Shown here: in pieces, positions 1 through 64,000 of the stretch
How positions within the stretch are numbered: position 1 is the first letter of the stretch
How the letters are laid out: each line of letters starts with the position of its first letter
DNA from: Alteromonas naphthalenivorans
Lineage (GTDB): Bacteria > Pseudomonadota > Gammaproteobacteria > Enterobacterales > Alteromonadaceae
Length of the DNA: 64,000 bases
Assembly: GCF_000213655.1 (NCBI RefSeq)
Contig: NC_015554.1
Span: 4,898,001 to 4,962,000 of the forward strand
Direction: 5' to 3'
Made by a program: the position numbers and the translations under genes
Notes under the pieces: model-generated
What the model saw: only the letters and a program-made list of their open reading frames with translations
What the model was told of the DNA's origin: nothing
Databases searched by the model: none

Positions 1-315
1 CTAGCATTTGAAGACGGCACAACTGAAGAAATGCGTATTCCTGCTGAAATTTGGCGCCGTACACCGAAAGCGGTAAGCAAGCTTATTGTCACTGAAAAGG
101 GCAAAGAGCTAGTAAGCGTAACGGTTGACCCACATTGGGAAACGGCTGACGTAGATGTTGAAAACAACCACTATCCGCGTCAAATTATTCCTTCACGTAT
201 TGAAGCGTACAAGTCTAAGCCTCGTAACACTTACGAGTATCGCGATCTAATGAACGATGTAAAAACCGAGCTAAAGACCGACGATGACGAAGACGAAGAC
301 GAAGATGACAACTAA
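1..315 (+). CDS. M1-family metallopeptidase (aminopeptidase), C-terminal end only
   Basis: The frame is open from base 1, so the gene starts outside the window and about 104 residues remain. The fragment reads like the far C-terminus of large bacterial M1 aminopeptidases: a beta-rich stretch (residues near WRRTPKAVSKLIV and VTVDPHWETADVD) followed by a NNHYPRQI segment and a very acidic Asp/Glu tail. The zinc-binding HExxH domain would lie upstream and is not visible, so the assignment rests on the tail alone. The stop lies inside the beginning of the next gene on the same strand, which suggests co-transcription. Confidence 0.6.
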   Translation, partial: LAFEDGTTEEMRIPAEIWRRTPKAVSKLIVTEKGKELVSVTVDPHWETADVDVENNHYPRQIIPSRIEAYKSKPRNTYEYRDLMNDVKTELKTDDDEDEDEDDN

Positions 316-868
316 GGTTATGCCTTTTAAGTTATCTGCTAAAAACCACAAGCAGAGCCTAACGGCGCTGCTTGTGGCTGTTTTTTTATGTACCGGTTTA
401 TTCAGTACTTGGGCTAACGCGCACCAAGTTAAAGCCGCTATCACAACAGTGTTGTTCAACCCTAGAACGCAAAACATTGAAGTCATGCACCGCTTTAACC
501 TGCACGATGCCGAGCATGCTGTAAAAGTGCTGTTCGATAAGCACGCCGATATTATGGAAGAAGAGAAAACCCAACAAGCCTTCGCTGATTACGTGAGCAA
601 CCATTTTGCGTTGTTAAACGGTGAGGAAAAGTCATTAGACTTAGGTTTGGTCGGTTTTGAGTTGGATGGTAATCACTTTTGGGTGTACCAAGAAACCGCT
701 CAACCGCCAGAGTTAGATGGTTTGATGATTCGTCACGATGCCTTACGTGACTTGTGGCCAACGCAAGTGAATACGTTAAATGTAGAAGGGAATGGGCCTT
801 TAAAAACCCTGACCTTCACCGACAACGTCACCTTGCTTGAAGTGGAATTTGCTAGCGACCATCATTAA
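305..868 (+). CDS. Secreted DUF6702-family protein
   Basis: The protein has a signal peptide: basic residues, a hydrophobic core around LTALLVAVFLCTGLF, and a cleavage site near WANA-HQ. The mature part of about 155 residues matches the DUF6702 pattern of a small exported protein of unknown function, including an NPRTQNIEVMHRFNLHDAEHA segment. It overlaps the end of the upstream peptidase gene. Possible ATG starts are at 284, 305 and 320; none has a strong Shine-Dalgarno sequence, and 305 is a compromise. A terminator-like hairpin lies inside the signal-peptide codons. No function can be given beyond export and likely co-expression with the peptidase. Confidence 0.7.
   Translation: MTTKVMPFKLSAKNHKQSLTALLVAVFLCTGLFSTWANAHQVKAAITTVLFNPRTQNIEVMHRFNLHDAEHAVKVLFDKHADIMEEEKTQQAFADYVSNHFALLNGEEKSLDLGLVGFELDGNHFWVYQETAQPPELDGLMIRHDALRDLWPTQVNTLNVEGNGPLKTLTFTDNVTLLEVEFASDHH
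346..387 (+). terminator. Terminator-like hairpin inside a coding region
   Basis: CCACAAGCAG (346-355) and CTGCTTGTGG (368-377) form a perfect 10-bp stem with a 12-base loop, followed by CTG and seven T residues. It has the form of a rho-independent terminator for the upstream peptidase gene, yet it lies within the signal-peptide codons of the next gene. It may attenuate read-through into that gene. Confidence 0.55.
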
Positions 869-928
869 TGCACTAAGTGCATTATGTACGTGTTACTTAA
901 TCTTTATTCAACTTCCTATTACTGATTT

Positions 929-958
929 AAAGCACTGCCACTTCGCAGTGCTTTTTTA
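929..958 (+). terminator. Rho-independent terminator after the DUF6702 gene
   Basis: AGCACTGC (931-938) pairs with GCAGTGCT (945-952) across a 6-base loop and is followed by a T run. It lies 60 bases after the stop codon. Confidence 0.85.
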
Positions 959-1118
959 TATCCCCCTGAAGTCTTATTCCCATTTGCGTTAATCTCGCCT
1001 AAGTTAACCTAATACCCAGTTTTTAGAACAATCGGTTTATATTAATAAATGAATGTCGATTTTTATAAAAAAGGGACAAGTAAGGGCATGCTTTTAACTC
1101 ACACCATGGGGACTTTCC

Positions 1119-1391
1119 ATGAGCGATAATACAACCACCAATGCGTTTTCCAATAACAAGAATATTATGTGGGTGCTACTTAGCGGCGCCATGGCACTTA
1201 CCTTCATTGTGATGATGTTTTTACCTAACAGTGGTACTGGTGAGGGCATGATAGCGGTATATTCAGCCATGCTATGGTGTGGCATATTTGGCGCGGCATT
1301 ATTTCGCTATATGACAAGGAATGGTTGGGTAGGGTTCGCAATAGGCAGCGTAGTTGGCCTTATACTACAAATGGTAGCTCAGATAGTCTAA
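1119..1391 (+). CDS. Small membrane protein of unknown function
   Basis: This 90-residue protein has a short polar N-terminus rich in Asn and Thr, then about three hydrophobic segments (roughly residues 16-36, 45-62 and 69-88). GGGGA is placed 6 bases before the ATG and supports this start. I recognise no family. It stands alone between a terminator and a 300-base gap. The following stretch, 1392-1690, shows no gene or clear structure to me. Confidence 0.6.
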   Translation: MSDNTTTNAFSNNKNIMWVLLSGAMALTFIVMMFLPNSGTGEGMIAVYSAMLWCGIFGAALFRYMTRNGWVGFAIGSVVGLILQMVAQIV

Positions 1392-1690
1392 ACGCCCATA
1401 TTGAGCACCGGGAATTTGAGAGCTGATTGTGTGATCATCTGTAGTTTTATCCCCATTAGCGTAGCTAGAGTTTCGTAAAACCTTATTGCAGCACTATTTA
1501 ACTAAGCAATATACAAAAAATTAAGAAGTAATCGACCAACGACACTTTAGCGTATAAGTACTAAGATAATTTGGTACTCGTAGGCTGAGTGCCGTAGGTT
1601 GGACCTCACAGATTGAGCCTCACAGGGTGATCTTCATTAAATGGGGCTGCACGCGTTTCATAAAAGATTAAAGGCTTCCAAGGTTACTTC

Positions 1691-3037
1691 ATGGCAAAAA
1701 ATACCGATGAACGAAAAGCGCGAGCAGTACCTTCTTCTCGAATTGGGAGAGTAGGGCGCTTAGGTGCTTTGGCAGGCAAAATTGCGGGTAATGTTGTTAC
1801 TAATGGTGCCAGCCAATGGATTAAGGGCGAACGCCCTGCACTTAGCGCATTGTTACTGACACCAAAAAATATTACCAACATTGCCGATCAGCTCGCCACC
1901 ATGCGTGGTGCCGCCATGAAGCTAGGTCAGCTTATTTCTATGGATACGGGCGACTTTTTACCGCCAGAACTCGCTACTATATTAGCTAGGCTAAGGGAAG
2001 ATGCCGACCCTATGCCAAAAGCCCAATTAGATACCACGCTAAAGGCTCAATGGGGAGAAAGTTGGCATGATGACTTGCTGTATTTTTCCTATGCGCCCGT
2101 TGCCGCCGCTTCCATCGGTCAGGTACACAAAGTGATTACTATGGACGGGAAAATGCTGGCCGCAAAGGTACAGTATCCTGGTGTACGTAAAAGTATCAGT
2201 AGCGATGTTGATAACGTCGCAACACTAATTAAACTCACAGGTTTGGTGCCGAGTTCGTTAGATATTGGCCCGCTGTTAGAAGAAGCAAAAATTCAACTTC
2301 ATCAAGAAGCCGACTATCACCGCGAAGCCAGCATGCTATCGCGCTATAAAGACGCAGTTACGCAGCATAACGATGCTGAATTCGCTTCCCAATTTGTAAT
2401 ACCCAGTGTTCATCCACAATTAACAACAGACTCTGTGCTGACAATGGACTTTATTGAAGCTAGCCCCCTTGATGCTGCAATGAACGCTCCCCAAGAAACT
2501 CGCAACACGTTAATGACGTCACTATTCCAATTATTTTTTAACGAGATATTTGGCTTTAAGCTACTTCAAAGCGACCCGAACTTAGCCAACTATCGATACA
2601 AAGAAGATACTCAGCAATGGGTATTACTAGACTTCGGGGCTACGCGAGAAGTCCCAGATGATATTGCATTGGGCTACCAAGCTCTGCTTCAAAGTGCTGC
2701 CAGCGGTAATAAACAAGACATGCAACACGCAGCCCTGCAGATTGGTTTAATAAACCAAGAACACAGTGATGCACAGCAAGAACTTGTAGTGGCATTGGGC
2801 ATGGAAGCGTGTGAAGCAATTAGAGAAGACGGCCCCTACGATTTCGGCAATAGCGACCTGTTGCCAAGACTGCACGACAAAGGCGTGGCGTTAACCATGC
2901 AGCATGATTTCTGGCATACACCGCCAGTTGATGCCCTGTTTATTCATCGCAAGTTAGGAGGGCTGTACATGCTGGCTAAGCGGCTAGACACACAAGTTAA
3001 TATGCGCGCCGCAGCAGAGCCTTGGTTAAAGCCCTGA
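1691..3037 (+). CDS. ABC1/Coq8 (UbiB-like) atypical protein kinase
   Basis: The 448-residue protein has the marks of the ABC1/UbiB/ADCK family. The KxGQ motif is in MKLGQLISMD (near residue 77), the alanine-rich nucleotide loop is in AAASIGQVHK, the catalytic-loop equivalent is in LQSDPNLANY, and the metal-binding DFG is in VLLDFGATRE. Family members are ATP-binding proteins that support ubiquinone biosynthesis. The QSDPN form resembles eukaryotic Coq8/ADCK3, whereas bacterial UbiB has HADPHPGN, so this is probably not the housekeeping ubiB. The C-terminus lacks the membrane helices typical of UbiB. It is monocistronic, with a long upstream gap. Its physiological role is not clear. Confidence 0.85.
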   Translation: MAKNTDERKARAVPSSRIGRVGRLGALAGKIAGNVVTNGASQWIKGERPALSALLLTPKNITNIADQLATMRGAAMKLGQLISMDTGDFLPPELATILARLREDADPMPKAQLDTTLKAQWGESWHDDLLYFSYAPVAAASIGQVHKVITMDGKMLAAKVQYPGVRKSISSDVDNVATLIKLTGLVPSSLDIGPLLEEAKIQLHQEADYHREASMLSRYKDAVTQHNDAEFASQFVIPSVHPQLTTDSVLTMDFIEASPLDAAMNAPQETRNTLMTSLFQLFFNEIFGFKLLQSDPNLANYRYKEDTQQWVLLDFGATREVPDDIALGYQALLQSAASGNKQDMQHAALQIGLINQEHSDAQQELVVALGMEACEAIREDGPYDFGNSDLLPRLHDKGVALTMQHDFWHTPPVDALFIHRKLGGLYMLAKRLDTQVNMRAAAEPWLKP

Positions 3038-3074
3038 TATTGCGAGCTCTGATATTGCGAGCCCTGATATTACG
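3031..3074. repeat. Three tandem 15-bp repeats at the end of the ABC1 kinase gene
   Basis: The units begin at 3031, 3046 and 3061 and share gcyctgatattgcga with one or two changes each. The stop codon of the kinase gene lies in the first unit. The array looks like a local duplication of the 3' end. Confidence 0.8.
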
Positions 3075-3090
3075 TTAGTACCGTCAATGA

Positions 3091-3399
3091 CTAATAAGGC
3101 AACTGCATGCTAAATGGCAATGCCATTTGTTGTGCACTTTTGGGCGGGTTACCAATCATTTCGTCATAAGGGGAGTCGTATTTCATAACGGCCTGCTGTA
3201 CGGTGCAGTGAGAAAATACTTCTCGTATTTGGCCTGTACTGAAAAAACGCATGGGTCGGTCTTGCTTATCGTACACCATGCCACTTTTGTTCCCCACGGT
3301 GAGGTACACCAAATAAACGTTCATCTCATACGACTGAACTTCAAGATAATCGATGCTTAAAGACTTACCTTCAATTTGGGTAAATAGAAACTTGTGCAT
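3091..3399 (-). CDS. DUF6482-family small protein
   Basis: The 102-residue protein matches in outline the small DUF6482 proteins of Alteromonadales and Vibrionales: an N-terminal strand (LSIDYLEVQSYEMNVYLVYL), a GMVYDKQDRPMRFFSTGQIREVF segment, and a conserved-looking YDSPYDEMIG near the end. There is no signal peptide or membrane helix. It converges with the kinase gene. Function is unknown. Confidence 0.7.
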   Translation of the reverse strand: MHKFLFTQIEGKSLSIDYLEVQSYEMNVYLVYLTVGNKSGMVYDKQDRPMRFFSTGQIREVFSHCTVQQAVMKYDSPYDEMIGNPPKSAQQMALPFSMQLPY

Positions 3400-3487
3400 A
3401 ACCGCCCCTCAGCGCACGTAAATCAACCGATGACTTTTTTGATAATTTTTACGCTGATTTTTACGTTGCTGGTGACAAACAGGTTCA

Positions 3488-4774
3488 TTACGATGATATT
3501 GATACTGGGGTATCGGTATCCTCTGAAGACACGCTATTAGACATATTACTGAGTGTTACGCTAGAGCGCACCGCTCTAACGAGCATGATCATACTGATCA
3601 AACACGCGCCACTAAATATGGCTGCAGGAAAAACAATCCCACTTCCTAACCACATCAGTGGAAATATCAGTAATCGAGGCCCTTCTAGCGCCAATGCCAG
3701 TTTTGAACCGGCCAAAACAAACCCATTTTGGATACTCATCGCCACTATTGTCACCACCAATATTAATTGGTGAGCACCACTTAAGGCTTCAATAAAAAGC
3801 AATAAGTATACGGTGATAGACAACACGATAACGTGCTGCACAACACTGTAATAAGTAACAGGGGCAGCCAATGCAGGGTTAAATTTTTTGAACGAGGACA
3901 GCGGCGCTTTTTCATGGGGAAAGCGTTCGGCCACATCATCGGGGCGCCACCCCGTGCGACCAAACCACACACGCAGTTTATCTTGCCAACGTGAGGTATA
4001 AAAACTGTCTTTGACTAATTGACTATAAAGCTGTGCATTCGCCCACAAAGGATTAAAACTTTTCAATGCACCACGAATACCGAATATTGGTTTGTCGCTT
4101 TCTAATTCTGGAATAAAGGTATTGAATAAACGATCCCATATGATGAACACACCACCATAATTCTTATCGATATAAACTCGGTTTTGGGCGTGATGTACAC
4201 GATGGTTCGAGGGGGTAACAAACCATTTCTCCATCCAGCCTAGTTTATCAATATGCTGAGTATGAACCCAGAATTGATATATCAAGTTAAGTGCGCCAAC
4301 GGTAATTATCATTTCTGGAGGAAAACCTATTAGCGCTAAAGGTAGGTAGAAAACCCAGCTGAAAATAGCACCACTTGTTTGTCTAAGTGCGGTAGTTAGG
4401 TTGTAGTCTTCACTGGAATGATGCACCACATGGGCAGCCCATAAAATACTCATTTCATGGCCCATACGGTGATTCCAATAATAAAAGAAGTCGTACAATA
4501 TGAATGCAGCTATCCATACCCAAGGTGAATAACTCAGTTCGATAAACGCAAAAGTATTAAACACCAATACATAGAAAGTGAGCGGTATAAGTTGATGCCC
4601 AAGGGCCATGATTCTCGATAACACGCCCATGCTTATACTGGTAATCGCATCGTTTGCACGATAGTGACCTGTTTTTTTCCGCTTATCGACAAATATTTCA
4701 ATGGCGATAAGAAGAACAAATAAAGGAATAGCAAAAAGAATGACAGTCATAATATCTACGAATTTTAAACCCAC
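3488..4774 (-). CDS. Sterol desaturase / fatty acid hydroxylase superfamily membrane protein
   Basis: The 428-residue integral membrane protein carries the di-iron histidine clusters of the superfamily in order: HRMGHE, HVVHHSSE, then HTQH and HRVHHAQNR. Such enzymes use O2 and a di-iron centre to hydroxylate or desaturate lipid chains. The N-terminal half (about residues 1-270) holds the catalytic domain and the first helices. The C-terminal part (about residues 310-405) adds more hydrophobic segments, as in the longer members related to alkylglycerol mono-oxygenase. The substrate cannot be told. The promoter probably lies in the 296-base gap shared with the divergent DUF3014 gene; I see nothing else in that gap. 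Confidence 0.85.
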   Translation of the reverse strand: MGLKFVDIMTVILFAIPLFVLLIAIEIFVDKRKKTGHYRANDAITSISMGVLSRIMALGHQLIPLTFYVLVFNTFAFIELSYSPWVWIAAFILYDFFYYWNHRMGHEMSILWAAHVVHHSSEDYNLTTALRQTSGAIFSWVFYLPLALIGFPPEMIITVGALNLIYQFWVHTQHIDKLGWMEKWFVTPSNHRVHHAQNRVYIDKNYGGVFIIWDRLFNTFIPELESDKPIFGIRGALKSFNPLWANAQLYSQLVKDSFYTSRWQDKLRVWFGRTGWRPDDVAERFPHEKAPLSSFKKFNPALAAPVTYYSVVQHVIVLSITVYLLLFIEALSGAHQLILVVTIVAMSIQNGFVLAGSKLALALEGPRLLIFPLMWLGSGIVFPAAIFSGACLISMIMLVRAVRSSVTLSNMSNSVSSEDTDTPVSISS

Positions 4775-5069
4775 CTGAATTGTTAATAATATGTATCAAA
4801 TAATCAAGTTATTTTACATTTCACGGCAAAATTAAGGGATTTATTGAATGATGACACCAAAGTTCCCCTTTCTAGAACTTCTTAGTACTTGCTGCTATCG
4901 CTAAGAAATTGCTACAAATTGCGATCGAATTGCGAACCAATTACGTTAAAAAGTGTTCTAAATAAGGAAATTACCTTCATCAGAGAACAATTCTCTTGCG
5001 TGATATCCAAATATTGGGTGTTATCTCTGATAGTATTAATATTAGATCAGTTATTGCAGCGGAGATATT

Positions 5070-5930
5070 ATGAGCGAATCGTCAGAAAAGCGTACGTTAG
5101 GTCCCCATTTTCTTATTATCGGGGTAATAATTGTAGTCATCTTGGCTCTCGTGTTTTGGCCTTCGAAAGAAGAAGAGCCCGTCGCCCCCGAGCCTGAAGT
5201 TATTCAGCCAGATGCGGAAGCGCCTGTTGAAGAAGTGCCCGACGTTTTTGAAACTAAGCCTGCTCCGCCACCTTTAGAGCTTGAAGAGCCAGACGAAGTC
5301 CCTCCAATGCCGGAACCTGTAGAGCCAGATCCTGAGCCGTTAGATGTGAGCGACCCAGCCATAAAATCATCACTGCTGGATATTTCTACCGCCACTGACG
5401 ACAGCGTAAACCGCATGATTGTGAATGAAGGTTTATTACAACGATTTGTGGTCTCTGTTACCAACTTAGCGAATGATGAAATGGCGCCTAATCACCAGTT
5501 GCTTACGCCTCCTGAACAAACATTCCGTGTTTATTCTCAGGCTGGTAAGCAATGGATTGATGCCGCAAGCTATAAGCGCTATACACCTTATGTAAACATG
5601 CTTGAGTCGTTTGAAAGTGAAGCCTTGTTGGGCATGTACGATATTTATAAAGGCGACATTCAAGACAAATACGCAGAAATTGGCGATTCGAATAAAAACT
5701 TCAACGAAGTGGTATTAGATGCTATCGATCAGTTGCTCGATACACCTGAAGTGCCGGTACCTGTTGAAGTGTATACCGATTCAGTTACCTATAAGTACAC
5801 CGATCCTCGTTTAGAGAATCTAAACGAACCGCAGAAGCAGTTGCTTCGTACAGGCCCAGACAATATGCGCCGTATTAAAGCGAAGCTGCGTGAAATTAAA
5901 GTGTTGCTTGAAGAAAATGGATCTAACTAG
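5070..5930 (+). CDS. DUF3014 membrane-anchored protein
   Basis: The 286-residue protein has a short cytoplasmic N-terminus, one transmembrane helix (about residues 13-31, IIGVIIVVILALVFW), a long Pro/Glu/Asp-rich linker (about 34-95) and a C-terminal domain of about 190 residues of DUF3014 type. The topology suggests an inner-membrane anchor with a periplasmic domain held out by an extended spacer. GGAGATATT lies just before the ATG. The next gene begins inside the last codons, so the two are probably translationally coupled. Function is unknown. Confidence 0.8.
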   Translation: MSESSEKRTLGPHFLIIGVIIVVILALVFWPSKEEEPVAPEPEVIQPDAEAPVEEVPDVFETKPAPPPLELEEPDEVPPMPEPVEPDPEPLDVSDPAIKSSLLDISTATDDSVNRMIVNEGLLQRFVVSVTNLANDEMAPNHQLLTPPEQTFRVYSQAGKQWIDAASYKRYTPYVNMLESFESEALLGMYDIYKGDIQDKYAEIGDSNKNFNEVVLDAIDQLLDTPEVPVPVEVYTDSVTYKYTDPRLENLNEPQKQLLRTGPDNMRRIKAKLREIKVLLEENGSN

Positions 5931-6486
5931 ATTTCAACAGCAATTAAAGGGCACGTCTGACAAGGCGCGCCCCCTTCCGCCGGTGGAAAAGTGGAACCCG
6001 CCTTTTTGCGGTGATATCAATTTAACCATCGCGCTAGATGGCCGTTGGTTTTACGAAGGTAGCCCCATAGGTCGAGCAAGCTTAGTGAAGCTATTTGCCT
6101 CTGTGCTTAAAAAAGAAGAAGACAGTTACTTTTTGGTTACCCCAGTTGAGAAGGTGGGGATTACCGTAGAAGACGTGCCTTTTTTGGTTACCGAGTGGCG
6201 TTTTGATAACGATTGCTTAGAGCTCACCACACAAACTGGCGATATCGTTACACTGAGCGCGGCAGAACAACTCAGCTTACGCAAGCCCCCCGTCGACTTA
6301 CAAGATACTGACGCAACGCCCATCCCCTATGTTTTAGTTAGACGCAATTTGTGGGCGCGTTTGCATCAAAACGTTTATTACCAACTGCTTGAGCAGGCTA
6401 GCGAGCAGCAAGAAGGTGATGAAACGCAATTTGTGGTTACCTCGAATTCTATCCCCTTCATTATTGGCGCCGTGCCCACGAAATAG
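5917..6486 (+). CDS. DUF1285-domain protein
   Basis: The ATG at 5917 overlaps the stop of the DUF3014 gene by 14 bases. The alternative GTG at 5890 would add nine residues with no support. The 189-residue soluble protein has the DUF1285 pattern: an N-terminal PVEKWNPPFCGDINLTIALDGRWFYEGSPIGR segment and a second half with LSLRKPPVDLQDTDATPIPYVLVRRNLWARLHQNVYY. DUF1285 proteins are small conserved proteins of proteobacteria without a settled role. The pairing with DUF3014 is probably functional because of the overlap. Confidence 0.8.
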   Translation: MDLTRFQQQLKGTSDKARPLPPVEKWNPPFCGDINLTIALDGRWFYEGSPIGRASLVKLFASVLKKEEDSYFLVTPVEKVGITVEDVPFLVTEWRFDNDCLELTTQTGDIVTLSAAEQLSLRKPPVDLQDTDATPIPYVLVRRNLWARLHQNVYYQLLEQASEQQEGDETQFVVTSNSIPFIIGAVPTK

Positions 6487-6701
6487 TAGTGACAAGCGTT
6501 AACATTAAGCTTCGATGTAAGCCTTTGATTAAAAGTCACGAGTTAAAAGCCCGGGCAGAAGCTTATGCTGGCGATGGCAAGCAGTTTTAAATAGCACAGC
6601 AAGTAAAATAACACCGATAACGTAGCGCAAAGTTTTGCGTTAGCTTTGCTGGTGTTCTACATTGGTTCTTCGTCTATTCACACATCATAAGAAGAACCAT
6701 C

Positions 6702-8009
6702 ATGAAAAAGACACTGACTTCATTAGCTATTTCCTTAGGACTGGCAACGTTGGGCACAATTGCCCTTTCAGCGCCTGCCGTTTCCGCCACCCTTGTGCAT
6801 GCAGGTAAAGCCTTCACCGGCACGTCGGACAAGCTTAAAAGCGAAGTAACCATTGTTATCGAGGGCAACAAAATTGCGTCGGTAGAGTCTGGTTATAAAA
6901 CACCCTCAAAATCAGACACGGTTATCGATTTAAAAGATGCCACTGTCATGCCTGGCTTGATGGATATGCATGTTCATTTGTCTTCACAGCATGGAGGCCC
7001 TCAAACCTATTTAGAGCGCTTTTCATTAAATGAAGCCGACTATGCACTTAAGGCCGCTAACTATGCTGAAATTACGCTAGATGCGGGGTTTACCACAGTA
7101 CGTAATTTAGGTGACGGCTATCATGAAACTGTCTCTCTTAGAAATGCGATCAGTAAAGGTTATGCCACAGGCCCGCGTATATTCACGGTAGGAAAATCAA
7201 TAGCCACCACAGGCGGACATGCCGACCCAAGCAACGGATTATCTCACTTACTGCGCCCCGACGTTGGCCCTAAACAAGGCGTGGTTAACGGCGAAGTAGA
7301 AGCCCGTGAAGCCGTTCGTTCACGTTATCAAGACGGTGCAGATTTAATTAAAATCACTGCCACTGGCGGCGTATTGAGCGTAGCGAAAAGCGGTCAAAAC
7401 CCACAATTTATGACCGATGAACTAGAAGCTATTGTACAGACCGCAAAAGATTACGGCATGACGGTAGCGGTTCACGCTCACGGTAAAGAAGGCATGAAAC
7501 GCGCTATTGTCGCTGGCGTTGACTCCATTGAGCACGGCACCTACATGGACGACGAAGTGCGCGACCTAATGAAACAAAAAGGGACTTACTATGTGCCAAC
7601 GATTTTGGCAGGTAAATTTGTTGCCGACAAAGCAAAGATTGACGGTTATTTTCCTGAACTAGTGCGCCCAAAAGCCGCGGCGATTGGCCCGCTTATTCAA
7701 AATACCTTTGAAAAGGCGCATAAAGCTGGCGTAAAAATTGCTTTTGGAACTGACAGCGGAGTTTCTGCACATGGCGACAATGCTCAAGAATTCTCTTTAA
7801 TGGTAGAAGCGGGTATGTCTGAAGCAGACGCGATTTTAAGCGCTACCGTTAATAGCGCAGCATTGCTGGGTGTTAGTGATACCTTAGGTACATTAGAGGC
7901 TGGAAAATTCGCCGACTTAGTAGCCGTAGTTGGTAATCCGCTAGAAGATATAACGCTATTAGAAAGTGTGTATTTTGTGATGAAAGACGGCAAAATTTAC
8001 AAACAATAA
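6702..8009 (+). CDS. Secreted metal-dependent amidohydrolase (imidazolonepropionase-like)
   Basis: The 435-residue protein begins with a clear signal peptide ([20 protein letters not shown], cleavage near VSA-TL). The amidohydrolase metal ligands are all visible: HVH in [13 protein letters not shown], Lys in LIKITATGG, His in [10 protein letters not shown], His in SIEHGTY and Asp in FGTDSGV. It therefore probably has an intact two-metal active site in the periplasm. Close relatives are annotated as Xaa-Pro dipeptidases or imidazolonepropionase-like hydrolases; the real substrate cannot be read from sequence. The downstream VTT gene starts 55 bases later and may be co-transcribed. Confidence 0.85.
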
Positions 8010-8064
8010 TGGAAAGGCTTTGGGTATCAGGGCCGCATTAACTTCAAGGCAGTAAAAATAAAAG

Positions 8065-8655
8065 ATGGCACTGGGTAAAAAGGTAAAGAAAAAGACGAAG
8101 CAACTCGTAGACTCCAAACACATGCTTACCGGCATCACGTTTGCGTCTTTTTTAGAGTCGACCATTGTGCCGGTGCCTCTTGAAGCGATTATGGTGCCCT
8201 TGATGCAAGCCCGCCGTGATAAGCTTTGGCTGATAGCGCTAATGGCAACCTTAGGTTGTGTAGTGGGTGCGATATTTGGCTACGCGCTAGGGTATTATTT
8301 ATTCGACCTACTCGGCCAGTGGGTAATTGATACGTTTTTCAGCCAACAACAATTCGACAGTGTTAAACAACAAATGCAAAACCAAGGGTTTTGGTTTGTG
8401 ATGACATTGGGTATTGCCCCCATCCCCTTTCAAGTGGCCATGTTAGCAGCAGGTGCCACCAAATTCTCTCTCGGCCTTTTTCTGTTAGCCACGGTGATCG
8501 CGCGGGCCATCCGCTATTTTGGCTTAGCCGCCGTAGTGTATTTCGCGGGGAACAAGGCCGAGCAGCTTATTAAGAAATATAAAATTGCCGCCATTGCCGT
8601 GCTCACTGCGTTAGTTATAGGCGTATGGTTTACGGTTAATATGTTGAAAGGTTAG
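8065..8655 (+). CDS. VTT-domain (YqaA/DedA-like) inner-membrane protein
   Basis: The 196-residue protein has a basic N-terminus (KKVKKKTKQL), a re-entrant-loop region containing FASFLESTIVPVPLEAIMVPL, an ATLGCVVGAIFGYALGYYLF segment and a TLGIAPIPFQVAMLAAGATKFSLGLF segment. These resemble the glycine/proline-rich loops of the VTT (DedA) fold of lipid scramblases and flippases. The C-terminus has two more helices. The acidic E in FLESTIVPVPLE and the later conserved Arg (IARAIRYF) fit the family. The role is probably in membrane lipid traffic. Confidence 0.8.
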   Translation: MALGKKVKKKTKQLVDSKHMLTGITFASFLESTIVPVPLEAIMVPLMQARRDKLWLIALMATLGCVVGAIFGYALGYYLFDLLGQWVIDTFFSQQQFDSVKQQMQNQGFWFVMTLGIAPIPFQVAMLAAGATKFSLGLFLLATVIARAIRYFGLAAVVYFAGNKAEQLIKKYKIAAIAVLTALVIGVWFTVNMLKG

Positions 8656-8741
8656 TGGTTTTTCCAGCACTATTAAATGTGTACTTAACGCGCTAATCTG
8701 CTTTGTAAATTACTTCGATAAAATTTTTCAATTTTACATTT

Positions 8742-8760
8742 GATAATAATTCTCATTTGC
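8742..8760 (+). promoter_or_regulatory. Fur-box-like operator
   Basis: GATAATAATTCTCATTTGC matches the 19-bp Fur consensus at 14 positions by eye. It lies 30 bases before the next start codon, where it would cover the promoter. Confidence 0.65.
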
Positions 8761-8789
8761 ACTAATGTAGTTTTTAGGAGGTGCAAATT

Positions 8790-9251
8790 ATGAATTTACA
8801 ACGGTTATGCCCAGTCTACAGAAAGTGGTTGCAGCTAAACCCTTCACACGCCCGCGAGCACAGAATCGCGATGCAGGTACAAACGCAGCAAGCTCACCAA
8901 GCGGGCAAATATAACGAGGCGAGGCGCCTTGGCTATCAAACCTTCGAAGCCGCTAAAGTTGTTCTTACCGCCTTACAGCCGGTTAACGATACGGTGGATA
9001 AATCTATTCACGAAGATATATTGGCCTTTGGCACAATGGCCATGTATTTATCCTCGTTACTGCACAAAGAAAATAAAAAACACGAAGCTCACCACATTCT
9101 GCAAGAGTGCCACCAGCAACTTATCGCCATACTGCCTCTACATGCCAGTAAGCCCTCGGTGTGTAAGCTTATTTGCGCTATACAGGTAGCGCTTGAAAAG
9201 GGCGGTGGTGCGATGACTGCGGAACATCAGCAGGCGCTAACGTTGCACTAG
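8790..9251 (+). CDS. Probable iron-regulated small helical protein, family unknown
   Basis: The start at 8790 is set by an excellent Shine-Dalgarno sequence (AGGAGGTG, 8776-8783). The GTG at 8781 overlaps this site and is unlikely to be used. The 153-residue soluble protein is all-helical, with a TPR-like look (QVQTQQAHQAGKYNEARRLGYQTFEAAKVVL and DILAFGTMAMYLSSLLHKENKKHEAHHILQECHQQL) and many His and Cys residues. I recognise no named family. The upstream Fur-like site suggests repression when iron is plentiful. The next small gene follows within about 50 bases and is probably co-transcribed. Confidence 0.65.
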   Translation: MNLQRLCPVYRKWLQLNPSHAREHRIAMQVQTQQAHQAGKYNEARRLGYQTFEAAKVVLTALQPVNDTVDKSIHEDILAFGTMAMYLSSLLHKENKKHEAHHILQECHQQLIAILPLHASKPSVCKLICAIQVALEKGGGAMTAEHQQALTLH

Positions 9252-9304
9252 TGATACAACCTAACAACCGTAAAACATACCCCATGAAGGCGAGGGACAT
9301 CAGC

Positions 9305-9487
9305 ATGACTGTAGAATCATTTCAGGATAACAACGATTTCATATCGTTAAACGTAAAAGCATCGGTGCTTCAAAAAATGTTGAGTGGGCAAAACTTGCAT
9401 GTGTCAGACATTCATTGCAACTGCTCTCGTAGTAAACAACAATTGCAGCAACTTCTGTTGCAAGCCGTCAGTGGTGACAACGAGTAG
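9305..9487 (+). CDS. Small protein with a Cys-Asn-Cys motif, family unknown
   Basis: The frame opens with a GTG at 9251 next to the upstream stop, but the ATG at 9305 has GAGGGA about 8 bases before it, giving 60 residues. The alternative ATG at 9284 has no ribosome site. The protein ends with a motif-like LHVSDIHCNCSRSKQQLQQLL. Spacing suggests an operon with the preceding Fur-box gene. No function can be assigned; the two close cysteines could bind metal. Confidence 0.5.
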   Translation: MTVESFQDNNDFISLNVKASVLQKMLSGQNLHVSDIHCNCSRSKQQLQQLLLQAVSGDNE

Positions 9488-9634
9488 GTAATCCGGTAGA
9501 TACATATAGAGGTAATAGCAAGTAAGACGCGCCAAAACGCTGCGCAGGTTTATTATTTACGCCTTTATTATTAGTGGTTCGATTCTTGATAATCGTAATA
9601 GACGAAATTCAATTATACGAACGAGGAGCGCACC

Positions 9635-10447
9635 GTGCGCGATACATCAAACTGGCTTTCAGCCATTGCCAGCGCAGGTTACAGCGCAAAAACCATCATG
9701 TACTCCATGCTTGGTGTCTTTATTCTTTCCTCGGTAATTACTGCCGCAGACCGTGAAAAAGCGACACAAGAAAACGTGTTTTCCACCCTCAAATCACAGC
9801 CATTTGGCCAAGTGCTACTAGCTATTTTAATAGCGGGATTAGTTAGCTATGCCCTGTGGCGATGGCTTCAAAGTATTTTAAACACCGAATCGCTAGATAT
9901 GACAAAAGCCAAAGACATTATTATGCGCGTGTTTTTGTTTGTATCAGGAATATTCTATTTCGGCGCTGCGTTTTTAGGCGCAAAAGTGCTAATTGATAGC
10001 AACTCTGGCAGTAGTTCAAATAGTGGCGGTGGTTCCAAAGGGGAACAGGTAAGCCATCAACTTTTACAGTATCAATGGGGAACCTATTTAGTTGCTGCTA
10101 TTGGTGCAGGAGTGCTTATATTTGCTTTTATGCAGTTTAAACATGCTTACAAAGCAGATTTCCTCAAAAAGTTTGAACAAGCAAAGCTAACAGGTCATAA
10201 ACAGAAAACGACCAAAGTGGTTGGCAGACTAGGCTATTTCGCCCGAGGTGTGGTGTATTTGCTGGTGGGCAGTTTCTTTGTTATATCTGCGGTAAAAAAC
10301 GACCCTTCTGAGGCGGGAGGGCTGCAACAAGCACTACAAACCCTTACCCAGCAAGCGTTCGGGCTCTACATGTTAGCTGCCATGGGAGTCGGGTTTATCA
10401 TGTTTGGTGTTTATTGCGGCTTTGAAGCCAGATATCGACGAACCTGA
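9635..10447 (+). CDS. DUF1206 integral membrane protein
   Basis: A GTG start is preceded by GAGGAG (9623-9628). The 270-residue protein contains repeated two-helix units of DUF1206, each beginning with a Gly-Tyr/Gly-Arg turn (SAGYSAKTIMYSMLGVFIL near residue 11; GRLGYFARGVVYLLVGSFFV near residue 197). About six membrane helices are present, with a Ser/Gly-rich loop (SNSGSSSNSGGGSKG) in the middle. The role of the family is unknown. It converges with tusA. Confidence 0.8.
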   Translation: MRDTSNWLSAIASAGYSAKTIMYSMLGVFILSSVITAADREKATQENVFSTLKSQPFGQVLLAILIAGLVSYALWRWLQSILNTESLDMTKAKDIIMRVFLFVSGIFYFGAAFLGAKVLIDSNSGSSSNSGGGSKGEQVSHQLLQYQWGTYLVAAIGAGVLIFAFMQFKHAYKADFLKKFEQAKLTGHKQKTTKVVGRLGYFARGVVYLLVGSFFVISAVKNDPSEAGGLQQALQTLTQQAFGLYMLAAMGVGFIMFGVYCGFEARYRRT

Positions 10448-10472
10448 GTTGACTAACAGCGCTAAGAGCGCC

Positions 10473-10730
10473 CTACACCCCTTTTTTGATCACATACTGA
10501 TACGGCATTACATCGGTTTGTGATGCCACTAGGGTATGCTCCATAAATCGACAAAAGCTAGGCACATCTCGTGCCGTTGAAGGATCGTCTGCCGTTATCG
10601 ACAAAGTCTGACCGTCTTCCAGCTTACGTATTTGCAAACGCACCATCATCACCGGCTCAGGGCAACGAAGCCCCAACGCATCTAAATGCGTTGTGGCTTC
10701 ATCAAAGGCTTGTTGAAATTCAGTCGCCAT
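10473..10730 (-). CDS. tusA: Sulfurtransferase TusA
   Basis: This 85-residue TusA-fold protein carries the sulfur-accepting cysteine in [16 protein letters not shown]. TusA takes persulfide sulfur from IscS and passes it on for 2-thiolation of tRNA wobble uridine. The [20 protein letters not shown] segment also fits TusA. It lies 3 bases after pyrE on the same strand, so the two are probably co-transcribed, an arrangement unlike that in E. coli. The start is the ATG immediately before ATEFQQAF. Confidence 0.9.
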
Positions 10731-10732
10731 AC

Positions 10733-11374
10733 TTAAATACCATAGGTTTCACGGTATGTATTTATCGCGTTGATTTCATTAGTCATGTTGTCTTGCTCAG
10801 TTAAGTAAGTCACCACATCAGCTAACGTGACAATAGCAATTACTGTAGTACCAAAATCGCGCTCGACTTCTTGAATAGCAGATAATTTACCCTTACCGCG
10901 TTCTTGCCTGTCTAGCGCAATAAGCACACCGGATAAACTCGCGTTGTGCTGCTCTATCAAGGACATAGACTCACGAATAGCCGTACCTGCGGTAATTACA
11001 TCATCCACTAACATGATGCGACCTTCCAGCGGGCTACCTACTAAGTTGCCCCCTTCACCGTGAGTTTTCGCCTCTTTGCGATTAAAGCAATAAGGTACAT
11101 CACGATGATGACTATCGGCTAAGGCTACCGCTGTCGTTGTGGCAATAGGAATACCTTTATAGGCAGGGCCGAACAATACGTCGAATTCCACTCCAGCATC
11201 TACAAGTGCATCGGCATAAAAGCGCCCCAACTTGGCTAAGTCACCGCCAGAGTTAAATAACCCTGCGTTAAAAAAGTACGGGCTTACACGGCCAGACTTT
11301 AAGGTAAACTCACCAAATTTAAGTACACCACGTTCAATGGCAAATTCAATAAAACTGCGCTGAAACGCTTTCAT
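10733..11374 (-). CDS. pyrE: Orotate phosphoribosyltransferase
   Basis: The 213-residue enzyme joins orotate and PRPP to give OMP in pyrimidine synthesis. The PRPP-binding loop is in [17 protein letters not shown] (near residue 120) and the N-terminal [18 protein letters not shown] is characteristic of PyrE. Its length matches the E. coli enzyme. It follows rph by 9 bases, the widely conserved rph-pyrE pair; in E. coli pyrE expression depends on translation of rph, and the same arrangement is possible here. Confidence 0.97.
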
Positions 11375-11383
11375 GGTAACTCC

Positions 11384-12097
11384 TTACGCCAGTGCTGCTT
11401 TTTGAATATCGAACAATTCACGCAAACCATGCTTAGCAATAGTTAGCATTTCATCAAGCTCTTCAAACGCAAACGGTTCGCCTTCTGCGGTACCTTGTAC
11501 TTCAATAAGCTTACCGGTTTCTGTCATGACGATATTCATGTCTGTTTCGGCTACTGAATCTTCGGTGTACTCAAGGTCAGCAATAGGCGTACCTTTATAA
11601 ATACCTACCGACAACGCCGCAATCATGTGCTTAAGAGGGTTGGCTTTCAAAATGCCTTTGCTACGCATATATGTTAACGCATCAACTAAAGCCACACAGG
11701 CACCCGTGATAGACGCAGTACGTGTACCGCCGTCAGCTTGAATAACATCACAATCAAGCGTGATCGTGTTTTCGCCTAGTAGTTTCAAATCTACTGCAGC
11801 GCGAAGCGAGCGCGCGATAAGGCGTTGAATTTCTAGCGTACGGCCACCTTGTTTACCACGAGCAGCTTCACGACCACTACGAGTATGAGTAGCACGAGGA
11901 AGCATGCTGTATTCCGCCGTGATCCAACCTTTGCCCTGGCCTTTCATGAAACGAGGCACGCCTTCTTCAACCGTGGCGTTACACAACACTTTAGTGTTGC
12001 CGAACTCCACCAGCACTGAGCCTTCAGCGTGACATGTGTACTGACGAGTAATAGTAACTGGACGAATTTGATTGGCGGTTCTGCCGCTTGGACGCAT
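11384..12097 (-). CDS. rph: Ribonuclease PH
   Basis: Starting at 12097 gives 237 residues beginning [14 protein letters not shown], the universal RNase PH start. An ATG four codons upstream (12109) would add MENS but GGAG lies between the two, favouring 12097. The phosphate-dependent exonuclease trims tRNA 3' ends. Visible family segments include [19 protein letters not shown], the RSLRAAVDL region and [18 protein letters not shown]. The C-terminus is complete, unlike the truncated rph of E. coli K-12. It is divergent from yicC. Confidence 0.96.
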
Positions 12098-12384
12098 AGA
12101 GTTCTCCACGAGATGAATGCTTATAAAAGAAATAATTCTGGCAAGTAACGCACTTAATAATGGGTAAGTGTTCAGACAAGCCTAAGTTTGGGGCGTAAGT
12201 ATAACGCACTAATAGCAGCTGTTAAAAACGAACTTTCGCCCTTTTAGCATATCGAACTCTTATCAATGTAGGCTACTATAGTGAATACAAGAAAACCTGC
12301 CTGATGATAATGATGACACAATGCGCGACAGCGGGTTGTTTTTGCAGGCTTTCATTTGCAAAAAGTGCAATAAAAGGACTATTT

Positions 12385-13248
12385 ATGATTTACAGCATGA
12401 CCGCATTCGCGCGGGTTGAAACGAAAAAAGAGTGGGGCTCCGCCGTATGGGAAATACGTTCTGTTAACCAGCGTTTTCTAGAAACTTATTTCCGCTTACC
12501 CGAGCAATTCCGCTCTTTAGAGCCAGTACTTCGCGAACGTTTTAGAAAAAAACTGGCCCGCGGGAAAGTAGAGTGCGCGTTACGTTTCACCGCCAACGAT
12601 GCTGCTGTAACCACACTTAGCCTTAACGAAGCGTTGGCTAAACAAGTACTTCAAGCCGCCGACTGGGTACAAGCTCATGGACAATCTACCGGTGTAAACC
12701 CGCTAGACGTATTGCGCTGGCCTGGTGTGATTGCTGCCGAAGAAGCCGACATGGATACCATTCATGGCGATGTTATGGCTGCGTTCGACCAAGCACTTAA
12801 CGATTTTATAAGCGCACGTGCCACCGAAGGCGAAGCGTTGAAAGGCATGATTACTCAGCGCTTAGACGCCATTGAAATAGAAGCCGAGAAAGTCACCGCC
12901 CGTATGCCTGAAATTATGGTGTGGCAGCGCGAAAAAGTACAAGCTCGCTTCGAAGAAGCAAAAATTGAGCTAGACGCAGGCCGCTTCGAACAAGAAATGA
13001 TTATGCTTGCGCAAAAAGTGGATGTTGCCGAAGAGTTAGACCGATTAAACGCTCATGTAATAGAAACCCGCAACATTCTTAAAAAGGGCGGGGCAGTTGG
13101 CCGCCGTTTAGATTTTATGATGCAGGAATTTAACCGCGAGTCGAACACGCTTGGTTCAAAATCAATTAATACTGATATCACCCAATCGGCGGTTGAACTT
13201 AAGGTGCTGATTGAGCAGATGCGTGAGCAGATTCAAAACATCGAATAG
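12385..13248 (+). CDS. yicC: YicC-family endoribonuclease; 3' end rebuilt by the island
   Basis: The start at 12385 is preceded by AAAGGA and gives 287 residues opening MIYSMTAFARVE, as in YicC proteins; an upstream in-frame ATG at 12304 is not supported. YicC is an endoribonuclease reported to act on small RNAs. The N-terminal EIRSVNQRFLETYFRLPE and C-terminal FMMQEFNRESNTLGSKS segments are typical. The last codons are contributed by the integrated island: the displaced original 3' end is found at 36572-36596 with different synonymous codons, so the protein is unchanged. Confidence 0.95.
   Translation: MIYSMTAFARVETKKEWGSAVWEIRSVNQRFLETYFRLPEQFRSLEPVLRERFRKKLARGKVECALRFTANDAAVTTLSLNEALAKQVLQAADWVQAHGQSTGVNPLDVLRWPGVIAAEEADMDTIHGDVMAAFDQALNDFISARATEGEALKGMITQRLDAIEIEAEKVTARMPEIMVWQREKVQARFEEAKIELDAGRFEQEMIMLAQKVDVAEELDRLNAHVIETRNILKKGGAVGRRLDFMMQEFNRESNTLGSKSINTDITQSAVELKVLIEQMREQIQNIE
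13224..13248 (+). repeat. Left attachment site (attL) at the yicC 3' end
   Basis: TGAGCAGAT (13224-13232) is shared exactly with 36572-36580. The following codons encode Gln-Asn-Ile-Glu-stop at both places but differ at third positions (CAA AAC ATC GAA TAG here, CAG AAT ATT GAA TAA at the right). This is the usual sign of an element that restores the gene end it invades. The exact crossover cannot be fixed from one genome. Confidence 0.8.
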
Positions 13249-13277
13249 TTTTTTTACCCGTCCAAGAATGTCTTAGA

Positions 13278-13316
13278 AGCCCTGTTATTTGCTTGTAAAT
13301 ACAGGGCTTTTTTATT
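13278..13316 (+). terminator. Terminator after yicC, supplied by the island
   Basis: AGCCCTG (13278-13284) pairs with CAGGGCT (13302-13308) and is followed by a T-rich run. It replaces the original yicC terminator, which is now at 36636-36664. Confidence 0.8.
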
Positions 13317-13364
13317 TTCCCCGTCCAAATCGGTTTGCAGATGTCCGTTACCAGCTGCTGTTTA

Positions 13365-13564
13365 AGTGGTGGGCAAAATGGTGGGCAAGACCTGTTTTTT
13401 TGACTCAATAAGCAAAAAGTCAAGGTATCTGGTGAGCAGATTTTTACATCTATCTCACCACCGCCTTATGCCATCCCCACTTATCGTGCTGCTTGCAGAT
13501 TGTTCAATCACTCAACTATCGAACCAATCGATAAACAAACAGTGGTGGGCAATGGTGAGCAAAT
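13365..13564 (+). repeat. Arm-type GGTGGGCA repeats beside attL
   Basis: GGTGGGCA is doubled at 13368-13389, appears as GGTGAGCA at 13431, and is doubled again (second copy GGTGAGCA) at 13542-13561. The pair spacing of about 12 bases is the same as at the right end of the island (36480-36503). These are probably the integrase arm-binding sites. The rest of the 13249-13599 gap holds no gene. Confidence 0.7.
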
Positions 13565-13599
13565 TTTAACGATTTCTTAGGAATATAGAGTAACAAACG

Positions 13600-14856
13600 A
13601 TGGCAAAACTAACCGCAACTCAGGTGCAATCTTATGCTCGCACCGCAGCAGCAAACAAAAAATACAGTGATGGTAATGGCCTATATTTTTGCGTAAGAAA
13701 ATCTGGCATGCCGTATTGGATGCTAAGGTATACCAGCCTAAACGGACGACGAGAAGCCACGCTCGGTCAATATCCAAGCATGACCTTAGCAGAGGCTCGA
13801 CTTGAATCGTCTAAAATGCAGCTACAACTTCAGCAAGGTGAAGATCCATTAGCAATTCGCGCTATTGAAACCATCCCAGAGATCCAAAATATCAGCCAGC
13901 TGTTTCAAGACTGGTATGCCAAAGACTTAAGTCGCCGATTAAAGCACCCGAATATACCCAAACGTGTTTTTACCAAAGAAATTGCACCCGTGATTGGTCA
14001 ACTCCCTATCCAAGCAGTGCGGCCAACACATGTGCGCGAAGTATTAGAGCGCATTCGAGAAAGTAACCGCCCTACCATCGCCAACGATACCTTGATGTAC
14101 ATGAAGCAGCTGTTTCGACATGCGATAAAGCTCGACTTAACGCTGAACAACCCCGCCGCAGCATTTACCGTGGACGATGCCGGTGGTGTGGAGTCCAGTA
14201 AAGACAGGATGCTCAGCAAAGAGGAAATTCACTACGCCTTTAGCGTGTTTCATACCCATATCAATAGCTTTGGCCGCGACAACTACCTCGCTTGCTGCCT
14301 GTTTTTGGTATTGGGCGTGCGCAAAAGCGAACTGTGCGAAGCCATGTGGCGTGAAATGGATTTAACCACGGGCGTATGGGACCTACCCAAGGAACGAAGT
14401 AAAACTGGCGTGCCAATCAGCATTCCCTTACCACGCCAAGCCATTGCCTGGTTTAACGAGTTGCAAATCCGCGCTTGTGGCTCACCTTATGTTTTCCCAG
14501 CCAGACGAGCAAGCCATCGTCCACATATGGGGCCAGATACGCTAAACCGCGCCATTTCTAAACTCTTTGGTCGCGAGCCTGGGCGCAAAAAACAGCCACC
14601 GAATAAAACGGGCAAGCTTGAACACTTCACCGTACACGATCTGCGCCGCACCTTTCGCAGCCTTGCCGCCTCTTTGGGCATTGCAGGCAATGTGGCCGAA
14701 CGCTGTCTTAACCATAAGCTAAAAGGCGTTGAGGGTATCTACGACCGCCACGATTACTTTGAAGAGCGCCGTATTGCCCATCAAACCGTGGCTGATGTGA
14801 TCGAACCACTGGTGAACTTTGAGCCCGCTTCACAACACAAAATAGGAGGGCGTTAA
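13600..14856 (+). CDS. int: Tyrosine-recombinase integrase (P4-like) of the island
   Basis: The 418-residue protein has the P4-type layout: an N-terminal DUF4102-like arm-binding domain (GNGLYFCVRKSGMPYWMLRY, TLGQYPSMTLAEAR), a core-binding domain (about 100-195) and a catalytic domain. Catalytic residues are visible: Arg in LGVRKSELCEAMW (near 239), HxxR in VHDLRRTFRSLA (near 345), and the tyrosine in EGIYDRHDYFEERR. It faces into the island from attL and lies 350 bases inside it. All key residues are present, so it may be active. MGI-type islands in Vibrionaceae and Alteromonadales use integrases specific for the yicC 3' end. Confidence 0.95.
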   Translation: MAKLTATQVQSYARTAAANKKYSDGNGLYFCVRKSGMPYWMLRYTSLNGRREATLGQYPSMTLAEARLESSKMQLQLQQGEDPLAIRAIETIPEIQNISQLFQDWYAKDLSRRLKHPNIPKRVFTKEIAPVIGQLPIQAVRPTHVREVLERIRESNRPTIANDTLMYMKQLFRHAIKLDLTLNNPAAAFTVDDAGGVESSKDRMLSKEEIHYAFSVFHTHINSFGRDNYLACCLFLVLGVRKSELCEAMWREMDLTTGVWDLPKERSKTGVPISIPLPRQAIAWFNELQIRACGSPYVFPARRASHRPHMGPDTLNRAISKLFGREPGRKKQPPNKTGKLEHFTVHDLRRTFRSLAASLGIAGNVAERCLNHKLKGVEGIYDRHDYFEERRIAHQTVADVIEPLVNFEPASQHKIGGR

Positions 14857-14857
14857 C

Positions 14858-15196
14858 ATGCAATTTATGATGCGACTCGCCCCCATTACCTTTCCAATAG
14901 CCATGCTGGCAGGCCTTGGTTGGTGTATTGGCATTGCCTTACTCGAACAATCTCATGGCGTAGGCTACGCACTTACCCGGCATTGCCTGATGGTATTCGT
15001 GGTACTCGCTCCTTGGCTGACGTTAAAACTCACGTTCTACGTGATTGTCAGCCTAGGACGTAAACTAGGACTCATCCCGCCTGCACGCCCAACGTACAGC
15101 TTGGGTTATGAAGAATCACTCTATTGGTTCAGAGTATTGGCCTTCTTCGATGGCAAACGCAGCCGCATGCCGAAAAGGCCCATCAGGCGAAACTAA
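14858..15196 (+). CDS. Small membrane protein downstream of int, function unknown
   Basis: The ATG lies one base after the integrase stop, so it is almost certainly co-transcribed with int. GGAGG is found about 8 bases before the start, inside the last int codons. The 112-residue protein has two hydrophobic segments (about residues 9-28 and 41-63) and a basic C-terminus ending KRSRMPKRPIRRN. I recognise no family. Confidence 0.65.
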   Translation: MQFMMRLAPITFPIAMLAGLGWCIGIALLEQSHGVGYALTRHCLMVFVVLAPWLTLKLTFYVIVSLGRKLGLIPPARPTYSLGYEESLYWFRVLAFFDGKRSRMPKRPIRRN

Positions 15197-15292
15197 CAAG
15201 CCCTAATTTGCTTACTTACTGTGGGCATTTGGGACAGTGGGGCAACACTTGATACCGCAAGCTTTAGAAGGTGAATAAGAGGGATTTGAACC

Positions 15293-15343
15293 GCCCCAAG
15301 GAATGGGGCAATCGGGGATGCGGTAACAACTCCTAACCGCATC
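15293..15343. other. Two adjacent hairpins upstream of higB
   Basis: GCCCCA (15293-15298) pairs with TGGGGC (15304-15309), and GATGCGGT (15317-15324) pairs with ACCGCATC (15336-15343). Neither has a T run. They lie between the int operon and the toxin-antitoxin operator and may be protein-binding or transcript structures. Confidence 0.45.
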
Positions 15344-15363
15344 AAGAATACCAAACTTGCAAA

Positions 15364-15380
15364 AGTCCCAATATGGGACT
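15364..15380. promoter_or_regulatory. Palindromic operator of the higBA pair
   Basis: AGTCCCAATATGGGACT is a near-perfect palindrome with its centre 20 bases before the higB start. It is the expected type of site for autorepression by the HigA antitoxin. Confidence 0.65.
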
Positions 15381-15391
15381 AACATCTATTT

Positions 15392-15694
15392 ATGAGAATT
15401 ATCGCACTATCAACCTTAAAAACATTTTGGGAAGACAGCCCAGAATACATTGACGCGAAAGAGCCAACGTTAGCGTGGTATAGGCATGCATTAAACGCTG
15501 ATTGGGGATCACCGTCGGATGTGAAACAGGACTTTAGAAATGCCAGCATCCTCAAAGATGGGCGTGTCGTGTTTAACATTGCCGGTAATAAATACCGATT
15601 AGTCGTTTGGATCAATTATGCCTACAAGGTGGTTTACATACGGTTTATCGGCAGTCATGCACAATACGATAAAATTGATGTGCAAACGATTTAA
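15392..15694 (+). CDS. higB: HigB-family mRNA interferase toxin
   Basis: The 100-residue protein fits the HigB toxin family: an N-terminal AKEPTLAWYRHALNADWGSPSDVKQDF segment, then KDGRVVFNIAGNKYRLVVWINYAYKVVYIRFIGSHAQYDKID. The second part is the RelE-like core with the family signature NKYRL and the terminal H-x-x-YDKID. Such toxins cleave mRNA on the ribosome when the antitoxin is lost. The toxin-first order is usual for higBA. It is followed 31 bases later by higA and preceded by a palindromic operator. It probably stabilises the island. Confidence 0.9.
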   Translation: MRIIALSTLKTFWEDSPEYIDAKEPTLAWYRHALNADWGSPSDVKQDFRNASILKDGRVVFNIAGNKYRLVVWINYAYKVVYIRFIGSHAQYDKIDVQTI

Positions 15695-15725
15695 AGCCAA
15701 GAGGTAGTAACAAGAGGTAAATATA

Positions 15726-16097
15726 ATGGACATTAGACCTATTAAAACAGATGCCGACTACCGCGCGGCATTAAACGACATCGAAAACCTAATGATGGCG
15801 GAGCCAGATACCATTGAAGGCGAAAAGCTGGACATTTTGGTTACGTTAGTCGAGGCCTACGAAGCAAAGCATTTTCCAATGGATTTGCCAGACCCTGTTG
15901 AGGCAATAAAGTTTGAGATGGAGCGCAAAGGCTTAACGGTTAAAGATCTTGAACCCATGATAGGTAAAAGCAATCGTGTTTATGAAATCCTAAACCATAA
16001 GCGATCACTCACGCTAAAAATGATTTGGAAACTTCATGAAGGGTTAGGTATTCCAGCAGAGTCACTGATCAAGCCACCGCAAGTTCGCGCTTCATAG
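15726..16097 (+). CDS. higA: HigA-family antitoxin (XRE helix-turn-helix)
   Basis: The 123-residue protein is the cognate antitoxin of the toxin just upstream. The N-terminal part (MDIRPIKTDADYRAALNDIENLM) is the typical HigA opening, and the XRE-type helix-turn-helix lies at about residues 60-115 (MERKGLTVKDLEPMIGKSNRVYEILNHKRSLT). GAGGTAA stands before the start. It neutralises the toxin and probably represses its own operon through the palindrome at 15364-15380. Confidence 0.9.
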   Translation: MDIRPIKTDADYRAALNDIENLMMAEPDTIEGEKLDILVTLVEAYEAKHFPMDLPDPVEAIKFEMERKGLTVKDLEPMIGKSNRVYEILNHKRSLTLKMIWKLHEGLGIPAESLIKPPQVRAS

Positions 16098-16122
16098 CGC
16101 TGCGAATCAAAATTAGTTTGTT

Positions 16123-16703
16123 ATGAATGACGCTCGCTACCCAAACATTTCTGCTATTGATAACAGGCTAGCTGAGCTTGAAAACGAAAAGCAGCAGCTT
16201 CTCGCATTAAGAGAGGCTTTGCGTAGCGCTCAAAACGAGCGTTCACCCGTTAGTCCTTACAGAGCGCAGAGTACATACACTCACGACTTACCGAGATGGG
16301 TATAAGCACTGTCGTACTCAAAGGCGCCATGAAAGCTGCCGAACGCAAGAATGCTGTCAATCATCTGCAATCGGCTCAAGTCGTCGTCGCAACAGGAAAA
16401 TATGTAGGCGAAGGATTTGACCTACCAAGACTGGATACGTTGTTTTTGGCTATGCCAATCGCATGGAAAGGTACATTGGCTCAATATGCCGGTCGTATTC
16501 ATCGTGAATCGGAAGGCAAAACACAAGTCACCATTCACGACTATGTGGACTTCGCTCTCCCTATGCTGCAACGCATGTTTAAAAAACGCGAGAAAAGTTA
16601 CAAGGCTATGGGGTACGCCCTCGAGTACTTTGAGGGTAACAGTGACAAGCAACCTTCACTCAAGTTGGAAGACACCTCTCCATCAAATCCCAAGTTAAAT
16701 TAG
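16123..16703 (+). pseudogene. Remnant of an SF2 helicase (possibly TOTE-type conflict-system)
   Basis: Two frames form a collapsed gene. The first (16123-16305) encodes an N-terminus with a coiled-coil opening (NRLAELENEKQQLLALREALRSAQNE). The second (16296-16703) encodes only the last part of a superfamily 2 helicase: motif V-like ATGKYVGEGFDLPRLDTLFLAMP and motif VI-like QYAGRIHRE. The junction changes frame, and the Walker motifs and any primase or nuclease domain are gone, so a large internal deletion is the simplest account. The N-terminus resembles that of helicases in TOTE conflict systems, but this is from memory and uncertain. The product is unlikely to be active. Confidence 0.7.
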
Positions 16704-16747
16704 CAAGCCGCTCTTCGTTCAACACTTCCCCATGCCTTTCCCCCCAT

Positions 16748-17002
16748 ACGCCAAAACCACTATCCGTTTGGCTTTTGGATCGAAACGCCAAACAGGGAAA
16801 TTAGCCCATTTACTGTTTGGCTTCTCGATTGAAATCCAACGCTGGTAGGCCTTGCCATTACTGGATCAAAGCAAGGTTTGGTACTTTTTGTACCCTAAAC
16901 CAACCTCGGCATCAAAGTACAAACCGTTTGATTTTTTAAACCCAGAATGCAAACGATCGTTTGGCGTCTCGATTTTTTTGCACTTGGCGAACACAGCCAA
17001 AC
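16748..17002. repeat. GTTTGGC/GCCAAAC repeat cluster with hairpins
   Basis: Three imperfect 20-bp direct repeats (GTTTGGC, then TTYTCGATYGAAA-like bases) begin at 16766, 16815 and 16959. GTTTGGC at 16766 also pairs with GCCAAAC at 16787. CAAACGATCGTTTG (16950-16963) is a perfect palindrome, and GGTTTGGTAC (16875-16884) pairs imperfectly with GTACCCTAAACC (16890-16901). No credible gene lies in 16704-17172. The pattern could be an origin of replication, an origin of transfer or a regulator-binding region. Confidence 0.55.
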
Positions 17003-17172
17003 AGCACCGTATTGGACTATGTATATCAAACAGTTAGCCGCGCACAGGTCATCATAAAAAGCCGATTTGACTGGTTAGTTTGATGGCTATTTCTTTCATC
17101 TAATTCACCAACGCGTCTGCACCCGACCACTGAAAATAGACGGCATGACGAACCAACAAGGTGAAAAGTGAC

Positions 17173-17841
17173 GTGTTATGGGCAAGTGGTAACGATTGGG
17201 ATAGAGAATGGATACAGCGGGTGGTCGCTTTACTGGTTGGGCATGGCGCGTTTACTCTCTACCCGGCACTAAGCCAGTGCGAGAATGCAGCCGAACGCTT
17301 AACCCGCTGGCTGACCTATCAGTTACCACGCGTTAAACAAGTGACCCCAGGCTGCCCCATTCACCAATGGCTAAATAGCATTGGCGCACAAGTGATCGTA
17401 GAAAAATGGCAGAGCCCCGAGCAATGGCCAAACCTGTATTGGCTACCTTTACCTGAGGTTGATGGCCACGCGCAAGGCGGGTTAGTTGTGTTACCAGCGC
17501 ATTTGTTACCGACATCCAACACATTACAACTTAATACTCCCGCCAACGCCCGTATCTTTTGGTGCATTACGCCTTTATCTAAAACAGGAAAGCGCGCTAC
17601 CTTACACCCCAAACAGCAAAACTGCGCCTTTTGCCTGCCCAGTTCGCCGGAGCAAATGGGCAAATCATGCACGGGGTTATTACTGAGAGGTTTGAGAAAA
17701 GAAAGCCAAAAACGAAACAGCAACGTGATCAGCCATCAGATAAACCTAGCACTGCTGCACCACCTTTGTGGGCCGGAGAATGATGTGTGGATTACGAGCA
17801 AATGCTTTGGTAACGAGAACGAAACTCAACAACAAGGCTAA
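17173..17841 (+). CDS. Orphan protein of unknown function
   Basis: The frame opens with a GTG at 17161, but AAGGTG (17159-17164) is well placed for the GTG at 17173, giving 222 residues. The protein is soluble and rich in Trp, Pro, His and Cys. Features include an N-terminal GNDWDREWIQRVVALLVGHGAF helix, a QWPNLYWLPLPEVDGHAQGG segment, and two CxxC-like patterns (QNCAFCLP). I recognise no domain. It lies between the repeat cluster and a structured non-coding segment, facing the defence operon. It may belong to an island replication or processing module, but nothing in the sequence proves this. Confidence 0.45.
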   Translation: MLWASGNDWDREWIQRVVALLVGHGAFTLYPALSQCENAAERLTRWLTYQLPRVKQVTPGCPIHQWLNSIGAQVIVEKWQSPEQWPNLYWLPLPEVDGHAQGGLVVLPAHLLPTSNTLQLNTPANARIFWCITPLSKTGKRATLHPKQQNCAFCLPSSPEQMGKSCTGLLLRGLRKESQKRNSNVISHQINLALLHHLCGPENDVWITSKCFGNENETQQQG

Positions 17842-17953
17842 ATAACTTGATATTTGTTATGAAGAAAACCACAATTTGACACAAGCACTTTAAAGCTGGT
17901 TGAGCCTTTACCTAGTGTTTTGGCTCGTGGCTGCGCCTCAGTCGCCGTTAAGA

Positions 17954-18027
17954 CTGGGGCTTATCTCTTAACCCCAGAAACGAGTAACCCCTCACAGGGC
18001 GCTGATCTAACGGGTAGCGGGAGGGGT
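17954..18027 (+). ncRNA. Structured non-coding segment (candidate RNA)
   Basis: CTGGGG (17954-17959) pairs with CCCCAG (17972-17977), and ACCCCTC (17987-17993) pairs with GAGGGGT (18021-18027) around an inner CGCT/AGCG pair. The two stem-loops are adjacent. The 62-codon frame across this stretch has no ribosome site and no recognisable domain, so I treat the segment as non-coding. No promoter was identified. Confidence 0.3.
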
Positions 18028-18170
18028 ATTGTTGGTGCGATTTTAATATTAACAATGCAAAATGGCCATCCATTCGTACCATCTCGTGATGATCCACGAA
18101 ATGGTTAGTAATCTTTAGCTGCTTGATTATATGGCCATTAGTAATTAACTATTTTTTCCTGAAATTACCT

Positions 18171-18194
18171 GGTACCGACATAAATGTCGGTACC
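18171..18194. repeat. Perfect 11-bp inverted repeat after the helicase gene
   Basis: GGTACCGACAT (18171-18181) and ATGTCGGTACC (18184-18194) are separated by two A residues. It lies 25 bases beyond the stop of the minus-strand defence operon. Neither strand shows a T run, so it is not a standard terminator; it may be a binding site or a 3' stability stem. Confidence 0.7.
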
Positions 18195-18218
18195 ATCCTC
18201 TATAATAAGAACGACTTT

Positions 18219-21200
18219 TTAAGCTTCACCTGAAAGCCGTTTCCATACTTTCAAATAGTCTTCGCCGGACAGCGAGGAATTATCAGGTTTCAAACGCGCC
18301 CAATCATCCGGTTTCAAAGACTTCAGATATTCGCTGGCTTTTCGAGGTGACAGAGTATTTTCTGCACCGACTTCAGTTCGAGCCTTAAAGTCTTCACCGG
18401 CACGTTCAGCAATACTACGCGGAACGCTGTTCATCCGCATCAACACGCCTTCTTCGGTTTTCACACCATGGTAAAGCATCGCTGGGAGGTTATTTAATCT
18501 GCGCTTTTCTTCGTCTGTCATGGCTTCAAAATCAAGCCCTGAAGTTGGCATTTTGCTTAATGCCGACAACCCCCAAGCGCCATTATTGGCCAAATCTCTA
18601 TAAACCGCTCTGCAAGCTTTAGATATTTGATCTGTAAGGCTATCACCTTCAAAGTAAGTCTTCGCTATAGATTCAATGGAGCTACCTGTTACCCAAGCCT
18701 GGGTAATATCAGCAAGTTTACGATGACTATTCCCCTGTCCTTTACTGATCTCTCGTAAACTTTCTTGTAACTGCGGAACCCGCAGCATAATCCCCATCAA
18801 GCTTGGCAGCACAGACTTCGATTTATCGCCAAATAGACTCGAAGGCTCCCAATCTGCAAGCGTTAACTTGTTTTCAAGGTTATTCAAATCCAATAAAGTT
18901 GAACGAACGCCCTCTGGAGAGAAGCCTGTAACATCAGCAAGAGAAGCATTTTCTGGATGCTCAGCTAACTTTCTAACATACCCTTTGGTAGCCTCAAGAA
19001 GCGCATCAGCTTTCTCTTGCGAGGCTTTATCAGCTTTAGCGCGAAGAGAACCAAACCCGTAGGTATTTCGCAGTAATTGTTCAGCTTCACCAATTACAGC
19101 GTCCAAGTTACGTTTTTCATTCCATAAATGAGCGATATAGCTTCTGAAGTCTGCCCATTGTTCTTGCTGCATAACCCAAGATAAGTTTGCTAATTCCCCC
19201 GCGGCTTGAAGATCATCCAGCATTCCTTCCAGGCGGGAAACTAACGATGCAGTTGCATCACTAACATATTTCCGGATCTCATTCGGCTGTGCACCTGCTG
19301 CAATACCGATAACGCCGACGCTATCATGGCCGATACGCCCAGCCCGACCCGCTAGGTTCCAAAATGCCCGATGCGACATTTCATTGCCGTAAGGCAATTT
19401 TCTCGTCGCAAGAAAAACAGATGAAACAGGGAAGTTAAGCCCTTGTGCTATGGTTGTCGTTGCGCACATCACTCGAATATGGCCAGCTTCTGTAAGCCAC
19501 TCAATTAATGAAAGCGCCTCAGCGGGTAAGCCTGCATGATGCACAACAACACCTTTTGACAGCATATCAATTAGCTCAAAGTCCTCACTAATCTCAGCCG
19601 CTAGAAAACGCTGAACCAGTTTAATGTCTTCATGCACCGAAACTAAAGGTTCAAGCTCTGCGGCAACTTTACGAGCAATACTCCAAGCATCTGGAATCGT
19701 CTGCGCTACAGCAATACTGGTACCACGCTTAGAGAAAACCTTAGCCATAGCAACAGCCTGTGTTGCGAGCCCTTTAGCGCTAGAGTACGTCAGTTTTTGC
19801 AGAGGGCGGTTACCATCTACATTGTGGATTCCTTTAAGGTGAATCGTCCGTTGAGTAGTCGTCAACGTTTCAAAACTTAAATTCCAATCACCACGTTTTT
19901 CACCTTTATGAATATCAAATAAGCCAACAATTCTCTCATTCGGTTGCCAAGCAGAGGTGCCCAAGCTGATGCTTCGGCCACGATCAGCGGCTAGCCATTG
20001 AGCTAAATCGTTAGCATTCGGCACAAATGGCATCAATAGTAAGAAGTTTGCCCGAGGTGATTCTTGCTTAATCGTTGCAAGCAGAAGTTCAATGCGCAAG
20101 CCACGAGACTCATCTTCAATATTATGAGCTTCATCCATTACAACCAGAGCCAATGGGCGCGCGACTTTTTTGTTTCTCATCACCAATTGAAGTTTCTCAG
20201 GTGTTGCAACCAAAACCTGAAAAGCACGTGCTTCACCCAAAAGCGCTTCTTCAAAAGCATCGACTTCAATCGCGCCAGTTAACGGCTCAACTTGAATACC
20301 TAATGGGCCAAAATCTTCACGTAATCGTCGGGTAATTTGCGAAACCAAAGCGCGAGTTGGCGCAACATAGGCCACCCAACCATCATCCTGATCAAACTGA
20401 TTCAGCGCTTGCAACATGCGGAACTGTGCCAGCGCGGTTTTACCGCCGGATGTAGGCAAATCAACAATTACCGCTCTACTGGCTTGGTCGAGTAAACCTT
20501 GCTCTTGCAGTGCAGCGCGTTGCGGCGGTAACAGTTCAAATAAGCTCTTGTGCTTAGTCACATGGGAAACAAAGCGTGTCACACGGGAGTTAACCGTATG
20601 CGCCACCCACCATAAAGAGCCAGCGACCATTTTTCGGCTTGCGACATGTAACCAGCGTAAAATCATTTCGAGCTGCGGGTCTTTAGAGGCTTGTGCCGCT
20701 TTTTGCGCCGCTTCAAAATGCTGATCTAATTGTGCATCGATCGCTACCGGTTCGCCTTGCAGCATGTACACAGCCAAACGCTCTGTTGCTTTGGCCCAGT
20801 GATAAAGCGCCACTAAACGCATGGCGATGCTTTGCGCCTCTGCACCTTGGGTTTGTTCTAGTAACGCTTTTTCGTAGTTTGCTTGATCGTTTCGTAAACC
20901 AAGCACAATCTCTGAAATCTGATCTAAGTCATCCCAGCGGTTTTTACGTAGTAGTCGTAACCAACAATCAAAAATTCGGTAAAGCAGACGCTTATCCCAA
21001 GTAACACCTGCCACACTGGGTACTGCTAATGTACTGTTCTGCTCTTCAAACCATCGACGTAAATCGGTCCAGCGATCAGCGCAGTAGGCCAAACCCGATA
21101 CATGCAAAACATGAAACAAGCGCGCCTCATTGTCACTCGGTACGGGTAATACACGATAAAGCCCGAACGCTCGAAACGCGCCAGCTTGTGCAAGCTCACG

Positions 21201-21461
21201 AATATTTTTATTGTCCTGATTGGCTACAGGGTGCAACAAAGCGCCAATGCCTTCGATCGCGGCCAACTCATACGCTGTTGCTACTTGCTCTAACAAGTCG
21301 CTGTCAAACTCCGTTGCCGCATGTTCGAGTAGATTACCCAGCGCCACATCAACCAAGCGCCGTTCCGCCATTTGCATAGCTGTATCACGCCGCTCAGCGC
21401 TAATGGACTGAACAGCCCAATGCTGATCTACCTGTAGTAAGTGCTCTTGTGAAAGCGTCAT
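18219..21461 (-). CDS. HamB-like Ski2-family helicase (Hachiman-like defence)
   Basis: The 1080-residue protein is a superfamily 2 helicase. Walker A is in VDLPTSGGKTALAQ (near residue 337), the DEAH box in LVVMDEAHNIEDES (near 442), a motif V-like CATTTIAQGLNFPVSS follows, and motif VI is NLAGRAGRIGHDS (near 707). The spacing and the AGRAGR motif are those of Ski2-like helicases. About 310 N-terminal residues are helical without a clear domain. The ATG overlaps the stop of the nuclease-like gene by 4 bases (ATGA). A long Ski2-like helicase coupled to a small nuclease gene is the Hachiman (HamAB) arrangement, in which the helicase senses damaged or invading DNA. Confidence 0.7.
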   Translation of the reverse strand: MTLSQEHLLQVDQHWAVQSISAERRDTAMQMAERRLVDVALGNLLEHAATEFDSDLLEQVATAYELAAIEGIGALLHPVANQDNKNIRELAQAGAFRAFGLYRVLPVPSDNEARLFHVLHVSGLAYCADRWTDLRRWFEEQNSTLAVPSVAGVTWDKRLLYRIFDCWLRLLRKNRWDDLDQISEIVLGLRNDQANYEKALLEQTQGAEAQSIAMRLVALYHWAKATERLAVYMLQGEPVAIDAQLDQHFEAAQKAAQASKDPQLEMILRWLHVASRKMVAGSLWWVAHTVNSRVTRFVSHVTKHKSLFELLPPQRAALQEQGLLDQASRAVIVDLPTSGGKTALAQFRMLQALNQFDQDDGWVAYVAPTRALVSQITRRLREDFGPLGIQVEPLTGAIEVDAFEEALLGEARAFQVLVATPEKLQLVMRNKKVARPLALVVMDEAHNIEDESRGLRIELLLATIKQESPRANFLLLMPFVPNANDLAQWLAADRGRSISLGTSAWQPNERIVGLFDIHKGEKRGDWNLSFETLTTTQRTIHLKGIHNVDGNRPLQKLTYSSAKGLATQAVAMAKVFSKRGTSIAVAQTIPDAWSIARKVAAELEPLVSVHEDIKLVQRFLAAEISEDFELIDMLSKGVVVHHAGLPAEALSLIEWLTEAGHIRVMCATTTIAQGLNFPVSSVFLATRKLPYGNEMSHRAFWNLAGRAGRIGHDSVGVIGIAAGAQPNEIRKYVSDATASLVSRLEGMLDDLQAAGELANLSWVMQQEQWADFRSYIAHLWNEKRNLDAVIGEAEQLLRNTYGFGSLRAKADKASQEKADALLEATKGYVRKLAEHPENASLADVTGFSPEGVRSTLLDLNNLENKLTLADWEPSSLFGDKSKSVLPSLMGIMLRVPQLQESLREISKGQGNSHRKLADITQAWVTGSSIESIAKTYFEGDSLTDQISKACRAVYRDLANNGAWGLSALSKMPTSGLDFEAMTDEEKRRLNNLPAMLYHGVKTEEGVLMRMNSVPRSIAERAGEDFKARTEVGAENTLSPRKASEYLKSLKPDDWARLKPDNSSLSGEDYLKVWKRLSGEA

Positions 21462-22255
21462 GACGCCTCCTGCATAGCCGCTTGAGCACGAGCAGACAGC
21501 GTACCAATCATGTTTAGGGGAAGGTATAAAGCGTACATTTCAATATCAGTTTGCACTGGACAATCGGCCGCCAGTGCTTTTGCTCGGCCAGCAATATCAG
21601 AAGCGCTTGGGGCAATATCGCGCACCAAAACACCATAAACAGCAACGTCCGTTGTGTTCGAGCTCAAATAGCGTTTGGCAGCGCTTTTAAACATCGGTTC
21701 CCATGGTGCTCGCACCGCATGGAGCCCTAAATAACGTAAGAGAGCATCTTTTACTTGGCGATTATCTCGTAGCCCAAACAATTGGGTACCCAAGCTGGTC
21801 ATCACGCTTGGCGGCGCTTTATTCTCTTCAGACGTTTTTACTTCACCAAACGCAAAACGGTAGGGAAGCTCAGCATCGTTTACAGGTTGAAATCCAGTCA
21901 AATCGCACCCTGCTGGGCTATCGTTCGGGTTTTTAAGATCACGCCCTGTGGGCCACGGAAACACGCAATTGCCTTTATCTGCCACAAAGGCTTCGGCAAT
22001 CGCTTCGCCCACTCGCCAATTATCAGGCACGGTTTCATCGATCAGCGCTTGGCGTAAACCCTCTTGCTCAAACTCCGTGCTCACGACACTGCCAAGTAAC
22101 TCCTGGAGCTCATCATTGCCTGCGGTATCTTGCAAAATATGCTTTACGGGGCCAGCTAAAATCTCGCTCACTTGCTCGTCCTGATAAGACAAGCCATGAG
22201 CAATAACAGGCTGGGTGCCAGCATCATAAGCAAGCGTCGGTGCAGGCATAGACAT
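21458..22255 (-). CDS. HamA-like (DUF1837-type) PD-(D/E)xK nuclease
   Basis: The 265-residue protein shows a plausible PD-(D/E)xK core: Asp in PAGCDLTGF (near residue 117) and the E-x-K of FAFGEVKTSEE (near 137). This resembles HamA/DUF1837 effectors. An upstream KGNCVFPWPTGRDLKNPND segment and a downstream helical half with ALLRYLGLHAV complete it. Its ATG overlaps the hsdS stop by one base (TAATG) and its stop overlaps the helicase start by four. Hachiman nucleases act as effectors once the helicase partner lets go. The family assignment is from motifs and context only; AbpA of the related AbpAB system is an alternative. Confidence 0.55.
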   Translation of the reverse strand: MSMPAPTLAYDAGTQPVIAHGLSYQDEQVSEILAGPVKHILQDTAGNDELQELLGSVVSTEFEQEGLRQALIDETVPDNWRVGEAIAEAFVADKGNCVFPWPTGRDLKNPNDSPAGCDLTGFQPVNDAELPYRFAFGEVKTSEENKAPPSVMTSLGTQLFGLRDNRQVKDALLRYLGLHAVRAPWEPMFKSAAKRYLSSNTTDVAVYGVLVRDIAPSASDIAGRAKALAADCPVQTDIEMYALYLPLNMIGTLSARAQAAMQEAS

Positions 22256-23391
22256 TAAACCAATTCTCCCTTAAAGGCTTTATCTAAAATTGAAGGCATC
22301 AGGGCCTCTAGCTCAGTTGCATTTTCTGATTGAGCTTGTTTAATTTTTTCAACATAGTTTTGTAATTGATTAAACCAAAGCTGTTTATCGTAATCTGGTA
22401 CAGGTACCTTAATTTTCTCTAATCTTTTCATCGCCAAGGTTCGGTTTCGGTCTGCACTACCAGGCGAAGCTGCCTGTACTTGCTCAATACCCTCTTGAGT
22501 CAGAAGATAAAACGCCAGAAAGTTTGCAGTTGTTACCCCTTCAGCAGGTACACATGTGATATACCTGTGCGATCCCACTCGACCGTGATCATTGTCTCCA
22601 GCAGCAGCAATAGCGCCTTCCCAAGCCTTAATATTACTTAAAACCAGATCACCAGAATGGACGGTATACAGCTTTTGCCAATCAAGTTCCGCACCAATTA
22701 ATGTCGGCTTATGGAAAATACCTTTGCCAAAAGACCGAGCACCCAGTTCTGGATACTCACCATCAACTGTAATTTCAATTTGTCTTCTAACAATCGGAGC
22801 CACTTCCGATATCGGCTTATAAACTGCGCCTTCAATAATTTTATGGAAGGCACTACTCAGCATTGCTTGCGCATCAGCCAACACTGTAGATCTCAAATCA
22901 ATAAAAGCGCTTCTTTTTTGCTCCAATAGCTGGATGCTTTTTACAATGCTCTTTTGTTGTTCTATCGAAGGAAGCTCAATATCTAATCTTTCAAAAAATA
23001 TTTCTTTGAATCTGTTTCGTGTTCCAGGCGTGGAACCAGAGCAATCAGCTTCAACCATTTTTTGGACATGAGGAAGACCAAACCAATAAACCAAATATTC
23101 AGGTATTACTTTTGATGTATCTAATTCATACAAAGGAAATTCATTAGACACATAACAACCATCCATCACCTCAGGTACAAGTCCAAACGACCCTTGCCAA
23201 GCAAACAGTCGGCTGTAAATAAAATCACCAGCTTTAACTTTATTTAGCTTTGCGGCTGATATTTCTGAACCTGACTTGGTTTCTCTAATAAATGGACCGC
23301 CAATTTTAGAGCGCATGCCAAGCATTCTATAAACCTGACCTGACTCAACTGGCTCATATCTACGGATTGGTAGCGCAAAATCACCGATCAT
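22255..23391 (-). CDS. hsdS: Type I restriction-modification specificity subunit
   Basis: The 378-residue protein has the HsdS layout: two target-recognition domains separated by conserved helices. The first recognition domain is at about residues 1-150 and ends before the helical spacer SIEQQKSIVKSIQLLEQKRSAFIDLRSTVLADAQAML. The second is at about 190-330 and ends with LWFNQLQNYVEKIKQAQSENATELEALMPSILDKAFKGEL. It sets the DNA sequence recognised by both methylase and endonuclease. It lies just after hsdM on the same strand. The bipartite target cannot be predicted here. Confidence 0.92.
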   Translation of the reverse strand: MIGDFALPIRRYEPVESGQVYRMLGMRSKIGGPFIRETKSGSEISAAKLNKVKAGDFIYSRLFAWQGSFGLVPEVMDGCYVSNEFPLYELDTSKVIPEYLVYWFGLPHVQKMVEADCSGSTPGTRNRFKEIFFERLDIELPSIEQQKSIVKSIQLLEQKRSAFIDLRSTVLADAQAMLSSAFHKIIEGAVYKPISEVAPIVRRQIEITVDGEYPELGARSFGKGIFHKPTLIGAELDWQKLYTVHSGDLVLSNIKAWEGAIAAAGDNDHGRVGSHRYITCVPAEGVTTANFLAFYLLTQEGIEQVQAASPGSADRNRTLAMKRLEKIKVPVPDYDKQLWFNQLQNYVEKIKQAQSENATELEALMPSILDKAFKGELV

Positions 23392-23392
23392 A

Positions 23393-24961
23393 TTAGATTT
23401 CCGCCTGTAAATGCGCTTTCATTTCTTTCAGCAAATCCAATATTTCTAGTTCTTTTCCTTGTATTTTTTCAATTAATTGAATTGGCGGTAAATGTTCAAG
23501 CGCCTCTAAACTATATGGATTTTTACGATCTAGATTAACGTCGAGAAGTTTGCCATCGTCATGGTACTTGAGAACATCGTTGGCCTTTATAGTCCAAGCT
23601 TGATTTGTAACTTTGCGATTACCCCACCATGCTAGGCAGTCACTAAACTCACCATACTCCATCGGTTTAGTCTTGGTGTATTTTTTTCGGCCTTCCGGTG
23701 TCTCTATTTGATAGAACCAAATATCTTCTGTTGGGGCAGAACGATCAAAGAAAAGAACGTTTGCTGGAATATCGGTATAAGGCGCGAATACCCCTTCCGG
23801 CAAACGAACAATAGTATGCAGATTAAAGTTCTTTAACAGCTCTTCTTTAATGCGTGCGCTGATACCATCACTGAAAAGCGTACCATTTGGGACTACAACC
23901 GCGGCGCGGCCACCATTGTCTGAACCATGACCAGGGCGTTTGAGTTTACGCATGATCAATTGAAGGAACAGCATTGCGGTTTCGGCGGTTTGCATATCTT
24001 CCGGGAAGTTACCAAGAATGCCTTTTTCTTCCTCACCACCAAACGGTGGGTTGGTTAAGATCACATCTACACGATCTTTGTCCCCCATCTCTCGTAGTGG
24101 AAAGCGCAGGCTATTTTCAGGGTCAATTCTTGGGTACTCCAAACCATGCAGTAACAGGTTCATTTGTACCAACAGGTAAGGCAACGATTTGGCTTCACCG
24201 CCAAAGATACTGCTTTCTTGCAATACTTCGCGGTCTTCGACTGTTTTACACTGGCGCTCTAGGTGTTCGAACGCTTCAACCAAAAAACCACCCGTGCCGC
24301 AGGCTGGGTCCAATACGGACTCACCCAACTGCGGGTCCATCACCTCAACCATAAAGCGAACCACTGGACGCGGAGTATAAAACTCGCCGGAGTCACCAGC
24401 GGCATCACGCATTTCACGCAGCATGGTTTCGTATAAGCGGCTTAAAGTGTGCATCTCTTCAGATGAGTTGAAATGAATGCCGTTTATTTTGTCGACAACA
24501 TCACGTAACAAATACCCGTTGATCATGCGGTTTTGCATACCTTTAAACACGGTCGCAATCACATCTCGGCGATCACCACCGTTGTCACCTTGCAGGCTAC
24601 GCAAGTAGGCAAACAAACCTATGCCACGGGTACCATCAGGTCGCATTGCTTCGTCGTTGTTAATAAAGGCAATTAACTCGTCGCCGGTGATACCACCTTC
24701 AATTGCTGCCCAATCTCGCCAGCGGTATGGCGCTTCGATGGCTGGCTGAAAGCTTTTTCCTTCTAGCACGGCTTCGGTTTCTCGCATTTGTTCTAAGTCG
24801 TCGAGAAACTTCAAAAACATGATCCAAGTGAGCATTGGCAGGCGATCGAGGTCGCCATTTAAGCCTTTGTCTTTACGCATGATTTGCCGAGACGATTTAA
24901 CAATCGCACCTAATTGCTGGGCGGTGGTCATCGGCTGATCTGCTTTCTTTGTTCGTGCCAT
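23393..24961 (-). CDS. hsdM: Type I restriction-modification DNA methyltransferase subunit
   Basis: The N6-adenine methylase carries the SAM-binding motif in VLDPACGTGGFLVEAF (near residue 219) and the catalytic NPPF in ILTNPPFGGEEEKG (near 304). The N-terminal TTAQQLGAIVKSSRQIMRKDKGLNGDLDRLPMLTWIMFLKFLDD region is the HsdM helical domain. I prefer the ATG at 24961 (MARTKKADQ, 522 residues); an ATG at 24976 would add five residues, and neither has a strong ribosome site. It lies 20 bases after hsdR. With HsdS it methylates the host DNA, and it is needed for cleavage by HsdR. Confidence 0.95.
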   Translation of the reverse strand: MARTKKADQPMTTAQQLGAIVKSSRQIMRKDKGLNGDLDRLPMLTWIMFLKFLDDLEQMRETEAVLEGKSFQPAIEAPYRWRDWAAIEGGITGDELIAFINNDEAMRPDGTRGIGLFAYLRSLQGDNGGDRRDVIATVFKGMQNRMINGYLLRDVVDKINGIHFNSSEEMHTLSRLYETMLREMRDAAGDSGEFYTPRPVVRFMVEVMDPQLGESVLDPACGTGGFLVEAFEHLERQCKTVEDREVLQESSIFGGEAKSLPYLLVQMNLLLHGLEYPRIDPENSLRFPLREMGDKDRVDVILTNPPFGGEEEKGILGNFPEDMQTAETAMLFLQLIMRKLKRPGHGSDNGGRAAVVVPNGTLFSDGISARIKEELLKNFNLHTIVRLPEGVFAPYTDIPANVLFFDRSAPTEDIWFYQIETPEGRKKYTKTKPMEYGEFSDCLAWWGNRKVTNQAWTIKANDVLKYHDDGKLLDVNLDRKNPYSLEALEHLPPIQLIEKIQGKELEILDLLKEMKAHLQAEI

Positions 24962-24981
24962 AAATCGTGTCGTCACTTCTG

Positions 24982-27372
24982 TTATTGCTGGCTATAGAGC
25001 AGCGTTTGTAATTGGTCCACGGCGGTTTTCATTTGCAATGCGCCGCCAAAGAGATTGGCTATTTCCATCACATTGCCATATTCAGAAATGGGCGGTACCT
25101 GTAGCGAATCCGGAATACTAAATTGCTTAGGGCCGTGGTCGGTATATTTGTCCAGTAAAGACGTTAAGATCGCGCGTGCCTCTGGGCCGTACTGATCAAA
25201 AAAGTCCGGTTTGTTTTTCTTCAAATAGTCAGCGCGCTCTTTTCTGGTTCGCAGCGGTACGTTAAATGCTATGTGACAAAGTAAATCCAATGGATCTGCA
25301 TCTGTTTTACCCGACTCTGCGACCAAATCATCAAACTGGATCCCCCGTTCTTGTAATTCGAGAATGATTTCTTCTCTCTTTAACGGATTAGCCCAGCTAT
25401 CTTTTAGTTCATCCAGTGAGGAAAAGAGAGTCTTTACCTTTTCTGCGGTGTAGTCGGTATATTGGATGACGCGAAGCTGTTTACCTTCTTCGTCTAGCTC
25501 ATAGACCAAATGAGACGTAATTTTAACGCTGCCACCGTCTACGTAGTACTTTCTCGGTTCGTGCTCCTCTTCATCATCAGCGCCTTCACCTTCAGTATTC
25601 ACTTCGTATTCACTCGTCTCTTCAGCAACCTCTAACTCTTCAATCTCTGGTGTTAAAGAGTCATCAACCACTTCTTCACCGTCTTGATCAATCACCACTT
25701 CATCTTCAATTTCTGGGTAACCGTCAAAGTCAGGATCAGCAAAATTTTGTGTGGCGGAGCCGGTATAATCAATGATGTTGAACCACAGCTTGCCGTAATC
25801 TTCGCGCAGGCGAGTACCGCGGCCAACAATTTGCTTGAACTCACTCATTGAGTTCACAACACGCGCAAGCACAACATTTTTACAAGTTGGCGCATCGACC
25901 CCTGTTGTTAATAATTGTGATGTGGTCAGTATCACTGGGGTACTGGTTTCCAACTCTTGAAAACGACTGAGGTGCCCTTTGCCAATTTTCCCTTCTTCTG
26001 ATGTCACGCGTGCAACGTAATCTGGATGCTTGCGTGAAAGGTCAGAATTCAAGTTATTAAGCGCCCGACGCATTTCATCGGCGTGTTCTTGGTCGACACA
26101 AAACACGATCGTTTTTGCAAAACGATCGGTTCGCTTCATAAAGTCGGTGAGATGCTTAGCAAACGCATCTGTTCGAGCCTTTAACGCAATAACCCGTTCA
26201 AAGTCCTTGGTTTGGTATTCACCATCTGGGATTTCTCGTCCAAAGCGGTCTACATCGCCTTTGCTGGGTCGCCAACCTGCCGCATCGACTTCCGAAATAA
26301 CTCGGTGTACGCGGTATGGCGCAAGAAATCCGTCATCAATACCTTGGCGCAAACTGTAGGTGTATATTGGGTTGCCAAAGTAACGATAAGTATCGCGGTT
26401 ATCTTCACGAAGCGGCGTCGCCGTCATACCGATTTGAAAGGCTGGCTCAAAATACTCCAGAATTTCACGCCAGTTGCTGTTGTCGCGGGCACTGCCTCGG
26501 TGACATTCATCAATGATAATTAGATCAAAGAAGTCTTGCGGAAATTCTTTATACAAGCCAGGACGACGCTCATCACTGGCAATGGACTGATAAATGGCAA
26601 AATAAATTTCACGACTTTTAACAACTTTGCCGCCTTCAATTTTGTGCCTGGCATCACCAAACGGGGTAAATGTTTTATCCTTTGGGTCATCTACCAACAC
26701 ATTTCTATCTGCCAAAAATAGAATGCGAGGCTTTCTGTAGTCTCCCGTACGATTCCAGCGAGCACTCCACAGCTTCCAACTAATTTGAAAAGCGACGACA
26801 GTCTTACCCGTACCCGTTGCCATCGTAATTAATGAGCGCTTCTTACCTTGAAGAACCGACTGTACTGCGCGGTTTATGGCTATTTGTTGATAGTAGCGCG
26901 GGGAATATCCCGAAACATGGTGGTAAGGGGACAGCAAGGTATCAAGATCTTCATCCTTTAAACCTTCATCGCCACAAAGCCGCTTGAATAACTCATCAGG
27001 GGTGGGAAAGCGCGACAACAATTGCTCTTCACCAGTGGTGTAGTCAAATTCTAAGATCTCATGACCATTGGTTGAGTAAGCAAACTTTAGCCCTAAGATT
27101 TCTGCGTAATCTTTTGCCTGTTGCATCCCTTGGCCGACAGGGCTGTTTTCAGGTTTAGCCTCAACAACAGCAATAGGAAAGTCGCGAGTGTACTTAAGTA
27201 AATAATCCGCTCGCTTTTGCTCCCCACGTTGAACTTTGCTGCCCTTAAACTGAACGCGGCCATCGGTAAATGTGTACTGTTCAGTTATTGCGCTAGGATT
27301 GTTTTCCCAACCAGACTCTTTAAGCTTTGGCGTCACATAGACCCGGCAAGTATCTGCTTCGTTTAAGGCCAT
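24982..27372 (-). CDS. hsdR: Type I restriction endonuclease, ATP-dependent translocase subunit
   Basis: The start at 27372 (MALNEADTCRV) follows the HTH gene by one base; an upstream in-frame start would overlap that gene. The 796-residue protein has the nuclease core at the N-terminus (RADYLL, then VVEAKPEN), Walker A in LITMATGTGKTVVAFQ (near 186), the DEAH-like DECHRGSARD (near 291), and motif VI in QIVGRGTRLREDYGK. It resembles the EcoEI/EcoAI-like short HsdR. An unusual acidic stretch (about residues 545-606) is rich in Glu, Asp and Val and lies between the motor and the C-terminal domain. It translocates DNA and cuts unmethylated targets. Confidence 0.95.
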   Translation of the reverse strand: MALNEADTCRVYVTPKLKESGWENNPSAITEQYTFTDGRVQFKGSKVQRGEQKRADYLLKYTRDFPIAVVEAKPENSPVGQGMQQAKDYAEILGLKFAYSTNGHEILEFDYTTGEEQLLSRFPTPDELFKRLCGDEGLKDEDLDTLLSPYHHVSGYSPRYYQQIAINRAVQSVLQGKKRSLITMATGTGKTVVAFQISWKLWSARWNRTGDYRKPRILFLADRNVLVDDPKDKTFTPFGDARHKIEGGKVVKSREIYFAIYQSIASDERRPGLYKEFPQDFFDLIIIDECHRGSARDNSNWREILEYFEPAFQIGMTATPLREDNRDTYRYFGNPIYTYSLRQGIDDGFLAPYRVHRVISEVDAAGWRPSKGDVDRFGREIPDGEYQTKDFERVIALKARTDAFAKHLTDFMKRTDRFAKTIVFCVDQEHADEMRRALNNLNSDLSRKHPDYVARVTSEEGKIGKGHLSRFQELETSTPVILTTSQLLTTGVDAPTCKNVVLARVVNSMSEFKQIVGRGTRLREDYGKLWFNIIDYTGSATQNFADPDFDGYPEIEDEVVIDQDGEEVVDDSLTPEIEELEVAEETSEYEVNTEGEGADDEEEHEPRKYYVDGGSVKITSHLVYELDEEGKQLRVIQYTDYTAEKVKTLFSSLDELKDSWANPLKREEIILELQERGIQFDDLVAESGKTDADPLDLLCHIAFNVPLRTRKERADYLKKNKPDFFDQYGPEARAILTSLLDKYTDHGPKQFSIPDSLQVPPISEYGNVMEIANLFGGALQMKTAVDQLQTLLYSQQ

Positions 27373-27373
27373 A

Positions 27374-27571
27374 CTATTTTTCTTCCTTGCTGTCATCTGA
27401 TGCGCCACCAGATCTAACCCACTGATCCACCTCATCTGCTTTAAACTTCCAAGGCCGACCAATTCTATGAGCTGGCATACTCTTTTTACTGATCCATGAG
27501 TACACAGTATCTTTGCTTACGCCAAGATATTCGGCTATTTCTTCAACAGATAACCAGCGGTCTGAATTCAC
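27374..27571 (-). CDS. Excisionase-type HTH protein heading the restriction operon
   Basis: This 65-residue protein is a winged helix-turn-helix of the HTH_17/excisionase type (WLSVEEIAEYLGVSKDTVYSWISKKSMPAHRIGRPWKFKADEVDQWV). A GTG start is used. Its stop lies one base before the hsdR start, so they are co-transcribed. It could be the local regulator of the restriction operon, delaying endonuclease synthesis after transfer, or a recombination directionality factor. No separate antitoxin-like partner is seen. Confidence 0.8.
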   Translation of the reverse strand: MNSDRWLSVEEIAEYLGVSKDTVYSWISKKSMPAHRIGRPWKFKADEVDQWVRSGGASDDSKEEK

Positions 27572-27586
27572 AAAAGGTACCTAACG

Positions 27587-27802
27587 TTATGAGCTTGAGG
27601 CTTTTGTAAAATAGTCACATATTCGCTCAGCAAAGTAAACTTGATTTGAGCCGAATAGAGAGGATTTAAAAGGATTAAAAAGAAATCCACTTTTACCTTG
27701 TCGGTGCACAACCAGTGCGCTAGCGGTATTGTCTGCCTTAGCCTTTAATCCTCGCCCAGCCCTTAGGTTGACTGGCGGTACACTGCAAGGCGACAAGCCC
27801 AC
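27587..27802 (-). other. Leader region of the restriction operon; no convincing gene
   Basis: The stretch between the DUF927 gene and the HTH gene contains a 71-codon open frame on the minus strand (MGLSPCSVPPVNLRAGRGLK...) but it has no ribosome site and no domain. It contains GC-rich stems and should hold the promoter of the HTH-hsdRMS-ham operon. I call it non-coding with low certainty. Confidence 0.4.
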
Positions 27803-27820
27803 ACAAGATTCATCGCCTTT

Positions 27821-29503
27821 TTAGTCATCCAAAATACTGCCTTTCACGCAGTACATGCGTGGGCGGGTGTTGTCGGGCAGGCTGACTTTGCGCTGTGGCC
27901 GATTACCATCGGGGACTAGGTAGCCTGCCGCCATCAGTGCTTTGGCAGCGCGATCTGGGCTTAGGCCTTCGGTGGCTTCACGCCAGCCAGTTGGGTAAAA
28001 CAGGTAAAGGGTTTGTGGGCCAGTAGTATCAAGCCAGCCCGCGCGTTGGCGTACTTGGCTGCTGTAACCGGTTTGTTTGGGCGTAAAGCGGCTTTCGCCA
28101 TGTTGCTCAATAAAACTGCGCACTTGGCGAATGGCTTGTTGATCTTCATTGGCGGCTACACCACCGCGAGCAAGTATCCATTGGTTAAGCTGGCTTAAAC
28201 AGGCGGCTTCGACACTTTGGGTTGGCCAATCGAGTACTTCGGCTTGAATGGCTAACAGGCCTGCGCTGGCCAGTAAGGCAAATTTTTCGGCTACTCGACG
28301 CACTTGGCCGTCAGCCTCGGATGGTAAGCTGGCTAAAAAACGTTGGCGTACGTTTTGGAAAACGGGTCGCACCTGCGCGCTGTGCTGCGTTAAATACCGT
28401 AACCAGTCCAAGGCCAAACTGCCGTAATGTTGGCGGCTTTGCTGTTTTAGGTGATCGGCTAAATCGGCGGCGTTCATACCATGACTCTGGTTAAACACGC
28501 CTATTTGCGCTCCAGCATCGGCACTGAGATCAATCACGCGCACTTGCTGCCCCGCTTTTACTCGCTTACCAATACTGGCAAGGTGGCTTTCAAGCGTCAC
28601 TTCGCCAGTGGATAAAAACACCAAACGCCAACGGGCGGGTAAGCGCATTTCACCGTATTTGCCTGCACGGGTTTTACCTTGGCCATTGGCAAGCATATAA
28701 GCGACATCGCCCGCCTCCTTGGGGTCAACTTCGCCCATTTCATCGAGCGCCAGTAAGGCATCGTTATGGGCTAACGCAGTGCCTTCTAAACCGTTGGCCG
28801 TGGCACGCCAACTGTGGCGCAGCTGATTAGGCTCGCCCCACACCGATAACGCCGGATACAGCGCTGCAGTTTTACCGGTACTACTGGCACCGTAGAGGTG
28901 TAAACCAAAACCATCCACCCCACACATATGCAACAAAGGCGCGGCCAGTGCAGCACAAACGCCAACAATTAATAGCGGGTTATCCAGACAATAACGGCCA
29001 ACGTGCTGCCGCCAACTGTCGCTACTGCCTTGTTGAATAAAGCCTTCTATCGGGTGCATGGTTTGCAGCACCATGCGCGGGTTGTTGCTGTGTTCGCTTG
29101 GGTAAAAGGTGAGGCGCGGATGCACATAAGCGTGGTGATGCCAGCCAATGCAGTTCACGCTAATGGCCTTTTGCGTGGCCAGTTCGCCCATTTGTTGAAT
29201 AAACAGCGAGAGCAACTGCCGCGCTTTGACACTGTTGCTTAGCCGCATGCCTCGGCTGAGTAGGATTCGGCGGTACTCGCTGCCGTCTCCGGCCAATAGT
29301 TCAGCGGGCATAGCCCAGTAGCGATGCCGATTGTCATCGTCTAACCAGTGCAATAAATAGCCGTAGTTGTCCCCTTGCGGATCGCGGGTGCGAGCAGCAA
29401 CTTGCAGCCAAGAGCAGATTTTGACTGGGCTATCTTGCCCTGCCGGTTGCATCACCAGCCAGTTTTGCGCGTTATAGGCAAAACCAGCCGGTAATGTTGG
29501 CAT
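27821..29503 (-). CDS. DUF927-domain protein (ATPase-like, island replication module)
   Basis: The ATG at 29503 has a GAGGTG sequence 9 bases before it and gives 560 residues; a start at 29590 would overlap alpA by 41 bases. The protein fits DUF927: an N-terminal domain beginning MPTLPAGFAYNAQNWLVMQ, a Walker A in HLYGASSTGKTAALYP (near residue 208) and an acidic Walker B-like segment LLALDEMGEVD. DUF927 proteins accompany primase-helicase genes in phages and islands. The C-terminal 100 residues are rich in Gln and Arg. It may help the island replicate or excise. This part of the island looks more G+C rich than its neighbours. Confidence 0.8.
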   Translation of the reverse strand: MPTLPAGFAYNAQNWLVMQPAGQDSPVKICSWLQVAARTRDPQGDNYGYLLHWLDDDNRHRYWAMPAELLAGDGSEYRRILLSRGMRLSNSVKARQLLSLFIQQMGELATQKAISVNCIGWHHHAYVHPRLTFYPSEHSNNPRMVLQTMHPIEGFIQQGSSDSWRQHVGRYCLDNPLLIVGVCAALAAPLLHMCGVDGFGLHLYGASSTGKTAALYPALSVWGEPNQLRHSWRATANGLEGTALAHNDALLALDEMGEVDPKEAGDVAYMLANGQGKTRAGKYGEMRLPARWRLVFLSTGEVTLESHLASIGKRVKAGQQVRVIDLSADAGAQIGVFNQSHGMNAADLADHLKQQSRQHYGSLALDWLRYLTQHSAQVRPVFQNVRQRFLASLPSEADGQVRRVAEKFALLASAGLLAIQAEVLDWPTQSVEAACLSQLNQWILARGGVAANEDQQAIRQVRSFIEQHGESRFTPKQTGYSSQVRQRAGWLDTTGPQTLYLFYPTGWREATEGLSPDRAAKALMAAGYLVPDGNRPQRKVSLPDNTRPRMYCVKGSILDD

Positions 29504-29549
29504 GTTGTTATTCACCTCATTGGCAGGTAACGGGTTTGATGCTGATGGT

Positions 29550-29792
29550 TTATCCACGGCCATAAGCAGCACCGATACGGCGGGTTTCAATCCACTGGTC
29601 GATATCGCTTTCTAACCAGCCCACGGCACGCGCACCAATGCGAATGGATCGGGGAAATTCACCATTGGCCATCAAGGCATAAATGGTGCTGCGGCCAAAG
29701 CCCGTTTTGGCCTTTACCTCGGGCAAGCGCAAAATCCGTTGCTGACGCGCTGGGTGTGTTGATGTGGTGGATGATTGTGTAGTTGGGTTCAT
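29550..29792 (-). CDS. alpA: AlpA-family regulator
   Basis: The start at 29792 has GAGGA 8 bases before it; the upstream GTG at 29807 overlaps that site. The 80-residue protein is an AlpA-type helix-turn-helix (RILRLPEVKAKTGFGRSTIYALMANGEFPRSIRIGARAVGWLESDIDQWIETRR). AlpA proteins turn on the integrase or excision genes of P4-like islands. It lies directly upstream of the DUF927 gene on the same strand. It may bind the TGGGGCA repeats just upstream. Confidence 0.9.
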   Translation of the reverse strand: MNPTTQSSTTSTHPARQQRILRLPEVKAKTGFGRSTIYALMANGEFPRSIRIGARAVGWLESDIDQWIETRRIGAAYGRG

Positions 29793-29830
29793 CGTTTGCT
29801 TCCTCACTGATCTGTTAAGTTCAGTTAGGA

Positions 29831-30129
29831 GTTTGCCCCGCTATTATTAAAGAGTTAAACGGACGCAGTAGGCAGATAAGTACTCAGATCGTGCAGCTTT
29901 CTGAGGGTACAAGTAGCTACTTGCCCCAGTTTGTAGATAGTGCCCCAAATAATAATTGTTCTGTGGGCAGGGTTGGTGCGTGGCTAAGTGGCGTGAACTA
30001 AGGCTTTGCCCAAACTGCCCCAAAAGCCCAAGGGATGAGCGAAGTGTTAAAACACATGGAGTATGAGGCAAAGCATAAAGTGAAACTAAAACTTCTTTAT
30101 CTGCTGAAAAATGAAAATATAGTTTCACT
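29831..30129. repeat. TGGGGCA repeats and an inverted repeat upstream of alpA
   Basis: On the minus strand TGGGGCA-like units are centred near 29836, 29934, 29945 and 30019. TGGGGCA recurs on the plus strand at 15238 and 15304. In addition AGTGAAACTA (30079-30088) pairs with TAGTTTCACT (30120-30129) across 31 bases, just after the hipA stop. An open frame here (29847-30128) is not supported as a gene. Confidence 0.45.
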
Positions 30130-30135
30130 GACTCA

Positions 30136-31386
30136 TTAAACGTTAAACGCTGATTGTTTCATGGCTTGCTCCGCTCGGCTGATCCCTAGCCGCTTAGCAA
30201 CGGTTTGCCATTGCTTAACCGCCATTAATACTTCATCGTAAATTTGCGTGGCTTGGGTTTGCGAAAGTCTGAAGAAGTCTTTCACATCAAAGGCTAGCTG
30301 GTAGTCTAAAGCGTTGTCTGCATCGGTAATATTCAGATGCAGGCCATGCTTACCCACTATCGGGTTTAAATCATAAGCGGGTGATAACTTCCAGCCATTC
30401 TTTGTTAATAAAAACCCATGGTTACGCAGGTGATAATCCGTGTTGGACACCGCAATATTAAACACGATTCGACGCCATAACTGAGCTAAATCGGCTGCGG
30501 TTTGTGCACCAGAATTGGAAATAAATTCAGCAATCTCTAAGTAGCTAGCACCTTGAGATTGTTCACCATCATAGTATTGAAGCTGTGTCATGGCCGATGA
30601 AAAATGCAGCCGCTTTTCACCGTCGCGGTCAAACCGTTTGGTTAAAAAGGTATGGTGCTGTGACGAAAATTGCTTGATCTCACTTGGAAACATGTGAACA
30701 CCTGCCGCAAGAGCCAATTCATAACAGACCATCTCCCATGCGCCCACGTCATGGGTATCATTTAGATTGGGAAACTTGGCAATCCACAAGTGGCCTTGTT
30801 CATCTGTGACACAAGCCTTGGGCCTTGCACCACCTAATGATGAGCCTGGAGAAATCAGCATTTTCAACCAGCGGTAATACTCGTCACTGTCGATGTTATC
30901 GTCTTTTTCAATCTGCATTGCTGCGTGCTCTAGCTCTCGCAAAGAAGCCATTGGTGGCGCAGCAAACTCAGAGTTGCCGTCCAAAAAAGCATCCGAGCCT
31001 ACTCGCTTAAATCGAATCCCCCCCATCCGATAAGAGTCATGTACGCCCAGCAGGTAATCCAATTCGTTTAATCGACTTGTTGCTCGAATGCCTTTGCGCG
31101 CCTCAATCGCCGCACGCCGCTGCATTAAAATACGCCCCCATCTATCAGGCGATGAATCAAGAAATGCGCGAAAGTTTTTATCGGCTTCATCGTTATAGAG
31201 TTCACCGGAGTGAAGCGTTAGGATTGGATCAATTTGCAAGCGATAGGCTGAGGTTAAAAATGCTTTATCGTAGGCAAAACTAAATACGCCACCTCGGCTT
31301 GAATCACTGTGAGCAAGCAGCCCAATTAGCAAAGGCGCTTCAATTGGCTGCCAGTCGGCATAGACTTCGACGATTTCACGGCTCAT
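30136..31386 (-). CDS. HipA-like serine/threonine kinase toxin (first hip pair)
   Basis: The 416-residue protein has the HipA fold: the phosphate-binding loop in SPGSSLGGARPKACV (near residue 187), the catalytic ISNTDYHLRNHGFLL pattern (N-x-D-x-H-x-x-N), and YDLNPIVGKHGLHLNI. HipA toxins phosphorylate glutamyl-tRNA synthetase or relatives and drive growth arrest. The ATG overlaps the antitoxin stop by four bases. It has no detectable similarity by eye to the second HipA of this island except at the motifs, so they come from different subfamilies. Confidence 0.88.
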   Translation of the reverse strand: MSREIVEVYADWQPIEAPLLIGLLAHSDSSRGGVFSFAYDKAFLTSAYRLQIDPILTLHSGELYNDEADKNFRAFLDSSPDRWGRILMQRRAAIEARKGIRATSRLNELDYLLGVHDSYRMGGIRFKRVGSDAFLDGNSEFAAPPMASLRELEHAAMQIEKDDNIDSDEYYRWLKMLISPGSSLGGARPKACVTDEQGHLWIAKFPNLNDTHDVGAWEMVCYELALAAGVHMFPSEIKQFSSQHHTFLTKRFDRDGEKRLHFSSAMTQLQYYDGEQSQGASYLEIAEFISNSGAQTAADLAQLWRRIVFNIAVSNTDYHLRNHGFLLTKNGWKLSPAYDLNPIVGKHGLHLNITDADNALDYQLAFDVKDFFRLSQTQATQIYDEVLMAVKQWQTVAKRLGISRAEQAMKQSAFNV

Positions 31387-31688
31387 TTTGAACCTTCCAG
31401 CAATTTTATGTTTTGCAGCTTGATACCCACTTCATCATGAGCGGCCATTTCTGCAAAGTTGCTTTCCATGCCAAGAACAGCCATCACTTTTAAGTAAGTG
31501 CCTATGGCAACGCCCGGATCACCGGCGAAGACTTTATTCACGGTTTTATGATCAAAACCAGTACGTTCACACAGTAGCTTTTTTGTAAAACCACGTCGTT
31601 TCATCGCCAACAGCAAGTCTTCACCAAAATGCCTCAGGATTTTGCGCTGCTTTGGAAACAGTACATTGTGTAAGTCACGCTTAGCCAT
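31383..31688 (-). CDS. HipB-like antitoxin, XRE-type HTH (first hip pair)
   Basis: The start at 31688 (MAKRDLHNVL) gives 101 residues; an upstream in-frame ATG at 31700 lacks support. A helix-turn-helix lies at about residues 27-70 (MKRRGFTKKLLCERTGFDHKTVNKVFAGDPGVAIGTYLKVMAVLG). The stop overlaps hipA by four bases (ATGA). Four GGACTATATTCCCA-like repeats are found just upstream, where an autorepressing HipB would bind. Confidence 0.85.
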   Translation of the reverse strand: MAKRDLHNVLFPKQRKILRHFGEDLLLAMKRRGFTKKLLCERTGFDHKTVNKVFAGDPGVAIGTYLKVMAVLGMESNFAEMAAHDEVGIKLQNIKLLEGSK

Positions 31689-31702
31689 ATCACCAACCAA
31701 AG

Positions 31703-31828
31703 GGACTATATTCCCACTATTTAACCGTTAATGGGAATATAGTCCAACTTTGAATCCCAAGCAACTCCAACAATTTATATGTAGGACTATATTCCTACTT
31801 TACTCAATATAATTGGATTTATATCCCA
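31703..31828. promoter_or_regulatory. Four operator repeats of the first hip pair
   Basis: GGACTATATTCCCA (31703-31716) and its inverse TGGGAATATAGTCC (31732-31745) form a 14-bp inverted repeat. A third copy, GGACTATATTCCTA, is at 31784-31797, and a weaker fourth, GGATTTATATCCCA, at 31815-31828. They lie upstream of the HipB start. Confidence 0.75.
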
Positions 31829-31895
31829 CCTTTAGGTTTAGCTTGCGCGTTGGTCAAGGCGATGAAATGGATCCCTGAATGCCAAAGGTTGCGGA

Positions 31896-31955
31896 TTACA
31901 CTTTTATGCGCATAAAAATGTATAATTCCACACTTTTCTGCGCGTTAAAGTGTAG
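31896..31955. promoter_or_regulatory. Paired palindromes upstream of the AAA_14 gene
   Basis: Two imperfect palindromes share the form CACTTTT-n-TGCGC-n-TTAAAGTG: one centred near 31909 (CACTTTTATGCGCATAAAAA), one near 31942 (CACTTTTCTGCGCGTTAAAG). The distance of about 32 bases is three helical turns. A TATACT-like -10 box begins at about 31965. Confidence 0.6.
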
Positions 31956-31999
31956 ACTGAGTTATACTACAGGCAGTTAACAGTCTTAATTGGCGGGAA

Positions 32000-33334
32000 A
32001 TGACAATGCAGCGCAACTTACTCAACGCCCTAATAGCATGGAAAAATCAACCGGTGCGCAAGCCATTATTGATCGATGGTGCAAGACAAACAGGTAAAAC
32101 CTATCTGCTACAAGAGATATTTGGGAACACCTTTGCCAACATCCTTCGTATCGACTTCCTTGAAAACCCTGCTTACAAAGAAGCGTTCGATGGCTCTCTG
32201 TCACCTGACGAGCTAGTAATGAACATTGAGTTGTTAACCAACCAAGCGTTCAACCCAGAAACCGATCTGCTGATATTAGATGAAATTGGCGAATGTGAAC
32301 GTGCCGTTACCTCACTAAAGTACTTTGCTGAAAAAGCACCGTCCTATTTTGTCGCTGCCAGCGGCTCGAATATTGGTTTGCTCAACACCTTCCCTGTGGG
32401 CAAGGTAGAACAATACAATTTACGACCACTGACCTTCCAAGAATTTATTTACGCATCCAACGAGCAAGCGCTGATCAAAGCGTTTGATAGTCAAGCAAGC
32501 ACACCGGCAGTACACACCAAATTGATGGACAAACTCACTGACTACTTTTTTACTGGTGGTATGCCGGAAGCCGTTTCTGCTTGGTATCAGTATAAGGATT
32601 CAAGCATTCTAGAGCGTGTTGAAAAAGTCACAAAAATTCATGCCTATTTAGTGGAAGGTTATCGCCGCGATTTTGGTAAGTACGCGGGCAAGGTCGACGC
32701 CACACTGATTGAATCGGTATTTAATAGCATTCCAGCCCAGCTATCACTTGTCAGCGATGAGTCGGTTAAACGCTTTAAATTTAAGCATGTGCATGAACGT
32801 AAATCTCGTTATAGCGATTTTGAAACCGCGATCCATTGGCTTAACTGCTGCCGCTTAGCTTTGCCAAACTACCCTATTGAAGGATTGCCGAAATCTCCGT
32901 TAGCGGCCTATAAAAAAGAAAATATGGTGAAACTGTTTCTGTTTGATGTGGGCCTGCTTAATCATATGCTCGGCAGCAGTTATAAAGAAATTAAGCAACA
33001 AAACTATGATCTCTCTGTTTATAACTACAGAGGCTATGTGGCTGAAAACTTTGTGCAACAAGAGCTCACTGCCATTGGCGTTGACCCAAGCTATTCATGG
33101 AATGACGCCCGCGCCGAAATCGAATTTATTTTGGCGACCGATGAAGGCGATATCGTCCCTGTGGAGGTCAAAAGTGGTAAACGTACAAGAGCAAAATCGT
33201 TGGCATCCTACGTTGAAAAATGTACTCCAAGTAAAACCTTTAAGTTAACGGGTACACAAGGCTCATCCGCATTAGAGCAAACCAATATCGTGATGCCTTT
33301 GTATTTCACGCAGTATTTACCACAGAGATGGTAA
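32000..33334 (+). CDS. AAA_14/DUF4143 ATPase
   Basis: The 444-residue protein has an N-terminal AAA+ domain with Walker A in LIDGARQTGKTYLLQE (near residue 30), Walker B in DLLILDEIGECE and a sensor-like VAASGSNIGLL. The C-terminal DUF4143 domain includes YRGYVAENFVQQEL and a nuclease-like AEIEFILATDEGDIVPVEVKSGK. An ATG two codons downstream (32006) is also possible. These proteins are common in islands and pathogenic gene clusters; a role in DNA-linked defence or in toxin-antitoxin-like regulation has been proposed, without firm evidence. It is the only plus-strand gene in this part of the island and has its own operator-like promoter. Confidence 0.88.
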   Translation: MTMQRNLLNALIAWKNQPVRKPLLIDGARQTGKTYLLQEIFGNTFANILRIDFLENPAYKEAFDGSLSPDELVMNIELLTNQAFNPETDLLILDEIGECERAVTSLKYFAEKAPSYFVAASGSNIGLLNTFPVGKVEQYNLRPLTFQEFIYASNEQALIKAFDSQASTPAVHTKLMDKLTDYFFTGGMPEAVSAWYQYKDSSILERVEKVTKIHAYLVEGYRRDFGKYAGKVDATLIESVFNSIPAQLSLVSDESVKRFKFKHVHERKSRYSDFETAIHWLNCCRLALPNYPIEGLPKSPLAAYKKENMVKLFLFDVGLLNHMLGSSYKEIKQQNYDLSVYNYRGYVAENFVQQELTAIGVDPSYSWNDARAEIEFILATDEGDIVPVEVKSGKRTRAKSLASYVEKCTPSKTFKLTGTQGSSALEQTNIVMPLYFTQYLPQRW

Positions 33335-33477
33335 AAGCGCGTTGCTTAGACCCCGAGGTCTACACAAAGTGACTTCATAGGTAACAATTTGTAGACCTTT
33401 GGTGGGCTTACAACCTTTCAACCAACCCTCAATCGGTTTTTTGCTAACGTCATTTGGCCAGCCTATCGCCTCATCGT

Positions 33478-34596
33478 TTAAAGCAAATCACTCAAGCGAT
33501 TTAACAGTGCTTTACGGCTATTATTCGCCACAACAAAGCGCTTAAAACGTTGTTCAAACGCCGCTTCATCCGCTTTGAACTGATAGGCCTCAAACAGCTG
33601 ATGCAGATAGCTTGATGCCGCATCGTAACCACTGGCGCAAGTGCGATCCGCTTGCTCTTGTGCTTGCTGCCAGTAGTGCTCATGTTGATTGTAGATATCC
33701 GTCAACGCTTTTTCTTTTTCCGCTTTTTCGATAGCTAATTTTTTTGCGAGTGCTGCGGCTTGCTCTTGCTGTAATTGACTTTGCGCTTGCTCAATGAAAG
33801 GAGAAATGACGGCGGAGGTTAACCAGTATTGATAGATCTCGTCTGTGTTGACAGGTTCTTTTCGCGTCAGCGCTAAGGCTTGGTGTCGGGTTAGCTGGCC
33901 TTGCTCAAACAGCGTGCGTAAAAGCGTGTCTTTCTCTGCTTGCGAGAGATTATGGAGCCACGAATCAAACTGAAATTGGGTTTGTTTGGCTAGGTGACTG
34001 GGTTGCTCCTTCAGCACCATGGCCAGAGCCTTAACTAATGCTAAGGGAATATCATACAGCGCTGCAAACGCCTGCTCCTCTTCACTGAAGTGCTCAAAAT
34101 CGAATTGAATTAACGGCACTCGCTCAACGTCATCATTAAAATCAAACATTTTGAGCCACATAAAGTACACAAGGCGCCAATCCCCTTGCATTAACCCGCT
34201 GCGTAACCCAGCTAAATGCTGGAAAAAGTCGTCAGCATGCTCATCGTCAAAATACTCATCATACTCCTCAAGGGAAAAAATCAGCAACTGCCACTCATCG
34301 TTTTCGTGAATATGAAGTCCATCACTTGAAAAGCCAAGTAACGCATCTGGAAGCGTTCCTGCTGGTAGCTTGATGTATACATCGATTGAGCCCCAATCGG
34401 CATAGTAAAAACCGATATCAAAGTATTTTAACATCAGCTCAAAAGGCTCGGCCTTTAGATCACTGTAGGTGTAATACACCTGAAAGGACGTAGCGCTGAT
34501 CTCGGCACGGCTTGAAATGGCCCTGAGTGCTTGACGTGCTTTAGCATCTAAATACCCATCCAGACGCTCAAATTTATAGTATTGATATTCGCTCAC
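33478..34596 (-). CDS. Conserved-looking island protein of unknown function
   Basis: The 372-residue protein has an N-terminal globular region (YQYYKFERLDGYLDAKARQALRAISSRAEISATSFQVYYTYSDL, then YYADWGSIDVYIKLP), an acidic stretch (EEYDEYFDDEHADDFF), and a helical C-terminal half with a Gln/Ala/Lys-rich coiled coil (about 265-315) ending in a basic FVVANNSRKALLNRLSDLL. The N-terminus resembles proteins encoded beside SWIM zinc-finger genes in other bacteria, but no SWIM gene is present here. The preceding 140 bases hold no gene. Confidence 0.65.
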   Translation of the reverse strand: MSEYQYYKFERLDGYLDAKARQALRAISSRAEISATSFQVYYTYSDLKAEPFELMLKYFDIGFYYADWGSIDVYIKLPAGTLPDALLGFSSDGLHIHENDEWQLLIFSLEEYDEYFDDEHADDFFQHLAGLRSGLMQGDWRLVYFMWLKMFDFNDDVERVPLIQFDFEHFSEEEQAFAALYDIPLALVKALAMVLKEQPSHLAKQTQFQFDSWLHNLSQAEKDTLLRTLFEQGQLTRHQALALTRKEPVNTDEIYQYWLTSAVISPFIEQAQSQLQQEQAAALAKKLAIEKAEKEKALTDIYNQHEHYWQQAQEQADRTCASGYDAASSYLHQLFEAYQFKADEAAFEQRFKRFVVANNSRKALLNRLSDLL

Positions 34597-34644
34597 GATG
34601 ACCTTGCTATCTATTTATTGTGAATTGAAAAGTTTGTTTTACTT

Positions 34645-35994
34645 TCATTGAAAAAGCGCTGCATTTTCTTGTTTGCGCTGCTCCAATGTCTTAGCAATCG
34701 CAGACACTGTTGTTTTACTGATCTCTAGCTGCGTCGCAAGATAAGCAAATTGGCTGATGGCTTCTGCAACTTCTTCAATGACTTGCCTTGCATCATGCCA
34801 ACTCCCATAGCCCGCACTGGTCGCTAGTTTTTGCATCACCTTAAGCGGTGGCGCTTTACCATAACCTCCGAACACAGTGGCGTGTTCGTTGAATGGATGT
34901 GGGCTGTAAGTCACATCGTAAAAAGGGGCAGGATCCCATTGACCGTCATCCGCTTGCAAAAACGCCCAGTTTTTACTGTGGTCGTCTTGATTAGACGACA
35001 GCAGATTAAAAATGGCGCGGCGAAATTGCAGTTGTCCAGCCGCTGGCGATTTACACAACTGACGGCTGGCTTTAATTAAATCAATGTAATCTAAACTTGG
35101 CGTTCGAAAGTCTGCATCCATTAGCCCGCAAGCGCTGTGCATATGCAGGCGACCTGAACTGCGATTACTGCCTAAATCGGCCTGTTCAGTGACATAATCA
35201 AAACGCTTAAGCGCTAACCAGGCAGGCGCACCGCTGGTAGGTGGTGCTTCAATGAGTTGCCATTGCGGCGGTTGACACTTAGCAAGTTCTGCCATTTGTA
35301 AATAAACTGCCTCGCACAAACCTTCTTCATGCCCGAGCGCGAGATTTTTAGAAGTAAATTTAATCAGCCAAGCCTCATCTCCAAGCTGAGCGAAGGTTCG
35401 ACAATACTGAGTTTCCCCAGCAGGCATATAAATTTGTGCCTTAGGCCTTGCCCCACCCGAACTACCTCCGGCGACTAATGCGGCCAACACCTGTTGAGTA
35501 TGCCCATCTAACTCATCGTGATTATCATCCATATAATCTGACATCGAAGAATCGAACAGCGTTTGTGCTTCTAAGCCTAACGTCGCTAAATCAATATCCG
35601 CGTGCGTGGTGGCTGAAAACTCAGACACCGGAGAAAAAGACAATGCTCCCATGCCTTTATCACCGACAAAGGCCAGTCTATCCATCGCCGTTAATTGATT
35701 AGGTAGGATGCCCTTTTGCCGGAAAATACGATCTTGTAACAGCATGCCCCAGCCATCGGGTAAACAATCTCCAAATACGCCATGTACACCTTGGTGCGGC
35801 GCTTTAGGAGCGACTTGAACTTGCGCGTTCGCATGCAAGGTAAAAGGTGATAAGTTGCCAAACTGCTGCAAGTAGCTGTCTGCATACTGGAAAAAAACGC
35901 CTTGCCGATTCTGCGCCAAGACCCCTACTGCAACCTGCTCACCTGAACTTAAGGTGCGAGTCACGGCGAGTTTTTGAATGGGTTTAAAACTCAT
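34645..35994 (-). CDS. HipA-like kinase toxin (second hip pair)
   Basis: The 449-residue protein has the HipA motifs: phosphate-binding loop in VAGGSSGGARPKAQIYM (near residue 155), the catalytic LLSSNQDDHSKNWAFLQ and YDVTYSPHPFNEH. The N-terminal HipA_N region includes GDCLPDGWGMLL, where HipA homologues carry the conserved DGWG. Its ATG overlaps the antitoxin stop by 11 bases. It differs strongly from the first HipA of the island; both look intact. The C-terminus (SKTTVSAIAKTLEQRKQENAALFQ) is helical. It probably phosphorylates a tRNA synthetase, as in known family members. Confidence 0.88.
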   Translation of the reverse strand: MSFKPIQKLAVTRTLSSGEQVAVGVLAQNRQGVFFQYADSYLQQFGNLSPFTLHANAQVQVAPKAPHQGVHGVFGDCLPDGWGMLLQDRIFRQKGILPNQLTAMDRLAFVGDKGMGALSFSPVSEFSATTHADIDLATLGLEAQTLFDSSMSDYMDDNHDELDGHTQQVLAALVAGGSSGGARPKAQIYMPAGETQYCRTFAQLGDEAWLIKFTSKNLALGHEEGLCEAVYLQMAELAKCQPPQWQLIEAPPTSGAPAWLALKRFDYVTEQADLGSNRSSGRLHMHSACGLMDADFRTPSLDYIDLIKASRQLCKSPAAGQLQFRRAIFNLLSSNQDDHSKNWAFLQADDGQWDPAPFYDVTYSPHPFNEHATVFGGYGKAPPLKVMQKLATSAGYGSWHDARQVIEEVAEAISQFAYLATQLEISKTTVSAIAKTLEQRKQENAALFQ

Positions 35995-36274
35995 CTTTTA
36001 GCACCTCATCAATACTAGAGGGCATAGTGACCCGTTCTTTGCTAGGTTGTGTGAGTTGATAGAGCCTCTCTAGCGAATCAAGGGTCTGCCATAGCAACAG
36101 CAATTGGCGAAATGAAATTTGCCCGGTCAGCTCAAATTTCTTAATGGTGGCCGCAGGTACGCAGCTTCGCTCAGCAAGCGCCGCTCGTGACAGCTTTGCC
36201 TGCTTTCGTAACTCACGTAAATAAGCCGCATAGGCGTGGCTTACATCGGTATCATCAAGTAAGGTAAATTTCAT
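35984..36274 (-). CDS. HipB-like antitoxin, XRE-type HTH (second hip pair)
   Basis: The start at 36274 (MKFTLLDDTDVSHAYAAYLR) gives 96 residues; the longer frame begins inside the operator region and is not likely. A helix-turn-helix is at about residues 22-70 (RKQAKLSRAALAERSCVPAATIKKFELTGQISFRQLLLLWQTL). It overlaps hipA by 11 bases. Two GGATA-N6-TATCC sites lie just upstream, consistent with autorepression. Confidence 0.85.
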   Translation of the reverse strand: MKFTLLDDTDVSHAYAAYLRELRKQAKLSRAALAERSCVPAATIKKFELTGQISFRQLLLLWQTLDSLERLYQLTQPSKERVTMPSSIDEVLKDEF

Positions 36275-36289
36275 CCGCAAAGGCCAAAT

Positions 36290-36346
36290 GGATACAGTCA
36301 TATCCATTATATCGAAATAAAACATAAAGTGGATATTATTGTATCC
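36290..36346. promoter_or_regulatory. Two GGATA-N6-TATCC operators of the second hip pair
   Basis: GGATACAGTCATATCC (36290-36305) and GGATATTATTGTATCC (36331-36346) share both half-sites. Their starts are 41 bases apart, about four helical turns. They resemble the HipB operators of E. coli in their half-sites, though there the order is TATCC-N8-GGATA. Confidence 0.7.
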
Positions 36347-36479
36347 ATTATTAAATAAAGTGTTGAAAAAATTACTCGATAAAGCCCTTCAAAACTGCTA
36401 TGTTTTGCTCTAACAGCAGCATAAAAACGACACTGTTTTTCCATTGCTAACCACTAAGATTTAGTAAAAGCCATAGGCA

Positions 36480-36503
36480 AGTGGTGGGCAGTTTGGTGGG
36501 CAA
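36480..36503 (+). repeat. Arm-type GGTGGGCA repeats beside attR
   Basis: GGTGGGCA is doubled with a spacing of about 12 bases, as at 13368-13389 beside attL. These are the likely integrase arm sites of the right end. The remainder of 36347-36571 shows no gene. Confidence 0.7.
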
Positions 36504-36571
36504 ACAGGCATTTTTGAACGGTTTCTTTTCGATAACTCATTGAGTTTGTTAGGGTCTAGGCCGCTACTCAA

Positions 36572-36596
36572 TGAGCAGATCCAGAATATTGAATAA
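36572..36596 (+). repeat. Right attachment site (attR): displaced yicC 3' end
   Basis: This stretch encodes Glu-Gln-Ile-Gln-Asn-Ile-Glu-stop, the end of yicC, and shares TGAGCAGAT exactly with attL. Its synonymous codons differ from those now in yicC. The original yicC terminator follows at 36636-36664. Confidence 0.85.
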
Positions 36597-36635
36597 AGCT
36601 CAGTAACCCTTAGTAAATCGAACAATAAACTTAGA

Positions 36636-36664
36636 AACCTCGCGATATCGCGAGGTTTTTTTAA
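36636..36664 (+). terminator. Original yicC terminator, beyond the island
   Basis: AACCTCGCG pairs with CGCGAGGTT across ATAT (36636-36657) and is followed by a run of T. It marks the chromosomal side of the right junction. Confidence 0.85.
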
Positions 36665-36817
36665 GCTTTTACCATAAGTGCTTATCAGCGCCCTCCCTCA
36701 ACCTCTAGTTACAAATCAAAAGTGGTTATTTGAGCTATATATCTGTTGCTTTATATTTGAGTAAGCAGTGAATAAATCAGTCGTACTCAATAACAATAAA
36801 TGCATCAGGGGCAGTGG

Positions 36818-37261
36818 ATGTTTTCAATTCATGTAGAGCGGATTATCGACCAGCCAATAGACTTTGTTTTTGCCACGTTAAGTGACCATGCAAACTATGC
36901 ACAATTTAAAGGCGTGGAAGCATCCAACCTTATTGTTGAAGGTAAGTTGGAACAAAATGGTCTTGGTGCTGTGCGAGAGATTATTGCGGGTGGGGCCAAC
37001 TTGCATGAAGAAATAGTCGCTTACGATCCTCCCTATAAATTAGGCTATAAAGTGGTGAAGTCAAAACCGCTTCCTTATGATCACCAATTAGGTGAAATTA
37101 CGTTGAAGAAAATCGACGGCAAAACCCATGCGACATGGCGCTCGGTAGGTCATATCACCGTTTTTGTTTTAGGTAGTTTATATTTCGATAAGCAAATTCA
37201 AAAAAATGGCGGCAAAGCCTTCGGCAGTATTCTTAAGCAGATTGGGAATATGCCACGCTAA
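36818..37261 (+). CDS. SRPBCC-family protein (polyketide cyclase/START-like fold)
   Basis: The start at 36818 is preceded by AGGGG and gives 147 residues; the in-frame ATG at 36800 is less likely. The protein has the SRPBCC pattern: FSIHVERIIDQPIDFVFATLSDHANY at the N-terminus, a central EEIVAYDPPYKLGYKVV, and a helical C-terminus (FDKQIQKNGGKAFGSILKQIG). Members of this fold bind hydrophobic ligands in a deep pocket. The ligand is unknown. It is the first chromosomal gene after the island. Confidence 0.8.
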   Translation: MFSIHVERIIDQPIDFVFATLSDHANYAQFKGVEASNLIVEGKLEQNGLGAVREIIAGGANLHEEIVAYDPPYKLGYKVVKSKPLPYDHQLGEITLKKIDGKTHATWRSVGHITVFVLGSLYFDKQIQKNGGKAFGSILKQIGNMPR

Positions 37262-37395
37262 TTGATAACACTTCCATTCGCACTAGACCGAGCTTGGATA
37301 GATAATTCATCTCCCCACTTCCGGCATAGTGCTTATGGCGTATTGTTGAAGAGCCAACGCGACACTAATGCGGCGGACACTGCGCTAACGCAATA

Positions 37396-37689
37396 TCAGG
37401 CTTTGCCTTCAATCAAAAAGTGATTACTGATGGTGCCAGCTTGACGTGCCTTTAAATGGGGAAGATAAGCTGGGTCTGACATAAACGCTTTACCAGCATC
37501 TACAGATGGCCATTCGATAATAACCCGCGCCGCTTCTTTATTACCGCTACCTTCTACAAATTCGTAGTTAGTGCTATTAGCTAAATATACTCCACCGTGT
37601 TTCGACACTATGTCGCCCACGCTTTCCATATACGCTGGAACCCAACTCTCATCTTTAACGATTACATCCAATACTGAGTAAGCTTTCAT
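37396..37689 (-). CDS. DUF1330 small protein
   Basis: The 97-residue protein fits DUF1330, a dimeric ferredoxin-like fold: MKAYSVLDVIVKDESWVPAYMESVGDIVSKHGGVYL followed by VIIEWPSVDAGKAFMSDPAYLPHLKARQ. Proteins of this type are related to antibiotic-biosynthesis mono-oxygenases, but no cofactor motif is present. It stands alone. Confidence 0.85.
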   Translation of the reverse strand: MKAYSVLDVIVKDESWVPAYMESVGDIVSKHGGVYLANSTNYEFVEGSGNKEAARVIIEWPSVDAGKAFMSDPAYLPHLKARQAGTISNHFLIEGKA

Positions 37690-37918
37690 CTGGCTATTTT
37701 CCTATTTAAGAAATATTTGTGCACCACGCTAAGGGGCGAACTGTGCATGCGCTGTTAGTAAAGGCTACTGGTAAAAAAATGATTAGCAGTATCTTCTACT
37801 CATTTAGGCGCTAGTGCTTAATGTTGGCTAAAGCATAGCAGTTCACCATAAATTGATAATTAGCCTAATCATTGAATGAGTTTATGGTGAAACAGGATAA
37901 TCAACTTCGCTCTATTAA

Positions 37919-39433
37919 TTACAGGTATTTCTTAAGGAAGTCTTGATGATACGGTAACGCCGATACCTGTTTATCTACCTGTTGTTTTAAGCCGGCTAGA
38001 AACCGCTCAAGTTCGGTTTCAGACATTTCATCGGCTACCCGATGATATTGCTCTGGCACCACGCCTTGCCCCATCATAACTTGTGTCCACGAATCGACGC
38101 GGAAGATATCCCCATCATCTAAAAACACTCTTCCAGTTTGTTTAAATAGGTTTATTTTGTGAGTGAGGGAAGGGGGAATATCCATGCTATTGCAATGTTC
38201 CCAGAATGGGCTGTCTTTTCGGTTGGTCACTTTATAGTGCATCACAATAAAATCGAGAATGGCTGCCATTTCACTGTTGTACTTATTATTGTATTCATCT
38301 ACGGTCGATTGGGTTATTCCATCAAATGGAAACAAGCGCATTAAGCGTACAATACCGGTCATGATCAGGTGAATACTAGTAGACTCCAAAGGTTCGATAA
38401 AACCGCTGGCTAACCCTAATGCAACACAGTTTTTATTCCACCCTAACCGACGTTTACCTGGTGTAAATCTTATAATTCTTGGTTCATTTAACGTCTCGCC
38501 TTCTATGGCACTTAATAAGGTGTCTTTAGCTTCGTCGTCGCTCATATAATTGCTGCAGTAAACTAAACCATTACCCACTCGATTTTGAAGCGGAATTTTC
38601 CAGCGCCAGCCCGCAGTATGTGCCACACTTTTTGTATAAGGAATGGGCGCGCCCGTCGACGCGGTTTGTACTGCCAAAGCACTGTCGCAGGGAAGCCAAT
38701 GGCTCCAGTTTTCATACCCGGTATGAAGTGTTTTTTCTATCAACAGCCCTTTGAACCCAGTGCAGTCGATAAATAAATCACCCGCTATTTCCTGACCATC
38801 CGAAAGCTTTATACTAGATATACAACCGGTATGTGAGCATTTACTTACATGCTGAATATCACCTTCAATATGCGTCACTCCCGCTTCTACCGCTAGCTCT
38901 TTTAAAAAGCGTCCGTAAGCCACGGCATCAAAGTGATAGGCAAAGTTCATTGGCATGCGTTCGCCATAGGCAAACTTACCTTCTTTCGCGGCTTTTAATT
39001 CGGTGCAGTAATCACCGAAGTCACCACCAAAACCCAGGTCTTTTGCTCGTAACCAAAAGTGATGAAATTCGCCTGCCCAGCACTCTCGACCTGTTACCCC
39101 AAATGAATGGATGTAACTGTGATTTTGCTCTCGCCAGTTTTCGAATTCTATGCCCAATTTGAAGGTGGCATTGGTGGCACGCATGAAGGCTTTTTCGTCT
39201 ATACCGAGGAGCTTGTGGAACGTACGAATAGGGGGGATGGTCGCCTCGCCAACACCAACAATGCCGATATCTTTTGATTCTACCAGCGTAATGGAAAGGG
39301 ATTTGCCGAGTAATTTTGAAAGCGCTGTCGCCGCCATCCAGCCAGCGGTGCCACCACCTGCAATCACGACACGCTTTACTGGGCTAGTTTTCGCTCCCGA
39401 AGTGTTTGAATTATCGGAATCCGATGACATCAT
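37919..39433 (-). CDS. Flavin-dependent tryptophan halogenase-like protein 1
   Basis: The start at 39433 follows AAGGA by 7 bases and gives 504 residues, overlapping the preceding gene by 23 bases. The FAD-binding GxGxxG is in VVIAGGGTAGWMAATAL, the halogenase signature W-x-W-x-I-P is in AGWRWKIPLQNR, and a lysine in the active-site position is in NATFKLGIEFENW. All the marks of an active PrnA-type enzyme are therefore present. Relatives in marine bacteria lie beside TonB receptors in carbohydrate loci and their substrates are not known. It is the third gene of a probable operon with the TonB receptor. Confidence 0.88.
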   Translation of the reverse strand: MMSSDSDNSNTSGAKTSPVKRVVIAGGGTAGWMAATALSKLLGKSLSITLVESKDIGIVGVGEATIPPIRTFHKLLGIDEKAFMRATNATFKLGIEFENWREQNHSYIHSFGVTGRECWAGEFHHFWLRAKDLGFGGDFGDYCTELKAAKEGKFAYGERMPMNFAYHFDAVAYGRFLKELAVEAGVTHIEGDIQHVSKCSHTGCISSIKLSDGQEIAGDLFIDCTGFKGLLIEKTLHTGYENWSHWLPCDSALAVQTASTGAPIPYTKSVAHTAGWRWKIPLQNRVGNGLVYCSNYMSDDEAKDTLLSAIEGETLNEPRIIRFTPGKRRLGWNKNCVALGLASGFIEPLESTSIHLIMTGIVRLMRLFPFDGITQSTVDEYNNKYNSEMAAILDFIVMHYKVTNRKDSPFWEHCNSMDIPPSLTHKINLFKQTGRVFLDDGDIFRVDSWTQVMMGQGVVPEQYHRVADEMSETELERFLAGLKQQVDKQVSALPYHQDFLKKYL

Positions 39434-41054
39434 GGCGAGGTCCTTCTTTCTTGTCGTTATCATTTGTTGTGGTTTCTTTCTCTACACAATGAGAAATGGC
39501 GGTGAGTAAATCGCGGTTGGTTGGCAACCCAGCAAGCAATTGGCGTTTGCCTTTTTGTAGGCTTTGTTTTAACGCGAAGGCTTTTTTAACCATGTTGCTG
39601 TTTTTATCAAGCTGTCTGCCGGTGGTGTGAAACCCCATACCGTACAAAATGTATTGATAGCTTGCCGAAGGAAAGATTTCCTCATTTTCAATAAGGTCGT
39701 AACGAGAGGGGGCTTGGTACTGCCATAAATCGAGTAAGGCGTTTAGCGAGTCTGGAATACTGGATTCACTTCGCTGTGCTAACCAGTAGGGCTCTTCTCT
39801 TTCGCTTAACACATAGTGTAATTTTAGAAAGTCGATAACTCTTTCCCAGCGATAGGTAAAACGCTGATTGTAACGCGAGGCCACGTGACTCATGTGTTGT
39901 CGGTTCTGCGGAAATTGGTCGCACAGCATGCGAATACCTAGCTCAACCATCGCAATTGCCGAGGCCTCTAACGGCTCGATAAAGCCTGCTGACATCCCCA
40001 TACCAATACAATTATTTACCCAAAACTGCTTTCGATAGCCTGGGTCAAACTGTAAATGTCTATATGTGAGGTTTTCTAACTCACTTTGGGGTAACCGCTT
40101 TGCTAAGTGCTCGCGCAGTATAGATTCTGCATTTTCCTCGCTTGCATAGTCACTGGCATACACTAGCCCCACACCACGACGGTGTTGCAAGCCAATATCC
40201 CACGTCCAACCGCAGGTTTGGGCTGTGGCGATTGTCGTTGAAGCAATGGTATCGGCAGATGCCGACAAGTCGATGCTGCCATAAGGCACCTGTACGGCCA
40301 CGGCGCGGTTATTTAGCAGCACCGACGACACTGAATGCCATGGCACATGGTAATGTTTGTCGATTAATAGCCCTTGTTGACCGCTACAATCAATAAACAA
40401 GTCACCTTTTATCGTATCGCCGTTTTCAGTCACCAGCGACTCGATATCGCCATTATCTTGTGTAACCACGTTCGCAATATGCGCTTGCGTGTGCTTTACA
40501 CCTAAGCTGGTTTTACAATGGTTTGTAAGCAGGGTCGCTAATGCGGAGGCGTCAAAATGATAGCCGTAATTCAGTACGTAAGCATATTCAGGCGTGGAGT
40601 TTTGCTTTGGTGCTAGTCCAGCATGACAAATATCGGGTTGTAAGCAAAAGCTTTGCTCAAACGATTCGTTACTGAAAAACTGTTGCCAGCAACGGTGAAT
40701 ATCAAGTTCAGTATAGCCTGTGGGTGTAGTGAAAGGGTGTTGATAATTATCATTTTGTTGACCGTTTCGCCAGCTAGCAAAGGTAGAACCTTGTTTGAAG
40801 GATGCATTACAGCAAGTAAGAAATTCTGCTTCCTTGATACCTATTTCTTGAAGTGTATCGCGTAATGAAGGCCAAGAACCTTCCCCCACGCCAATACTTG
40901 GCACATTAGGCGACTCCACCAGCGTTATATTAATTGCGCTTTCGTCACTGTTGCCGATGCGATTACCCAGCCTAGCGGCTAATACTCCAGCGCACAGCCA
41001 ACCAGCGGTTCCACCGCCCACAATGACTACATGCTTAATAGGTTGGTTCGACAC
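39411..41054 (-). CDS. Flavin-dependent tryptophan halogenase-like protein 2
   Basis: The 547-residue protein has an N-terminal FAD-binding motif (HVVIVGGGTAGWLCAGVLAARLG) and a lysine in NASFKQGSTFASW, as in halogenases. The W-x-W-x-I-P signature reads CGWTWDIGLQHR, with Gly in place of Pro, so activity may differ. It is larger than the first copy and only moderately similar to it. It lies 162 bases after the TonB receptor and overlaps the first copy by 23 bases. The chemistry in this locus is unknown. Confidence 0.85.
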   Translation of the reverse strand: MSNQPIKHVVIVGGGTAGWLCAGVLAARLGNRIGNSDESAINITLVESPNVPSIGVGEGSWPSLRDTLQEIGIKEAEFLTCCNASFKQGSTFASWRNGQQNDNYQHPFTTPTGYTELDIHRCWQQFFSNESFEQSFCLQPDICHAGLAPKQNSTPEYAYVLNYGYHFDASALATLLTNHCKTSLGVKHTQAHIANVVTQDNGDIESLVTENGDTIKGDLFIDCSGQQGLLIDKHYHVPWHSVSSVLLNNRAVAVQVPYGSIDLSASADTIASTTIATAQTCGWTWDIGLQHRRGVGLVYASDYASEENAESILREHLAKRLPQSELENLTYRHLQFDPGYRKQFWVNNCIGMGMSAGFIEPLEASAIAMVELGIRMLCDQFPQNRQHMSHVASRYNQRFTYRWERVIDFLKLHYVLSEREEPYWLAQRSESSIPDSLNALLDLWQYQAPSRYDLIENEEIFPSASYQYILYGMGFHTTGRQLDKNSNMVKKAFALKQSLQKGKRQLLAGLPTNRDLLTAISHCVEKETTTNDNDKKEGPRHDVIGFR

Positions 41055-41216
41055 TGTTTATCCCTTTTTCATTAAGTGTAGAGGGCTTGTTTCTTTATTG
41101 CTAAGCGTTGTGTTTACTTTACTGTTTTATTCAGTCTCCACTATGACAAAAAAGCCCATTGAGGTGCAACGCATTCCACCCCAATAGGCCATATATCATC
41201 TAAGCGTACGCTTTAT

Positions 41217-44200
41217 TTAAAAGGTGTAACGCGCACCCAATGCATAACGCGCTCCTAATTCATCTAGTTGCCACAGCATAGCGCTGGTTCTTCCGTGTCG
41301 ACGAATATTTTCATCGGTAATGTTTATTCCTTCAAACGATACCGTCAATGCTTCAGACACTTCATACGACATACTAAAATCAATTTGCGAGTATGCTTCT
41401 GTATAGCCTGGCTCATTCACATATTGAGACGTGGTATCTAAGAACTTATCACGCCAGTTATAGGCAATACGTGCTTGAAGTGCATCCATTTCATACATGA
41501 ATATCAAGTTGGCGGTATCACTCAAGCCGACTAACGCAAACTGGGTAATACTTGGGTTTGCATTATTATCAAACCCGATGTCACCGGTAACCGTTGTATA
41601 GTTCGCTTGAATACCAAAACCGGTATCGCCGAAGAAGTGTTGTGCAGCCAGCTCAAATCCGTAAATATTGGCATTTTTGTTATTCACAGGCTTCGAATTG
41701 ATGAAAGTCATCAATGGATCGTCACCATTTGGAATAATGTCGTATTCTGCTTCGAACTGTTCATCGGTCATAGAGTCGTAATCGACGCCATTTTCCATTG
41801 CAGCAACCATGTTAAATAACGAGGTATCGCTGATAGGAATACCGCGCGCTTCAAGCTCGTCCATAGCAGCTTGTGCACGAGGGCCTGCGGTAGCATCAGT
41901 TAGGCCAAAAATATTCTCTTCAACCTGCTCGTTACCAATAAAGATTTTAACGCGTTTATCGTAAAAACCTACCGATACGTAACTGGTTTCATCAAAGTAG
42001 TATTCTAGCGATAAATCTACGTTGTCAGATTCAAGAGGTATAAGGGCCGGGTTACCAGAACTTGCCGTTGCCGTTGGGCCATCGCTAAGAAGGGTGGGGC
42101 TACTTGGCGTACCAACGGTAGAAGCTGCACTTAAGTTGTTATAAGTCGGTCTGGCGATGGTTTTGCTATATGAGAAACGTGCAATCACATTTTCCATTAC
42201 TTCAATATCGAAATCTAACGCAGGAAGGAAGTGATCATAACTTGAATCAACTTCCACATCTTCCATGTCGCTACCGAAACGAACGTTAAAGTCGTTGTTA
42301 CCTTCCCATGCAATCCCGCTAGGCAAACTGATATTCGCAATAGAAGTAACATCTGTATTTTCGTAACGAATACCGGTCAATAGGTTGTATTCCATACCAT
42401 TGAGCTCACCGGATAAATCGAGCTCGAAATAAACCGACGTAATATCTTCTTCAATGGTACGGTTAGTTGCAAATGGGTTATTGGCAAGTAAATCGAAACC
42501 ATACTCGTCAGCGGCGAAAGCACCAATTTCAGCCACGCTTCCGGTGAAACCTTGTGAAAACATACCTGTGGTATTGAAGTCGCTGAATTCACTGGCTAAA
42601 TCGAGAGGGGTTAATGAACCTGCTGGCAATTCACCTGGATTTTCAATACCCCAGTTACCCATGGTATGACGAGTAAGTGATTGTAGCGACGTACTTTCCA
42701 TAGCACGAGATTCAATACCGAAGTTAATACTTCCGGTATCCATAGCATAGCTACCGTCAATACGAGCTTGGGTAATTTCTGTTTCTTGTGAAGCAAAGTT
42801 CATATCAAGAATTGATGTACCCACATCGTCTTGGTCAAGTACGCCGTTTCCATTTAGATTCGTACGAGAAACATCGTCGAAATCTAGCATCATGATAGGG
42901 AAGTCGCCGGAGAAATCGACACCTTGACCGCGAGCAACGTTCGCACCAAGTCCAAGGTTTGTCCATGTACCGTAAGGTGAATCTGGTCGACCTTCTGCAG
43001 TAGAATTATGCAAGTCGAAATGCAGCGTTAAATCATCGGTAGCAAAGTATTTAACGTTAAAACCTACTGATTTATTTTCGTTAACCTGATTAAGCTCTTG
43101 TATCGCTAAGCCCAAGTCACGAGGCAATAAATCTCTACGCTCTTGCGTAATCAGCACGGGAGTTTTAACCGTATTGTCATCGAAGGTTAGGTTGGTAAAG
43201 TAACGGTCGTCCATCCAAATCGACTGCTCTGCACGAGCTTCGTATAAGTCTTGTTTTGAATACGTGTAGTCTAGGGTAGCCACGAGATCATCACTTGGCG
43301 CATACTGAAAAGTAAGCTGGGCGTTGGTACGCTCACGCTCTCTGTCCGCCATGTAGTAACGTAAATCTGAAGGGATACCAAATAATTGCCCCATTGCTGG
43401 TGCATTATTTAGAACGATAGGATCACCACTATCTGGATTAGCCGGATCTGGAGATTGTGGTACCGTGCCATTAAACGGATTTACTCGCCATTCATTAACG
43501 AATGCGCCTTGTGCGGCACTATCACGTTGCTGGTAGGACCCAGTAAAGGTCACCCCAAATACTCTGTCGTCGTTTAAGTAGTTAATAAACCCAGACAGCT
43601 CTGGCTGTGACATCGTCACCCACGCGATTTGTCGTGTCATGCAGTGCTTTCGCACCGACACTCGCCATGATGCCAGTTTCAGACGCATCGAATGGTCTTG
43701 CAGTACGAATATTAACTGAGGCACCAATACCACCAGTAGCTATACTTGCGCGACCGGTTTTATAAACCTCTACAGCACGGACACTTTCAGATGCTAAATC
43801 AGAAAAGTTAAATGCACGAGAATTACCAACACTACCGCCATTAGGTAACGCAGCGCCTGGCATCGTTCTGCCATTTAACGTCACCATGTTGAAATCGGGG
43901 CCGAAACCACGCGCCGTAATTTGGCTACCTTCACCGTTATTTCGGCTTATCGATATACCGGTAATACGTTGAAGGGATTCTGCTAAGTTTGTATCAGGAA
44001 ACTTACCAATGTCTTCAGCGGAAATAGCATCAACAACACCCGCTGAATCGCGCTTAATGCCCATCGATTCTTGAACACTGCTTCGAATCCCAGATACTTG
44101 AATGACTTCTATATTGTCATTTTCGCTAGCTTCCTGTGCTTGTACTGGGAACATCAGGCCTGTTCCCAATATTAAAGACAGACTAGTAGCGATTTTAGAT

Positions 44201-44223
44201 TTGTATAGCTTGTTATGTGTCAC
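41217..44223 (-). pseudogene. TonB-dependent receptor with a 1-base frameshift
   Basis: Two frames form one receptor. The N-terminal part (43582-44223) has a signal peptide (cleavage near VQA-QE) and the plug domain: EVIQVSGIRSSVQESMGIKRDSAGVVDAISAEDIGKFPDTNLAESLQRITGIS. The C-terminal part (in frame from about 43604 to 41217) is the 22-strand barrel ending in ALGARYTF. Removing the G at 43605 joins GDDVT to PELSGFINYLND and restores about 1000 residues. The receptor would import a glycan oligomer across the outer membrane. The break is a real mutation or a sequencing error. Confidence 0.85.
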
Positions 44224-44265
44224 TGTCTTTCTCTCTTATGTTGTGCTGAGTAATGAGCGCTTCCC

Positions 44266-44322
44266 AAGAAAGGGCTTTCTCAGGTTTACCAACGAAACAC
44301 CCGCAAGAGAAAGCGCTTTCTC
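44266..44322. promoter_or_regulatory. LacI-family operators next to the TonB receptor gene
   Basis: GAGAAAGCGCTTTCTC (44307-44322) is a perfect 16-bp palindrome with the central CG of LacI-type sites. A second, weaker copy, AAGAAAGGGCTTTCTC, is at 44266-44281. Both lie upstream of the minus-strand receptor gene. Confidence 0.8.
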
Positions 44323-44534
44323 AAAACTAAGTCATCCTAGACTAAAGATCAACATTTTTTTCACACAAACTTCACAACGAAAAATAAGCTTAATATTAGA
44401 TAACTGTTCTTATTTATATTTATTATTATAAATCAAAAACTTGAATTATACCCTCAAGTGAAATCTGTGAACATCAACCAGCCAAATGTAAACAGGGAAT
44501 CTGTAACGTAAAGATAAAACATAACAACTTTACA

Positions 44535-44550
44535 AAGAAAGCGCTTTCTC
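44535..44550. promoter_or_regulatory. LacI-family operator upstream of the GH1 gene
   Basis: AAGAAAGCGCTTTCTC matches the site at 44307-44322 except at one end base. It lies 118 bases before the beta-glucosidase start. The remaining bases of the 444-base divergent gap are A+T rich and hold both promoters. Confidence 0.8.
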
Positions 44551-44667
44551 AAAATGTTGTGTTCATGCTATAAACAAAATAGGTGAAGTCATCCGTAGCG
44601 TTTATTTTTCACGCATTCAAACTTTCACCTCGCTACATTACCGAGAATTGTAATAGGACCCTAAGAA

Positions 44668-46008
44668 ATGATGAAAGACATCGAGCTACCCAAAACAAGC
44701 CCCATGTTAGATAAAGAATTTACCTTTGGAACAGCGACTTCTTCTTTTCAAATAGAGGGAGATGCTGAAAATCGAATGGAAAGTATTTGGGATGTTTTTT
44801 GTCGCACGCCTGGGGCAGTAGCTGATAATTCTGATGGCGTGGTAGCTTGTGAACATATTCTTAGGTGGCGCGATGATGTTGAAATGCTCAAACAACTTGG
44901 CGTAGATGCGTATCGTTTTTCTATATCTTGGCCTCGAGTGATGACTCAGGATGGCGAATTAAATGAAAAAGGCGTTTCTTTTTATATTCAATTACTTGAT
45001 GTGCTAATTGAAGCGAATATAAAACCGTTCGTCACCCTTTACCATTGGGATTTACCACAGTATTTAGAGACAAAAGGCGGATGGCTGTATCGTCAAACCG
45101 CTTACGATTTCGCAAACTATGCTGATAAAATTACCACAGCCCTTGGCGATCGAGTTTATTCTTATGCCACTTTCAACGAACCCTTTTGTTCTGCATATTT
45201 AGGCTATGAAATTGGTGTTCATGCGCCTGGCCGAAAAGGAAGAAAGTTCGGTCGAGCTGCCGCCCATCACATTTTACTTGCCCACGGACTAGGTATGCAG
45301 GTACTAAGAAAAAATGCGCCTCATGCTTTGAACGGTATCGTGTTGAATTTTACCCCGTGCTATAGCGCATCAGATTCTGAAGCCGATAAGCTCGCCACAG
45401 AAATGGCAGATCAATATATAAATCAATGGTATATGCAACCTGTGATGGAAGGGAGTTATCCCTATGTTATCGAGGCATTAGCAGATAGTGACAAGCCTCC
45501 CATCGAATCAGGTGACATGGAAATTATTTGTCAGCCTTTAGATTTTCTTGGCATTAACTTCTATACCCGTCTTCATTACTCTGCTCCACATAAAGCAGAA
45601 GATCTCTTTCACGAGCACGCCCACCAAGCCCCCATGACGGATATTGGTTGGGAAATTTACCCTGAAGCTTTACGTGAACTGCTCGTTTCTTTGGATGAGC
45701 GTTATAAACTTCCACCTGTATACATTACCGAGAACGGGGCTGCCATGGCAGATGTAGTCCAAGATGGTATGGTAGACGACGAAGATAGAATAGACTATTA
45801 CACTGGCCACCTAAACGCGGTTAATGAAGCGATGGAATCAGGCGTGAAAGTGGGTGGTTACTTCGCGTGGAGCCTCATGGATAACTTTGAATGGGCCGAG
45901 GGCTATGAAAAGCGGTTCGGTCTTGTCTATGTCGATTTCGAAACCCAAGAACGTACTTTTAAAAATAGTGCGAAGGCTTACCAACGTTTATTAGCTAGTC
46001 GTAAATAA
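44668..46008 (+). CDS. GH1 beta-glucosidase
   Basis: The 446-residue protein is a complete glycoside hydrolase family 1 enzyme. The acid/base glutamate is in YATFNEPFCSAYLGYEIGVHAPG (near residue 171) and the nucleophile is in PVYITENGAAMAD (near 354). The N-terminal FTFGTATSSFQIEG and the final WSLMDNFEWAEGYEKRFGL are typical. No signal peptide is present, so it acts in the cytoplasm on imported beta-glucosides such as cellobiose or laminaribiose. The symporter gene follows by 21 bases. Confidence 0.95.
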   Translation: MMKDIELPKTSPMLDKEFTFGTATSSFQIEGDAENRMESIWDVFCRTPGAVADNSDGVVACEHILRWRDDVEMLKQLGVDAYRFSISWPRVMTQDGELNEKGVSFYIQLLDVLIEANIKPFVTLYHWDLPQYLETKGGWLYRQTAYDFANYADKITTALGDRVYSYATFNEPFCSAYLGYEIGVHAPGRKGRKFGRAAAHHILLAHGLGMQVLRKNAPHALNGIVLNFTPCYSASDSEADKLATEMADQYINQWYMQPVMEGSYPYVIEALADSDKPPIESGDMEIICQPLDFLGINFYTRLHYSAPHKAEDLFHEHAHQAPMTDIGWEIYPEALRELLVSLDERYKLPPVYITENGAAMADVVQDGMVDDEDRIDYYTGHLNAVNEAMESGVKVGGYFAWSLMDNFEWAEGYEKRFGLVYVDFETQERTFKNSAKAYQRLLASRK

Positions 46009-46029
46009 CAAATATAAAAGGAATACGCT

Positions 46030-47562
46030 GTGAATCATTCGTTGAGTGTGCGGGAAAAGATTGGTTATGGGTTGGGCGATGCAGCGGCTAATCTAGTCTG
46101 GCGAGGCGCCCTTGCATACTTGGCGGTGTTTTACACAGATACCTTTGGGTTAACTGCTGCGGCCGCTGCCATGCTTTTTTTGGTGGTACGTCTTACGGAT
46201 GGCGTTACTGACATCATCATGGGAATGATTGCCGATAGAACGCAAACTAAACTCGGTAAATTTCGACCCTGGATATTAGGCTCTACCCCTTTTTTAGGCT
46301 TATTCATGGTGCTGTGTTTCACCACACCTGATTTTTCTTATACGAATAAGCTCATCTATGCCTACCTAACCTACATAGGGCTAACCTTAGCTTACACGGT
46401 TAATAACGTACCCTATTCAGCGCTAATGGGCGTGATGACAAGCGACGACCGAGAGCGAACCAGTTTATCCGGCTTTCGATTTGCTGGAGCTTTTATGGGA
46501 GGACTGCTCGTCATGGGGTGCTTACCTATGCTAGTTGCGTTCTTCGGTGAAGGTAATACTGCAAAGGGTTATCAATATGCCATGTACCTTTTTGCTACTC
46601 TCTTAGTCGCATTGATGTTCACGACTGTGGCCACCACCAAGGAGAGGGTTCCAGTAGTGCAAAACGACGGAGCAAGCTTACTTCAAGAACTAAAAGACTT
46701 GTCTCGTCAGCTACCGTTAATTCTGTTCCCGCTGTCGGCCATTACTGCCTTTTTCTATTATAGAAATTGGCCAAGTGGCATCGCTTTCGTTGTAGTCATA
46801 TCGATAACATCCATCTTTATTAAGCGCCTTGTAAATCGACCTGAAGCGAGCAATAGTCGTTCACAACAAGACATCATTGATTTACTTACCAATAAACCCT
46901 GGGTCATTTTGCTAGGCATGGGCTTCCTTACTATGATGTTTAACGGCATAAAGTACGGTGTCATTGCCTATTACTTTAAGTACTACATTGGTGATGAATT
47001 GCTCACCGGATATTATTTTATTGCCTTATTGGTGGTATCGATATTAGGCGCATTGGCCACGTCAGCATTATCGCGTTTTATGGGCAGGAAAAATCTATTT
47101 ATTCTCTCGTTATTGGCTAGCAGCGCACTTACATGTGCAATTTACTTTGTGCCACTAGGTTCTGTTACGGGCATATTTGTATTGGGATGTAGTGCGGAGT
47201 TTTTCGCTGCGATCATGCCAACCTTATTCTTTTCCATGCTTGGCGACTCTGCAGATTATAACGAATGGCGTACAGGCCGAAGAGCGACAGGCTTAGTTTA
47301 TTCAGCAGGCTCTTTTGTACAGAAAACCGGTGGAGGCTTTGCAGGTGCTCTCGTTCTGTTGGTACTAGGAAGTTATGGTTATGACGGCATGCAAGTCGAT
47401 TCCATTTCGCAAACCTTACCGGGCATGCAGGCATTGATGAGCTGGATACCTGCCTGCTTTGGTATAGCAGGCGCACTCCTAATTATGCTTTATCCGCTTA
47501 CCGATGCGCGCCAACAAGAAGTAACAGAGACTTTACTTAAGCGACGTAGCGCAACTGCCTGA
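46030..47562 (+). CDS. GPH-family sugar:cation symporter
   Basis: The 510-residue protein with about 12 membrane helices has the marks of the glycoside-pentoside-hexuronide family (MFS): KIGYGLGDAAANLVWRGALAYLAVFYTDTFGL at the start, LTDGVTDIIMGMIADRTQTKLGKFRPWIL in the first loop, and a second-half GRKNLFILSLL. A GTG start is preceded by AAGGA. It probably brings the disaccharide into the cell for the adjacent GH1 enzyme. It lies in one operon with the beta-glucosidase and perhaps the regulator. Confidence 0.92.
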   Translation: MNHSLSVREKIGYGLGDAAANLVWRGALAYLAVFYTDTFGLTAAAAAMLFLVVRLTDGVTDIIMGMIADRTQTKLGKFRPWILGSTPFLGLFMVLCFTTPDFSYTNKLIYAYLTYIGLTLAYTVNNVPYSALMGVMTSDDRERTSLSGFRFAGAFMGGLLVMGCLPMLVAFFGEGNTAKGYQYAMYLFATLLVALMFTTVATTKERVPVVQNDGASLLQELKDLSRQLPLILFPLSAITAFFYYRNWPSGIAFVVVISITSIFIKRLVNRPEASNSRSQQDIIDLLTNKPWVILLGMGFLTMMFNGIKYGVIAYYFKYYIGDELLTGYYFIALLVVSILGALATSALSRFMGRKNLFILSLLASSALTCAIYFVPLGSVTGIFVLGCSAEFFAAIMPTLFFSMLGDSADYNEWRTGRRATGLVYSAGSFVQKTGGGFAGALVLLVLGSYGYDGMQVDSISQTLPGMQALMSWIPACFGIAGALLIMLYPLTDARQQEVTETLLKRRSATA

Positions 47563-47640
47563 ATAACGGCATAATGCGCAGTATATAATGCGAACACCGT
47601 ATTGATGGGCATTGGAAAACTAAGTTGGGGGAAGTAATAC

Positions 47641-48642
47641 GTGGCAACAATCTATGAAGTAGCTGATAAGGCAGGGGTCTCGTTGTCGACGGTATCTCGG
47701 GTATTGAACGGTAAAACTACTGTAAATCCCGCCTTAAAAGCCAAGGTAGAAGAAGCCATGTTAGCGCTAAACTATCGCCCCAACTCCATTGCTCGTTCAC
47801 TGGCCACCAGCCGCTCAGATAGTGTAGGTATTCTCGTTTCAGAGTTAAACTCACCATTTTTTGGTGACTTGATGCAAGCAGTAGAGTTGACGCTGAGAGC
47901 CGCTGACAAGCACGTCATTATTACAGTAGGGCACAATAACTTAGAAACCGAACAAGACGCCGTCGAATTTCTAATTGGTCGTAATTGCGATGCTATTATC
48001 ATGCATGCTGAAGCCATGAGTGATGAGTATTTAAAAACGCTGAATTCATCTCGCCTCCCAATTTCTTTGGTAAACCGCCAAGTTGATGGTGTAGGAGAGG
48101 GATGTATTGTGTTAGACAATGAAAAAGGCGGCTATTTAGCCACGCAGCACCTTATTAGCCTAGGCCATAAAAATATTGGCTATATATCAGGGCCTTCTGA
48201 TAAATGCGATGCAAATCAACGACTGGCAGGTCATAAGCGCGCACTTAAAGAAGCAGGGATAGCCTTTACACCGAATTTAGTCTTTGAAGGAAGCTACACC
48301 GAAGAAGACGGTAAAGCAGGTTTGTTAGAGTTACTTTCAGGCGACTCGCCTTTTTCAGCACTGGTATGTGCTAATGATTGGATGGCCTCAGGGGCGATGA
48401 GCTGTGCCAGAGATTTAGGAATGAACCTGCCACAAGATTTGTCTATCGTGGGTTTTGATGATGCCGTTTTTGCGCACCATGTATTCCCACGCCTAACCAC
48501 GGTTAGCAACCCTATCTCAGACATGGCTGCTATGTCAGCACGTCATATTTTAAATGTAGTTTATGGCTACAAAGATGAAGTGCAAACCTTGTTTCAACCT
48601 TCATTGATAATACGAGAATCGACTATGGCGTATGAGGCCTAA
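47641..48642 (+). CDS. LacI-family regulator of the sugar locus
   Basis: The 333-residue protein has the N-terminal LacI helix-turn-helix (TIYEVADKAGVSLSTVSRVLNGKTTVNPALKAKVEEAML, about residues 3-42) and a periplasmic-binding-protein-like sugar domain (GILVSELNSPFFGDLMQAVEL; GFDDAVFAHHVFPRLTTV). A GTG start is used. It lies 78 bases after the symporter. It is the natural candidate for binding the AGAAAGCGCTTTCT palindromes between the TonB receptor and GH1 genes. The effector is probably the imported glucoside or a degradation product. Confidence 0.95.
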   Translation: MATIYEVADKAGVSLSTVSRVLNGKTTVNPALKAKVEEAMLALNYRPNSIARSLATSRSDSVGILVSELNSPFFGDLMQAVELTLRAADKHVIITVGHNNLETEQDAVEFLIGRNCDAIIMHAEAMSDEYLKTLNSSRLPISLVNRQVDGVGEGCIVLDNEKGGYLATQHLISLGHKNIGYISGPSDKCDANQRLAGHKRALKEAGIAFTPNLVFEGSYTEEDGKAGLLELLSGDSPFSALVCANDWMASGAMSCARDLGMNLPQDLSIVGFDDAVFAHHVFPRLTTVSNPISDMAAMSARHILNVVYGYKDEVQTLFQPSLIIRESTMAYEA

Positions 48643-48754
48643 GTTATTGCTATAACTCCTTATAAGTACTCCCTTTAAAGGGCGCATAAGTACACTTAAG
48701 CAATGCGTAAACAGCTCTATGGCGCAGTTTCAATTTAAGATAAACTGATTTGTA

Positions 48755-48770
48755 CTGTTTCATGTGAAAC
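48755..48770. other. parS-like 16-mer
   Basis: TGTTTCATGTGAAACC differs from the parS consensus TGTTTCACGTGAAACA at two positions, one of them in the centre. It lies between the LacI gene and the next gene, 14 kb from parB. A degenerate site or chance match. Confidence 0.35.
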
Positions 48771-48797
48771 CTTTTCGTCCTTCGGAGCGACACATAT

Positions 48798-49331
48798 ATG
48801 CGTTTAACTATTACCGCCATCTTATTACTCAGTTGCGTGAATACTGTTGCTGCTGAGGTGTTGACCTCAACAACACAGCCGCATAGTGATACCAAAGTTC
48901 AGCCATTGCTAGAAGACGAGATAAAAGTAAACAAGGTGCTCGATTCACTACACCAATTTGCCTCCGATGCAAACTTCGACAGCTACTTTTCACTGTATAG
49001 CGACAATGCTATTTTCATTGGTACAGATGCTAGCGAGGTATGGACAATGAGTGCCTTTAAAGCTTATGCACAACCTCACTTTTCGAAAGGACGTGGATGG
49101 ACATATACCCCCCATTCAAGACATATATATTTTTCAAATAACCGCGATGTGGCGTGGTTCGATGAACTTCTAGATAACGATAGCTTAGGAGTGACACGTG
49201 GAACCGGTGTATTGATATTAGAGAACCATAAGTGGAAAGTAAGCCAATATCACTTAACCATTCCCGTTCCAAATGCGCTTGCCGATAGCGTTGCAGAGCA
49301 AATTAAATCGCATAGAAAAAAGGGCCAATAA
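48798..49331 (+). CDS. Secreted SnoaL/NTF2-like protein
   Basis: The 177-residue protein has a signal peptide (RLTITAILLLSCVNTVAA, cleavage near VAA-EV) and a domain of the NTF2-like/SnoaL type (DSLHQFASDANFDSYFSLYSDNAIFIGTDASEVWTMSAFKAY, about residues 50-91). The latter half, HSRHIYFSNNRDVAWFDELLDNDSLGVTRGTGVLILENHKWKVSQYHLTIPVPN, completes the fold of DUF4440-like proteins. Activity cannot be told. The stop codon lies in the loop of the following terminator. Confidence 0.85.
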   Translation: MRLTITAILLLSCVNTVAAEVLTSTTQPHSDTKVQPLLEDEIKVNKVLDSLHQFASDANFDSYFSLYSDNAIFIGTDASEVWTMSAFKAYAQPHFSKGRGWTYTPHSRHIYFSNNRDVAWFDELLDNDSLGVTRGTGVLILENHKWKVSQYHLTIPVPNALADSVAEQIKSHRKKGQ

Positions 49332-49345
49332 AGGCCCTTTCTTAT
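49318..49345. terminator. Terminator between convergent genes
   Basis: AAAGGGCC pairs with GGCCCTTT (stem 49319-49326 with 49333-49340) across AATAAA and works in both directions. The plus-strand stop codon (49329-49331) lies in its loop. Confidence 0.8.
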
Positions 49346-49361
49346 TAGTTAGCAGCGAACG

Positions 49362-49997
49362 TTATGACTGAGTTAGCGGCTGAATCTCTAACTCCACACG
49401 ACGGTTCATCGATCTATTTGCCGCAGTGTCATTTGGCACTTTAGGCTGATATTCACCCATACCTACTGTGGTAATGCGAGTAGAATTAACGCTGTAATTC
49501 AATAATACATTTCTAACCGCACCCGCACGGCGCTCAGATAAACCTTGGTTATATTGCTCTGACCCTGTGTCATCAGTATGACCTTTTATCATCAGTACTG
49601 TCTTTTCATAGTTATTCACTACTTTGGCAACATCTTGAAGTACTGGGTTAAAGTTAGGGCTGATAGAAGAACTATCGGTAGCAAATGTTATATCGCCAGG
49701 CATGATCAAACGTAAATTGTCGCCTTCTCGAACTACTTGAACGCCGGTATCAGATAATTCACTTCGAAGCGCTTCTTCTTGCTTGTCCATGTATCCACCA
49801 ATCGCGCCACCCGCAATGGCACCAACTGCCGCACCCCACGCGTAGCGACTTTTGTCATTATCTCCCGTCGCCTTACCTATCAACGCGCCCATGACAGCAC
49901 CAATAGCTGCACCTTTCTGCGAGTTCGATGGATCGTTAGCACAGCCAGCAACGGCTAAAGATGCCGCCATTAAAGTAATTCCTATTTTCTTTTTCAT
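49362..49997 (-). CDS. OmpA-family lipoprotein with glycine zipper (YiaD-like)
   Basis: The 211-residue protein starts with a lipoprotein signal (lipobox VAGC at about residues 16-19), then a glycine-zipper region (GAAIGAVMGALIGKATGDNDK ... GAAVGAIAGGAIGGYMDKQEEAL) and an OmpA-like peptidoglycan-binding domain (about 105-205) with the GHTDDTGSEQYNQGLSERRAGAV motif. It is an outer-membrane lipoprotein attached to peptidoglycan, similar to E. coli YiaD. It stands alone. The 530-base gap downstream of its promoter side (49998-50527) holds no gene; CGTAATATTACG at 50328-50339 is a perfect palindrome. Confidence 0.92.
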   Translation of the reverse strand: MKKKIGITLMAASLAVAGCANDPSNSQKGAAIGAVMGALIGKATGDNDKSRYAWGAAVGAIAGGAIGGYMDKQEEALRSELSDTGVQVVREGDNLRLIMPGDITFATDSSSISPNFNPVLQDVAKVVNNYEKTVLMIKGHTDDTGSEQYNQGLSERRAGAVRNVLLNYSVNSTRITTVGMGEYQPKVPNDTAANRSMNRRVELEIQPLTQS

Positions 49998-50527
49998 AAC
50001 ATCCTCGGTACGTCGTTATCAACTTTTTAAGTGATGGCGAGCTTACGCCTACTTTTAAACTTTACAGTTACATGCTCGCGTCAATGCTATCTTTACTGTT
50101 ACTAATTTATCGTCTCAATCTATTGTCCAATACGTCTTGAACGAAATTTGTCGAGCACTAATTATTAACTAACTATTAAGTAGTACAGCAATATGCATTC
50201 CACATTCATTAACTGGCATGAGTGTAACCAATAAACGAAAATCGTTAAGGGCATTATAGAGGAAGTTAACTGAACGTAAGCTAAATGGCAGCTTATAGTG
50301 CAAGCCTTGAGGTGCCTTCCTACGATACGTAATATTACGATAGGCGGGTGATAACAACCTTATTACGCACGCCGCGTTTGAATAATGTTGGGATGTATAA
50401 TGTGAAGGTGTTTGTAAAGGGTACAGACAAACGCAACGTTCTTACTTAGTCGCGTTTTTACGACAGTGTGTGTTTAGCGTTCTGCTCAACTCGTACAGAA
50501 CATATCCATTGGAATATGTTTTAGTGC

Positions 50528-51721
50528 TTACCCGATAGAGACCAAGCGTTCGAAAAAGGCGTTCACGTCAATTTTATAATCAGAAGCAATAGCCGCTTTT
50601 GACACCTTAACGTTTTTTTCTGATGCTAAATCGATATCTTTTGGCTCAAGAAAGTGTGCATTTCGAACAGAATAAAATACCTTAACTTTAGGCGCTAATG
50701 GCGAGTCAGTTTGTTCAATAACCATGGCAAGTCGTTCATTCGACAATAGGACTAGGCTTCCTACCGGATAGATACCCATACATTTTATAAATTGTTGTAC
50801 CAATGGTAAATCTAATCGTGACGGCGCATCGCTTAGCAATATAGAAAACGCTTTTTGGCTCGACATACCAGATTTATACACTCTATCTGCAGTTAAGGCA
50901 TCGTACATATCCGCAATAGCTAACATGCGGCCTTCACGGCTGATGTTTTCACCTTTAGTGCCCATAGGGTACCCTAAACCATCTAAGCGCTCGTGATGCT
51001 CACTGATAGTTCTAATTAAGGTTTTGTCTAAGTCGGTTTCATTTAAATAATCTATCCCGTGTTTAACATGCCCTTTCATGATGTCCATTTCATCGTCAGT
51101 TAAACGGTCAGGCTTATGCAGAATTTCATCCGGTATTTGAATTTTACCCAAGTCATGTAGAAAACCTGAATATGAGAGATCTTGAACTTCGCTTTCAGAC
51201 ATTCCTAAATGACGACCAAAGTTAGCCAGTAATATGGCAACATTTAAAGAATGTTCTAAGAGGTAGTCATCTTTTTCACGAATTTTCGTCAGACACAATA
51301 ATGCATCGGGGTTACGGTCTACTGAAGACACCAACTTCGCTGAAAATTCTTTAGGAATACTGCTATCAAAAGGCTGTGCTTTTTTAACACTGCTAAGTAA
51401 CTGCTTTTGAATTCGCTTGCCTTGAACGTGCAACTTGGTTGCGCGGGTCAATTCGCTTTCAAGGCTTGCCTTAGGTGCTTTCTCTGCAACCTTTTTGCTT
51501 ACCGGCGCTTCCTTGTTAGGTTCAGGTTCACCTGAAGATACGCTAAACGCTTTATCAGTATCAACAACAAGGGTTAACACGCCCTTTTTTTTAAGGGCAT
51601 CAGCAATCGCCTGCGAGGTAACTCGTCCTTGGCTTTTAACTGAAAGTTGACCTTTCTGCTCCAGGATTTGATGAACAAACATGCCTGGTTTCAAGTCTTT
51701 TATTGTAATTTTCTTAAGCAT
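50528..51721 (-). CDS. HD-GYP cyclic-di-GMP phosphodiesterase with DUF3391
   Basis: The 397-residue protein has an N-terminal DUF3391 domain (ITIKDLKPGMFVHQILEQKGQLSVKSQGRV, about residues 4-60), a variable linker rich in Lys and Pro, and an HD-GYP domain (about 155-330). The HD pair is in SGFLHDLGKIQIPDEIL, the helix with HGIDYLNETDL follows, and the GYP motif is in SEHHERLDGLGYPMGTKG. Such proteins degrade cyclic-di-GMP and so affect motility and biofilm formation. It is a single gene. Confidence 0.93.
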   Translation of the reverse strand: MLKKITIKDLKPGMFVHQILEQKGQLSVKSQGRVTSQAIADALKKKGVLTLVVDTDKAFSVSSGEPEPNKEAPVSKKVAEKAPKASLESELTRATKLHVQGKRIQKQLLSSVKKAQPFDSSIPKEFSAKLVSSVDRNPDALLCLTKIREKDDYLLEHSLNVAILLANFGRHLGMSESEVQDLSYSGFLHDLGKIQIPDEILHKPDRLTDDEMDIMKGHVKHGIDYLNETDLDKTLIRTISEHHERLDGLGYPMGTKGENISREGRMLAIADMYDALTADRVYKSGMSSQKAFSILLSDAPSRLDLPLVQQFIKCMGIYPVGSLVLLSNERLAMVIEQTDSPLAPKVKVFYSVRNAHFLEPKDIDLASEKNVKVSKAAIASDYKIDVNAFFERLVSIG

Positions 51722-51793
51722 TATGAGTGAGATACCACTTTAAAAACGCCACACCAACTGGTGATAAATTATGCCAAACACGAGTACATATTC

Positions 51794-52132
51794 CTACTGG
51801 TCTAGTTCGGCCAATAAAGTATACAAACTAGGTTTCCAACCATAAATTTTCATATTCACTCTATGGTTTCTAACTACGACCCCTTCTGATACCAGCAAAG
51901 AACGCTGCTCTTCTGCTAGCTCAGATCCTGCCGGAAATGCTATTTTTCCATCAGCTCTTATAACTCGATGCCATCGAGTAGTAACATCAGAGCCTTTTAA
52001 GCACTTTCCTACAAGTCTAGCTTTACCCGGCAAACCTGCAAGGTCTGCTAACTGCCCATAGCTGATTACGTAACCACTTGGTACAATTGAAAGCGTTTTT
52101 AGTATTTTGGATTGTATCGCTACATCAACCAT
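51794..52132 (-). CDS. Alkyltransferase-like protein (ATL)
   Basis: The 112-residue protein resembles the DNA-binding C-terminal domain of O6-methylguanine-DNA methyltransferase: VPSGYVISYGQLADLAGLPGKARLVGKCL and the DNA-binding loop. The active-site cysteine of the PCHRV motif is replaced by tryptophan (TTRWHRVIRADGKIAFPAG), which defines the ATL branch. ATL proteins bind alkylated guanine and pass it to nucleotide excision repair. It is divergent from the tRNA-modification gene. Confidence 0.92.
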   Translation of the reverse strand: MVDVAIQSKILKTLSIVPSGYVISYGQLADLAGLPGKARLVGKCLKGSDVTTRWHRVIRADGKIAFPAGSELAEEQRSLLVSEGVVVRNHRVNMKIYGWKPSLYTLLAELDQ

Positions 52133-52198
52133 AACGTATATTATCCATTCTAACTATTTTTAACTGTTTAAGGACTGGGGTTTATACAAAACACGACT

Positions 52199-52780
52199 AT
52201 GAGATCTAAATGTGAAAAGTGCAATTACCCTACAAGCACCTGTATTTGTGAAGCAATTTCATCGGTTATAGTACCAATTAAGGTTATTATAATTCAACAC
52301 GTTAAGGAATCTGCCAATGCTAAGAATACAGCAAGATTAATTAAGCTTTGCGCTAACGATGTAGAGATAATTCCCACTGATAGTATTAGCGAAATGGCTA
52401 CATTAGCTTCACGATGTAACGTCCAATCAACAGCACTTTTATACCCTAGTGATAACAGTATCGCCCTTGAGTCACAGCGGGAACACATTGCTTCATCACT
52501 ACAAACACTATTGGTGATAGATGGTAGCTGGAAGCAAGCTTACGCTGTATTGCAACAATTCCCTTGGTTGTCGTCTATACCGAGCTTCCATTTCGAGCAC
52601 GCCCCCTCTACACAATATAGAATACGGCATACTCGAATTCGTGCAGGGTTATCAACCCTTGAAGCAACGGCCTATACCTTAAACACACTATATAATATTG
52701 ATACTCAGCCTTTCATTAAGTTACAAGAGGCTATGCAAGAGAATTGGGGAGGGCCCAAAGCCCACCAGCGAGAGACCTAA
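52199..52780 (+). CDS. DTW-domain tRNA aminocarboxypropyltransferase
   Basis: The 193-residue protein begins with a cysteine-rich motif (SKCEKCNYPTSTCIC) and contains a DTW-like motif in LVIDGSWKQAYAVL (near residue 105). DTW enzymes modify tRNA uridine to acp3U using SAM. The following ESTRYRIR-like segment is STQYRIRHTRIRAGLSTLEATAYTL. The first in-frame ATG gives a sensible N-terminus. It converges with the GST gene, with only 3 bases between the stops. Confidence 0.9.
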   Translation: MRSKCEKCNYPTSTCICEAISSVIVPIKVIIIQHVKESANAKNTARLIKLCANDVEIIPTDSISEMATLASRCNVQSTALLYPSDNSIALESQREHIASSLQTLLVIDGSWKQAYAVLQQFPWLSSIPSFHFEHAPSTQYRIRHTRIRAGLSTLEATAYTLNTLYNIDTQPFIKLQEAMQENWGGPKAHQRET

Positions 52781-52783
52781 TCA

Positions 52784-53383
52784 CTAGGCCTCCATTGGAA
52801 TAAACCCTTTTTGATCTTTAATTAGTGTTATCCAATTTCTTATCGCGGGGTAAGCCGCTAGATCGAAGCCTCCCTCGTGTGCAACATGGGTATAAGCAAA
52901 TAATGAGATGTCTGCCAGCGAAATTTGGTTACCTAGCAAAAATGGGGTTTGACTAAGTTGTTTATCCATCACTTCAAGCGCTCTGTAGCCTCCAGCTTGC
53001 TTCGCCTCATATTCTGCTTTTCTGTCCTCAGGTAAGCCAAGATAAAGATTGATATAGCGCGCAACCGCAATATAGGGTTCGTGACTGTATTGCTCGAAAA
53101 ATTGCCATTGTAATAAAGTGGCAAAAGTAAAAGGAGAGGTGGGAATAAACGCAGAGCCCGAAGCTAAATAATGCATGATGGCATTGGACTCAGACAACAC
53201 ACGTCCATCATCCAGCTCTAGAATAGGAATTTTACCGTTAGGGGACTTTGCTAGAAACGTATCTGTTCGACACTCTCCTTTAAGAATATCGACATCAATC
53301 CACTCACATGCCTTCCCAAGTAATGCCAGTAAAAGCTGTAATTTATAGCAATTACCTGAGCGTTTATCGCCGTAAATCAGCAT
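52784..53383 (-). CDS. Glutathione S-transferase family protein
   Basis: The 199-residue protein has an N-terminal thioredoxin-like domain (LIYGDKRSGNCYKLQLLLALLGKACEW; cis-proline in NGKIPILELDDGRVLSESNAIMHYL) and a C-terminal all-helical domain (about residues 85-195). The ESNAIMHYL motif is the glutathione-binding site. It fits the group related to bacterial beta/other-class GSTs. Substrate unknown. Confidence 0.9.
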   Translation of the reverse strand: MLIYGDKRSGNCYKLQLLLALLGKACEWIDVDILKGECRTDTFLAKSPNGKIPILELDDGRVLSESNAIMHYLASGSAFIPTSPFTFATLLQWQFFEQYSHEPYIAVARYINLYLGLPEDRKAEYEAKQAGGYRALEVMDKQLSQTPFLLGNQISLADISLFAYTHVAHEGGFDLAAYPAIRNWITLIKDQKGFIPMEA

Positions 53384-53424
53384 GTCACTCTCCTAATGAA
53401 ATTTGCTTATTCTATAAGCTACCC

Positions 53425-54381
53425 TTAGTAGAAGGATTCTACAAATAGAAAGGCAAGCCAAGAGGCGGGTAAAGGCATCATGCACATAAGTAATCTAAGC
53501 TTTTGGGGTTTGCTTAAAACTCTACGTAAGGTTTCTTTATTGGTTTCTATCGACTCTATTTCTTTGCTGAGCGATGACTTTACGGCGCTATTTGCTTGCT
53601 GACGAATTAACTGTGTAATTTCGCTTTCATAATCTTTCATCACTATATTTGCCACTGTGCGCATTCGTTTCGCCACTATAATCATGGGTAGAAACAAATA
53701 CGCTGAAATAAAAATGGCATAGACAGTAAGAACAACAATATCGAAGAATGGAACTGGCTTGTTGATCCAAAAAATCGGCGTTAGCGCAAACCCTGAGACC
53801 GCTATTAAGGTATTCGACAGCGCCATATTAAAAATCTCTCGCAGCAAGTACAGTTCTTTTACAGCGTCAGAATGTTCCGTTGATGCGAGCTTCTGTAAAT
53901 AATGAGTGTTACTGAAGACTTGTAAAATAAAGAGCGTTAACAATAACCAAAAAGGGATTGATGTGAGTGCAATAACAAGCACTTCTGGCTCATCTATTCG
54001 TGTCACTAAGCCTTCGGATAATAAATACGCAATAGGCATGATCACCCCAATAGAGGTTGACCACATTAAATGTCTAGCGAACTGCCTTCCTAACAGACTG
54101 CGATGATGATTAAACTGACTAAGTTTTTCTAAGCTTACTAATGCTGCAATTAATGTACTTGCCGCATTCTTATGAACATTTCTTATCGTAAGCCAAAAAA
54201 ACCCAGAAAGCAGCGTGGTGCCTAGCGCAGTATTAAAATCTCGCTGATGATTTGCGTCTAGAACAGGCCACGTTAATGACCCAGTCCAATTATGTATAAG
54301 TAGGAGGATCAAAACTAAAAAGAGTGGGTACGCCCATACACTTACTACATTGCGGTTACTCTCGTAAGCACTGAACTTCAT
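53425..54381 (-). CDS. Multi-pass membrane protein, paralogue A, function unknown
   Basis: The 318-residue protein has about six to seven hydrophobic segments (first at about residues 17-38) and a charged C-terminal cytoplasmic part (KRMRTVANIVMKDYESEITQLIRQQ) before a final helix. It is clearly related to the next gene on the same strand: both have FN-x-A(L/V) ... GFFWL/GYFWF ... R-x-(V/I)-H-x-N-(A/V)-A-S-(T/S)-LI. I know no family for it. The spacing of 154 bases between the two genes allows separate promoters. Confidence 0.7.
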   Translation of the reverse strand: MKFSAYESNRNVVSVWAYPLFLVLILLLIHNWTGSLTWPVLDANHQRDFNTALGTTLLSGFFWLTIRNVHKNAASTLIAALVSLEKLSQFNHHRSLLGRQFARHLMWSTSIGVIMPIAYLLSEGLVTRIDEPEVLVIALTSIPFWLLLTLFILQVFSNTHYLQKLASTEHSDAVKELYLLREIFNMALSNTLIAVSGFALTPIFWINKPVPFFDIVVLTVYAIFISAYLFLPMIIVAKRMRTVANIVMKDYESEITQLIRQQANSAVKSSLSKEIESIETNKETLRRVLSKPQKLRLLMCMMPLPASWLAFLFVESFY

Positions 54382-54534
54382 CGTATTTTTTAATCGCTAG
54401 TTATAATAATAGGAAAGTGACACATACGCGTTTACTAAACGCCGAACTAGGAATTATACGGATATCAGAAGTACAAACCAAATTTAAAAAGTACTTAAAT
54501 ATCGCCTTTTAATTTTAGGCGTAAATCTGAAAAT

Positions 54535-55449
54535 TTAAATTAGCGTTTCGACCATTGAAACTAAACCCCACGAAACAGGAATCAAAACAACTGCCACTAT
54601 AGTTTTTAGTTTATCACTATTTTTAAAAGCTTCACTTGGGGCTCGGGCCATTCTTGACGGCCTATTTTTATCAATATGATTGCTCTGTTCACTGTGGCCT
54701 TCGTTTAAGGCTCGAGTCTTCTGCTGTTTTAAGATAGCTTTGAATTTTAACAAGGGCGTAAACGTATATGCCACTATTAGCAGTGACAGACTCACCACCG
54801 CTACCACCTCTAAAGATGATACGACTACATTGAACCAAAATATAGGCAGAACGGTTAATAGGCCTAAGGCAATAGTGGCATTGGTCAGAGAAAGCTTGGT
54901 TATTACACTAAAAGACGCCCAGTAGTCTGAAGGTTTATTGGTTCCTGGAAGCACCTCCTTTAGCAGGTAGGTCACATTGGATCTGACTTGAAATAGAAAT
55001 AAGGAAGTAAGAAGGCTAAAAGTAACGAATGATGCGATGTATGAAATGCTTTTAATATTATAGCCTTCGTCACTAATATCCCCTAAAAATGCTAGTACAA
55101 CCATAAACATACATGAAATTATTACTGAGTTTACAACTTGATGATGAAAGACCTTGGTTAGCCTTTGTCTATGTACTGAAAACTGACCTAACTGATTTTT
55201 TTTAACCAACAACGAAATTAAACTGCTTGCTACGTTTTGGTGAATATAACGAAATCCAAACCAGAAATATCCAATAAATAATGAAATACTTACTGCAGAA
55301 TTAAAACTGCGCTGAGCAGAAATATCGCCAGAATTCGGCCAGTAAAAAGCGCCCGAATACATATTCAATAGCGGTATCGCTAATAAAATTAAGAGAGGAA
55401 ATAAGCCAATAAACTGTTGTGGTTTATTGGTTGGAGGAGCTATCTTCAT
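54535..55449 (-). CDS. Multi-pass membrane protein, paralogue B, function unknown
   Basis: The start at 55449 (MKIAPPTNKPQQFIGLF) aligns with the start of paralogue A; a longer frame from 55518 adds 23 hydrophobic residues that do not match. The 304-residue protein has about six to seven membrane segments, and a basic loop near the end (KNRPSRMARAPSEAFKNSDKLK). The pair probably arose by tandem duplication. The shared motif GYFWFGFRYIHQNVASSLISLL lies at about residues 55-76. Confidence 0.7.
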   Translation of the reverse strand: MKIAPPTNKPQQFIGLFPLLILLAIPLLNMYSGAFYWPNSGDISAQRSFNSAVSISLFIGYFWFGFRYIHQNVASSLISLLVKKNQLGQFSVHRQRLTKVFHHQVVNSVIISCMFMVVLAFLGDISDEGYNIKSISYIASFVTFSLLTSLFLFQVRSNVTYLLKEVLPGTNKPSDYWASFSVITKLSLTNATIALGLLTVLPIFWFNVVVSSLEVVAVVSLSLLIVAYTFTPLLKFKAILKQQKTRALNEGHSEQSNHIDKNRPSRMARAPSEAFKNSDKLKTIVAVVLIPVSWGLVSMVETLI

Positions 55450-55604
55450 AAAACCATCGTATCTACTAACGAGAGAATACAGACAGACTGCTATTGTAAT
55501 ACTACGAATTAGCCACAATCTGCGTAGACAATCATTATATTCAGCAATCCTTATGTTAATCGATTGACGTATTTATTTACACTGTTTATCTATCTATTCA
55601 AATA

Positions 55605-55632
55605 AAAAAACCCGCCAAAAGGCGGGTTTTTA
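55605..55632. terminator. Terminator of the atp operon
   Basis: CCCGCC (55611-55616) pairs with GGCGGG (55621-55626) across AAAA. Runs of A and T on both sides make it bidirectional. Confidence 0.9.
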
Positions 55633-55647
55633 TAAACAGCTATTAGA

Positions 55648-56064
55648 TTACTTGCGTAACTTCTGAATAAGGCGAAGTTGTGCGATAGCTTCAGACAACT
55701 CTTGAGCTGCTTCTGCGTAATCAAAGTCTGCGCCTGGGTTGGCGATGTGCTCTTGTGCACGTCGTTTGGCTTCTTCTGCTGCTTGCTCATCTAGATCTTC
55801 TACACGAACCGCAGTATCAGCCAGTACGGTGACGTTACCAGGCTGTACTTCTAGTACACCACCTGCAACGTAAATAACTTCTTCTTCACCGAACTGCTTA
55901 ACCAAACGCACCATACCAGGTTTAATAGCAGAGATAAGTGGCGCGTGACCTGGGTGTATACCTAGTTCACCTTCGCTACCTGTCACTTGAATCGTTTCAA
56001 CAAGACCAGAAAAAATTTCTTTTTCTGCGCTTACTACGTCCAAATGTACTGTCATTGCTGCCAT
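55648..56064 (-). CDS. atpC: F1F0 ATP synthase epsilon subunit
   Basis: The 138-residue subunit has the N-terminal beta-sandwich ([49 protein letters not shown]) and the C-terminal helical hairpin that can inhibit ATP hydrolysis. The start has AGGAGG placed well upstream. It is the last gene of the atp operon and is followed by the terminator. Confidence 0.97.
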
Positions 56065-56122
56065 AGAACCTCCTGATTAGGTACGTTAGCACATTAATAG
56101 GCTGACAGGGTCAGCCACATAA

Positions 56123-57520
<1,398 letters not shown>

Positions 57521-57541
57521 TTATCTTTTAGAAACCTTTGC

Positions 57542-58402
57542 CTACACCGCTGCGGCACCGCTCACAATCTCACTAATTTCTTGTGTGATTGCAGCTTGAC
57601 GCGCTTTGTTATATATCAGTTGCAACTCATCAATTAAGTCGCCAGCGTTGTCGGTTGCTGCCTTCATGGCAACCATTCGCGCAGCTTGTTCTGACGCCGC
57701 GTTTTCTACAACACCCTGATACACCTGAGACTCAATGTAACGTACCATCAATGCTTCCAAAATTTCTTTTGGATCTGGTTCGTAAATGTAGTCCCAACGA
57801 TGCTTATATTCTTCGTCTTCAGACTTTGGCAAAGGCAATAACTGATTGATCACAGGGCTCTGTGTCATGGTGTTTACGAAGTCATTAAATACCAAGAAAA
57901 CTCGGTCTAATTTGCCTTCGTCGTAAGCTTTAAGCATTACACGTACAACACCTACTACATCGCTCGCAGACGGCTTATCACCCAATCCAGATTCAGCGGC
58001 AAGCAAAGTGCCACCAAAACGGTTGAAGAAAGAGCACGCTTTTGAACCTAATGCAGCGAAGTCCACTTCTACACCTTGGTCACGCCATTTTTTGACGTCC
58101 TGAGTGACAAGCTTAAATTCATTACTGTTTAAGCCACCACACAAGCCTCGGTCAGTGGAAATCACAATGTAGCCGACGCGCTTAACTTCACGCTCTTCCA
58201 AATAAGGATGGCGGAACTCAAGGTTACCGTTAGCAATGTGACCAATCACTTTTAGCATGTTTTGCGCATATGGACGGCCAGAGGCCATACGTTCTTGCGC
58301 CCGTTTCATTTTGGACGCAGCAACCATTTCCATTGCACTGGTAATCTTTTGAGTATTTTTGATACTCCCAATCTTACCTTTTATTTCTTTACCGCTGGCC
58401 AT
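57542..58402 (-). CDS. atpG: F1F0 ATP synthase gamma subunit
   Basis: The 286-residue central-stalk protein has the N-terminal helix ([35 protein letters not shown]), the [16 protein letters not shown] segment, and the C-terminal helix ([22 protein letters not shown]) that rotates inside the F1 head. It lies 33 bases before atpD. Confidence 0.98.
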
Positions 58403-58429
58403 GACTATTTCTCCGATTACTCAACGTGA

Positions 58430-58457
58430 AGCCGATGGTGTTTACACATCATCGGCT
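58430..58457 (-). other. Intercistronic hairpin between atpA and atpG
   Basis: AGCCGATG (58430-58437) pairs with CATCGGCT (58450-58457), extended by TGT/ACA with a mismatch. In the message it lies after the atpA stop and before the atpG start. No T run follows. It could alter mRNA processing or stability. Confidence 0.6.
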
Positions 58458-58464
58458 GCATTGA

Positions 58465-60006
58465 TTACCAAGTTTGTGTCGCTTTAAATTGTGTTAAAGC
58501 GTCAGCTAACTTAGCGGCGATTTCGTCGTTGAAGTTACCAGTTTCGTTGATAGTCTTCATAAGGTCAGCGTTTTCGCTGTTCATGTAAGAATGAAGAGCA
58601 GCTTCAAAATCTAGGATTTTGTTAAGCTCAACGTCCTTAAGGAAACCTTTTTCAACCGCGAACAATGATACGCCCATATCTGCGATAGATAGTGGTGCAT
58701 ATTGTTTCTGTTTCATTAGCTCTGTTACGCGCTCACCGTGCTCAAGTTGCTCACGGGTTGCATCATCAAGGTCAGATGCGAACTGCGAGAATGCCGCCAA
58801 TTCACGATACTGAGCAAGTGCAAGACGAATACCACCGCCCAACTTCTTGATAATTTTAGTTTGCGCAGCACCACCAACACGAGATACCGATACACCAGCG
58901 TTAACCGCTGGACGGATACCTGCGTTAAACAAGTCAGTTTCTAGGAAGATCTGACCATCTGTAATCGAGATTACGTTGGTAGGTACGAAAGCAGATACGT
59001 CACCAGCTTGCGTTTCGATAATTGGAAGCGCAGTTAATGAACCGGTTTTGCCTTTCACTTCACCGTTTGTATAACGCTCAACGTATTGTTCGTTTACACG
59101 AGCAGCACGTTCTAGCAAACGAGAGTGAAGATAGAAAACGTCACCAGGGTATGCTTCACGACCAGGAGGACGCTTAAGTAGCAATGAAATTTGACGGTAA
59201 GCAACAGCTTGCTTAGACAAATCATCATATACGATTAGCGCATCTTCACCGCGGTCACGGAAGTATTCACCCATAGTACAACCAGAGTATGGTGCAAGGT
59301 ATTGCAATGCAGCAGACTCAGACGCAGAAGCAGCAACGATAATGGTGTGACCCAATGCGTCGTGCTCTTCAAGCTTACGTACCACGTTAGCGATAGTAGA
59401 AGCTTTCTGACCAACCGCTACGTACACACACTTAATGCCTGTACCTTTTTGGTTGATGATAGCGTCGATTGCCATTGCGGTTTTACCACACTGACGGTCG
59501 CCGATGATAAGTTCACGCTGACCACGACCCACTGGGATCATGGCATCAACTGACTTATAACCAGTTTGGATTGGCTGATCTACTGATTGACGCTCGATTA
59601 CACCAGGTGCAATCTTTTCTACTGGCTCAAAGCCAGCTGCATCAATGGCGCCTTTACCGTCGATAGGCTCACCAAGTGTGTTTACAACACGACCTAGTAG
59701 GGCATTACCAACAGGTACTTCAAGAATACGGCCTGTAGATTGTACTTTTACGCCTTCCTGTAAGTCCGCATATGGACCCATTACAACCGCACCTACAGAG
59801 TCTCGCTCAAGGTTTAGTGCAATAGCGTAGCGGCTTCCAGGAAGCTCAATCATTTCACCTTGCATTACATCGGCAAGGCCATGAATGCGGATAATACCGT
59901 CAGTTACTGCGACGATAGTACCTTCATTGCGTGCTTCACTGCTTACATTGAACTGTTCAATTCTTTTCTTGATCAGTTCAGCAATTTCAGTGGAATTAAG
60001 TTGCAT
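58465..60006 (-). CDS. atpA: F1F0 ATP synthase alpha subunit
   Basis: The 513-residue subunit carries Walker A in [16 protein letters not shown] (near residue 170), IYVAVGQK-like [13 protein letters not shown], and the catalytic arginine region [11 protein letters not shown]. Its length equals E. coli AtpA. It lies 13 bases after atpH. Confidence 0.98.
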
Positions 60007-60019
60007 GCTCTTATCCCCG

Positions 60020-60553
60020 TTATGCTTGCAACGCGTCTGCTAGACGGTTCAATTTCGATTTTACGGAACCATCTATTACTGTATCGCCGGCTTTAATAAC
60101 CATTCCAGCGATCAGGTCAGGATTCACGTTACAATTAAGCTTCACTTTACGTGCCAAACGTTTTTCCAACGATGCAACCAAATCGGTTTTCTGTGCATCG
60201 TTCAGCGCAGAGGCTGAAGTTACGTCTACTTCAATTTCTTTGTCGTAATCTGCTTTAAAGGCATCAAACACATTTGAAATTTCAGGCAACGCGGCTAAAC
60301 GTTTATTTTCAGCCAGTACCTTTACAAGGTTCTGGCCATGATCATCGAGTTGCTCACCACAAACATTGATGAAAACGTCAGCTAGCGTATCTGCAGCTAC
60401 TGCTCCAGATAACAACTGATGTATATCATCGTTTTGTGCTACTGCACCTGCAAAGGTCAGCATTTCTTGCCACTTCGCAATGGCATTCTTCTCGACGGCG
60501 AAATCGAAAGCTGCTTTAGCGTAAGGACGAGCAACGGTTGTCAATTCAGACAT
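60020..60553 (-). CDS. atpH: F1F0 ATP synthase delta subunit
   Basis: The 177-residue subunit links the peripheral stalk to the F1 head. The N-terminal helical domain starts [28 protein letters not shown], and the C-terminal part has the [36 protein letters not shown] motif. It stands between atpF and atpA in the standard order. Confidence 0.97.
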
Positions 60554-60567
60554 GGCTCATCTCCCTC

Positions 60568-61038
60568 TTAAAGCTCAGCGACAAGTTTTTCAACAATGTC
60601 GTTTTGTGCGTTAGCATCAATTTCACGTTGTAAGATTTGCTGTGCGCCAGCTACTGCTAATGCAGACACTTGCTTGCGCAAATCTTCTTTGGCACGATTG
60701 CGTTCAGCTTCAATTTCGGTGTAGCCAGAAGCAATAATCTTCTCGCGTTCTGCATGGCCCTTCTGCGTTTCTTCGTCAACCAATTGGTTGGCGCGCTTTT
60801 TGGCTTGCTCGATAATTTCGGCTGCTTGCGCTTTCGCATCTTTCATTTGCTCAGTGGCTTTCGCTTGAGCAAGTTCTAAGTCTTTCTCTGCCCGTTCAGA
60901 AGCTTCAAGCCCATCGGCTATTTTCTTCTGACGTTCTTCAATCGCTGCCATCAGCGGTGGCCACACATATTTCATGCAGAACACCACGAACACAGCGAAG
61001 GCGATTAATTGACCAATAAAAGTGGCGTTAAAATTCAC
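60568..61038 (-). CDS. atpF: F1F0 ATP synthase b subunit
   Basis: The 156-residue peripheral-stalk protein has one N-terminal membrane helix ([22 protein letters not shown]) followed by a long charged coiled coil ([23 protein letters not shown] onward). Length equals the E. coli subunit. Confidence 0.97.
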
Positions 61039-61083
61039 AATCGCCCCTCCTCTAAAAGTTCGCTAAAAAAGTGTGTAGTAAAA

Positions 61084-61323
<240 letters not shown>

Positions 61324-61409
61324 TTAAATTTAAAGTTAATGTTAAAAGTAGAACTCGGTTATTAACCGCGCCGGTCAATCCAGGTATTACCAGCGCGGAT
61401 CAATGCTTA

Positions 61410-62246
<837 letters not shown>

Positions 62247-62342
62247 TTAACCTAAGTTGTAAAGTGTAAAAATTGGTGACTGGTTCCAGTACATATTCGT
62301 AAGCAAGTATTCAGTAGTTATTTATTAATCGTTATTGTTTGA

Positions 62343-62747
62343 CTACTTCGTACCATAACGGAACATGGCCAGTGCGTGACTGGCGGTTGTAACGACATAA
62401 GCCACAAAAACTTCTAGCGGCGCGGCATTTAAGCCTGCAAATGTCACTACAAATAAAATGATTGTCAGTGCCAGTTTCAATTTTGAACCTTGGCTAAAAC
62501 TTTGGGCAACAAGTTCGTTTTTACTTGCACCAGCATATTTAAATGCAAACCCCGAAAAAATCGCTGTTGGCAGTATGCTTATCACTGCGCCAGCGGCGGT
62601 TGAAATTGCAGAATGTTGACCTGCGATAATACCCGCCAAAAGGGTTATTATTAGTGCCGTGACTAACTGAAACAGAATGCCTTTTTTGGCAATAAATACT
62701 CCATGTTCAGCTAACTTGTTTTTCACGTTGCCCTTCTGCTTGTTCAT
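62343..62747 (-). CDS. atpI: F1F0 ATP synthase assembly protein AtpI
   Basis: The 134-residue protein has four hydrophobic segments and a short basic N-terminus, and it lies at the head of the atp operon, in AtpI's usual place. AtpI helps assemble the c-ring. The operon promoter should lie in the 184-base gap to parB. Confidence 0.9.
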   Translation of the reverse strand: MNKQKGNVKNKLAEHGVFIAKKGILFQLVTALIITLLAGIIAGQHSAISTAAGAVISILPTAIFSGFAFKYAGASKNELVAQSFSQGSKLKLALTIILFVVTFAGLNAAPLEVFVAYVVTTASHALAMFRYGTK

Positions 62748-62931
62748 GTCTAACGAAAAGCGTCAGAAGTATACTGTTTTACCGACATTTTTCAACAGTA
62801 CATCGCATTTTGAAAGCTATTCTGAAGATATTCTAAGGCTATAACCGGAAAGGAGGCTGTCCACAGCCCAAGTTTAAGGAATGAATGACCTCGTTATTCA
62901 TACTTACCATCTTTCAGAATATAAACATAAC

Positions 62932-63810
62932 CTACTGAATTTTAGTGATTATTCCGTCTAATTGTTGTAAGTCGTCGAAGCTAATGACTAATTTACCTTT
63001 CCCTTTTGCGTTATGGTCTATTGTTACCGGTGCCCCTAAATTTTCTGAAAGTCGGGTCATAAGGTTTTGCACATCTGGATCAATTTGCTTCTCTTGCTTC
63101 GGTTTTTCTGGTTCAAGTAGCTTTTTGACCAGCTTTTCTGTATCACGAACCGTTAAACCTTTACCCGAAACAACATTTGCCGCTTCTGATTGTTGCTCAC
63201 CGTCAAGGGCGAGTAATGCGCGAGCATGACCCATTTCAATATCACCATGCTCAACTAGCAACTTAACGTCATCATTAAGATTGTTAAGTCGAAGCAAGTT
63301 GGTCACGGTTGTACGAGATTTACCCACAGCTTCAGCAACTTCTTGGTGGGTTAAGGAGAATTCATTCATTAGACGGTCTAATGCTTGCGCCTCTTCCATC
63401 GCGTTTAAATCTTCACGCTGAATATTCTCAATTAGCGCGATGGCAACCGCGGCCTCATCAGGTACATCTTTAACAAGACAAGGAACTTCATCAAGTTGCG
63501 CAAGTTGCGATGCACGCCAGCGACGTTCACCCGCAATAATTTCGTACTTATTGTCGTCTACTTTGCGAACAACGATGGGTTGAATAATACCTTGGGCACG
63601 AATAGAGGAAGCAAGGTCTTCAAGGGCATCAGGTGACATGTCTTTGCGAGGCTGATATTTGCCAGGCACAAGAAATTCTATAGGTAATTTACTAAGTTCG
63701 CTTTGTGTAGCTTCTGTCGCCGCAGCATCTGTTTCTCTTTGCGACGTCGATTGACTGGTTGCTAATAGCGCATCCAAACCGCGACCTAGCCCTCTTTTTC
63801 TTGCTGACAT
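62932..63810 (-). CDS. parB: Chromosome-partitioning protein ParB
   Basis: The 292-residue protein has the ParB layout: an N-terminal CTP-binding domain (PGKYQPRKDMSPDALEDLASSIRAQGIIQPIVVRK, then EIIAGERRWRASQLA), a helix-turn-helix (SLTHQEVAEAVGKSRTTVTNLLRLNNL, about residues 153-180) that binds parS, and a C-terminal dimerisation domain. It follows parA at 49 bases, so the two are co-transcribed. Position beside atp suggests nearness to the origin of replication. Confidence 0.97.
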   Translation of the reverse strand: MSARKRGLGRGLDALLATSQSTSQRETDAAATEATQSELSKLPIEFLVPGKYQPRKDMSPDALEDLASSIRAQGIIQPIVVRKVDDNKYEIIAGERRWRASQLAQLDEVPCLVKDVPDEAAVAIALIENIQREDLNAMEEAQALDRLMNEFSLTHQEVAEAVGKSRTTVTNLLRLNNLNDDVKLLVEHGDIEMGHARALLALDGEQQSEAANVVSGKGLTVRDTEKLVKKLLEPEKPKQEKQIDPDVQNLMTRLSENLGAPVTIDHNAKGKGKLVISFDDLQQLDGIITKIQ

Positions 63811-63859
63811 ATTTCCCTCAATGGCCTATTTGCTGATATGCATTACGCTTTATTATAAT

Positions 63860-64000
63860 TTAACTGGCTTTCGCCTGACTTGGCGCAGATTTATCACGAC
63901 GACGAAGAATTTCACCCGCCAATGCTAAATATGCTTTAGCCCCTGTAGAAGACTTATCGTAGTACATCGCCGGTGTACCGAAACTTGGCGCTTCAGCTAG
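63860..64000 (-). CDS. parA: Chromosome-partitioning ATPase ParA, C-terminal end
   Basis: The frame is open to the window edge, so only the last 46 residues are present. They include APSFGTPAMYYDKSSTGAKAYLALAGEILRR, the typical end of chromosomal ParA (Soj), and a variable tail. The Walker motif lies outside the window. It is directly upstream of parB. Confidence 0.92.
   Translation of the reverse strand, partial: LAEAPSFGTPAMYYDKSSTGAKAYLALAGEILRRRDKSAPSQAKAS

Follow-up and report, generated by a model that had tools for sequence, protein, structure and literature searches.

The end of yicC occurs twice, about 23.3 kb apart, in the window (the whole 64-kb stretch of DNA that was analysed), which raises the question of what kind of element separates the two copies and how it might move. 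The answer developed here is that the region is a 23.3-kb mobilisable genomic island (MGI) that exploits SXT/R391 integrative and conjugative elements (ICEs) and whose site-specific target is the 3' end of yicC, a reading to which we assign a probability of roughly 0.9. MGIs mobilised by SXT/R391 elements, with MGIVflInd1 as the prototype, are described as 18–33 kb islands in the yicC 3' end that possess an integrase, an oriT more than 63% like that of SXT and restriction-modification cargo, in which SetCD activates int, rdfM and one further core gene; they are known from Vibrio, Alteromonas, Pseudoalteromonas and Methylophaga (PMC4542580, PMC4344509). The region resembles them in site, size range, integrase, oriT, SetCD-box-like sites and restriction-modification cargo, but it carries its own set of cargo genes and a DUF927 gene that is proposed here as a core gene.

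Ends of the island and the target site

The target gene yicC (12304–13248, plus strand; Pfam PF03755/PF08340), found in 59 of the 60 relatives searched, has its final codons supplied by the island. The sequence-only reading had noticed the last eight codons repeated with different third bases, and its coordinates proved correct: the left end (13225–13248) reads GAG CAG ATT CAA AAC ATC GAA TAG and the right end (36573–36596) GAG CAG ATC CAG AAT ATT GAA TAA, both encoding EQIQNIE*, and the shared att core TGAGCAGAT is unchanged at 13224–13232 and 36572–36580, with 23,348 bp between the two cores. The comparison with an island-free genome suggested in that reading was made within E. coli, where the empty site of PSS-15 and the filled site of E14 identify the right copy as the native yicC end, displaced by about 23 kb. 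On this basis attL (13224–13248, plus strand) consists of the core and a replacement yicC 3' end brought by the island, while attR (36572–36596, plus strand) consists of the core and the displaced native end. The latter assignment agrees with the flanks of two congeners: the closest one, G032, has the right flank in common at 95% from window position 36568 rightwards, and in G029 a complete relative has both ends as well, at locus positions 173 and 25779. A hairpin terminator (~36636–36662) lies beyond the right end, where the original yicC terminator had been placed. Thus the direct att repeats, the ends in G029 and the empty/filled pair all agree on insertion into the 3' end of yicC.

Both ends also carry the repeat TGGTG[AG]GCA, with five copies on the left (13367–13561, plus strand; starts at 13367, 13379, 13430, 13543 and 13553) and two, as TGGTGGGCA, on the right (36482–36502, plus strand). 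All seven are on the plus strand, no more than 330 bp from the left core or 90 bp from the right core, and the remainder of the island has no copy on its plus or minus strand; this clustering argues that the paired yicC ends are not a chance resemblance. The repeats are likely to be integrase arm sites.

The oriT mimic and the probable helper element

The stretch at 16726–17013 (plus strand) shows 72% identity over 297 bp (E-value 4.3e-41) to the SXT/R391 oriT region, the ICE sequence used being the stretch adjoining mobI and not a reference oriT record; this value exceeds the 63% expected of an MGI, and it is the sole strong match across the 64-kb window. The oriT mimic is present in 36 of the 43 loci whose integrase shares 80% identity or more, in 1 of 32 at 50–80% identity and in none of 4 below 50% (1/36 for the two lower classes together), i.e. 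it tracks the integrase clade; three relatives are devoid of it although their contigs extend well beyond int. The block from oriT to the neighboring gene p226 has matches in 39 of 5,426 E. coli genomes, of which 28 cover most of the block, 4 correspond to a 116-bp end, and 7 to the oriT part alone (71–74% identity). Two of these seven are annotated at mobI, and the one inspected is ICE-like.

As the island copies the SXT/R391 transfer start site, it probably rides on the SXT/R391 conjugative machinery. Its size (23,348 bp) falls into the MGI range, and Pfam and NCBIfam scans of the proteins from its main ORFs found no transfer gene, which bears out the earlier remark that conjugation genes are absent from it. 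MobI (PF19456) has no match in the whole host genome, so an SXT/R391 helper is absent from it now; the tra genes that the host itself carries at 4.67 Mb are not of the SXT type, with a single 30% match, to the ICE protein taken as TraD. An SXT-type mobI region accompanies the island in 4 of the 15 carrier genomes tested (from 79 loci). The yicC site, the size, the oriT mimic and the SetCD-box-like sites together uphold, as sequence criteria, the earlier proposal of an SXT/R391-type MGI.

Conserved genes and putative SetCD boxes

The core conserved across relatives comprises int, p112, p226, alpA and the DUF927 gene. The tyrosine integrase (13600–14856, plus strand) faces inward at the left end, as had been noted, and exhibits the Arm-DNA-bind_3, Phage_int_M and Phage_integrase domains. 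It is followed directly by p112 (14858–15196, plus strand), which is kept in relatives and appears by eye to be of the membrane type. The C-terminus of p112 shows a weak match to the EexR/EexS family (NF041429, E-value 1.1e-4; bit score 22, cut-off 200); an EexR-like assignment is unsupported, the best match to ORFs of the ICE stretches, among which the eex gene was not pinpointed, having an E-value of 0.11. The gene p226 (17161–17841, plus strand) adjoins oriT and exhibits a codon-position pattern in an alignment of 37 sequences; 122 such proteins were found, including the island's own.

On the minus strand, the AlpA-family regulator (29550–29807; PF05930, 1.2e-23; PHROG 'excisionase and transcriptional regulator', 6.4e-14) is a candidate recombination directionality factor. 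The likely ATG (29563) of the primase/helicase-type DUF927 gene (27821–29590; PF06048, 2.7e-78) lies within the final alpA codons, and the DUF927 protein matches the PHROG 'DNA primase' (8.1e-87) and, far below the cut-off (3.6e-21, 75 bits against 700), the NCBIfam family SCCmet_Cch1. A small HTH protein (27374–27571, minus strand), 98% identical to a protein annotated as MAD1 in E. coli E14, is a second candidate directionality factor because of its match to the excisionase/regulator family phrog_66 (3.3e-14); it also matches a small-terminase family, over the HTH only (1.2e-6). By analogy, int, p226, alpA and the DUF927 gene are candidate counterparts of intMGI, cds4, rdfM and cds8, respectively, the four genes that form the core of MGIVflInd1.

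Putative SetCD boxes precede int (13443–13464, plus strand; score 20.2, the highest in the island), alpA (29865–29886, minus strand; 13.4) and p226 (17093–17114, plus strand; 13.4). These sites rank 1st, 3rd and 4th of 46,600 with a model built on two sites of one divergent ICE promoter pair, of which the s003 box was initially spotted by comparison with the island and afterwards positioned according to the -35 in the literature; the second-ranked hit falls within hsdR. None of 20,000 random window triplets equalled the int/alpA/p226 result; among 200 shuffles, two reached a score of at least 20, and the highest hit count in a shuffle, 4, is the same as that of the island. De novo motif discovery with a width of 19 bp in 39 upstream regions of the ICEs yielded nothing attributable to SetCD, and no consistent result came from looking for paired G-rich motifs. 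With alpA and p226 as the inferred counterparts of rdfM and cds4, the scan places a putative box before each of the three genes at which one is expected in an MGI.

Defence and toxin-antitoxin cargo

The cargo includes a higB-higA type toxin-antitoxin pair (15392–16097, plus strand; PF09907, 2.1e-31; HTH_3, 8.7e-5, slightly under the cut-off). What is left of a TOTE primase-helicase gene (16296–16703, plus strand) encodes the C-terminal 135 aa; in E. coli E14 the gene encodes 802 aa, and in locus L077 it encodes 799 aa. Profile scans identified a type I restriction-modification system on the minus strand, composed of the specificity subunit hsdS (22255–23391), the methyltransferase hsdM (23393–24976) and the restriction subunit hsdR with an EcoEI-like C-terminus (24982–27462), as well as two hipA-hipB pairs, also on the minus strand: pair 1 (30136–31700), a stretch that the copies in E. 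coli E14 and G029 lack, and pair 2 (34645–36325), which adjoins attR. Between them lie an AAA_14/DUF4143 ATPase (32000–33334, plus strand; Pfam, PADLOC candidate PDC-S01) and p372 (33478–34596, minus strand), 98% identical in E. coli E14 and without a match in Pfam, PADLOC, NCBIfam or PHROG. No RNA family was found within the island by Rfam at the gathering threshold.

Two further genes resemble the Hachiman system (HamAB). The helicase PDC-M23B (18219–21461, minus strand; PADLOC PDLC04531, E-value 0) is related to HamB, with matches to HamB models down to 3.9e-66, and lies beside PDC-M23A (21458–22255, minus strand; PADLOC PDC-M23A, 1.1e-115), a predicted nuclease with invariant residues D118, E138 and K140. 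The PADLOC HamA model did not match M23A and, since Pfam searches with 22 of its relatives gave no HamA family either, a structure model was made; it aligned with HamA (8vx9_A; E-value 7.4e-6, TM 0.62) at 15% sequence identity. M23A is therefore predicted to share the HamA fold, which would place a HamA-fold nuclease beside a HamB-type helicase, as in Hachiman, although the sequences of M23A and HamA are so distant and PADLOC classes the pair separately, as candidate PDC-M23.

Relatives and alternative explanations

Integrases 98–99% identical to that of the island occur in other gammaproteobacterial genera, namely Maribrevibacterium, Paraferrimonas, Pseudoalteromonas, Pseudidiomarina, Methylophaga and Marinomonas; in the phage collection all relatives are below 60% identity, and a search of the plasmid collection with window positions 17978–22848 yielded only two short hsdS matches. 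E. coli E14, a chicken strain, possesses a near-colinear island (L180) between yicC and dinD, in which the genes between int and hipB2, both included, follow one another in identical order and the DNA is 91–96% identical in five island blocks, but without hipBA pair 1, with a complete TOTE gene, and with only 63% similarity in hsdS and 83% in the integrase. GI21 of Shewanella putrefaciens CN-32 and other Shewanella and Pseudoalteromonas islands are, by their description, also of the yicC type, with restriction-modification genes and hipAB adjoining attR, and HipAB is reported to prevent the loss of GI21; in GI21, however, integrase and excisionase both adjoin attL (PMC8978831).

Could the region be a dead, immobile MGI remnant that now serves just as a store of defence genes? 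The host genome without a helper, the truncated TOTE gene and the integrase-less pieces of island genes that 5 of 34 congeners carry at this site would fit such decay, but both att sites and oriT are intact, the frames of int, p226, alpA and the DUF927 gene are unbroken, and the five blocks shared with E. coli E14 are closely alike; we consider a remnant improbable. Still less credible is mobilisation by IncC plasmids, either in the manner of MGIVmi1, with the island's own MobI, or in that of SGI1, with mpsA, traG and traN: such islands likewise occupy the yicC 3' end (PMC8409611, PMC5397120), but the genome-wide lack of a MobI match speaks against the former, the domain scan of the island proteins revealed no transfer-protein domain, as would be expected of the latter (mpsA, traG, sgaC, traN), and the island has an SXT-type oriT instead. 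Equally implausible is a PICI-like phage satellite packaged by a helper phage, for which the island does possess the required triad of int, alpA and a replication protein with a phage-primase match (DUF927 helicases have been compared to Cch and SaPIBov1 Rep; PMC10111431, PMC10061031), since scans (Pfam for the main ORFs, PHROGs for ten proteins) revealed no capsid, head-size, convincing terminase or convincing helper-interference gene, the sole terminase hint being the HTH-only match of the small protein, behind its excisionase match, and the oriT mimic and SetCD-box-like sites would be left unexplained.

Proposed mechanism and implications

As an SXT/R391-dependent MGI, the island would remain silent in the absence of an SXT/R391 ICE; once such an ICE enters the cell, its SetCD activator would turn on the AlpA-type directionality factor and raise int expression. 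Int and the directionality factor would then cut out the island as a circle, MobI and the relaxase of the ICE would work on the oriT of the island, and the circle would leave through the mating pore of the ICE. Basal Int in the recipient would then recombine attP with yicC, after which the final yicC codons and the terminator would come from the island; the defence and toxin-antitoxin cargo would benefit the carrier and prevent island loss.

Replication of the circle by the DUF927 protein is a further possibility, as 15 of 27 genomes of relatives have an intact copy of this alpA-coupled gene and 8 a partial or broken one; tandem repeats near the gene, possible marks of an origin, are short and weak. 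That MGIs are replicative, with a SetCD-driven alpA-DUF927 operon that excises and copies the circle as in a PICI or SCC element, is a speculative proposal that we regard as possible but rather doubtful. If it is true, a single ICE entry would give many island copies for transfer and against loss, the published view of MGIs as not maintained by replication would be revised, and a conserved core gene would gain a function; the operon makes MGI replication directly testable.

The near-colinear copies in a marine Alteromonadales bacterium and in a chicken E. coli (Enterobacterales) suggest that one mobile defence package has crossed bacterial orders, an anti-phage arsenal of type I restriction, a Hachiman-like system and toxin-antitoxin pairs carried by a probable conjugation hitch-hiker of very wide host range.

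Island ends and the occupied yicC site

By testable sequence features, the island in the 3' end of yicC can be assigned to the SXT/R391-type mobilisable genomic islands (MGIs), while its transfer is only a capacity that we infer. Such MGIs are an already known kind of element, of which this island is a new member. The sequence-only reading had placed the last eight yicC codons at both ends of the 23-kb stretch, and both copies were confirmed. The copy continuous with yicC on the left is GAGCAGATTCAAAACATCGAATAG, that on the right is GAGCAGATCCAGAATATTGAATAA, and the core common to both, TGAGCAGAT, lies at 13224–13232 and 36572–36580. The alternative that the right repeat is a separate gene end was not borne out by comparison of an empty with a filled site in E. 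coli. In PSS-15, yicC and dinD are adjacent, and its native last yicC codons and downstream DNA align to the right end of the E14 island, which identifies the right repeat as the original end of yicC, displaced by the island. H16 (30EVA2) was discarded as a comparison genome, since another integrase adjoins yicC there.

In the closest congener found (G032, YicC 99% identical), a different element occupies the yicC site, yet its right flank, together with the terminator, is 95% identical to the window starting at 36568. In G029 a complete relative retains both ends: inward of them lies the island-borne sequence seen here, outward of them the sequence of its own host. The congener survey (35 yicC loci fetched, 34 anchored) revealed an integrase-like gene at most about 400 bp from the yicC end in 9 of 34 loci (G012, G013, G017, G018, G022, G029, G031, G032, G033), and whole or partial island genes without an integrase in 5 further loci (G027, G034, G016, G024 and G005; loci L041, L044, L037, L039 and L049), where AAA14, hip pieces or similar adjoin yicC; these are perhaps scars of lost islands. 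Eight loci checked for island DNA have none in the first 6 kb (G007, G008, G019, G020, G023, G025, G028, G035), and in G008 yicC lies less than 170 bp from the right-flank gene. A 108-bp spacer (15210–15317; loci L043 and L079) is doubled in G029, where the two copies flank about 1.8 kb of additional DNA; elsewhere cargo modules are missing between short conserved spacers (31895–31953, 33355–33399).

The copy in E. coli

Comparison of window 13250–18060 with 5,426 complete E. coli genomes gave matches in 39, of which four, all from chicken (E14, E15, E16, E32), reach 83% query cover at 93% identity. The E14 copy (L180, NZ_CP121149.1, 19976–43206) is nearly colinear with the window island, its annotation listing between yicC and dinD int, p112, higBA, TOTE primase, p226, DEAD helicase, M23A, hsdS, hsdM and hsdR, followed by MAD1, DUF927, HTH (alpA), ATPase, p372 (33478–34596 in the window), hipA and hipB. 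Five island blocks share 91–96% DNA identity with the window, and the block with the yicC end and left end shares 81%. This pair of islands points to transfer across bacterial orders. The hsdS proteins are only 63% alike, likely reflecting a specificity swap.

Integrase and conserved core genes

The sequence-only reading noted a P4-like integrase and proposed an MGI mobilised by SXT/R391 elements, a proposal that the oriT mimic, the SetCD-box-like sites and the yicC 3' site support. Integrases of the 80–90% class mostly match the window at 91–97% on the DNA level from about 14032 on, though not between 13414 and 14032; this segment appears to be a swapped N-terminal (arm-binding) integrase part together with the left end. 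The p226 frame (17161–17841) is a real gene: in an alignment of 37 sequences (six loci skipped, two genomes present twice), variation at third codon positions is about threefold that at first and second positions over the first two thirds, and the frame is open for 218–240 codons in 31 of the 37 copies. Its relatives number 122 proteins, its own included, and among the 120 matches listed occur in Vibrio, Proteus, Salmonella and E. coli. The p112 frame (14858–15196), conserved after int, weakly resembles SXT/R391 entry-exclusion proteins at its C-terminus (NF041429, E 1.1e-4), a relationship that found no support from the ICE ORFs tried.

The oriT mimic and helper elements

The island integrase is present at 98% in Marinomonas fungiae, described in PMC5122569 as carrying two SXT/R391 ICEs, and the mobI-adjacent DNA of this genome, located via MobI (PF19456), served as the oriT reference. 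The MobI search returned eight mobI-type loci; all six with near-identical SXT-type flanks match the island at 16726–17013 (70–72% over 295–297 columns), and the other two (L156, L162) do not match it. This oriT mimic is the best match of the ICE DNA in the whole 64-kb window (E 4.3e-41), all others there being short and either inside the mimic or at E 1 or worse. Among 79 loci gathered by integrase similarity, the mimic accompanies 36 of 43 integrases at least 80% identical, 1 of 32 at 50–80% and 0 of 4 below 50%; of the seven misses in the top class, four are loci cut off by a contig edge at most 4.4 kb from int (L076, L124, L132, L138), unlike the other three (L071, L099, L136).

The oriT–p226 block matches 39 of the 5,426 E. 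coli genomes: at least 80% of it is found in 28 (four E14-type included), the oriT part only, at 71–74%, in 7, and only a 116-bp end in 4. Two of the seven oriT-only genomes were annotated at mobI, and the one of these inspected, ET734, has the order umuDC-mobI-oriT-ParM-integrase-AlpA, as expected of an SXT/R391 ICE. In E. coli SMN152SH1 (L181, 16001–17037) the block lies in a different island adjoining tRNA-Sec; its integrases are annotated as pseudogenes, and oriT is unmatched over its first third.

MobI has no match in the whole host genome, and the TraU, TraC and TraG genes that the host has near 4.67 Mb are part of a different conjugation system: when 89 ORFs taken from three stretches bearing ICEs were compared with the 80 kb around these genes, a single one, which we take to be TraD, matched, at 30% identity. 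This separate cluster (about 4,669,000–4,679,500, L165) encodes TraU, TraC and TraG_N, with TrbI below its cut-off. Within the genus MobI was found in 4 of 59 genomes, three SXT-like by score and length; SXT/R391 ICEs and an MGI are recorded in Alteromonas in PMC5217437.

SetCD-box-like sites

PMC4344509 describes the SetCD box as 19 bp just upstream of the -35 element (CACCGC for Ps003), and in MGIVflInd1 places boxes upstream of rdfM and cds4 and a weaker box upstream of intMGI. Our scan was seeded with only two sites of the Marinomonas ICE, the box of Ps003 and the divergent one preceding mobI, the s003 box having first been spotted while comparing against island promoters. The best of 46,600 island positions lies 157 bp before int; the second is inside hsdR, the third before alpA and the fourth before p226. 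Among 18 genes examined only int, alpA and p226 have a site scoring at least 13.3 within 250 bp upstream, and none of 20,000 random window triplets equalled the three promoters. Four such sites occur in the island versus a mean of 0.5 in single-base shuffles, of which the highest also reached four; a site of at least 20 arose in 2 of 200 shuffles.

Cargo

The cargo comprises type I restriction-modification, PDC-M23A/B, PDC-S01 and toxin-antitoxin pairs. Among solved structures, the one that best matches the predicted structure of M23A (mean pLDDT 89) is HamA of Hachiman (8vx9_A, E 7.4e-6, probability 1.00, TM 0.62), suggesting a HamA-like fold for the model; sequence profiles did not detect this likeness. 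D118, E138 and K140 are invariant in a 22-row alignment, and two of the M23A relatives listed carry the precomputed label PF08878, the HamA family. HipAB adjoins attR as in Shewanella GI21, whose loss it prevents according to PMC8978831.

DUF927 and possible replication

The 85-aa ORF at 29550–29807 encodes an AlpA-family protein, and the likely ATG (29563) of DUF927 (27821–29590) lies within the last codons of alpA. Most of the DUF927 protein aligns with a phage DNA-primase family (8.1e-87), and its match to Cch1, the replicative helicase of SCC, falls far short of the cut-off of that model; PMC10061031 draws a parallel between DUF927 helicases and both Cch and SaPIBov1 Rep. Searched for in 27 genomes with a related integrase (counts denoting presence in the genome, not placement in the island), it is full length at 96–98% in 15 and partial or broken in 8 (G428, G433, G437, G438, G440, G444, G449, G451; best pieces at least 90%, some split between pieces or contigs); G427, G435 and G436 have only distant or tiny matches and G432 none. 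According to PMC4344509, extra-chromosomal replication does not stably maintain MGIs. A limited literature search found DUF927 and AlpA together in a paper on PICIs, and no published description of the pair in MGIs. The interest of the island lies in its being a new member, in its E. coli copy and in the question whether MGIs replicate.
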